Part shown: in pieces, positions 1-22,342 of the stretch | Position numbering within the stretch: position 1 is the stretch's first letter | How the letters are laid out: each line of letters starts with the position of its first letter | IMG/VR virus record: IMGVR_UViG_3300022602_004665 | Location: 1-22,342 of that record | Origin: a virus | Length of the DNA stretch: 22,342 nt | Strand: one strand, 5' to 3' | Position numbers and translations under genes: made by a program | The notes under the pieces: model-generated | Database searches by the model: none | Told to the model about the DNA's origin: nothing | Seen by the model: the letters and a program-made list of their open reading frames with translations, nothing else

Positions 1-1
1 A

Positions 2-82
2 AAAGCGTTTGATAGGGCGGATGCGTTGCATGCCGCAAGAGCCAAGGAAACTACTTCTTTGTGGCGTTTGGCTGCTAAATAA
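2..82 (+). CDS. C-terminal end of an unidentified chromosomal gene (partial)
   Basis: An open frame enters from the left edge and stops at TAA 80-82, giving 26 residues that end in SLWRLAAK. I cannot assign a family from so short a piece. It is followed at once by an intrinsic terminator and then by the candidate attachment site, so it is probably the last host gene before the integrated element. Confidence 0.5.
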   Translation, partial: KAFDRADALHAARAKETTSLWRLAAK

Positions 83-85
83 ACA

Positions 86-112
86 AAACCCCTCTAAAAA
101 TCAGAGGGGTTT
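86..112 (+). terminator. Intrinsic terminator after the flanking host gene
   Basis: A perfect 9-bp stem, AAACCCCTC (86-94) with GAGGGGTTT (104-112), closes a 9-nt loop and starts 3 nt after the stop codon of the preceding frame. The A-run on one side and T-run on the other mean it could act in both directions. Confidence 0.85.
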
Positions 113-120
113 GCTTTAAT

Positions 121-144
121 TGGTGGGTCGGCGGAGATCGAACT
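121..144 (-). other. Candidate attachment site: degenerate tRNA 3' end
   Basis: Read on the minus strand, this stretch has a T-loop-like TTCGA, a T-stem/acceptor-like segment and a terminal GACCCACCA, as in a tRNA 3' end. The spacing is one base short of a normal T-arm and no upstream tRNA body follows, so it is not a tRNA gene. Tyrosine recombinases commonly use tRNA 3' ends as attachment sites and leave such a fragment at the distal junction. The integrase at the opposite end of the window fits. The matching copy would lie beyond the right edge and cannot be seen. Confidence 0.5.
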
Positions 145-192
145 AAACGCCATTTTGTAGCCCAAAATCATATGGTTACGTGCGACCAAAAA

Positions 193-230
193 GGTACGAA
201 TTTCAAAGAGTACCCCCAAAAATACCCCCA
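193..230. repeat. Short repeats beside the att site; possible integrase arm sites
   Basis: TACCCCCA occurs twice, at 211-218 and 223-230, 12 bp apart. An inverted pair GGTAC (193-197) / GTACC (210-214) adjoins them. Paired short direct repeats just inside an attachment site are where tyrosine recombinase arm-type sites are expected. That role is inferred from position only. Confidence 0.35.
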
Positions 231-301
231 GTCACACTGCCTACATACTAGCTGAGTTTTCATGGGGTATAAGATTTAACTTAATAAATTTGAAATAAAT
301 T

Positions 302-1075
302 ATGCGAAGAATCCCAGATGACAACCTAGCGTACCCGGTTCTTATAACTGCTGGGATATCTTGTGGATCAGGTTTCTATGTTAATTCTGATCAATCGATA
401 TATTTAGTTACCGCAAGGCACGTTCTTATTAATAAGGACACAAACACTTTCTTTTCGAAAGTAATTGAGCTTAGCTCGTATTCAAAGAATTTAAAGGACT
501 CAGTTTCTAACATACTTTCGGTAGATCTAGCATTGATTGAGGGCTGCGGCCTACTAAAATCTGATTTAAGCCTAGATGTGTTGGTTATGAAAATAGGTGA
601 TGTAGATTCAGATACCTTTATGTTTTCAACCTCTGTGGGGGTTGTTGTAAAGCAAGTATCTCAGTTGGGAATTATTGGAGTACAGCTTCAAAATATAAAG
701 CGCTACTCCGACATCCTTATTGCAAATGATGTCTTTGTATTTGGTTATCCAGTCTCAATTGGACTGAAGTATCTTCCGCAATTTGACTACTCCCGTCCAC
801 TACTTCGCGCAGGAATTATTGCTGGCATTAACGATGCAGTTAGATCGATTGTTCTTGATTGCCCCGTTTATCCTGGAAATAGCGGTGGACCAGTAGTTGA
901 GGTGGAGCAGGAGGGCTTCGAATATCGTTACAAAATTATTGGAGTTGTAATAGAGTATGTGCCAGCAATTTCGCAAGTCGTTGGATCAACATCATCGGAG
1001 GCAATAGTCAACTCTGGCTATTCTATTGCGGCCTCTATGGATCGAGTCTTAGAGCTGATACTAGAAATTAAATAA
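302..1075 (+). CDS. Trypsin-like (chymotrypsin-fold) serine protease, cytoplasmic type
   Basis: A 257-residue protein with the full catalytic triad pattern of the trypsin/HtrA fold: GSGFYV at 22-27 and TARHV with His40, Asp92 in LDVLVMK, and PGNSGGP with Ser194. There is no signal peptide, membrane segment or PDZ domain, so it should act in the cytoplasm as a small single-domain peptidase. The ATG at 302 lacks a clear Shine-Dalgarno sequence. The gene is the first cargo inside the candidate att site and converges with the DUF1488 gene, 10 bp away. Trypsin-fold domains are found in several bacterial anti-phage systems, usually joined to or beside a sensor. Here no sensor partner is adjacent, so a defence role is inference from location. 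The peptidase assignment is firm; the substrate is unknown. Confidence 0.85.
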   Translation: MRRIPDDNLAYPVLITAGISCGSGFYVNSDQSIYLVTARHVLINKDTNTFFSKVIELSSYSKNLKDSVSNILSVDLALIEGCGLLKSDLSLDVLVMKIGDVDSDTFMFSTSVGVVVKQVSQLGIIGVQLQNIKRYSDILIANDVFVFGYPVSIGLKYLPQFDYSRPLLRAGIIAGINDAVRSIVLDCPVYPGNSGGPVVEVEQEGFEYRYKIIGVVIEYVPAISQVVGSTSSEAIVNSGYSIAASMDRVLELILEIK

Positions 1076-1085
1076 CAAAAAAATT

Positions 1086-1349
1086 TTAGACATTAGCAAA
1101 CATGCTGGTTTTAATAATGACATCGCCCTCTATTCCTGCTTCAATTATTTGAACTGCCTTCTTTTGAATTATCTGTCTATTCGCCTCAAAAATAGCAACT
1201 AAGTTCGGATTATTGTTTGCGCTATAGTGATCTTGGAGTGTTTCTTGGCTAACCACGATCCTTCTGCGTTGCCCATCTACTATTGCGTTAAAGCACACAG
1301 ACATAGTTATTGGGTCAAACATAGAGTTCTCTAAAAATTGAATATTCAT
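1086..1349 (-). CDS. DUF1488 family protein
   Basis: An 87-residue protein matching the layout of the DUF1488 family: an N-terminal hydrophobic stretch beginning MNIQFL, a beta-rich middle (VDGQRRRIVVSQETLQDHY), then an alpha-helical EANRQIIQKKAVQIIEAG segment. The family is common in Burkholderiales, is not an enzyme of known activity, and its function is unknown. The start is supported by an AGGA about 7 nt upstream of the ATG. It lies 20 bp downstream of the secreted repeat protein on the same strand, so the two are probably cotranscribed. Confidence 0.75.
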   Translation of the reverse strand: MNIQFLENSMFDPITMSVCFNAIVDGQRRRIVVSQETLQDHYSANNNPNLVAIFEANRQIIQKKAVQIIEAGIEGDVIIKTSMFANV

Positions 1350-1369
1350 ATCTTTTCCTAATTGGTTGG

Positions 1370-1672
1370 TTACCAGCCCTTGATGCTAGGCGCTTGATTC
1401 ACCTGTGGGGGCGTTCCAATTGTCGTATTTGGTGGAGTTGTAATCGGCGCTTGGATATTTCCTTGATATTGACCCTGAGGCCCATAGAAATTTGTTTGGT
1501 TGCCTTGCACTTGAGCTGACCCCTGAAATGCTCCGGTGGCACTGTAGGAGTTAGACACTCCATTAGGAGAGGTTTGTATATAACCTTTGTACTCACCGTT
1601 AGGCCCATAAATGGCCTGACTATAGGCAGCCCCCGAGATGAGTAGCAAGACCAAGCAAAATTGATATTTCAT
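1370..1672 (-). CDS. Small secreted Tyr/Gly/Gln-rich repeat protein
   Basis: A 100-residue protein with a clear Sec signal peptide: a Lys near the start, hydrophobic core FCLVLLLISG, and likely cleavage after AYS (about residue 18). The mature part carries three imperfect 12-residue repeats of the form Y-G-P-x-G-x-Y-x-G-x-I-Q at 22-33, 43-54 and 63-74, then a Pro/Thr-rich tail. No enzyme motif is present. A GGGGGA ribosome binding site sits about 7 nt before the ATG. The protein is probably periplasmic or surface-exposed. The repeat resembles short glycine-rich envelope proteins of unknown role, and I do not recognise a named family. Confidence 0.7.
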   Translation of the reverse strand: MKYQFCLVLLLISGAAYSQAIYGPNGEYKGYIQTSPNGVSNSYSATGAFQGSAQVQGNQTNFYGPQGQYQGNIQAPITTPPNTTIGTPPQVNQAPSIKGW

Positions 1673-1806
1673 TAACTTATCCCCCGTTTATGGTAACAAG
1701 TGTGTGCCTTTAGAGCCCTACATGGTGAGCTATAAGCTCAAGAAAAATTAAAAATCTACTAAATTTTATAAAAAGAGCCAAATAAAGAAATTTGAAATAC
1801 CCTTAA

Positions 1807-1834
1807 TTGATATTGTTATTATGGTTAGTATAAA
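1807..1834 (+). promoter_or_regulatory. Sigma70-type promoter for the hsd operon
   Basis: TTGATA (1807-1812), a 16-bp spacer and TATAAA (1829-1834) put the transcription start near 1841. That lies downstream of the alternative in-frame ATG at 1821 and upstream of the ATG at 1878, so it helps choose the hsdR start. A small TGAGCT-ATA-AGCTCA hairpin lies further upstream at 1726-1740. Confidence 0.55.
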
Positions 1835-1877
1835 ACCAAGTTTTGACATTTATTTGATAATTAATAATGTATTTTAT

Positions 1878-4661
1878 ATGGCCTTAAATCAAAACCCAGA
1901 GCAGCTTGCTCGCGATCAAATTGATGTCTTATTAAGGCAATCGGGTTGGGCTGTGCAAAATCTCAAAAATATTAATCTTAATGAAGGCCTTGGTCAGGCA
2001 ATAAGAGAATATCAAACTGATGTAGGTCCAGCGGATTATGTACTGTTTGTAAATAAAAAAGCGGTGGGTGTTATTGAGGCAAAGCGTGAAGCTGAGGGTC
2101 ATCATTTAACAAAGCATGAATCGCAAACAGAAGGTTATGCTGGCGCTAAATTAAAATGGGTAAATAATAAAGACCCGCTCCCCTTTTTATACGAGAGTAC
2201 CGGTGTTATTACTCGTTTTACAGATGCAAGAGATCCCAAGCCTCGATCTCATGAAGTGTTTAGTTTTCATCGTCCCGAAACCATTCAAGAGTGGCTGGAA
2301 CAAGGCGTTAGCCTCAAAGGACGTTTGCAGACAATTCCAACATTAAATCCAGAACACTTACCAGCGAGTGAATTGCATTTACGCGACTGTCAAGAAGTTG
2401 CGATTTCAAATCTTGAGTCATCATTTAAATTGGGACATCCACGAGCCCTTATTCAGATGGCTACTGGGGCTGGTAAGACATATACAGCAATCACAGCAAT
2501 ATATCGCTTACTTAAGTATGGAAATGCAAAGCGTATTTTGTTTTTAGTTGACACTAAAAACCTTGGTGAGCAGGCTGAACAAGAGATGATGTCGTATGTG
2601 CCAATTGATGACAACAGAAAATTTACAGAGCTTTATAACGTACAGAGATTAAAGTCCTCATTTATTGCCAAGGATAGTCAGGTATGTATTTGCACTATTC
2701 AGCGCCTTTATTCGATCCTCAAGGAGAAGGAGTTAGATGAGGCGACTGAGGAAAGTAATCCTGCTGAATTATTTCAAGCCAAAGCACCTATACCCGTTGT
2801 TTATAGTGAAAAGATTCCTCCAGAGTTTTTTGATTTTATTTTTATTGATGAGTGTCATCGCTCGATCTATAACCTTTGGCAGCAGGTTCTTGATTATTTC
2901 GATGCAAGCCTGATTGGCCTCACTGCAACGCCGGATAACCGTACATATGGTTTCTTTAAAAAGAATGTAGTGAGTGACTATAGCCATGAAAAAGCGGTGG
3001 CGGATGGCGTTAATGTGGGAAATGAGGTTTACGTAATTGATACCCAAGTTACTCAGCAGGGTGCAGTCATTCCAGCTAAATTACTAGTCGAGAGACGTGA
3101 GAAATTAACGCGTAAAAAACGCTGGGAACAACAAGATGAGGATGAGCAGTATTCAGCAACTCAGCTTGATCGCAATATTGTTAATCCGGATCAAATTAGG
3201 ACGGTAATTCGCACATTCCGAGATAAATTGCCGGAAATATTTCCAGGGCGAACTGAGGTTCCTAAAACGCTCATTTTTGCCAAAACTGATAGTCATGCTG
3301 ATGACATCATTCAAACGGTAAGAGAAGAGTTTGGTGAAGGTAATGCCTTTTGTAAAAAGATTACCTACAAAATCGACGAAGATCCTAAGTCGGTCCTCGC
3401 TCAATTTCGGAATGACTACTATCCGCGTATAGCGGTAACGGTTGATATGGTTGCTACAGGAACCGATGTCAGGCCTCTAGAGTGCCTTCTCTTCATGAGA
3501 GATGTGAAGAGTCGCAATTACTTTGAGCAAATGAAAGGGCGTGGAACTCGCACCCTGGATCTAGATGATCTGAGAAAGGTCACGCCTTCAGCTGTAAGTG
3601 CAAAAACACACTATGTCATTGTTGATGCTGTTGGTGTAACTAAATCTTTAAAAACCGCAAGTCAGCCATTAATTACAAAGCCTACGATCCCTTTAAAAGA
3701 TCTAGCCATGAGCATCATGATGGGCGCCACGGATGAAGATACAGTGAGCTCGTTAGCAGCGCGTTTAGCCAGATTGACTAAGCAACTTGATCCTGATGAT
3801 CAAAGACAAATTCGTCTTGCGGCTGGAGGTTTAGAGTTAACTCAAATTGTGGGGCAGCTTTTTAGCTCAATTGATGCGGATAATGTGGAGGCTAAAGCAT
3901 TGGATTTGGCAGGTCTCCCTGCGGGATCTGAATTAAGCGAAGAAAAACTGCAGGCAGCACAAGCCCAATTAGTATCAACGGTTGCGCAAGTCTTCAATGG
4001 ACCATTGGTTGATCTGATTGATTCCATTAGGCGCGAGAAAGAGCAGACAATTGATCGGGATAATTTAGATGTGCTGCTTAGAGCTGAATGGGATAAGGAT
4101 TCAGCTTCAAACGCACAAGCCATGGTTGATGAGTTTGCTGAGTACTTGAAGGCAAATCAAGATAGCATCACGGCTTTGACAATATTCTTTAGTCAGCCAT
4201 ATCGCAGACGTGAGCTAAGTTTTGATTTAATTCGGCAGGTTCTGGATAAGTTGAAGCTGGATAAGCCCAAACTAGCCCCATTAAGGATTTGGCATGCCTA
4301 TCGGCAATTGGATGAGTACAAAGGCTCTCAGCCAGCAAATGAGCTAACTGCATTAGTGGCTTTAATTCGCAGGGTATGTGAAATAGATAGCAAGATCTCG
4401 CCATTTGATGAAACAGTGCGCCGGAATTTCCAAAACTGGGTAATGAAACATCACTCTGGTGGCGGGGAGAAGTTTAATGAGGAGCAAATGCAATGGTTAA
4501 GGATGATCCGTGATCATGTGGCAAACTCTTTCCATATAGAGCGTAATGACTTGGAAATGTCACCCTTTGATGGGCAAGGCGGATTGGGAAAAATGTATCA
4601 ACTGTTTGGTGAAAAGATGGATCCCCTGATTGATGAATTGAATGAAGTGTTGGTTGCTTAA
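1878..4661 (+). CDS. hsdR: Type I restriction enzyme, R subunit (HsdR)
   Basis: The motor and nuclease subunit of a type I restriction-modification complex, which translocates and cuts DNA lacking the host methylation. The 927-residue product has an N-terminal PD-(D/E)xK nuclease (Asp53 in ADYVLF; Glu67 and Lys69 in IEAKR). A superfamily 2 helicase follows: Walker A MATGAGKT (194-201), DECH box (324-327), TATP (349-352), VATGTDV (525-531) and arginine-finger motif QMKGRGTR (551-558). A long helical C-terminus probably binds the methylase core. Every catalytic residue I can check is present. I chose the ATG at 1878 because MALNQNPEQLARD is the family-like N-terminus and the promoter's start point falls after the ATG at 1821; neither ATG has a good ribosome site. 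It heads an R-S-M operon. Confidence 0.95.
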   Translation: MALNQNPEQLARDQIDVLLRQSGWAVQNLKNINLNEGLGQAIREYQTDVGPADYVLFVNKKAVGVIEAKREAEGHHLTKHESQTEGYAGAKLKWVNNKDPLPFLYESTGVITRFTDARDPKPRSHEVFSFHRPETIQEWLEQGVSLKGRLQTIPTLNPEHLPASELHLRDCQEVAISNLESSFKLGHPRALIQMATGAGKTYTAITAIYRLLKYGNAKRILFLVDTKNLGEQAEQEMMSYVPIDDNRKFTELYNVQRLKSSFIAKDSQVCICTIQRLYSILKEKELDEATEESNPAELFQAKAPIPVVYSEKIPPEFFDFIFIDECHRSIYNLWQQVLDYFDASLIGLTATPDNRTYGFFKKNVVSDYSHEKAVADGVNVGNEVYVIDTQVTQQGAVIPAKLLVERREKLTRKKRWEQQDEDEQYSATQLDRNIVNPDQIRTVIRTFRDKLPEIFPGRTEVPKTLIFAKTDSHADDIIQTVREEFGEGNAFCKKITYKIDEDPKSVLAQFRNDYYPRIAVTVDMVATGTDVRPLECLLFMRDVKSRNYFEQMKGRGTRTLDLDDLRKVTPSAVSAKTHYVIVDAVGVTKSLKTASQPLITKPTIPLKDLAMSIMMGATDEDTVSSLAARLARLTKQLDPDDQRQIRLAAGGLELTQIVGQLFSSIDADNVEAKALDLAGLPAGSELSEEKLQAAQAQLVSTVAQVFNGPLVDLIDSIRREKEQTIDRDNLDVLLRAEWDKDSASNAQAMVDEFAEYLKANQDSITALTIFFSQPYRRRELSFDLIRQVLDKLKLDKPKLAPLRIWHAYRQLDEYKGSQPANELTALVALIRRVCEIDSKISPFDETVRRNFQNWVMKHHSGGGEKFNEEQMQWLRMIRDHVANSFHIERNDLEMSPFDGQGGLGKMYQLFGEKMDPLIDELNEVLVA

Positions 4662-4663
4662 GA

Positions 4664-6142
4664 ATGTCTGGGATAAAGACTAAAGTTCCATCTTCATGGG
4701 AGCTTGTAAAGCTTGGTGACTTTGTAGAGAGCCAAAAAGGGAAAAAGCCTAAAAACGAAGCTAAGAATGAGTCTTCTTCGCACCCAATTCCATATGTAGA
4801 TATTCAGGCTTTTGAGGAGAAGATTGTCCGCACATGGACGGATGGCGTAGGGTGCCATCCATGTTACGAGTCTGACTTTTTAATGGTTTGGGACGGGTCT
4901 CGATCTGGTTTGGTTGGGAAAGGGATGAATGGCGCTCTTGGGAGTACTCTAGTACGCATTAACTTTCCAATGATGGTGAATGATTACGCATACTATTTTT
5001 TGCAGTCGAAATATCAGCAAATAAATACGAGAGCCAAAGGAAGTGGGACGCCCCACGTAGACCCTGATTTACTTTGGAACTATGACTTCCCGATTCCGCC
5101 GTTGGCTGAGCAACATCGGATCGTCCAAAAAATTGAAGAATTATTTTCTGAGCTTGAGAGTGGGATTGATAACCTTAAGCTCGCACAAGTGCAGCTTAAG
5201 GTTTATCGCCAAGCCTTACTAAAGGATGCTTTTGAGGGTAAATTGACTGCTCAATGGCGAGAAAAAATACTGGGAAATATTGAGACTGCTTTTGAATTAA
5301 AAAAAAGAATTCGGCTGGAGGCGATAGATTTATACCAACGTGAATTTTCCCTATGGAAATCATCTGCAAAGGTTAGGCGGAAACCTCGACCTTTGAAATT
5401 TCCTCCTGAACTAGTATTAGAGGAGCGTCAAAAATTATGCAATTTACCTGATTGCTGGTCTTTTGAAAAATTGGGTGAATTATTTAAGGTTTATGTTGGC
5501 TCCACCCCTAGTAGAAAGTCTGCGGATTTTTGGGGGGGGTCGATTCCATGGATATCCAGCGGGGAAGTTTCCTTTTGCTCGATAAACGATACAAAAGAGA
5601 AAATTACGCAGCGTGGCTATGAGAGCATTTCTGCGCATATTCATCCTCCTGGAACCTTAATGTTGGCGATGATTGGTGAGGGTAAAACCCGCGGACAAGT
5701 TGCCATTTTGGGTGTCGAGGCATCACATAATCAAAATACCGCAGCAATTAGAGTTGCTGGGTCTGGGGTTCCCCCTCTTTATTTATATCACTACCTTACC
5801 TATTGCTATGAGAATACAAGAAAACTGGGGTCAGGCAATAACCAAAAAGCACTTAATATGGATAGGGTTGAAAATTTAATATTTCCATTGACTAGTATTC
5901 GGGAGATGGAAGAAGTGGTCCAAATTATTGATCAAAAACTTTCAATAATTGAAGCATTTGATGGAAATATTAAAACCGCAATAAATTGCTCCGAAAGCCT
6001 TCGCCAAGCTATCCTCCAAAAAGCCTTTTCTGGAAAATTGGTCCCTCAAGACCCAAATGACGAGCCGGCATCTAAATTGCTCTCCCGCATTAAAGCGGAA
6101 GTTTCTAAATCAAAACTCTCTAAAAAGAAAAAAGTCCAATGA
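4664..6142 (+). CDS. hsdS: Type I restriction-modification specificity subunit (HsdS)
   Basis: The DNA-recognition subunit, which directs both methylation and restriction to a bipartite target. The 492 residues show the standard two-repeat plan. Target-recognition domain 1 covers about 10-145 and ends in the FPIPPLAEQHRIV motif. A central helical spacer at about 150-200 includes QALLKDAFEGKLTAQWR. Domain 2 covers about 265-415. A distal helical repeat includes RQAILQKAFSGKL, echoing the central one. The full length and two intact domains argue for a functional bipartite specificity. It starts 2 bp after the hsdR stop and overlaps hsdM by 4 bp (ATGA), so translation is coupled. The recognised sequence cannot be read from the protein. 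Confidence 0.95.
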   Translation: MSGIKTKVPSSWELVKLGDFVESQKGKKPKNEAKNESSSHPIPYVDIQAFEEKIVRTWTDGVGCHPCYESDFLMVWDGSRSGLVGKGMNGALGSTLVRINFPMMVNDYAYYFLQSKYQQINTRAKGSGTPHVDPDLLWNYDFPIPPLAEQHRIVQKIEELFSELESGIDNLKLAQVQLKVYRQALLKDAFEGKLTAQWREKILGNIETAFELKKRIRLEAIDLYQREFSLWKSSAKVRRKPRPLKFPPELVLEERQKLCNLPDCWSFEKLGELFKVYVGSTPSRKSADFWGGSIPWISSGEVSFCSINDTKEKITQRGYESISAHIHPPGTLMLAMIGEGKTRGQVAILGVEASHNQNTAAIRVAGSGVPPLYLYHYLTYCYENTRKLGSGNNQKALNMDRVENLIFPLTSIREMEEVVQIIDQKLSIIEAFDGNIKTAINCSESLRQAILQKAFSGKLVPQDPNDEPASKLLSRIKAEVSKSKLSKKKKVQ

Positions 6143-7614
6143 ACGCCACTGCATCAATTGTTACCAAGGTCTGGAGTTTTTGTACCGTCCTCAAGGATGA
6201 TGGCGTTAGCTATGGGGACTATCTTGAGCAACTGACTTATTTAATCTTCCTAAAGATGGCTGATGAATATAGCCAGCCGCCTTATAGTCGAAAGGTTGCT
6301 ATACCTAAGGCATATGACTGGAGTAGCTTGAAGTCAAAGCGCGGCGCTGAGCTAGAGGTTCACTACGTGACTCTATTGCGTGAGCTTGCTAATAAGCCAG
6401 GAATGCTGGGCACTATATTTACTAAATCCCAAAACAAGATTCAGGACCCGGCCAAACTCTCTCGCCTTATTGAGTTAGTCAATGAGACTAAGTGGGTAAC
6501 AATGGGCGCGGATGTAAAAGGCGATATCTATGAGGGCTTACTGGAGCGTAACGCAGAGGATACTAAATCTGGAGCAGGGCAATACTTTACGCCTAGAGCT
6601 TTAATTAAGGCTATGGTTGAGTGTGTTAGGCCTCAACCGAGCAAAACTATTGCAGACCCAGCTGCAGGTACGGGCGGTTTTTTCTTGGCAGCCTATGACT
6701 TTCTAGTTAGCGCCTATCAAATGAATCAATCGCAAAAAGCATTTTTAAAGCGTGAAACTTTTTTTGGTAATGAGATTGTTGCTGGAACGCGTCGATTAGC
6801 CCTAATGAATATGTTCTTGCACAACATTGGGGAAATCGATGGTGAAAGTATGATTTCCCCTAATGATGCATTGGTAGCCGATAGTGGTAAGCGATTTGAT
6901 TACGTGCTGGCAAACCCGCCATTTGGTAAAAAAAGCTCCATGAGCTTTACGAATGATGAAGGTGAGCAGGAAAAAGACGAATTAACTTATAACCGCCAAG
7001 ATTTTTGGGCCACAACGTCCAATAAGCAGTTGAACTTCGTGCAACACATTCGCACTATGCTTAAAACTACTGGGCAGGCAGCAATAGTTGTTCCGGACAA
7101 TGTCTTATTTGAGGGCGGTGCCGGTGAGACAGTTCGCAAAAAGCTTTTAGAGAATACAGACTTGCATACGATTTTGCGTCTTCCAACGGGCATTTTCTAT
7201 GCTAACGGCGTGAAAGCAAACGTTTTATTTTTCGATAATCATGCGGCCAGTAAGGAGCCCTGGACTAAGGAAGTTTGGTTTTACGATTATCGAACTAATA
7301 TCCACCATACTCAGAAAAAGAAGCCATTACGGCCAGAAGATTTAAAGGAGTTTATTGACTGCTATAACCCGTTAGATCGCCATAAGCGTAAAGAACTGTG
7401 GAATGAGCAGAAAAATCCTGAAGGGCGCTGGCGTAAATTTAGCTATGAGCAAATTGTGGCGCGTGATAAGACAAGCTTAGACATATTTTGGTTGAAGGAT
7501 AAAAGTCTGGCTGATTTAGATAATCTGCCAGAGCCTGAGGTATTAGCCGAGGAAATTGTTCAAAATATTGAGGCTGCACTTAATAGTTTTAGGGAAGTAG
7601 CATCGGGGCTCTAA
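6139..7614 (+). CDS. hsdM: Type I restriction-modification N6-adenine methyltransferase (HsdM)
   Basis: Transfers a methyl group from S-adenosylmethionine to adenine N6 within the site read by HsdS, and forms the core of both the methylase and the restriction complex. The 491-residue protein has the N-terminal helical HsdM domain (about 1-120), the GQYFTPR motif (147-153), the AdoMet-binding motif DPAAGTGGFF (173-182) and the catalytic NPPF (259-262). The length is normal for the family and no motif is missing. The ATG overlaps the hsdS stop as ATGA. Having hsdR and hsdM in one intact operon suggests that restriction is active and self-protection is cosupplied. Confidence 0.95.
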   Translation: MNATASIVTKVWSFCTVLKDDGVSYGDYLEQLTYLIFLKMADEYSQPPYSRKVAIPKAYDWSSLKSKRGAELEVHYVTLLRELANKPGMLGTIFTKSQNKIQDPAKLSRLIELVNETKWVTMGADVKGDIYEGLLERNAEDTKSGAGQYFTPRALIKAMVECVRPQPSKTIADPAAGTGGFFLAAYDFLVSAYQMNQSQKAFLKRETFFGNEIVAGTRRLALMNMFLHNIGEIDGESMISPNDALVADSGKRFDYVLANPPFGKKSSMSFTNDEGEQEKDELTYNRQDFWATTSNKQLNFVQHIRTMLKTTGQAAIVVPDNVLFEGGAGETVRKKLLENTDLHTILRLPTGIFYANGVKANVLFFDNHAASKEPWTKEVWFYDYRTNIHHTQKKKPLRPEDLKEFIDCYNPLDRHKRKELWNEQKNPEGRWRKFSYEQIVARDKTSLDIFWLKDKSLADLDNLPEPEVLAEEIVQNIEAALNSFREVASGL

Positions 7615-7631
7615 TCAAATAAGGCGGGGAC

Positions 7632-8078
7632 ATGAAAACACTCTACATAGATATGGATAACGTATTGGTGGATTTTCCATCAGGTATCGCAAGAACTCCT
7701 GAGCACATACAAAACCAGTATGAAGATCGACTGGATGAAGTTCCAGGCATCTTCTATTTAATGGATCCAATTCCAGGGGCAATTGCCGCATATGAAGAGT
7801 TGGCCACCATGTTCGATACCTATATCCTTTCAACCGCACCCTGGGGCAATCCAAGTGCATGGTCTGATAAGTTGCTATGGGTAAAAGACTATCTAGGTAA
7901 GCCGGCATACAAACGCTTAATCCTAAGTCACCATAAGAATCTAAATGATGGAGATTTCTTGGTCGATGATCGTCTTAAAAACGGTGTAGATCGATTCAAG
8001 GGTGAACATATTCACTTTGCCACCCCTGATTTTCCTGACTGGGAAACTGTTGTCCGTTATTTAAAGACCAAAGCCTAG
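7632..8078 (+). CDS. 5'(3')-deoxyribonucleotidase, NT5C type (HAD superfamily)
   Basis: Predicted to remove phosphate from (deoxy)nucleoside monophosphates in the cytoplasm. The 148-residue protein has the HAD signature motifs of the NT5C family: DMDNVLVD at 7-14 with nucleophile Asp7 and acid/base Asp9, Ser67-Thr68 in STAP, and the acidic VDDR at 111-114. The start has a strong GGCGGGG ribosome site, and the gene begins only 17 bp after hsdM with no terminator between, so it probably belongs to the hsd transcript. Its stop codon overlaps that of the opposing gene (CTAG). Such enzymes occur in phages and bacteria in nucleotide salvage. Why it sits in an R-M operon is unclear, and nucleotide-pool adjustment is only a guess. 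Confidence 0.85.
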   Translation: MKTLYIDMDNVLVDFPSGIARTPEHIQNQYEDRLDEVPGIFYLMDPIPGAIAAYEELATMFDTYILSTAPWGNPSAWSDKLLWVKDYLGKPAYKRLILSHHKNLNDGDFLVDDRLKNGVDRFKGEHIHFATPDFPDWETVVRYLKTKA

Positions 8079-8395
8079 AGCATTTTTATAGCGCTATTGC
8101 AGTCTAGCTTGGCTTTGCTTTCGAGATATTCATATGGATCAAAGGCATCGAGACTATTAAGCCCGCGAATGCATGGGACCGGCCCATAATTTAAATACGC
8201 TTGCATCAAAGCTTGTCCAGTAAGATATGAAAATCGCGGTTTGCATAAGACCCGATCAATTACTCTCCTGCATGCATCGACGGCATCCGCCAGATCTTCA
8301 TAGTCCCCAATTTGAATCCAGGCGCTCTCATCCAGGGGGCGGTTATGGTCAAAGACCTCAACACTAAGGCACTTCGATAAATTTACTACATGCAT
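8075..8395 (-). CDS. Hypothetical protein of the AlpA cluster
   Basis: A 106-residue acidic protein with no motif I recognise; it carries a DYEDLADAVDACRRVIDR helix and a proline/glycine-bearing C-terminus. I start it at the ATG at 8395 because an AGGAG (8406-8402) lies exactly 6 nt upstream. A longer in-frame version reaching 8530 would run through the AlpA gene and is unlikely. An ATG at 8401 directly abuts the AGGAG and is too close to be used. The ribosome site is buried in a 10-bp hairpin (see 8400-8444), so translation may be conditional. It lies 58 bp downstream of alpA and probably shares its transcript. Confidence 0.65.
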   Translation of the reverse strand: MHVVNLSKCLSVEVFDHNRPLDESAWIQIGDYEDLADAVDACRRVIDRVLCKPRFSYLTGQALMQAYLNYGPVPCIRGLNSLDAFDPYEYLESKAKLDCNSAIKML

Positions 8396-8399
8396 AGTC

Positions 8400-8444
8400 A
8401 TCTCCTGAGTTTTCCGTAGGATAGATAGCATAAGCTCAGGAGAT
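8400..8444 (-). promoter_or_regulatory. Hairpin that sequesters the ribosome binding site of the 8075-8395 gene
   Basis: A perfect 10-bp inverted repeat: on the minus-strand transcript ATCTCCTGAG (8444-8435) is followed by a 25-nt loop and CTCAGGAGAT (8409-8400). The downstream arm contains the whole AGGAG of the next gene. Folding would block ribosome entry; opening by a bound factor, temperature or an upstream ribosome would allow it. As DNA it could instead be an operator palindrome. Confidence 0.6.
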
Positions 8445-8453
8445 AGCCATGTT

Positions 8454-8663
8454 TCAATTGATGGATTGACCACTTCTTTCTCGAATAAAAGCCTGAACCT
8501 GTTCAATCGTCCAAAACGAAGATCTTCCAATCTTGATTGGCTTAGGAAACTCTCCTTTCTGAACCATCAGCCAGAACTTAGACTTTGAAACTGGCATCAC
8601 CTTTAGTATTTGCGGAATTCTCATTAGGGTTATGGGCGGCGTTTGTGGATTCATATTATTCAT
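8454..8663 (-). CDS. alpA: AlpA-family regulator / excisionase-like DNA-binding protein
   Basis: A small helix-turn-helix protein of the AlpA (MerR-like winged HTH) family, which in phages, satellites and islands activates excision or early genes. The 69 residues contain the family pattern LMRIPQILKVMPVSKSKFW, then GEFPKPIKIGRSSFW and the end-strand TIEQVQAFIRE. The start at 8663 follows a GGTGG about 6 nt upstream, and the gene overlaps the end of the 42-residue ORF by 8 nt, suggesting translational coupling; ATG 8654 is an alternative. No CI- or Cro-like repressor is found, so this may be the main switch of the element. Confidence 0.85.
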   Translation of the reverse strand: MNNMNPQTPPITLMRIPQILKVMPVSKSKFWLMVQKGEFPKPIKIGRSSFWTIEQVQAFIRERSGQSIN

Positions 8664-8784
8664 GATTACCACCATGGTGGGCGCGCTTCATATTTTTGCG
8701 ATACATCTGCAAAGCCATTTTTGCAGAACTCATTTTTGTGTATCCATAAGAGCGATACAAGCTATATAACCGAATTGCCACCAT
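8656..8784 (-). CDS. Small basic protein upstream of alpA (42 aa)
   Basis: A 42-residue frame beginning MVAIRLYSLYRSYG and ending HHGGNHE, rich in Arg, Lys, Tyr and Met. An AGGAG (8798-8794) lies 9 nt upstream of the ATG at 8784. An in-frame ATG at 8793 abuts the AGGAG and is less likely. Its stop codon lies inside the start region of alpA, as expected for coupled genes. A TTGACC-17-TACATT promoter precedes it. No family is recognised. The ribosome site, the spacing and the overlap with alpA are the evidence that it is real. Confidence 0.55.
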   Translation of the reverse strand: MVAIRLYSLYRSYGYTKMSSAKMALQMYRKNMKRAHHGGNHE

Positions 8785-8840
8785 TAAATTCATCTCCTGT
8801 TGTGTGTTGTTGTAAGCGAATCTGCGTGCTACTGAGTTGC

Positions 8841-8869
8841 AATGTAGTCAATGAAATTTGGGTGGTCAA
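8841..8869 (-). promoter_or_regulatory. Promoter of the alpA cluster, with repeated TTGAC half-sites
   Basis: On the minus strand, TTGACC (8869-8864), a 17-bp spacer and TACATT (8846-8841) form a reasonable sigma70 promoter for the small ORF, alpA and the 8075-8395 gene. ATTGAC also occurs on the minus strand at 8881-8876, 8870-8865 and 8852-8847. GTAGTCAA (8844-8851) is repeated in inverted orientation as TTGACTAC (8909-8916). The cluster looks like operator sites around the promoter. Confidence 0.5.
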
Positions 8870-8916
8870 TCAAAAGTCAATACCCACTTTATAAACACAA
8901 ATTAATTTTTGACTAC

Positions 8917-9127
8917 AAAAAAATATTTATTCATAGAAGTAACAAAAGCCAATTAAATAAAGCACTACAGCCCCGTCAGTAAATTCTGATAGAGCTGAGA
9001 GAGTAGTGGACACGCTTAGATCAATGAAGACTTCGACTCAAGGAATAAATTCTCACGAATTTTTCAAAACAGGATTACAGACATTTGTTAAATAAATAAA
9101 TTAAAAATAAATTCAGAAAAAACGCGT
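8917..9127. other. AT-rich intergenic stretch with no gene seen
   Basis: Between the alpA-cluster promoter and the ydaU promoter I find no frame with a ribosome site, no strong hairpin and no tRNA. It is AT-rich with A/T runs near 8917-8935 and 9088-9122. Together with the flanking promoters it forms the divergent control region of the element. Confidence 0.5.
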
Positions 9128-9156
9128 TTGACGATACGCTTTCCGATTGTTAGATT
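9128..9156 (+). promoter_or_regulatory. Sigma70 promoter for the replication/packaging genes
   Basis: TTGACG (9128-9133), a 17-bp spacer and TAGATT (9151-9156) make a near-consensus promoter. It lies about 57 bp upstream of the ydaU start and is followed by a GGAGA ribosome site at 9199-9203. A repeated CTTGCA motif lies between the promoter and the gene. Confidence 0.65.
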
Positions 9157-9212
9157 CATCTCTTGCATAAATTATTTCTTGCAATAAAAGAACAACGCGG
9201 AGACAGTATTAA

Positions 9213-10115
9213 ATGAATTATTACGAGCATCACATAGGAGATTACGCAGAAGCTACTGCACATCTGACCTTTATCGAAGACGCTACTTATAGCCGTTTAA
9301 TTAGAAAGTATTACGCCACAGAAAAACCATTGCCGATTGATGTAAAGCTCGTGCAACGATTGATCAATGCACGATCAAAAGAAGAAAAAAATTCAGTTGT
9401 CTCAATCCTGAATGAATTTTTCACTCTCACTAATGATGGTTGGAGACAAGTGCGCTGTGATCATGAAATAGCCCGCTTTAAAGATAAGCAAAATAAGGCT
9501 AGACGCAGTGCTGAAGGTCGTTGGCAAGCATTTCAAGCAGATGATTTGCGCCAAGAAAATGAACCTCACAATGTATGCGTTCGCATTGCGACCGCATTGC
9601 GACCGCAATGCTCACCAGACACCAAACACCAGACACCAGTCACCAATCTCCATACACCAGACAAACAAAACAATGGGGGTGAAATCGAAAAAGTTTTACA
9701 AGGCGATGGTAAAAGGAAAAAACAAATTCAAACTCTTTTTGAAAAGGAGGGCTTGAATATTGGAGCAGACGATGAGCGTATTGCTCAGTTGATTCAACAA
9801 GGCCTAATCGTTGAAGAGGTTGAGGAGGCTATTGCCCAGGCAAAGGAAATGCGAAGGAGGGCATCAAGCTCTACCCCGATCAATGCTGGATTTGTTCTGG
9901 CCATTCTGAAAGGGATGCGTAGGAAGGCTCAAGCCCTTGATTCTTCTGAAGAGACCTGGTGGAAATCGAATCAGGGAATTGACCTTAAAGGACGAGAACT
10001 CGGAATGCGTGCTCAAGGCTCGGAGAGTTATGACTCTTTCAAAACCAGAATCTTTGCTGAGTTGCGTAAGAGAAAAGAGATCCCAGCTACAACGGAGGCT
10101 TCCCATGCAAGCTAA
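9213..10115 (+). CDS. YdaU/DUF1376-type phage replication protein
   Basis: A 300-residue protein with an N-terminal DUF1376 (YdaU) domain: MNYYEHHIGDYAEATAHLTF through about residue 105, including the LIRKYYATEKPLP and KARRSAEGRW motifs. This winged-helix-like module is found in prophage proteins that take the place of the lambda O replication initiator. A low-complexity Thr/Pro/His/Gln linker at about 124-155 follows, then a basic helical C-terminal part. The start has GGAGA at 9199-9203. The linker is encoded by tandem DNA repeats that look like iterons (9582-9662). It heads the rightward operon and overlaps the next gene by 11 bp. No helicase or helicase loader follows, so replication probably depends on host or helper proteins. 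Confidence 0.8.
   Translation: MNYYEHHIGDYAEATAHLTFIEDATYSRLIRKYYATEKPLPIDVKLVQRLINARSKEEKNSVVSILNEFFTLTNDGWRQVRCDHEIARFKDKQNKARRSAEGRWQAFQADDLRQENEPHNVCVRIATALRPQCSPDTKHQTPVTNLHTPDKQNNGGEIEKVLQGDGKRKKQIQTLFEKEGLNIGADDERIAQLIQQGLIVEEVEEAIAQAKEMRRRASSSTPINAGFVLAILKGMRRKAQALDSSEETWWKSNQGIDLKGRELGMRAQGSESYDSFKTRIFAELRKRKEIPATTEASHAS
9582..9662 (+). repeat. Iteron-like tandem repeat array inside the ydaU-type gene; candidate replication origin
   Basis: Two parts lie back to back. CGCATTGCGAC occurs twice (9582-9592, 9593-9603), followed by the inverted CGCAATGC (9604-9611). After a 2-nt gap come seven contiguous 7-bp units close to ACCARAC from 9614 to 9662 (ACCAGAC, ACCAAAC, ACCAGAC, ACCAGTC, ACCAATC, TCCATAC, ACCAGAC). 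An A-rich stretch follows from about 9663. Iterons plus an A/T-rich tract inside the initiator gene is the arrangement of lambda ori within the O gene. Origin function is inference. Confidence 0.55.
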
Positions 10116-10347
10116 CCCAGGTATAGCTGGAATCATTGATCGACCCGATATGGAAGATTTCCCAATCGGATCAATCGTTAAAACCCCAAGTGGCCGAATA
10201 GGCACAGTTGTAAAGCATCGTGGGGCCCAAAGTCGTCATGACCTATTCCAGAGAATCATCATTGAGTTTGATGAGCCCTTTGGCGATTCAGTAGCATTGC
10301 AACCTCATCTTTTGAAGATGATCAGAAGACCAGAAGCATCATCATGA
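10105..10347 (+). CDS. Hypothetical phage protein with KOW/SH3-like beta fold (80 aa)
   Basis: An 80-residue protein with alternating beta strands: FPIGSIVKTPSGRIGTVVKH, then RIIIEFDEP and a terminal PHLLKMIRR. The pattern resembles small SH3/KOW-type barrels, but I do not recognise a named family. The start at 10105 has a GGAGG at 10094-10098, 6 nt upstream; longer versions in this frame only shadow the preceding gene. It overlaps that gene by 11 bp and terS by 4 bp (ATGA), so it is embedded in a tightly coupled operon. Confidence 0.65.
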   Translation: MQANPGIAGIIDRPDMEDFPIGSIVKTPSGRIGTVVKHRGAQSRHDLFQRIIIEFDEPFGDSVALQPHLLKMIRRPEASS

Positions 10348-10796
10348 TTGAAAACAATCAAAAGAAATCAAAGCCAAAGGCAAAGCCAGCAAATAAAGGA
10401 GGAGCTAGGCCAGGAGCAGGGCGTAAAGAGGGCAGCCTCACCAAGAGGACTCGTGAGATTGCAGAGGTAGCCGCCGCGCAGGGTATTACACCTTTAGAAG
10501 TCATGATGAGCACCATGATGGCGCTCTACAAGGAAGCTGAAAATTGCACTAAGCATGATGATCATGCTCATGAAGGTGTTGGTCATGATCATGACATCAT
10601 GATCACCGAGAGTCGAATCAAACTCCTAAACATGGCTGCCACCATAGCAAGACATGCTGCCCCTTATGTTCACCCGCGTCTATCTGCAATCGAGCATACG
10701 GGTAAGGATGGGGCGCCACTACAAAGTGGCGTCTTGGTGGTGCCAGGAGCGATGAGTATGGATGATTGGGAGCAAGCCGCCCAAGCAAAACACTAG
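10344..10796 (+). CDS. terS: Terminase small subunit-like protein
   Basis: Predicted DNA-recognition subunit of the packaging motor. The 150-residue protein begins with a Lys-rich tail and the GGARPGAGRKEGSLTKRTRE motif typical of phage terminase small subunits and related DNA-binding proteins. Helices follow, then an unusual His/Asp-rich segment (HDDHAHEGVGHDHD at 71-84) and a C-terminal part ending MDDWEQAAQAKH. It is coupled to the upstream gene by an ATGA overlap and overlaps the terL start by about 35 bp. The position directly before terL supports the call. The His/Asp insertion could bind metal, and its DNA is full of TCATGA-type palindromes (see findings). Confidence 0.75.
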   Translation: MIENNQKKSKPKAKPANKGGARPGAGRKEGSLTKRTREIAEVAAAQGITPLEVMMSTMMALYKEAENCTKHDDHAHEGVGHDHDIMITESRIKLLNMAATIARHAAPYVHPRLSAIEHTGKDGAPLQSGVLVVPGAMSMDDWEQAAQAKH

Positions 10797-12141
10797 CGAA
10801 TTAAAAAAATCAATGAAAACCATCTGGGCACCATTACCCGGTAGCCAGACTTTGTTTCTGACTTGCCCAGTGTATGAAGTATTGCTAGAGGGCACCCGAG
10901 GAGGGGGTAAGACCGATACCTTGCTCATGAGTTATGCCCAACATGTAGGTAGAGGCTTTGGAGATCACTGGCGCGGAACACTCTTTCGTCTAACTTACCC
11001 GCAGCTAGCTGACGTAGTAGCCAAGAGTAAGCGCTGGTTTTATCAAATTTTCCCGGGTGCCAAGTTCAATGAATCTGACTACGTGTGGAAGTGGCCTACC
11101 GGTGAGATGTTGTACTTTCGCTATGGAGCGAATGAAGATGACTATTGGAATTACCACGGCCATGAATACCCTTGGCTAGGATTTGAGGAGCTCACCAACT
11201 GGCGGAATCTTTCTTTCTACGAAGCAATGCATTCCACCTGCAGGTCATCTCATCCAGGAATGCCAAGGATGGTGCGAGCTACTTGCAATCCATTTGGGGT
11301 GGGCCATGCATCAGTAAAGGAAAGATTTCAGATTGGGACAATACCGGCTGGGCAAATTATCAGGCAAGAAGGCGCACTACCTAGGGTCAGAATTCATTCG
11401 ACGATTTATGAGAACACCCATCTCCTAAAAAACGACCCCAACTATCTCATGAGTCTAGAGTCACTAAGCGATCCAAATAGGCGTAGGGCATGGTTAGAAG
11501 GTGACTGGGATATCCATGTAGGAAGTTTCTTGGAAGGCGTATGGCAGCCCTCTAAACACGTTGTAGAACCCTTCGCAATTCCACCAACATGGAAAGTATG
11601 GCGCTCAATGGACTGGGGCTATGCCAGGCCTTATGCCGTCTATTGGTTCGCACTATCTAATGATGGAGTCTATTACCTATGGAGAGAACTCTATGGATAT
11701 GGCGATAAAGAAAACACGGGCACAAGAGAAGATGCAACAGTAGTTGCAGAGAAAATTAAAAAGATTGAGATTCATGACCAGCGCCTAGGATATGAATACC
11801 GCATGAACTTAGCTGATCCATCCATCTTTTCAAAGATAGGAGCAGAGCGATCCATCGGCCAGATCTTCAGGGATAAAGGGGTGAAATGGACTGAGGCCTA
11901 TAACGCCCCCAGAAGTAGAGTCAACGGTGCTCAGGAACTCATCCGGCTACTAGCTGAAGACAGGCTCAAGATCTTCTCAACCTGTAAGCATTGGCTTAGA
12001 ACAATCCCGCAATTACCACCAGACTCATTAAATCCCGAAGACGTGGATACGGATGCTGAGGATCACGCCTGGGATGCAACTAGATATGGCGTAATGAGGA
12101 TGAGGAGAAACTCTGAGCCTGACTCTAAAGGTAAAGATTAA
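10762..12141 (+). CDS. terL: Terminase large subunit
   Basis: The ATPase-nuclease that drives DNA into the prohead and cuts it. The 459-residue protein has Walker A GTRGGGKT (44-51), Walker B WLGFEE (138-143), a coupling region near TCNPFG, and the RNase H-like nuclease acids: Asp284 in SMDWGYARPY and the C-terminal DAEDHAWD (431-438). All core motifs are present, so it is probably functional. The ATG at 10762 has an AGGAG 12 nt upstream (10745-10749) and lies within the end of terS. An ATG at 10813 is an alternative but lacks a ribosome site. The following head genes are separated from it by the DUF3800 module. Confidence 0.93.
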   Translation: MIGSKPPKQNTSELKKSMKTIWAPLPGSQTLFLTCPVYEVLLEGTRGGGKTDTLLMSYAQHVGRGFGDHWRGTLFRLTYPQLADVVAKSKRWFYQIFPGAKFNESDYVWKWPTGEMLYFRYGANEDDYWNYHGHEYPWLGFEELTNWRNLSFYEAMHSTCRSSHPGMPRMVRATCNPFGVGHASVKERFQIGTIPAGQIIRQEGALPRVRIHSTIYENTHLLKNDPNYLMSLESLSDPNRRRAWLEGDWDIHVGSFLEGVWQPSKHVVEPFAIPPTWKVWRSMDWGYARPYAVYWFALSNDGVYYLWRELYGYGDKENTGTREDATVVAEKIKKIEIHDQRLGYEYRMNLADPSIFSKIGAERSIGQIFRDKGVKWTEAYNAPRSRVNGAQELIRLLAEDRLKIFSTCKHWLRTIPQLPPDSLNPEDVDTDAEDHAWDATRYGVMRMRRNSEPDSKGKD

Positions 12142-12144
12142 ATT

Positions 12145-12290
12145 AAGTAGGCAGGAGATCAGGATTTATATGTATTTTTTAATTGCCTACTTGTTTTTGG
12201 GGGCAATTAGGAGATAGAATTTACCCGCGACTAGTGTGCTTGTTCCACGGCAAGCTCCTCCACTTTGTGGGCTGGTCGCTCCTATTCTTA
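12145..12290 (+). ncRNA. Candidate structured RNA between terL and the DUF3800 gene
   Basis: The gap folds in several ways by eye. AAGTAGGCA (12145-12153) pairs with TGCCTACTT (12184-12192), followed by GTTTTT. This excludes TAATTGCC (12180-12187) pairing with GGCAATTA (12202-12209). Next is a junction: AGAAT/ATTCT (12216-12220/12284-12288), GCGACTAG/CTGGTCGC (12227-12234/12272-12279), and two inner arms, GCTTG/CAAGC (12238-12242/12251-12255) and CCAC/GTGG (12260-12263/12267-12270). A strong terminator follows at 12293. No known RNA family is recognised. Confidence 0.35.
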
Positions 12291-13001
12291 GGGCCAGCGC
12301 TGAATCATAAATTCATCGCTGGCTTTTATTTTTTTCCAGCAATCCTCAATTTCTTTTTCATGCCAACTTTTAGCTGGCGCTGTAGCATTTTCATATCTTC
12401 CCGCCATATATACGATTAAATCTGCTACCTGAAGAAATCTGCTGTGGTGTGATTGCGTAAAATACACTGTATCAAGCAATCTTCCAAGTGGACGTCCGTA
12501 GTACATCGGAGTTTTACCCTGGCTTTTATATTCAGAAAAATCTACCACGGCATTGGTAACCTCATCTGCCTCATAGTCGCCAAACACTAAACCAATGTCC
12601 TTTACTTTATCTAGATATCCACAAAATCTCTCAAGCATTAACATTAGACCAAGTCTGTATGGTGGCATGGCATAAAAGTACTTTTCTTTATGCTCAATCA
12701 CATTTATACATACAACTCTTATTGGAATTTTGTTACTAATTAAAAAATTAGTGACATCTTTAAAGACTTGAACACGCTCTGCTAATTTTCGACCTTTCGC
12801 ATTACTTTTCCCATGAAAGATATCTTTTCCATGAATTTCATTTGATTGAGTCATCGCCCTTGATCCAAAAAAATTAAACGCGATTTGGGAAAGCGTATTT
12901 TCAAACTCAATCGCTTTTTGATCTGGAATCAATAATCCACCCAGAAAAAAATATGGATTACCCTCAAAGTGTTTATTTTCGTCAAAGTAGCAAAGATGCA
13001 T
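12288..13001 (-). CDS. DUF3800 domain protein (putative RNase H-fold nuclease), cargo gene
   Basis: A 237-residue protein matching the DUF3800 family: the N-terminal CYFDEN (Asp7, Glu8), NEIHGKDIF (54-62), the mid-domain acidic GDYE (141-144) and the signature QVADLIVYM (191-199, Asp194). The family is predicted to have an RNase H-like fold with acidic active-site residues and is frequent in prophage and defence cargo; its activity is not established. It lies on the opposite strand between terL and the portal gene, which are usually adjacent in phages, and is more AT-rich than its neighbours, so it looks like an inserted cargo gene (a moron). The ribosome site is weak. Its 3' end contains a terminator facing the late genes. 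Confidence 0.8.
   Translation of the reverse strand: MHLCYFDENKHFEGNPYFFLGGLLIPDQKAIEFENTLSQIAFNFFGSRAMTQSNEIHGKDIFHGKSNAKGRKLAERVQVFKDVTNFLISNKIPIRVVCINVIEHKEKYFYAMPPYRLGLMLMLERFCGYLDKVKDIGLVFGDYEADEVTNAVVDFSEYKSQGKTPMYYGRPLGRLLDTVYFTQSHHSRFLQVADLIVYMAGRYENATAPAKSWHEKEIEDCWKKIKASDEFMIQRWP
12293..12335 (+). terminator. Strong intrinsic terminator after terL, inside the 3' end of the DUF3800 gene
   Basis: GCCAGCG (12293-12299) pairs with CGCTGGC (12317-12323), and TGAAT (12301-12305) with ATTCA (12311-12315), across one mismatch and a 5-nt loop. TTTTATTTTTTT follows. It acts on plus-strand transcripts from terL and lies within the antisense strand of the last codons of the DUF3800 gene. Confidence 0.8.
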
Positions 13002-13089
13002 ATAAGCTCTAAAAAAATCATTTTTTAAATCATCTCAGGTAATGGTATTTAAATCAATTAGATGGATCATTCTCATTATTTATCCGGCT

Positions 13090-13110
13090 CTAGATAAATC
13101 CTAGATAAAT
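13090..13110 (+). repeat. Tandem CTAGATAAAT repeat upstream of the portal gene
   Basis: CTAGATAAAT occurs at 13090-13099 and 13101-13110, one base apart, with a related CTATAAAT at 13133-13140. The A/T-rich repeats lie between the divergent DUF3800 and portal starts. They could be activator sites or -10-like elements that restart head-gene transcription after the terminator. I see no clear -35. Confidence 0.35.
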
Positions 13111-13145
13111 TTCCAACGGGTAAGCTACTAATCTATAAATAGCAT

Positions 13146-15098
13146 GTGCCCCAAGACCCTAAAGCTCTTCAACAAAAATGGACTGCCCGCATCACTCATG
13201 CGCGCGCTCACTGGTCAGCCTTTCATAAGCGCGTAAGGCATAACCGCAATACAGTAGCAGGCTTTAACTGGAATGCAGATCCAACCAGTAAAGACTTCTA
13301 CAGCCTTAGAGCAAATCTAATACACGGTACTATTTCTGCCGTTCTGCCAAATGTGTACGCAAGAAACCCAGAGATCTCTACAGCACCATTAAATTCGGGC
13401 GCGGACCTCAAGCTTTTTTGTAGAACACTAGAAGCAGTAACCAATAGAGCTCTAGAACATGCGCAATTAAAGAATCGAGCCAAGTCAACGGTAAGAGCAG
13501 CATTGACTTGTAGCTTCGGAATTCTCAAAGTGATGTATCAAAGAGACCCAAGTAAGGATGCTTACATTAAAGGGCGGATTAATGATGCGCAAGAGAATCT
13601 ACTGCTTATCAAAGAGCTAGAGCAAGATCTTGATGACGGTAATCAGAGTCATCATCATGATGTCAAAAGGGCAGAGTTAGATGAACTCATCGGATCTTTA
13701 TATGAGCGCTCAGAGGTTAATGCTGCTGAAGGTCTCGTCATTGATAGAGTCCTTACCGAGAATCTGCTCATCGATCCCTCAATCTGTGAATTCTGGGATT
13801 ACACCGATGCGGACTGGATCTGCCAAGTCATACCGATGAAGCGCTCGCAGGCTGAGGCTATGTATAAGAAGAATCTAGCCAATGCCAAGATCTACCAACC
13901 AGGTCAAGGCGAACCCTCACATAAGAAAGCCAGGCGCTTAGCCTCCATGCATATGGATGCAAGCAAAAGTCCGGTAAGTGATGATCAGCAGATCGCAGTC
14001 TTGGAAATTTGGGATAGAACCACTCAGCGTGTATACACCATGGTGGAGGGCGCATCTGAATGGCTACGTGAACCTTATTCGCCTCCAAGAGCTGGTGAGC
14101 GCTGGTACCCATTCTTCCTATTACCTTATCAGGTAGTGGACGGTCAGTTTGTTGGGCCAAGCCTAGTTGATCTGACTGAACGACTGCAAGATGAACACAA
14201 CGAAGCGAGAGACAGATTTAATCAGCATCGGGATCTCTGTATTCCGGGGTGGGTGGCATCAGCAGATATCAATGAGAAAACAATCAAAAAGCATGCTGAT
14301 TCACGATTTGGTGAGATTACGATTGTCGATACCGAAGGCAAGCCGCTGAACCAAGTGATTATTCCTAGAGGCCATCCCAAGATCGACCCCATTGTCTATG
14401 ACACCAGTGCAGTGCGTTACGACTGGGAGCAAGTCACGGGCCTGCAAGATGCTGCGCGCTCCACAGTGGTAAGACCTAAGACAGCAACCGAAGCCAACAT
14501 CTTGCAAAGAGCGTTATCGGGACGCGTATTTGAATTCAAAGACCAGATAGAAGATTGGCTGCAAGAGATAGCGCAATACAGCGCCCAGGTTTTATTGCAA
14601 GAACTCACAAGCGAACAGGTAGAGCGCTACATGGGTGCGCCAGTTACTAGAACAGCCATGGTCGATGGCAAGCTCACTATCACTAAAGAGAAAACCTATG
14701 ACTGGCCAACACTTACCAAAGATCGGATCTTTGACATGGTTGATCTCAGAATTAGAGCGGGTACTACCGGCGCGCCGGATGGCATAGAAGAAAAAGAAGG
14801 TTGGTTAAAAGTCCTGCCAATGATTACAAATCTATCAATACAAATTCAAAACCTACAAGCTAGAGGAATGGATTACGAACATATCCGTAATCTCCTACGG
14901 GAAACGGTCTTGCGATATGACGATCGTATCGATTCAAATCTATTTATACCGAATGTAGAAAAGCAAGCGGAGGGTTATGTCGACCCCAACTTAGGAGTCA
15001 ATCTATTTTCTGAGAGGCGACAAAGAATCAATAGCGAGACAAGTAACAACAGTAATTCATTAAAAGAGGAGATCAGCAATGACGCAGGTGGCAAATGA
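13146..15098 (+). CDS. Portal protein (P22-like)
   Basis: Forms the dodecameric ring at the packaging vertex through which DNA enters the head. The 650-residue protein resembles P22-type portals in length and layout: an N-terminal helical region with YSLRANLIHGTISAVLPNVY, a wing/stem middle including DRVLTENLLIDP, the LVDLTERLQDEHNEARDR stem helix (about 342-359), TGLQDAARSTVV, and a long helical C-terminus. The frame can only open at GTG 13146 or later because TAG lies at 13140-13142, and there is no good ribosome site. The gene overlaps the scaffold gene by 20 bp. The weak start, directly after the DUF3800 insertion, suggests that the upstream region was rearranged. Confidence 0.85.
   Translation: MPQDPKALQQKWTARITHARAHWSAFHKRVRHNRNTVAGFNWNADPTSKDFYSLRANLIHGTISAVLPNVYARNPEISTAPLNSGADLKLFCRTLEAVTNRALEHAQLKNRAKSTVRAALTCSFGILKVMYQRDPSKDAYIKGRINDAQENLLLIKELEQDLDDGNQSHHHDVKRAELDELIGSLYERSEVNAAEGLVIDRVLTENLLIDPSICEFWDYTDADWICQVIPMKRSQAEAMYKKNLANAKIYQPGQGEPSHKKARRLASMHMDASKSPVSDDQQIAVLEIWDRTTQRVYTMVEGASEWLREPYSPPRAGERWYPFFLLPYQVVDGQFVGPSLVDLTERLQDEHNEARDRFNQHRDLCIPGWVASADINEKTIKKHADSRFGEITIVDTEGKPLNQVIIPRGHPKIDPIVYDTSAVRYDWEQVTGLQDAARSTVVRPKTATEANILQRALSGRVFEFKDQIEDWLQEIAQYSAQVLLQELTSEQVERYMGAPVTRTAMVDGKLTITKEKTYDWPTLTKDRIFDMVDLRIRAGTTGAPDGIEEKEGWLKVLPMITNLSIQIQNLQARGMDYEHIRNLLRETVLRYDDRIDSNLFIPNVEKQAEGYVDPNLGVNLFSERRQRINSETSNNSNSLKEEISNDAGGK
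13393..13411 (+). repeat. 19-bp exact repeat, copy 1 (in portal)
   Basis: ATTCGGGCGCGGACCTCAA at 13393-13411 is identical to 16222-16240 in the scaffold gene. Here it is read as part of NSGADLK; the other copy is read in a different frame. Conservation of DNA rather than protein points to a site or a copied segment. Confidence 0.7.
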
Positions 15099-16317
15099 AG
15101 TAACGAGTTTTAAATCAGAGGTTCTCAGCAATGGTGGATCCATTCAAAGAGCTCAAAATAGGGAAGAGTTAAAAGAACGCGAGCGCTTGAGAAAGGAGGC
15201 TGAAGACAAACATGCGGCTGAAGTACACGCCAGGCGAATAAAGGCAAGAGAAGAGCGTGATCTGAAGTTAGCCGAAAGAGCGGCAGCTCAGAAGGCATCC
15301 GATGAAGAAAAGGCAAAAAAAGCTGAAGAGCAAGCAGTTGCCAAATTAGCTAAAGAGCAGGAAGCTGAAAGGCAAAAGGCACAAAAGGCAAAGGTACAAA
15401 AAACAGAGCCCAAAAGTCAGGCTACCAGTTTGCTTGATGACCTCAGTAAAGCATCCAAGCCCAGCGCATCTCTTGCTCAAATATCTGAGGATATTGAAGA
15501 GGGAGAAGAGTTAGAGGATTCAGAGGTTGAGCCAATCTTTACTCCAATCAAGGGTGAGGTACAGGTACCTGCCATGATGACCGCTCCTGAAGGCGAACTA
15601 GAGCCTCAAGCTTATGACCTGGGAGAGTTATTGCCCGCACCAGCTGCAATCACTGTAGATGTACTCCCACAGCCAGCCATTCAGACTGAAAACGCAGAAG
15701 AATTGATCAATCGGGTGTTGAACCCTGGATCTGTGGATTCGAGCCCTGAGAGTAATAACAAGCCTAATGAAGAAGCCTCTGGCGACATCAAGTCAAAGCG
15801 TGGGTGTGAACGGATTCAAAAGATCATCAATGAAAAGCGAGATCTAGAAAAGCAGGTTGAGGATTTGCAAGTTACTGTGGTGAGCTTGCACGATGCTCTT
15901 CGTAAATATGAAATCGAAAGTCAATTTGTTGATAACGCAATGTCAGTATCTAACAAGCAGAAGAAACCTACCGAGCTAGTATCAGAGGCCAAGCACCAGA
16001 TCATCAAATACTTAAACTCTCGCGAAGATGAGGTTGATCATTCGGCTAAGGCTCAATGTTTTTACAAATACCTGACCGACCCCTTTTATATGCAGGTGTT
16101 TGTGCAAACCAATAAACCAGAGCAATGGCAATCTACGATTGAATCCATCTACGACTCAATAGGGACGCCAGAGCCTAGCTTTGCGAATGTAAAGATCAAC
16201 TCTATGAAAACGCTTCAGCCTATTCGGGCGCGGACCTCAACCTTGGGTACGCCACTGGCTAGCTCCGAAAACCCAATGGATCGAATTGCTCAACATCTAG
16301 GCAATATGGGAATATAA
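15079..16317 (+). CDS. Putative head scaffolding protein
   Basis: A 412-residue protein, called scaffold from position (between portal and capsid) and composition. Residues about 28-112 are a long charged Lys/Glu/Ala coiled coil (ELKERERLRKEAEDKH onward), followed by a Ser/Glu/Pro-rich acidic disordered part (about 113-235), a second coiled coil (about 242-280) and a C-terminal part containing YKYLTDPFYMQVF. No catalytic motif is seen. Scaffolds are poorly conserved in sequence, so this cannot be confirmed by motif. An AGAGGAGA lies about 8 nt before the ATG, and the gene overlaps portal by 20 bp. It carries the second copy of the 19-bp repeat. The gene ends at a shared bidirectional terminator facing the AbiE module. 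Confidence 0.6.
   Translation: MTQVANEVTSFKSEVLSNGGSIQRAQNREELKERERLRKEAEDKHAAEVHARRIKAREERDLKLAERAAAQKASDEEKAKKAEEQAVAKLAKEQEAERQKAQKAKVQKTEPKSQATSLLDDLSKASKPSASLAQISEDIEEGEELEDSEVEPIFTPIKGEVQVPAMMTAPEGELEPQAYDLGELLPAPAAITVDVLPQPAIQTENAEELINRVLNPGSVDSSPESNNKPNEEASGDIKSKRGCERIQKIINEKRDLEKQVEDLQVTVVSLHDALRKYEIESQFVDNAMSVSNKQKKPTELVSEAKHQIIKYLNSREDEVDHSAKAQCFYKYLTDPFYMQVFVQTNKPEQWQSTIESIYDSIGTPEPSFANVKINSMKTLQPIRARTSTLGTPLASSENPMDRIAQHLGNMGI
16222..16240 (+). repeat. 19-bp exact repeat, copy 2 (in scaffold)
   Basis: Second copy of the repeat at 13393-13411, here read as IRARTST, about 2.8 kb downstream of the first and near the end of the scaffold gene. Confidence 0.7.
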
Positions 16318-16320
16318 GGC

Positions 16321-16352
16321 AAACAACTTCAGGGTTAGCCCTGAAGTTGTTT
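16321..16352. terminator. Bidirectional terminator between scaffold and abiEii
   Basis: A 14-bp perfect stem: AAACAACTTCAGGG (16321-16334) pairs with CCCTGAAGTTGTTT (16339-16352) around a TTAG loop. Three bases of the loop are the complement of the abiEii stop codon, and the scaffold stop is 3 bp away. T-runs on both sides allow it to end both converging transcripts. Confidence 0.85.
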
Positions 16353-17390
16353 TGATGCAAATTGAATTGATTCTAAGATTTCATCGAACGTAGGGGTTAT
16401 GCCAAAAATCATCGTCGACATTTGCTCATAATCTCTGCGAAGAGCGGGAATCATTGCCTCGCTAGGGTAGATTAAGAAATTACCTTGTGCTGCAGAATTT
16501 TGTTGATAGTCTTTATCAAAAAAGAAGATAGATGCATGCAGGGCGCATTCTTTACCAAGATTCATATCCTTGATGGCATTTTGACCAACCGCATTATTCA
16601 AAAGCATGTGTAGATCATAGTAATGGCGAGAAATGCGATTGCCATCATTCCTTAGGCTTCTCCGTGCTTCAAACCAAGCGCGCAAACCATGAGCGATGAC
16701 AGCCTTATCCCAGAAGGTTCTTTCTGGCGCTATGCAATTCACATTGGGCACGCTCAAGCCGCCGCCGATAAATTCTTGAGCAACGTAGGGATTGATTGTG
16801 ATGAGCCTGCTGGGATCTAACGCTGATTTGGCGCCAGCTTCAATCTTGACCTTGGATTCAATATAGTCATCCTTGCCCGATGCTTCTAGAGATGGATACT
16901 CAACTAGTAAGGTCTGTGCATCTTTGTCGGTGGTATCTATGACAACCTTAAGGGCAGGCATCGAGATACCAGCATTGTTTAATTCGTTCTGAATTTGTAA
17001 GGTAAGACGATCTTTTAGATCGCCAAGAATATAGGTAGAGCAAGCAGTCTTAATCTGACCTAAGTATTCGTTACGTTTATTTCTGCCCCAGCTTTGTATA
17101 GTTGCAATATCGGTTGAATGTCCGATATCTTCCCGATACACCGTGATATCAATATCCTCAGAAAAGCGTGAGATCAAGTCATAAGCTTTTGAAAGGGAAG
17201 TGCCACCCTTAAATAAGAGGCGTGGCCCACCCTCTAGTTTGTCGTTGAATAGTAGATCCAAGACAAAGCAAACCCAAAAGTCTTTCTCGACATTTCGTAA
17301 TGGTGTGCCTAAGCGAACTGCAGTCTCTAGGAAGAGCGCGCGCCTATCGCTTTCGCTAGCCTGAAGGACTTTGAGAAAATTACTATTCAT
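16335..17390 (-). CDS. abiEii: AbiEii-type nucleotidyltransferase toxin
   Basis: The toxin half of an AbiE abortive-infection/toxin-antitoxin module. The 351-residue protein shows the nucleotidyltransferase signature LLFKGGTSLSKAYDL (58-72) followed by EDIDIT with Asp79 and Asp81, and the downstream conserved ERTFWDK. Members of this family transfer nucleotides to RNA and stop growth, which limits phage spread. It starts 11 bp after the antitoxin gene with an AAGG ribosome site in the gap, so the two form one operon. It lies in reverse orientation between the scaffold and capsid genes, an unusual place for cargo. Motifs look intact. Confidence 0.9.
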   Translation of the reverse strand: MNSNFLKVLQASESDRRALFLETAVRLGTPLRNVEKDFWVCFVLDLLFNDKLEGGPRLLFKGGTSLSKAYDLISRFSEDIDITVYREDIGHSTDIATIQSWGRNKRNEYLGQIKTACSTYILGDLKDRLTLQIQNELNNAGISMPALKVVIDTTDKDAQTLLVEYPSLEASGKDDYIESKVKIEAGAKSALDPSRLITINPYVAQEFIGGGLSVPNVNCIAPERTFWDKAVIAHGLRAWFEARRSLRNDGNRISRHYYDLHMLLNNAVGQNAIKDMNLGKECALHASIFFFDKDYQQNSAAQGNFLIYPSEAMIPALRRDYEQMSTMIFGITPTFDEILESIQFASKQLQG

Positions 17391-17401
17391 TTGCCTTCAG
17401 T

Positions 17402-18082
17402 TTAATGAGAGAGTGCAATTTGGGGTAAATCGCTAGAAAGACCCTTGAGTAATGGGTGCATCCATGCTGGTAAGTGCGATAGATCCTTCTTGATGTCTCG
17501 CGCAATACTTGCCCCAGCCTTTGGGTCATTAATGATTCTAGATAAGGTGGCTTTAATATCAGCTTGAGCGGAAGGATCTTTTTGCTTGATTCCATCTTTG
17601 AGCCAGTGAAGTGCCTGAACGACACGCATAGCAGGGCGATCTGCCCAGATTAACTTACTAGGTGATGCCAACTTAAATTGAATAGTGAGGTTTCCAATTT
17701 GAACGGGCTTGATGCGGGCATCGGTATGCACGATCACCTTGCCTGGAACCGCATTGGTTAGCCCTAAGTCATTAGCGGCCGTCATGCCATCAATAAGCAT
17801 GCGCGCGCTATCGCGCCTAGCAATAGCCCAGATCACATTCTGATAGTTGGGCTGAGATGTTTTGCCGGTTAATGGGTTAACCCGTGGACGATCGTATAGG
17901 CCGTGATCGATGCGACGTAAGTCACCTTTATTGGTGAGGCGCTGGAGGGTTTTGTCTACCGCGCTACGGTTGCCTAAGTCGAGAAAATCCTTTGCCGTCC
18001 AAACCTTATCGGCTTGGCTACGGCTAATGCGCCGAGCAATCAGCGCATTGAGAGGGATTTTGGCGTTAACTAGTGCTTTCAT
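17402..18082 (-). CDS. abiEi: AbiEi-type antitoxin/regulator (DUF6088 family)
   Basis: The antitoxin and autorepressor of the AbiE pair. The 226-residue protein has an N-terminal winged-helix domain (about 1-70: VWTAKDFLDLGNRSAVDKTLQRL, RRIDHGLYDRP) and a C-terminal AbiEi domain with NDLGLTNAVPGKVIVHTD and TIQFKLAS segments, as in DUF6088 proteins that accompany AbiEii toxins. It is cotranscribed with abiEii (11-bp gap). The -10 box lies only 9 bp before the ATG, so the mRNA may be nearly leaderless. Inverted repeats upstream are likely its own operator. In known AbiE systems the antitoxin represses the operon and counters the toxin without tight binding. Confidence 0.85.
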   Translation of the reverse strand: MKALVNAKIPLNALIARRISRSQADKVWTAKDFLDLGNRSAVDKTLQRLTNKGDLRRIDHGLYDRPRVNPLTGKTSQPNYQNVIWAIARRDSARMLIDGMTAANDLGLTNAVPGKVIVHTDARIKPVQIGNLTIQFKLASPSKLIWADRPAMRVVQALHWLKDGIKQKDPSAQADIKATLSRIINDPKAGASIARDIKKDLSHLPAWMHPLLKGLSSDLPQIALSH

Positions 18083-18091
18083 AGTCCTTAA

Positions 18092-18162
18092 ATTATATAC
18101 AAATATCGGACAAATGCAACATAAATTAACCGTTAAAAAACCATATAAAACAATGGGTTAAA
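18092..18162 (-). promoter_or_regulatory. abiE promoter and candidate autoregulatory operator
   Basis: On the minus strand, TTGCAT (18119-18114), a 16-bp spacer and a perfect TATAAT (18097-18092) precede abiEi. Upstream, TTAAC-C-GTTAA (18126-18136) is a palindrome, and AACCAT (18139-18144) faces ATGGGTT (18153-18159) as an inverted repeat. These fit the paired repeats bound by AbiEi-type repressors. Confidence 0.65.
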
Positions 18163-18194
18163 AGAATATTAAAAATACCTAAGGTATCAATAAA

Positions 18195-18447
18195 ATCAAG
18201 GTCACCCCGTAGGGGTGGCGTAGCTTACCTTGATGTGCGAGGACAAAAAGACACTATTTCAATGGTTAAGGTGACAAGGAGGAGCCTTAACCATAGAAGC
18301 AAGGGTGCTCACAAACTCAACAAAAACCCCACAAATATCCCAAGCCCATATCTACCGCCCCAATAATTGTTCTTAGTGCTTCACGCCACCGCGTTAAAGC
18401 TAGAGTCGCGACTAGCAGCGTAGCAATGGATGGGTTCGCGCTCCATC
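18195..18447 (+). promoter_or_regulatory. Multi-hairpin leader region upstream of the capsid gene
   Basis: This gene-free stretch has four plus-strand folds. ATCAAGGT/ACCTTGAT (18195-18202/18227-18234) encloses CACCCC-GTA-GGGGTG (18203-18217). ATGGTTAAGG/CCTTAACCAT (18262-18271/18285-18294) has the loop TGACAAGGAGGAG, which exposes a strong Shine-Dalgarno-like sequence. GCTAG/CTAGC (18399-18403/18412-18416) overlaps the palindrome AGTCGCGACT. GATGG/CCATC (18429-18433/18443-18447) is the last. GTCACC (18201-18206) can also pair with GGTGAC (18270-18275), giving an alternative fold. No promoter was clearly seen. Confidence 0.45.
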
Positions 18448-18497
18448 ACCAGGTATTGAAGCTAACTAATTTCAAAACATATTGATAGGGGTGGCAT

Positions 18498-19544
18498 ATG
18501 CCAATTTCAAATACAGACTTGCAGGAGTTAGCTAAGGTTTCCTTAGATGAGTACTTGCGCAATCTACCAGTCGATCAAATCGCCGTAGAGAGACCTTTCC
18601 TTAAAAAACTGATGGAAGGACGTAAAAGCTTATTAGGCGCAAAACAGAACGTAGTCGAGAACATCCGCAAAGAACATGGCAGTAACTTTAGCTGGGCCTT
18701 TGGCGAAGAGACGGTCAAGTTCAATAAACGCAATACCACTGAGCAGGCCTCATTCCCGTGGCGTAGAGCGGTAGATGGCTTGTACATCGACTATGACCGA
18801 CTCTTTAGTAATGGCATCAAGGTGCGCGAAGGTGGTGCGCGAGGATTCCAGTTGGAATACAACGAGCGCGTACAGCTGATCAATCTCTTGGATGAGCAAT
18901 TAGAAGTCCTGCGAGAAGGCTTTCTCAATAAGCTAGACCTGGAACTACACCGCGACGGCTCGCACGGCGCCGATGCAGTAGTTGGCCTAGATAGCCTAGT
19001 CAGCCTAGCGCCAGATGCCGGTACGGTAGGCGGTATTGATCGAGCCAAAGCAAGCTACTGGCGTAACTATGCTGTCAAGGACATTGCCTCAACATCGCCA
19101 GGTAACTTGGTAGGTGAGATGGAGACCGCTTGGCGTCAATGCATTAAGCATGGTGGCAGTCCTGATTTCATCATCGCAGGCGGTAAGTTCATTGATACCT
19201 ATCGCAAGCAAGTCACAGTGACCCATATTGCTGGATCAGGTGAAACCAAGTACATCGATGCAGGAGTAGGTGCAGGCGTTAACACTGGCCTAGCCTTCAA
19301 GGGTGTGGAGATCATCTGGGATCCGCAGTTTGATGAGCTTGATGCCATGGCTAATAGAACAGTGGAGTGGAGTAAGCGATGTTATTTCCTCAATACTCGC
19401 TTTATGAAGCTGCGGGATGACGACCTAGACATCGTTGCCCCAATCCGTCCGCACGACACCCTAGCCATGTACGCCATGGTGAACTTGCGCTGCGCCTTAT
19501 CCATCTCAAGAGCTAATGCCCATGCGGTATTGGCTATTCAATAA
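18498..19544 (+). CDS. Major capsid protein
   Basis: The 348-residue protein is called major capsid from its place after the scaffold-like gene and its family-like content: an N-terminal helical arm (PISNTDLQELAKVSLDEYL), LSNGIKVREGG-type beta strands near 103-112, a glycine-bearing central part (GLDSLVSLAPDAGTVGGIDR, then YWRNY), and a C-terminal domain with IIAGGKFIDTYR and GVEIIWDPQFDEL. This matches phage coat proteins of the HK97 fold. The AGGGGTGG before the ATG is a good ribosome site. A 415-bp hairpin-rich region and the AbiE module separate it from the scaffold gene, so it probably has its own promoter. Confidence 0.85.
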   Translation: MPISNTDLQELAKVSLDEYLRNLPVDQIAVERPFLKKLMEGRKSLLGAKQNVVENIRKEHGSNFSWAFGEETVKFNKRNTTEQASFPWRRAVDGLYIDYDRLFSNGIKVREGGARGFQLEYNERVQLINLLDEQLEVLREGFLNKLDLELHRDGSHGADAVVGLDSLVSLAPDAGTVGGIDRAKASYWRNYAVKDIASTSPGNLVGEMETAWRQCIKHGGSPDFIIAGGKFIDTYRKQVTVTHIAGSGETKYIDAGVGAGVNTGLAFKGVEIIWDPQFDELDAMANRTVEWSKRCYFLNTRFMKLRDDDLDIVAPIRPHDTLAMYAMVNLRCALSISRANAHAVLAIQ

Positions 19545-19554
19545 GGAGGAATAG

Positions 19555-19947
19555 ATGAATAACACAATGAACAAAGAACTCATTCGTAGTGACTTTCAAA
19601 TTAAAGAAGTAGAAGCAGTAGTGCGTAGGGATGCATTCACGACTATCCATGTGCATGTACCACCGTATGAGACCAACATCCTTCGCAATCTATTTGGGCG
19701 CGAAAACGTCACGGTGTTCGAGCGCCCATCAAAGACCACCATTACTCCAGAGCAAGAGTACGACCGTCTATGCGCCAAGTATGGTCATGAGGTCGTGGCT
19801 AAAGTCTTTGGTGAAGATGATGGGGATCGCCTAATGGAGATCGTAGAAGGTTTGATGAAAGAAGGTCAGCTCCCAGCGCAAGAGAAGGCATTAGAAGGAA
19901 CTCTTGAGCAAGAGCCATCAGAAACCAAAGGAGCTAAGAAACGCTAG
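19555..19947 (+). CDS. Unknown head-region protein after the capsid gene (130 aa)
   Basis: A 130-residue acidic protein beginning 10 bp after the capsid stop with an excellent AAGGAGGA ribosome site. Visible parts are a beta-strand segment (TTIHVHVPPYETNILRNLFG), a helical EYDRLCAKYGHEVVAKVFG segment and a charged Glu/Lys tail. I do not recognise the family. The strong translation signal behind the capsid gene suggests an abundant head component such as a decoration or completion protein, but that is position-based inference. Confidence 0.7.
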   Translation: MNNTMNKELIRSDFQIKEVEAVVRRDAFTTIHVHVPPYETNILRNLFGRENVTVFERPSKTTITPEQEYDRLCAKYGHEVVAKVFGEDDGDRLMEIVEGLMKEGQLPAQEKALEGTLEQEPSETKGAKKR

Positions 19948-20121
19948 CAGAAGGGAAGACCACCGCTAGCAGCAGGTGTTTGGGTGCGGCTGCGGGTGTT
20001 GAAGTAACCATGGTATGTGGGCGCGCGTAACTGCGCCCCACTGCCAACACCAAAGAACAGCCTAGGCGGTAGTGGGGCGGTGGACTTCCATATTCCAAGC
20101 ATCAAGAAAAGAACTAATGAC
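19948..20121. other. GC-rich gap after the head genes; possible deletion scar
   Basis: No convincing gene. The plus-strand frame that continues past the preceding stop reads QKGRPPLAAGVWVRLRVLK and then stops, and a second stretch in the same frame runs into the holin without a ribosome site. The DNA is richer in GC than its surroundings. It has a 9-bp direct repeat CGCTAGCAG (19942-19950, 19964-19972) and a bulged hairpin near GTGGGCGC...GCGCCCCAC (20017-20041). It is the place where tail genes would normally stand. Confidence 0.35.
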
Positions 20122-20658
20122 ATGCTTCCAATCATCACATCTCTAGCGCAAACCTTGGCCGTCAATGGCCTTGGTCTACTTGCGGGCGCGGTACAAGCCA
20201 AAGGAAAGGAATTCATTGAGAGCAAGATTGGGGTGCGCATTCCAGAGAATCCCAGCCATGAGGATCTCATTAAGCTCAAACAGTTAGAGGTTGAGCAAGA
20301 GCAGCTTCTATTGCAATACACCCTTAAACAGAAAGAGCTAGAGATAGAAGAATCAAAGCTACTAGCTGAGATGCATCGAGCTTCACAAGAGAATGCTACA
20401 CACCGATGGCAGTCCGATATGGGTAGCGATTCCAAGTTATCAAAGAACATCAGACCGGGAACGCTTGTTTACATTCTGACTGCTTATCTTCTATTCGCAC
20501 TTCTTTCAGCAATGGGGATAGACATCAATGAAGCCTATGTAAAGCTGCTAGGCGAATGGGGGCAGTTAGTCATGCTCGCTTACTTTGGTGGGAGATCAGT
20601 AGAGAAGATCTTTGAGATGCGTATGAATAGCTCGAATAAAAAAGAAGAGCAGGCATGA
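20122..20658 (+). CDS. Holin of the GTA 3-TM type
   Basis: A membrane protein that should release the endolysin at the end of the cycle. From the ATG at 20122 the 178 residues have a hydrophobic N-terminal segment (ITSLAQTLAVNGLGLLAGAV), a Glu/Lys/Leu coiled coil (about 45-90), the family motif WQSDMGSDSKLSKNIRP (96-112) and two further membrane segments (about 113-132 and 145-158). This is the holin family described for gene-transfer agents and many prophages. Upstream GTG starts add a basic, proline-rich stretch that lacks a ribosome site. The stop overlaps the endolysin ATG (ATGA), so lysis genes are coupled. Confidence 0.8.
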   Translation: MLPIITSLAQTLAVNGLGLLAGAVQAKGKEFIESKIGVRIPENPSHEDLIKLKQLEVEQEQLLLQYTLKQKELEIEESKLLAEMHRASQENATHRWQSDMGSDSKLSKNIRPGTLVYILTAYLLFALLSAMGIDINEAYVKLLGEWGQLVMLAYFGGRSVEKIFEMRMNSSNKKEEQA

Positions 20659-20996
20659 GTGGTTTAGTGGCAGAGCAAGCAGCATTCTTAATTGATGTCA
20701 GCCGCCTCATCCAGTTTGCAACGGCTGAGGGGTGGGTTGTAACAGGAGGGGAGCTTTGGCGTTCCCCGGAGCAGCAGGAGATCTACTTCAAAAGCGGGAG
20801 ATCTAAGACTATGAATAGTAATCACTTGAGACGCTGCGCAATTGATCTGAACTTCTTCTGGAATGGAAAGCTAGTTTGGGATAAAGAGCTCATCCGTACG
20901 GTTGGCGAATATTGGGAAAGCTTAGGCCCTAAGAATAGATGGGGTGGGAATTTCAAAGGGTTTGTGGATGTGCCACATTTCGAGAGAGTTGCTTAA
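20655..20996 (+). CDS. Endolysin: M15 family zinc peptidase
   Basis: A 113-residue peptidoglycan peptidase of the M15 (VanY/L-Ala-D-Glu peptidase) type. The zinc ligands are visible as His57 and Asp64 in NHLRRCAIDLN and His108 in DVPHFE, with GGELWRSPEQQ at 31-41 upstream as in the family. It has no signal peptide, so export depends on the holin. The length is at the short end of the family but all metal ligands are present. ATGA overlap with the holin gene marks a lysis cassette. Confidence 0.85.
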   Translation: MSGLVAEQAAFLIDVSRLIQFATAEGWVVTGGELWRSPEQQEIYFKSGRSKTMNSNHLRRCAIDLNFFWNGKLVWDKELIRTVGEYWESLGPKNRWGGNFKGFVDVPHFERVA

Positions 20997-21029
20997 TTAT
21001 TACCCCTCCTCAATTTAGATATTTTTAGG

Positions 21030-21266
21030 TTAGCCCAAGTCTCGCACCCACTCTTTTCCAGCTTTGAGTCCAAGCTCAGCCGCTTCAATTTCCGTTTCAA
21101 ATTCTGGGTTTCCAATAAGTGGGACTTGAAATTCTTCAATTCTATCTGGGTAGTGCCTTGCAATAACTAGCTTAGACGCAAATTTACCATTTCCCATAAG
21201 CTGAGGTGTGTGATGAAGAACATAAACTTCATCATCTTTTTTAACGGATTGAGACCATTTACTCAT
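21030..21266 (-). CDS. Hypothetical protein (78 aa)
   Basis: A 78-residue protein beginning MSKWSQSVKKDDEVYVLHH, with a beta-rich first half and a helical ETEIEAAELGLKAGKEWVRDLG end. I do not recognise a family. The ATG at 21266 has an AAAGG about 8 nt upstream. A longer in-frame version reaching 21326 would add a hydrophobic leader without a ribosome site and is less likely. It is divergent from the DUF6680 gene. Confidence 0.55.
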   Translation of the reverse strand: MSKWSQSVKKDDEVYVLHHTPQLMGNGKFASKLVIARHYPDRIEEFQVPLIGNPEFETEIEAAELGLKAGKEWVRDLG

Positions 21267-21344
21267 TTTTAGACCTTTGAGGTGATAACTTAACGGAAGT
21301 AAAGTTAATATATAAAAAAATTGCAAATATATAAAGGCATTTCA
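21267..21344. promoter_or_regulatory. Divergent promoter region with an inverted repeat
   Basis: An AT-rich gap between two divergent genes. TAACTT (21286-21291) and AAGTTA (21302-21307) form an inverted repeat, followed by TATA-rich DNA. Exact -35/-10 boxes are not clear. The ribosome sites AAAGG (minus) and AAAGG (plus) mark both starts. Confidence 0.35.
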
Positions 21345-21863
21345 ATGACTATTGCTGACGGTTTAATAATTCTCGCTACTTTATCTGGCCCAATAATTGC
21401 AGTTCAGGTTACTAGATATTTGGATGATAAAAAAGAGGAGCGGGGTAGGAAATTAGCGATATTTAAAACGCTGATGGCAACCCGCGCTTATACCGTTTCA
21501 AATGCCCATGTAGAAGCTCTCAATAGAATTGATCTAGAGTTTTCAAGCAAGATAGATAGCGAGCGAGAAGTAATTTCTAAGTGGAAAGAATATCTAGATC
21601 TGCTTGGTGATAAAAGTATCTCTGCAGAACAGTGGGGTATGAGAAGGATTGATTTGCTTGTAGAGCTTTTGAGTGCAATGGGAAAATCCCTCGGTTATAA
21701 ATTTGATAAAGTGCATATTAAGAACGCCACTTATTCACCGCTTGCACATGGAAAATTAGAGGAAGAGCAGCAGGCAATTCGGACTAAAACTATTGAAGTT
21801 TTAGAGGGCACCCGCTCTCTTTCTATAAAAGTGGAAAGTTCACCAGAGAAGCCGCAAAGCTAA
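21345..21863 (+). CDS. DUF6680 family membrane-anchored protein
   Basis: A 172-residue protein with an N-terminal hydrophobic segment (MTIADGLIILATLSGPIIAVQVTRYLDD), then a basic turn and a helical body with RKLAIFKTLMATRA, HVEALNRIDLEF and RRIDLLVELLSAMGKSLGYKFDK. This is the pattern of the DUF6680 family as I know it; function is unknown. The ATG at 21345 has an AAAGG about 9 nt upstream; the ATG at 21321 would add eight residues without a ribosome site. It lies beside the integrase, where accessory genes of integrated elements cluster. A defence role is only a possibility. Confidence 0.7.
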   Translation: MTIADGLIILATLSGPIIAVQVTRYLDDKKEERGRKLAIFKTLMATRAYTVSNAHVEALNRIDLEFSSKIDSEREVISKWKEYLDLLGDKSISAEQWGMRRIDLLVELLSAMGKSLGYKFDKVHIKNATYSPLAHGKLEEEQQAIRTKTIEVLEGTRSLSIKVESSPEKPQS

Positions 21864-21875
21864 TTGAAGATTTCA

Positions 21876-22342
21876 TTATGCAACCTTCTTCTGTAGCTCA
21901 ATAACCTCAGCCCCATTCTGCGCATGAGTAAGCTTCTCGCTCCACCATTTATATAGCCCAACCCTCTGGGTAAATCTTTCACCACGATCATAGGCCCGAA
22001 CAACCTCATTCCCATGTGCGTGATCGAGTGCTAACTCAACTACATCTTGCTCAAACCCATTTTCTCTAGCTAGGGTAGAGAAAGCGCTACGCCAGCCGTG
22101 TGGTGCATGCTTTCCTGACATATTGAGTGTTACCCGATAAGCTTTCTCAAGACTCTCACGACTGATGAATTGATTGCCTGTTGGCGATGGAAATACATAA
22201 CCTTTTCTCCCAAAGAGCTTCCCCCATTGCTTTAACTCTGTAGTAATTTGCGGGCCTAGAGGAATTCGATGATCGCCAATACGTGTGTGATCTTTCATCT
22301 TGGCGCGAGGTATTACCCAGATCGGAATATCCGCATCAAGAT
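21876..22342 (-). CDS. int: Tyrosine recombinase/integrase, C-terminal part (runs off the window)
   Basis: The catalytic end of a P4-type tyrosine recombinase that integrates and excises the element. The frame is open to the right edge, so the N-terminus is outside. From ATG 22298 the visible part has MKDHTRIGDHRIPL (the beta-hairpin before the HxxR box), HGWR (His67 and Arg70; His codon near 22100), His93 in LDHAHG, and the nucleophile Tyr103 in VRAYDRG (codon near 21992). The catalytic C-terminal residues that I can see are intact. It points inward, as integrase genes next to an attachment site often do, which puts the second att site just beyond 22342. Confidence 0.9.
   Translation of the reverse strand, partial: LDADIPIWVIPRAKMKDHTRIGDHRIPLGPQITTELKQWGKLFGRKGYVFPSPTGNQFISRESLEKAYRVTLNMSGKHAPHGWRSAFSTLARENGFEQDVVELALDHAHGNEVVRAYDRGERFTQRVGLYKWWSEKLTHAQNGAEVIELQKKVA

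Follow-up and report, generated by a model that had tools for sequence, protein, structure and literature searches.

We consider the window, a stretch of 22,342 nucleotides that makes up a whole virus record truncated at both ends, to be part of an integrative lineage of capsid-forming satellites of the freshwater bacterium Polynucleobacter that derives from podophages, is separate from the cf-PICIs and obtains its tail from a helper (probability about 70%). Gene content, a single clade, the lack of recognisable tail genes, the attachment sites of eight elements, movement between species and purifying selection can all be read from the sequences compared; the roles of the genes in the cycle, the helper, the docking of its tail, induction and particles are what we infer.

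The genes run in the order AlpA, DUF1376, TerS, TerL, portal, scaffold-like protein, capsid, u130, holin, endolysin and integrase. This is the order given by a first-pass annotation of the same DNA, and Pfam and PHROG profile matches bore out the order and, for most of them, the identity of the genes; the window is a fragment of an integrated element. AlpA and a type I restriction-modification system, which that annotation had rightly recognised but placed in a span starting at position 9213, lie to the left of it, so the element begins well before that start. Profile scans (30 scans of about 25 window ORFs, the many small ORFs being excluded) gave no match to tail, head-tail connector, head protease, HNH or CI-type families, in agreement with the earlier view that tail, connector and CI-type repressor are missing. 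The same tail-less gene order, which it had been proposed to look for in related genomes, was found there: the core is shared by 9/9 elements compared, namely the window and 8 elements picked because both of their ends could be placed.

At the left of this core is an AlpA-like regulator (8454–8675, − strand), whose match to PF05930 (E = 0.00039) falls just short of the cut-off (20.7 vs 21.0 bits); alpA is upstream of DUF1376 in each of the 48 distinct tail-less regions whose flank is long enough to show it (57/57 tail-less loci before duplicates were removed). Beside it lies gA (8075–8530, −), present in 6/9 elements, for which neither Pfam nor PADLOC gave a family under the limits applied. 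Then come the DUF1376/YdaU-like primosomal replication protein (9213–10115, +; PF07120, 6.4e-27; phrog_3992, 2.2e-29) and orf136 (9937–10347, +), a small conserved gene before terS that has no Pfam match and was found by tblastn in tail-less and tailed relatives. The terminase small subunit (TerS; 10344–10796, +), present in 9/9 elements, was assigned from a weak profile match (phrog_5334, E = 0.007) plus its position. The large subunit (TerL; 10762–12141, +; phrog_2, 1.9e-36) has its conserved start about 16 codons inside this ORF and is 93–99% identical across most of the Polynucleobacter loci matched. Intein-like inserts were also seen in TerL.

The portal (13146–15098, +) is of podovirus type (phrog_12082, 2.9e-12), with the SU10 and P22 portal families of Pfam each scoring under their cut-offs. 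When its AlphaFold model (pLDDT 69.7) was compared with PDB folds, N4 came first and SU10 next, with TM-scores of about 0.45–0.5, and P22, to which the first-pass annotation had likened it, ranked 30th. Sequence searches of the PDB with capsid and portal found no credible homologue. Among five satellite portals, the clip that would face the tail, within the limits that we infer for it, has an identity of 0.86 as against 0.74 for the whole portal, which speaks for the satellite reading; the stretches flanking it are more conserved still (0.97 and 0.90), which speaks against it. The scaffold-like protein (15079–16317, +), recognised by its place between portal and capsid and its charged sequence, matched no Pfam or PHROG family and is present in 17/17 sequences compared.

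The major capsid protein (18498–19544, +; phrog_9953, 1.1e-35) has no Pfam match at E 0.01, PF05065 included. Its gene is preceded by a structured RNA leader (18348–18500, +) identified by covariation, with an outer helix (18390–18392/18418–18420) and two hairpins (18399–18416 and 18429–18447). Covariance-model matches of the leader sit directly before capsid genes, also in several tailed relatives with a capsid about 72% identical, and no Rfam family matched it. Directly after the capsid gene is u130 (19555–19947, +), probably a head protein, whose homologues follow the capsid gene in tailed phages. A role as a tail adaptor was also considered for u130; no PDB fold matched significantly, and the single significant BFVD match is an uncharacterised phage protein.

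No tail gene lies at 19948–20124 (+), the site of the tail block in tailed relatives. Wherever u130 and holin can both be seen (60 distinct copies out of 67), they lie 155–325 bp apart; in tailed relatives, u130 and gp4 are 1.9–6.1 kb apart (37 loci). The window continues with a holin (about 20125–20658, +; phrog_3427, 5.8e-12) and an M15-type endolysin (20655–20996, +; PF13539, 5.9e-11; phrog_465, 8.1e-19), and each of the 9 elements compared has its own holin and endolysin. At the right edge is the C-terminal part of a tyrosine integrase of the ssrA-site family (21876–22340, −; PF00589, 6.2e-8), cut by the window end and 92–97% identical to integrases beside tmRNA in five relatives (G003, G007, G023, G088 and G185). 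In these, the immediate neighbour of the integrase is the tmRNA gene, with gyrA and other host genes beyond it, which leaves no room for a tail past the right edge; tail genes beyond that edge, which the first-pass annotation had named as evidence against its reading, were accordingly not found. The left parts of the elements, inspected by eye, hold defence and unknown genes but no tails, and the tail module of a complete podovirus prophage (gp4, gp10, ejection, fibre) is absent from the compared elements. As the element is without a tail, its transfer most likely needs that of a helper podophage.

Because the record is truncated at both ends, att sites were read from relatives instead. Eight bounded elements sit at ssrA or tRNA-Ser, with att repeats delimiting 26–37 kb. 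The cultured strain P. hallstattensis MWH-Hall10 carries an element bounded at 37 kb, and P. hirudinilacicola also has one. The left att was not found for G003 and G088, nor the right copy for G012, and 5/16 regions are without any tRNA or tmRNA. For one element, a tRNA-Ser query of the empty site matched at full length in 4 genomes; the ssrA joined-flank query found no full-length empty site, the matches listed covering mostly about 441–1000 or 500–1000. No excised or circular junction was seen in 26 viral loci (24 contigs), a weak test since most have under 500 b past the integrase. Among G003, G007 and G088, dS is 0.05–0.31 for DUF1376, TerS, portal and scaffold vs 0.64–0.86 for gyrA, while dS of capsid and lysin is not generally below that of gyrA. 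Judged by such divergences, part of the element core has moved between Polynucleobacter species.

We found 34 full-length, stop-free capsid copies, 97–100% identical, in 30/186 Polynucleobacter genomes, and capsid fragments only, two with a stop, in 5 further genomes (5 of 35 positive). L152 has alpA and TerL but no DUF1376, TerS or portal within its 21 kb, and 6/16 named-genome loci with 10 kb available past TerL have no portal there. In G009, TerL and portal are about 52 kb apart, which exceeds a 40–47 kb head unless this copy is composite. Portal, scaffold, capsid, u130, holin and lysin are stop-free in 17/17 sequences, which had been selected for a full-length capsid; apparent stops in the TerL and DUF1376 alignments either precede the conserved start or mark the regular C-terminal end. 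Median dN/dS is 0.014 for capsid, 0.013 for TerL (15 sequences; an earlier run with 9 gave 0.019), 0.033 for holin, 0.032 for lysin and 0.057 for portal, with 0.026 for host gyrA, and capsid, TerL and the lysis genes are under strong purifying selection at dS near 1. The relaxed selection and broken core genes of a decayed prophage were not observed, although single copies are broken.

Tailed relatives do exist, namely Burkholderiales podophages with a capsid about 72% identical (L040, L046/G193, L142/L158) and, more distantly, the isolates Mae-Yong1326-1 and RHph_N65. Full phages with a tail after u130, which the first-pass annotation had said would make the window a decayed prophage, are thus real, but they form a separate set: none of 92 tail loci (gp4/gp10) overlaps with the 121 loci carrying a Polynucleobacter-type capsid or the 127 carrying this TerL. 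The tail-less capsids are one clade (support 100/100) nested inside tailed podophages. The 72% group shares orf136, terL, portal, scaffold-like gene, capsid and u130 in order, and often DUF1376, but carries gp4-like and gp10-like tail genes and fibres that the satellite does not have. Conversely, the satellite holin and endolysin occur in 0/112 loci of the group (not all of which include the lysis region), and alpA in 0/2 testable loci.

One of these siblings, G193, has tail genes, an integrase, a lysozyme and an S24/HTH repressor of CI/LexA type, unlike the satellite window with no CI-type match in its scanned ORFs. Its 4-mer correlation is 0.80–0.82 for three of four Polynucleobacter references and 0.62 for the remaining one, compared with 0.35–0.57 for three other genera, and with its SSB fragment 61/61 Polynucleobacter genomes rank above all others among 398 Burkholderiaceae. 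On this Polynucleobacter-like composition, G193 is a candidate helper. Outside the core, hardly any of its DNA is found in the satellites (3 short matches of 393), so direct exchange is not indicated. A helper prophage in the host genomes, another proposed check, was sought by its gp10: the profile hit 0/186 Polynucleobacter genomes with 6/6 positive controls, and a single-protein gp10 search, run without a control, was empty too, so a helper of that kind is not a resident lysogen in these genomes. Tailed-prophage markers are generally rare in the 186, with an HK97 portal in 5 and a tape measure (one family) in 9, 2 of them over the cut-off.

The cargo occupies four slots whose contents vary between elements, and PADLOC and Pfam matches upheld every cargo name given earlier. 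The left slot holds a trypsin-like protease (302–1075, +; PF13365, 1.7e-12; PADLOC PDC-S45, 2e-9) and type I restriction-modification HsdR, HsdS and HsdM (1821–7614, +; PADLOC and Pfam), HsdM-like genes being present in 7/9 elements; an NT5C 5'-nucleotidase (7632–8078, +; PF06941, 4.8e-13) is a frequent accessory gene (5/9). A DUF3800 protein (12288–13001, −; PF12686, 1.5e-14) fills the terL-portal slot, an AbiEii/AbiEi toxin-antitoxin pair (16335–18082, −; PADLOC AbiEii 2.5e-94, AbiEi 3.5e-90) the scaffold-capsid slot and a DUF6680 protein (21321–21863, +; PF20385, 8.9e-58) the lysin-integrase slot. Across elements, 128 of 137 cargo ORFs were scanned (9 integrases dropped), and there was no tail family among those listed, the 25 most frequent for each library (out of 334 PADLOC, 104 PHROG and 82 Pfam).

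Like cf-PICIs, the Polynucleobacter element is chromosomal and has its own capsid, portal, TerS (weak by profile) and TerL together with AlpA (in the window just under the Pfam cut-off) and an integrase, and no tail genes. Helper-derived tails are documented for cf-PICIs in the literature and would be expected here. Literal membership in the cf-PICIs, however, is not supported: the conserved core of the 9 elements has no head maturation protease, neither core nor scanned window genes include the HNH endonuclease of the packaging module, and the capsid lacks a PF05065 match. The element further differs in a core with no recognised head-tail connector, and in its scaffold-like gene, podovirus-type portal, own holin and endolysin, betaproteobacterial host and size (26–37 kb when bounded vs a cf-PICI average of 14 kb in the available text of PMC10803314); we set cf-PICIs apart by description, not by alignment or by a tree that includes their capsids. 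In the broad sense, it matches a capsid-forming satellite that would depend on a helper, being integrative, tail-less, intact and mobile with its own head and packaging, apart from the broken copies. The Streptomyces phage satellites Mulch and Flayer, compared by description, also bring capsid and packaging genes of their own and need a helper, but as far as the accessible text goes they are without key replication genes, have terminal repeats and parasitise virulent phages (PMC10690885). The cf-PISP TG54 of Vibrio crassostreae is likewise tail-less with head genes and terminases, but is described in the portion available as episomal, 15.8 kb, with a PF05065 capsid nested with cf-PICIs and no integrase (PMC13230959). 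Our literature search found no paper combining 'Polynucleobacter' with 'phage satellite'.

In the cycle that we propose, the DUF1376/primosomal module would replicate the element under an AlpA-type switch, and its own TerS and TerL would package the DNA through its podovirus-type portal into its scaffold-assembled head. A short tail (gp4, gp10, needle, ejection proteins and receptor binder) from a co-resident helper podophage would dock on the portal, and the element's holin and endolysin would lyse the cell. The lineage would have arisen once, when a Burkholderiales podophage lost its tail block, and would then have spread across Polynucleobacter as it integrated site-specifically at ssrA, tRNA-Ser and elsewhere, with defence cargo exchanged in the four slots. 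With less assurance, we lean towards the fuller account of a genus-wide, separate satellite class that lost the whole tail block, keeps the phage head, motor and capsid-leader RNA, takes podovirus tails from siblings such as G193 and serves as a four-slot defence vehicle.

The element's own lysis genes are unexpected in a strict tail thief and count against the satellite reading. The main alternative, already raised in the first-pass annotation, is a decayed prophage without its tail block, inherited passively since its defence cargo helps the host. The heavy cargo, the tailed relatives, the capsid fragments, the L152 remnant and copies that, like G009, are very long or interrupted all speak for it, and the long and broken copies make it slightly likelier and the satellite reading slightly less so. 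We nonetheless regard decay as improbable: a single tail loss is common to the whole 100/100 clade and was followed by strong purifying selection (capsid dN/dS 0.014), six head and lysis genes are stop-free in the capsid-selected 17/17, and there are several attachment sites and low interspecies divergence in part of the core. One clade with many diverged, strongly selected members is more in keeping with a satellite lineage born when a phage lost its tail than with a prophage in decay.

Conserved lysis genes and the rarity of tailed-prophage markers would also suit a self-sufficient tail-less particle, in which filled heads freed by lysis deliver DNA, for example through uptake of released DNA or an unknown adsorption factor. 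Podovirus heads without gp4/gp10-type plugs leak DNA, as in P22, the core holds no conserved candidate adsorption gene and the putative portal clip stays conserved, so that we think this quite unlikely. It is slightly less likely again that the head genes are retained for defence or another host function, such as blocking assembly of related phages, and not for transfer; dense defence cargo would fit, and satellites typically interfere with their helpers according to the available text of PMC10690885, but terminase, portal, holin and endolysin are likewise under purifying selection, and movement between species is seen for part of the element. Least probable, and very much so, is a split phage with its tail genes elsewhere in the same genome, given the empty gp10-type search, with other tail types probed by one tape-measure family only.

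If the satellite reading is true, head-making, tail-stealing satellites would also arise from short-tailed phages, with the tail docking straight onto the portal. Such satellites would account for the traffic of large, changing defence arsenals among abundant freshwater bacteria with few tailed-prophage markers. Since sibling tailed phages exist, an origin by module loss is directly testable, and the elements are present in named Polynucleobacter strains.

Family scans of the window's ORFs bore out the gene list of the first-pass annotation, and the IMG/VR record (22,342 b) holds nothing beyond either end. Judged by its relatives, the window belongs to Polynucleobacter. A TerL search of named genomes returned 55 loci, the closest mostly from this genus, and searches of viral contigs returned 268 TerL stretches (the best 80 of which form our viral TerL set) and 64 capsid loci, among which are groups with identities near 82% and 72%. 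The capsid matched in 35 of the 186 genomes of the genus, that of P. hirudinilacicola (G003); 30 of these carried 34 full-length copies, 97–100% identical and free of stops, and five carried fragments alone, with a stop in two.

The closest full phages, Burkholderiales podophages with a capsid about 72% identical, have the order capsid, u130 (the gene directly after the capsid, window 19555-19947 (+)), fibre genes, gp4-like and gp10-like. Mae-Yong1326-1 and RHph_N65 have their head gene order in common with the elements at about 25% identity; both have gp4/gp10 homologues, and in the former the annotation places tail tubular and DNA-stabilisation genes next to the capsid gene. The absence of tail genes reported at first pass held across the family: gp4 or gp10 was found in 92 loci and a Polynucleobacter-type capsid (over 95%) in 121, with an overlap of 0, and likewise none of the 127 loci carrying the satellite TerL had either gene (these being counts of loci, several from one contig). 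After duplicate removal 67 distinct capsid copies were left, and in the 60 with both u130 and holin in view these two matches are 155–325 bp apart; the u130–gp4 distance in the tailed group is 1.9–6.1 kb (37 loci, duplicates included). alpA stands upstream of DUF1376 in 48/48 distinct tail-less regions versus 0/2 tailed loci. On a tree of 97 distinct capsids, which includes rows marked 'n' (contigs too short to score) and in which joins of the longest branches are flagged unsafe, the tail-less elements form one clade of 47 (100/100) nested inside tailed phages.

Besides the window, we read 16 regions from 15 genomes, leaving out a 17th that was cut by a contig end. Integration was beside the tmRNA gene ssrA in five of the 16, tRNA-Ser lay towards the left end in six, and neither was present in the other five. 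Both ends could be placed for eight elements (three at ssrA, five at tRNA-Ser), spanning about 26–37 kb, a range that leans to compact copies because longer or broken elements could not be bounded. For the G076 element an empty site was found, the joined flanks being unbroken in four other genomes (G012, G107, G106 and G009). All nine elements compared (the eight bounded ones and the window) have a core of DUF1376, TerS, TerL, portal, scaffold, capsid, u130, holin, endolysin and integrase. Cargo sits in four slots between core genes: one left of alpA, one from terL to portal (measuring between 52 b and 7.1 kb across 16 sequences), one from scaffold to capsid and one from lysin to integrase. 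Of the listed cargo families, type I R-M is the most frequent. The left part of the G003 element holds a cargo run (L269:1409-8569 (-)) of putative membrane proteins, by eye resembling the ZorA/ZorB type, then large genes. An abiF RNA family match falls exactly at the gathering score in another satellite-bearing locus (L166:11235-11271 (-)). Beside alpA, a gene present in 6/9 elements (window 8075-8530 (-)), with no Pfam or PADLOC match, may be part of the switch, and the alpA-DUF1376 intergenic region (window 8676-9212), with long conserved stretches in 16 sequences, is a candidate for holding operators or a replication origin.

In G009, DUF1376, TerS and TerL were not found inside the 52-kb region containing portal to integrase, and by coordinates on one contig (C1, about 131–196 kb) some 52 kb separate TerL and portal, which could reflect a very large insertion, nested elements or breakage of this copy. 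Among the 16 named-genome loci with 10 kb of sequence after TerL, 6 (L143, L146, L150, L151, L152 and L156) have no portal in that stretch, and L152 has, of the core, alpA and TerL alone; some copies are therefore composite, interrupted or remnants. The TerL genes of G022 (in L259) and L163 carry an in-frame insertion of ~1 kb after about residue 120, whose first residue is Cys and whose final Asn precedes a Cys, giving it the look of an intein; TerL matches starting at residue 138 (L164, L166) may be of the same type.

Median pairwise dN/dS was 0.014 for capsid and 0.013 for TerL (15 sequences), 0.033 for holin, 0.032 for endolysin, 0.057 for portal, 0.089 for TerS, 0.091 for u130, 0.122 for scaffold and 0.138 for DUF1376, compared with 0.026 and 0.039 for host gyrA and serC (5 genomes); these ratios are rough because many dS values were saturated (usable pairs: endolysin 39/136, TerS 44/120, scaffold 24/136). 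Between G003, G007 and G088, dS was 0.05–0.31 for DUF1376, TerS, portal and scaffold versus 0.64–0.86 for gyrA, and at least this part has therefore moved between species. In the same pairs capsid (dS 0.32–1.0), u130, holin and lysin diverge more than that part, an inequality that reads as a sign of mosaicism. Across loci the capsid is 97–100% identical while the adjoining scaffold-like gene drops to about 35–45% in many; the portal-scaffold and capsid blocks appear to have been swapped separately.

Directly 5' of the capsid gene (window 18348-18500 (+)), and at the same place in many loci, lies a structured RNA leader, present in the satellites as well as in some of the tailed podophages, with two hairpins in 150 nt that compensatory changes keep. 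Among 24 leaders (17 tail-less and 7 of the 72% group), 94.2% of cells pair, with the main hairpin pairing in all, and both sides change in 7 pairs, a count reached by 9/500 shuffles; among 21 distinct tail-less leaders, 98.9% of cells pair and 6 pairs are double-changed (0/500 shuffles), with further pair types not above shuffles (491/500 reach the count). Deriving the structure from these same sequences biases the slid control in its favour. A covariance-type model built from 22 tail-less leaders was run over 88 sources and gave 61 matches with E no higher than 1; 54 of these, all strong, fall in tail-less loci (22 are the sequences that the model was built on), and the 7 from the tailed group are weaker. 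An Rfam search with the leader gave no match.

For the portal, called P22-like at first pass, the predicted fold (pLDDT 69.7) is nearest to N4 portals, then SU10, Pa223 and Pan3, at TM-scores of about 0.4–0.5, and P22 ranks 30th. Among five satellite portals, identity is 0.86 in the putative clip, taken as portal segment 365-414 between two stem-like helices, versus 0.74 over the whole portal; among 11 tailed-group portals the clip reaches 0.68. The stretches flanking the clip are even more conserved (0.97 and 0.90). This pattern fits, without proving, that something still docks there.

As for the tail donor, gp10 homologues were found in 0/186 Polynucleobacter genomes with a profile that found gp10 in 6/6 controls, and other prophage markers were rare (HK97 portal in 5/186; tape measure in 9/186, 2 above the cut-off); the helper is therefore probably virulent or seldom integrated. 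One candidate is G193 (IMG/VR 3300038704_000011), a sibling phage with an integrase, S24/HTH repressor, lysozyme and tail genes. In a rough 4-mer comparison, the references being short flanks or prophage loci, its correlation is 0.80–0.82 for three of four Polynucleobacter references, 0.62 for the remaining one and 0.35–0.57 for loci from three other genera; against the same four Polynucleobacter references, two satellites gave 0.72–0.90. For a 55-residue piece of its SSB, searched against 398 Burkholderiaceae genomes (391 matched), each of the 61 genomes in the Polynucleobacter set (87–93%) outranks every other genome (84% or less). By record names, G193 and two satellite contigs (L009 and L053) derive from one metagenome, and of the tailed-group loci searched G193 has the top-scoring capsid leader (41 bits); outside the core it has almost no DNA in common with the satellites. 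From such sequence comparisons, G193 as helper is a lead, not proof. The record carries two diverged copies of part of the tail region, one per end (L393 68-3187 and the L394/L395 area), and is possibly a joined assembly.

cf-PICIs are described with capsid, head protease, portal, connectors, terminases and HNH (PMC10690885), their genomes average 14 kb (PMC10803314), and their capsid trees show three separate radiations according to a review, so repeated origin is not itself new (PMC11389934). In the literature searched, we found no satellite described as deriving from a short-tailed phage. Against those descriptions, the Polynucleobacter elements have the cf-PICI logic in common but are without its protease, HNH and PF05065 capsid; they would work like cf-PICIs, yet we do not file them as members. 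The element family is real, widespread, mobile, selected, tail-less and head-forming, with some members broken, and the reading we favour, at a probability of roughly 0.7, is that of a satellite using a borrowed short tail.

Follow-up and report, generated by a model that had tools for sequence, protein, structure and literature searches.

A candidate phage replication origin within the linker-coding DNA of a DUF1376 (YdaU-type) gene

Two adjoining blocks of short repeats in a DUF1376 (YdaU-type) gene probably constitute a phage replication origin that lies inside the phage's initiator gene, in the stretch coding for the linker, and works by the mechanism proposed below. Based on sequence comparison, we give this reading a probability of about 0.72. 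The repeats were analyzed in a viral stretch of 22,342 nucleotides, referred to here as the window. The first block holds three palindromic iterons and the second, directly 3' of them, is a tandem array in which CCA recurs every 7 bp. As judged from the conservation analyses, the array is a DNA-level element under purifying selection on DNA (or RNA).

DUF1376 has no assigned function in Pfam and a literature search for it was essentially empty. A prior description of the array was not found in the literature on DUF1376, ydaU/ydaV, coding-sequence iterons or oriJ. DUF1376 genes are very common in phages: a DUF1376 scan of viral stretches returned at least 593 relatives among the 600 matches listed. 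If the proposed reading is true, inspection by eye would be enough to place the origin of a very large set of phages to within about 50 bp, the DUF1376 family would have a fixed function as initiators, and a fixed motif beside variable iterons would provide a clean system for studying how non-AAA+ initiators open DNA. A DNA element of this kind can pass for protein low complexity. The features of the region are as follows.

9213-10115, plus strand: DUF1376 (YdaU-type) gene encoding 300 aa; its product is a candidate initiator of phage replication, and the putative origin lies within the gene
9216-9473, plus strand: DUF1376 domain (residues 2-87), a predicted helical bundle; winged-helix resemblance weak and non-significant
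9507-9524, plus strand: segment SAEGRW, inside a long helix (residues 80-114, helix from models); class-specific, paired with the GCGNNCGCA iteron class
9576-9585, plus strand: iteron 1, TGCGTTCGCA, interrupted palindrome
9587-9596, plus strand: iteron 2, TGCGACCGCA
9598-9607, plus strand: iteron 3, TGCGACCGCA; copies 11 bp apart
9608-9613, plus strand: junction ATGCTC ahead of the first CCA unit; conserved form CT[AC]NCCA across classes
9614-9662, plus strand: CCA array, units ACCAGAC, ACCAAAC, ACCAGAC, ACCAGTC, ACCAATC, TCCATAC, ACCAGAC; candidate opening or single-strand loading element
9663-9673, plus strand: short A-rich tail AAACAAAACAA, about 11 nt
9696-10100, plus strand: C-terminal folded module (residues 162-296); this part is exchanged among relatives that share the N-terminal domain and the array

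The repeat blocks and the gene that contains them

Tandem Repeats Finder recovered block 1 with an 11-bp period (9582-9611, score 53) and block 2 with a 7/21-bp period (9613-9663, score 74), the latter being the top-scoring one in the 22 kb. Outside these blocks the window has no further copy of either motif in this form. The repeats reported in the preliminary description are real. Block 1 occupies 9576-9607 and is made of an interrupted palindrome, TGCGNNCGCA, present in three tandem copies that are separated by a single A/T (W). It had been read as two direct 11-bp repeats with an inverted third, beginning at 9582; the 11-bp repeats are present, but the “inverted third” is a palindrome read the other way and the block begins at 9576. 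These three copies are the only TGCGNNCGCA sites in the whole window (0.26 expected; three were reached in 0 of 100 shuffles). In block 2, CCA occurs seven times at exact 7-bp steps from 9615 to 9657, and all five CCANNNNCCANNNNCCA windows in the 22 kb fall inside the array (0.15 expected; five were reached in 0 of 100 shuffles). The earlier reading of this block as seven 7-bp units near ACCARAC was correct as to seven contiguous heptamers, but the invariant part is CCA and the unit is better written NCCANNN. The A-rich tract said to follow the array is likewise there, about 11 nt long, but it is not an A+T region of the lambda type, since among 183 homologues the A+T content is raised just in the first ~10 nt past the last CCA (0.71) and is 0.43-0.49 thereafter. 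The A+T content of the array is 56%, against 48% for the genes.

The gene product matches the PF07120 profile with E=6.4e-27 and 94.2 bits, against a curated cut-off of 30.1, and the PHROGs annotation for it is “primosomal protein.” The Pfam scan of the window protein detected DUF1376 only, with no N-terminal homology to the lambda O family, and the O-like PHROGs matched a minority of relatives, the window protein not being among them. AlphaFold, run on a 62-sequence alignment, predicted two folded parts and a low-confidence linker (pLDDT about 50) at residues about 115-160. Both repeat blocks sit wholly in the DNA coding for this linker, between the two folded parts, and the Pfam and AlphaFold results together uphold the placement inside the linker of a YdaU-type gene. 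In a fold comparison of the DUF1376 domain, winged-helix proteins were recurrent in the list and none reached E 0.001; thus the domain was not identified as DNA-binding by its fold.

Conservation of the array at the DNA level

In a first scan of 2.9 million viral contigs, an exact 21-mer of the array was present in just 56 stretches; in about 40 it fell in the linker of a DUF1376 gene, and these genes belong to different subfamilies. Homologues were then gathered by the N-terminal domain alone, without use of the array, in order to avoid circularity; this gave two sets of 80 viral loci, which overlap for the most part, and 54 loci on chromosomes. Nearly all of these homologues carry 3-9 units just past the domain.

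To separate the DNA pattern from the protein, synonymous codons were shuffled within each gene, leaving the protein unchanged, for 34 representatives less than 75% identical (200 shuffles). Pairs of CCA 7 nt apart numbered 125, compared with 20.6 +/- 4.2 after shuffling (maximum 31). Distances of 14, 21 and 28 nt were also far over the shuffled expectation in these representatives, and other distances were not. Runs of three or more CCA at 6-8 nt were present in all 34 representatives (3.8 expected by shuffling) and runs of four or more in 28 of 34 (1.3 expected). The same test outside the linker counted one CCA run in the N-terminal domain and two in the C-terminal part. Threonine codons also track the phase of the array: ACA is used in 30 of 32 cases at one phase, compared with 16% outside, and ACC in 29 of 29 at another, although the way a unit is defined in part dictates the ACC count, which is not so for the ACA count.

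Across 54 different sequences from the group to which the window belongs, nucleotide diversity (pi) was 0.000 at all 21 CCA bases, whether these fell at codon position 1, 2 or 3; the register was set with units 1 and 2, and units 3-7 are independent of it. In the same sequences diversity was 0.16-0.19 at the other unit positions, where many changes were nonsynonymous, and 0.358 at the ordinary third positions of the domain. The usual coding pattern is likewise inverted in the iteron block of the 54 relatives: the NN and W positions vary, including at second codon positions, while most third positions are fixed. The preliminary description had raised the prospect of a DNA phase that is kept while the amino acids vary, and this was confirmed: the shuffling (34 representatives), the CCA diversity (54 sequences), the phase-bound codons and the core-only scans described below all agree. 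Because CCA is fixed while the peptides change, and because of the shuffling result, the array is not explained by amino-acid selection, slippage or composition.

Distribution and spacing of the arrays

IMG/VR was scanned with the core pattern ACCANNN x5, which is free of amino-acid assumptions. Among the first 120 matches listed, which do not form a random sample, 111 lay in ORFs with a DUF1376 domain, on the coding strand and in 111 different proteins, and several of the other nine were truncated DUF1376 members. Control patterns fell in DUF1376 genes less often among the matches listed: ACCANNNN (8 bp) in 27 of 120, ACCANN (6 bp) in 7 of 120 and CAACNNN in 4 of 120. The last of these, a permuted core applied as CAACNNN x5, was rejected as a CCA-free control, as its four DUF1376 hits carry CCA repeats themselves. 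The 8-bp scan was also discarded as a clean control, as its 27 hits among the 120 matches listed are DUF1376 genes with 8-bp ACCA arrays; these arrays are instead evidence for drift of the period. For example, within the iteron class of the window there are CCA arrays of 6 bp (L649), 7 bp (the window) and 8 bp (L352), which encode unrelated peptides. The combined nonredundant set contains 742 spacings of 7, 31 of 8 and 23 of 6, and the Pseudomonas aeruginosa element CP124656 mixes spacings of 7, 6, 8 and 7 within one array. Low-GC elements carry the unit AACCANN and the peptide NQEPITNNHKP, and high-GC elements the unit CACCAGA and the peptide HQTPDTR.

The CCA unit belongs to the branch of the family with the motif MNYYxxHxGDY, found in Beta- and Gammaproteobacteria, a Chlorobiaceae phage and a Syntrophomonadaceae genome. 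For this branch the repeat is, as had been suggested, a general signature previously read as protein low complexity; the suggestion does not extend to YdaU proteins as a whole, given that enteric YdaU genes have a 6-bp array and some alphaproteobacterial genes have none. The enteric ADYL branch, which includes ydaU of the K-12 Rac prophage, has iterons of the GTTCAA type followed by (GATACA)n with 1-7 units. The codon bias in these arrays is set by the DNA, GAT being used in 184 of 184 cases compared with 66% outside. Close relatives among the enteric YdaU loci (L725-L804) differ in having 1-7 units of (GATACA)n, with near-invariant AACTAATAAAGAT and GATCTAAAAG flanking the array, and this variation is possibly a copy-number polymorphism of the candidate origin element.

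Other linker arrays are (CCCTAA)n in a Microcystis phage, (TTCACC)n in Plectonema, (AGAAG)n in Pseudomonas UFJF and (CCAACC)n in Azospirillum. On inspection, a clear array was not found in the DUF1376 genes of Rhizobium and Bradyrhizobium phages, nor was one found in the short chromosomal DUF1376 members L463 and L464. From the sequences compared, the wider rule is iterons followed by a short tandem array, and CCA is the commonest code seen. Plasmids with a DUF1376 gene are few and one has its own RepM, so that plasmids give no clean replicon test.

Several minor observations were made in these scans. In the Microcystis phage Mwe-JY08 (L479), the (CCCTAA)n array lies in the linker of the DUF1376 gene at 1504-2343, directly 3' of GGGTT-type iterons; CCCTAA is also the unit of the vertebrate telomere repeat. 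A reverse-strand ORF of similar size at 2184-3050 of L018 contains a CCA array and no detected DUF1376 domain, and is perhaps a different initiator family with the same code. Long microsatellites of the (ACCAGAC)n type are found outside DUF1376 genes in the viral contigs L013, L023/L024, L048 and L055.

Iteron classes and the matching protein segment

About five classes of iterons can be told apart in the block that adjoins the array on its 5' side, and every class shares the CCA array. Each class is listed here with the protein segment that follows the DUF1376 domain.

GCGNNCGCA: SAxxRW
GGGTT/AACCC: GGRPKK
GTTCAAC: GKAS
GTCACG/GCAACG: RHRxxRxxLF
ACGAAYCG: EAKR

When segment was tabulated against iteron class for 188 nonredundant genes, the five matching cells held 118 of them and the mismatching cells 0; the remaining genes had no listed segment or too few copies of the motif to be classified. 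The coding stretches of the class-specific segment and of the iterons do not overlap. This covariation is consistent with co-evolution and does not prove it, because both elements lie in one gene, where common descent can mimic co-evolution, and because the classes were drawn after looking at the data.

Proposed mechanism

In the proposed mechanism, the three 11-bp palindromic iterons would first be recognized as duplex DNA by the basic helix just after the conserved DUF1376 domain. The palindromes are spaced at roughly one turn of the helix, which fits a protein that binds duplex DNA, and the joint variation of iterons and segment between lineages is consistent with recognition by that helix. 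Secondly, the array of CCA units, which are about 7 nt apart and are always on the coding strand and 3' of the iterons, would act as the opening and loading element. Its units follow each other at 6, 7 or 8 nt, in some cases with different steps in one array, and do not keep in phase with the helix, which suits reading as a single strand. Third, the melted CCA-bearing strand would be held, in a sequence- and strand-specific manner, by a factor common to all lineages. Since the C-terminal modules, the loader genes and the iterons all vary, this holder should be the DUF1376 core or a universal host factor; most simply, it would be the DUF1376 domain of the iteron-bound protein. Lastly, the exchangeable C-terminal module and, where present, a downstream DnaC/DnaB-type protein would bring the helicase. 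The parts of this scheme are not equally secure. It is quite probable that the region is a replication origin and equally so that the DUF1376 protein binds the iterons, while the chance that the CCA array acts as a single strand is slightly below even.

Alternative explanations

Action of the array in the initiator mRNA, as the site of an RNA-binding protein, in Rho-dependent events or antitermination, or in translation control, rather than in origin DNA, would suit several of its properties: it is always on the coding strand, its repeats are rich in A and C, pair poorly and in this look like sites that are read as single-stranded RNA, and its spacing is regular yet tolerant (6-8 nt). We consider this unlikely, as a class-specific, duplex-like iteron block of 11-bp palindromes always adjoins the array through the junction CT[AC]NCCA and RNA control needs neither the block nor the junction.

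Replication slippage, or a recombination junction for C-terminal modules, could have left the array behind as a by-product with no role in an origin, but this is quite unlikely. Some arrays are near-perfect tandem copies, the copy number ranges from 3 to 9, and C-terminal parts differ between relatives whose N-terminal part and array match, all of which such an origin of the repeats would produce. It would not account for interior units that are CCA in 558 of 563 cases while the other four positions diverge, for zero CCA diversity in 54 relatives, for the constant position and strand next to the iterons or for the retention of CCA through changes of period.

Contiguous direct 7-bp repeats are bound by ribbon-helix-helix proteins, and the heptamers could on that ground be bound as duplex by a repressor or partition protein of the cooperative kind, acting in autoregulation or incompatibility. 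This is very unlikely: periods of 6, 7 and 8 bp, mixed in CP124656, put the units on different faces of the helix, and no common partner gene was seen across the annotated loci.

Finally, the view that the repeats are a protein feature only, in which the peptide of a disordered Q/T/P/D-rich linker is selected and the DNA period follows, can draw on the position of the array in a disordered linker and on the regular peptide (HQTPDTR) of many members, but is barely credible when the period is lost on synonymous shuffling, one amino acid is encoded by codons that differ by phase, CCA is frozen even at third positions while nonsynonymous changes are common elsewhere in the unit, and 6-, 7- and 8-bp arrays with unrelated peptides follow one iteron class.

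Structures and signals other than an origin code were also tried for the array and rejected. A G-quadruplex on the opposite strand, where GG occurs every 7 nt, was set aside as the leading idea: it does not explain why the A of CCA is as invariant as the CC, and regularly spaced GG is missing from the GATACA and AGAAG arrays. Start sites for host primase (CTG) were dismissed as the base following CCA varies freely.

Comparison with known origins and gene neighbourhood

In the lambda ori, which lies inside gene O, the O protein binds to the iterons and the DNA opens in an A+T-rich region of 40 bp next to them (PMC5043065). The candidate origin is similar in its location in an initiator gene, in its tandem palindromic iterons and in having the putative opening element on one side. 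It differs in that the iterons are 10-11 bp long and not 19 bp, the N-terminal domain of the protein is DUF1376, a different Pfam family from that of O, and the 40-bp A+T-rich region is absent, a sequence-constrained CCA array standing in its place. The lambda-O pattern proposed in the preliminary description is retained for the iterons in the initiator gene but not for the A+T tract, and the comparison is backed by the gene order of relatives and by O-like C-terminal matches.

The order CI-CII-initiator-helicase loader is also shared with lambda, and O-like families are matched by some of the C-terminal modules. Isolated phages and elements have the gene flanked by CI/Cro/CII-type regulators on one side and by a replication gene on the other, although not every record shows both sides. 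The downstream gene encodes a DnaC/IstB-like protein in Vibrio 1.052.A and Pseudomonas UFJF_PfDIW6, a DnaB-like helicase in Acinetobacter KEN_01, Plectonema Lbo240 and Vibrio 1.003.O, a primase-helicase in ValSw3-3 and P. aeruginosa CP124656, and a DnaA-like protein in a Rhizobium phage. The lambda-like order CI-CII-DUF1376-DnaC/DnaB is found in isolated relatives and not in the window, where no helicase or loader gene follows the initiator at 10116-10796; a short unknown ORF and then a terminase-like gene are found there. The window initiator must therefore rely on host proteins or on a distant gene. Within the family, the C-terminal part has matches to O-like initiators, to a DnaD-like helicase loader and to a replisome organizer. 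From the gene order and these C-terminal matches, the DUF1376 protein is likely to have the function that O has in lambda.

Most of the nearest relatives whose host is named come from Polynucleobacter genomes. Between L058 and L067, and among other Polynucleobacter loci, the C-terminal halves of the DUF1376 proteins are wholly different while the N-terminal domain and array are near-identical, as if C-terminal modules had been swapped just 3' of the array.

Plasmid and chromosomal origins provide precedents for a second repeat set. TrfA and RepE, which have no AAA+ domain, bind the iteron duplex and, where the DNA has opened, a single strand of the repeats as well (PMC4081077). The RK2 oriV/TrfA and F oriS/RepE systems resemble the candidate origin in combining duplex iterons with a second set of repeats, whose sequence in the plasmids matters on one strand (PMC4081077). 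A second, strand-asymmetric, sequence-constrained array beside duplex-type sites is found here as well, although the plasmid repeats are A+T-rich 13-mers and those described here are CCA heptamers within coding sequence, with 56% A+T against 48%. DnaA reads both DnaA-boxes, as duplex, and DnaA-trios, as a single strand (PMC8287927). As in the basal unwinding system of bacterial oriC, duplex boxes stand beside a short-period array, which in oriC is read single-stranded and is kept across otherwise differing origins (PMC8287927). The differences are a period of about 7 instead of 3 nt, a phage protein that is not DnaA (AAA+), and CCA in place of the trio sequence. It is on the TrfA/RepE and DnaA precedents, together with the features of the array, that the array is proposed as a single-strand opening and loading element. 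More tentatively, and with the odds somewhat against it, the CCA array may be a phage counterpart of the DnaA-trios: a single-strand opening code read by the DUF1376 domain and hidden as protein low complexity, which would have stayed constant in phages from several bacterial phyla while the iterons and their recognition segment turned over, with other branches using GATACA, CCCTAA and TTCACC codes.

The ydaU gene of the K-12 Rac prophage belongs to the same Pfam family, and its linker likewise has iterons, of the GTTCAA type, with a short tandem array behind them, but the array unit is the 6-bp GATACA/GATAAA and not CCA. The gene adjoins ydaV, the gene for an ATP-binding protein. Rac has been reported to have an active origin, oriJ (PMC3945230).

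GC skew in three complete phages and in the window has turning points that follow gene orientation and do not single out the array. Elsewhere in the window, a gene for a DUF3800 protein (12288-13001, minus strand) lies between the terminase and portal genes on the opposite strand. An AbiEii-type toxin (PF08843, E 1.2e-37) and a DUF6088 partner are encoded at 16335-18082 on the minus strand, inside the structural block and opposite to it. A complete-looking type I restriction-modification operon (R, S, M) occupies 1821-7614 on the plus strand, beside prophage genes.
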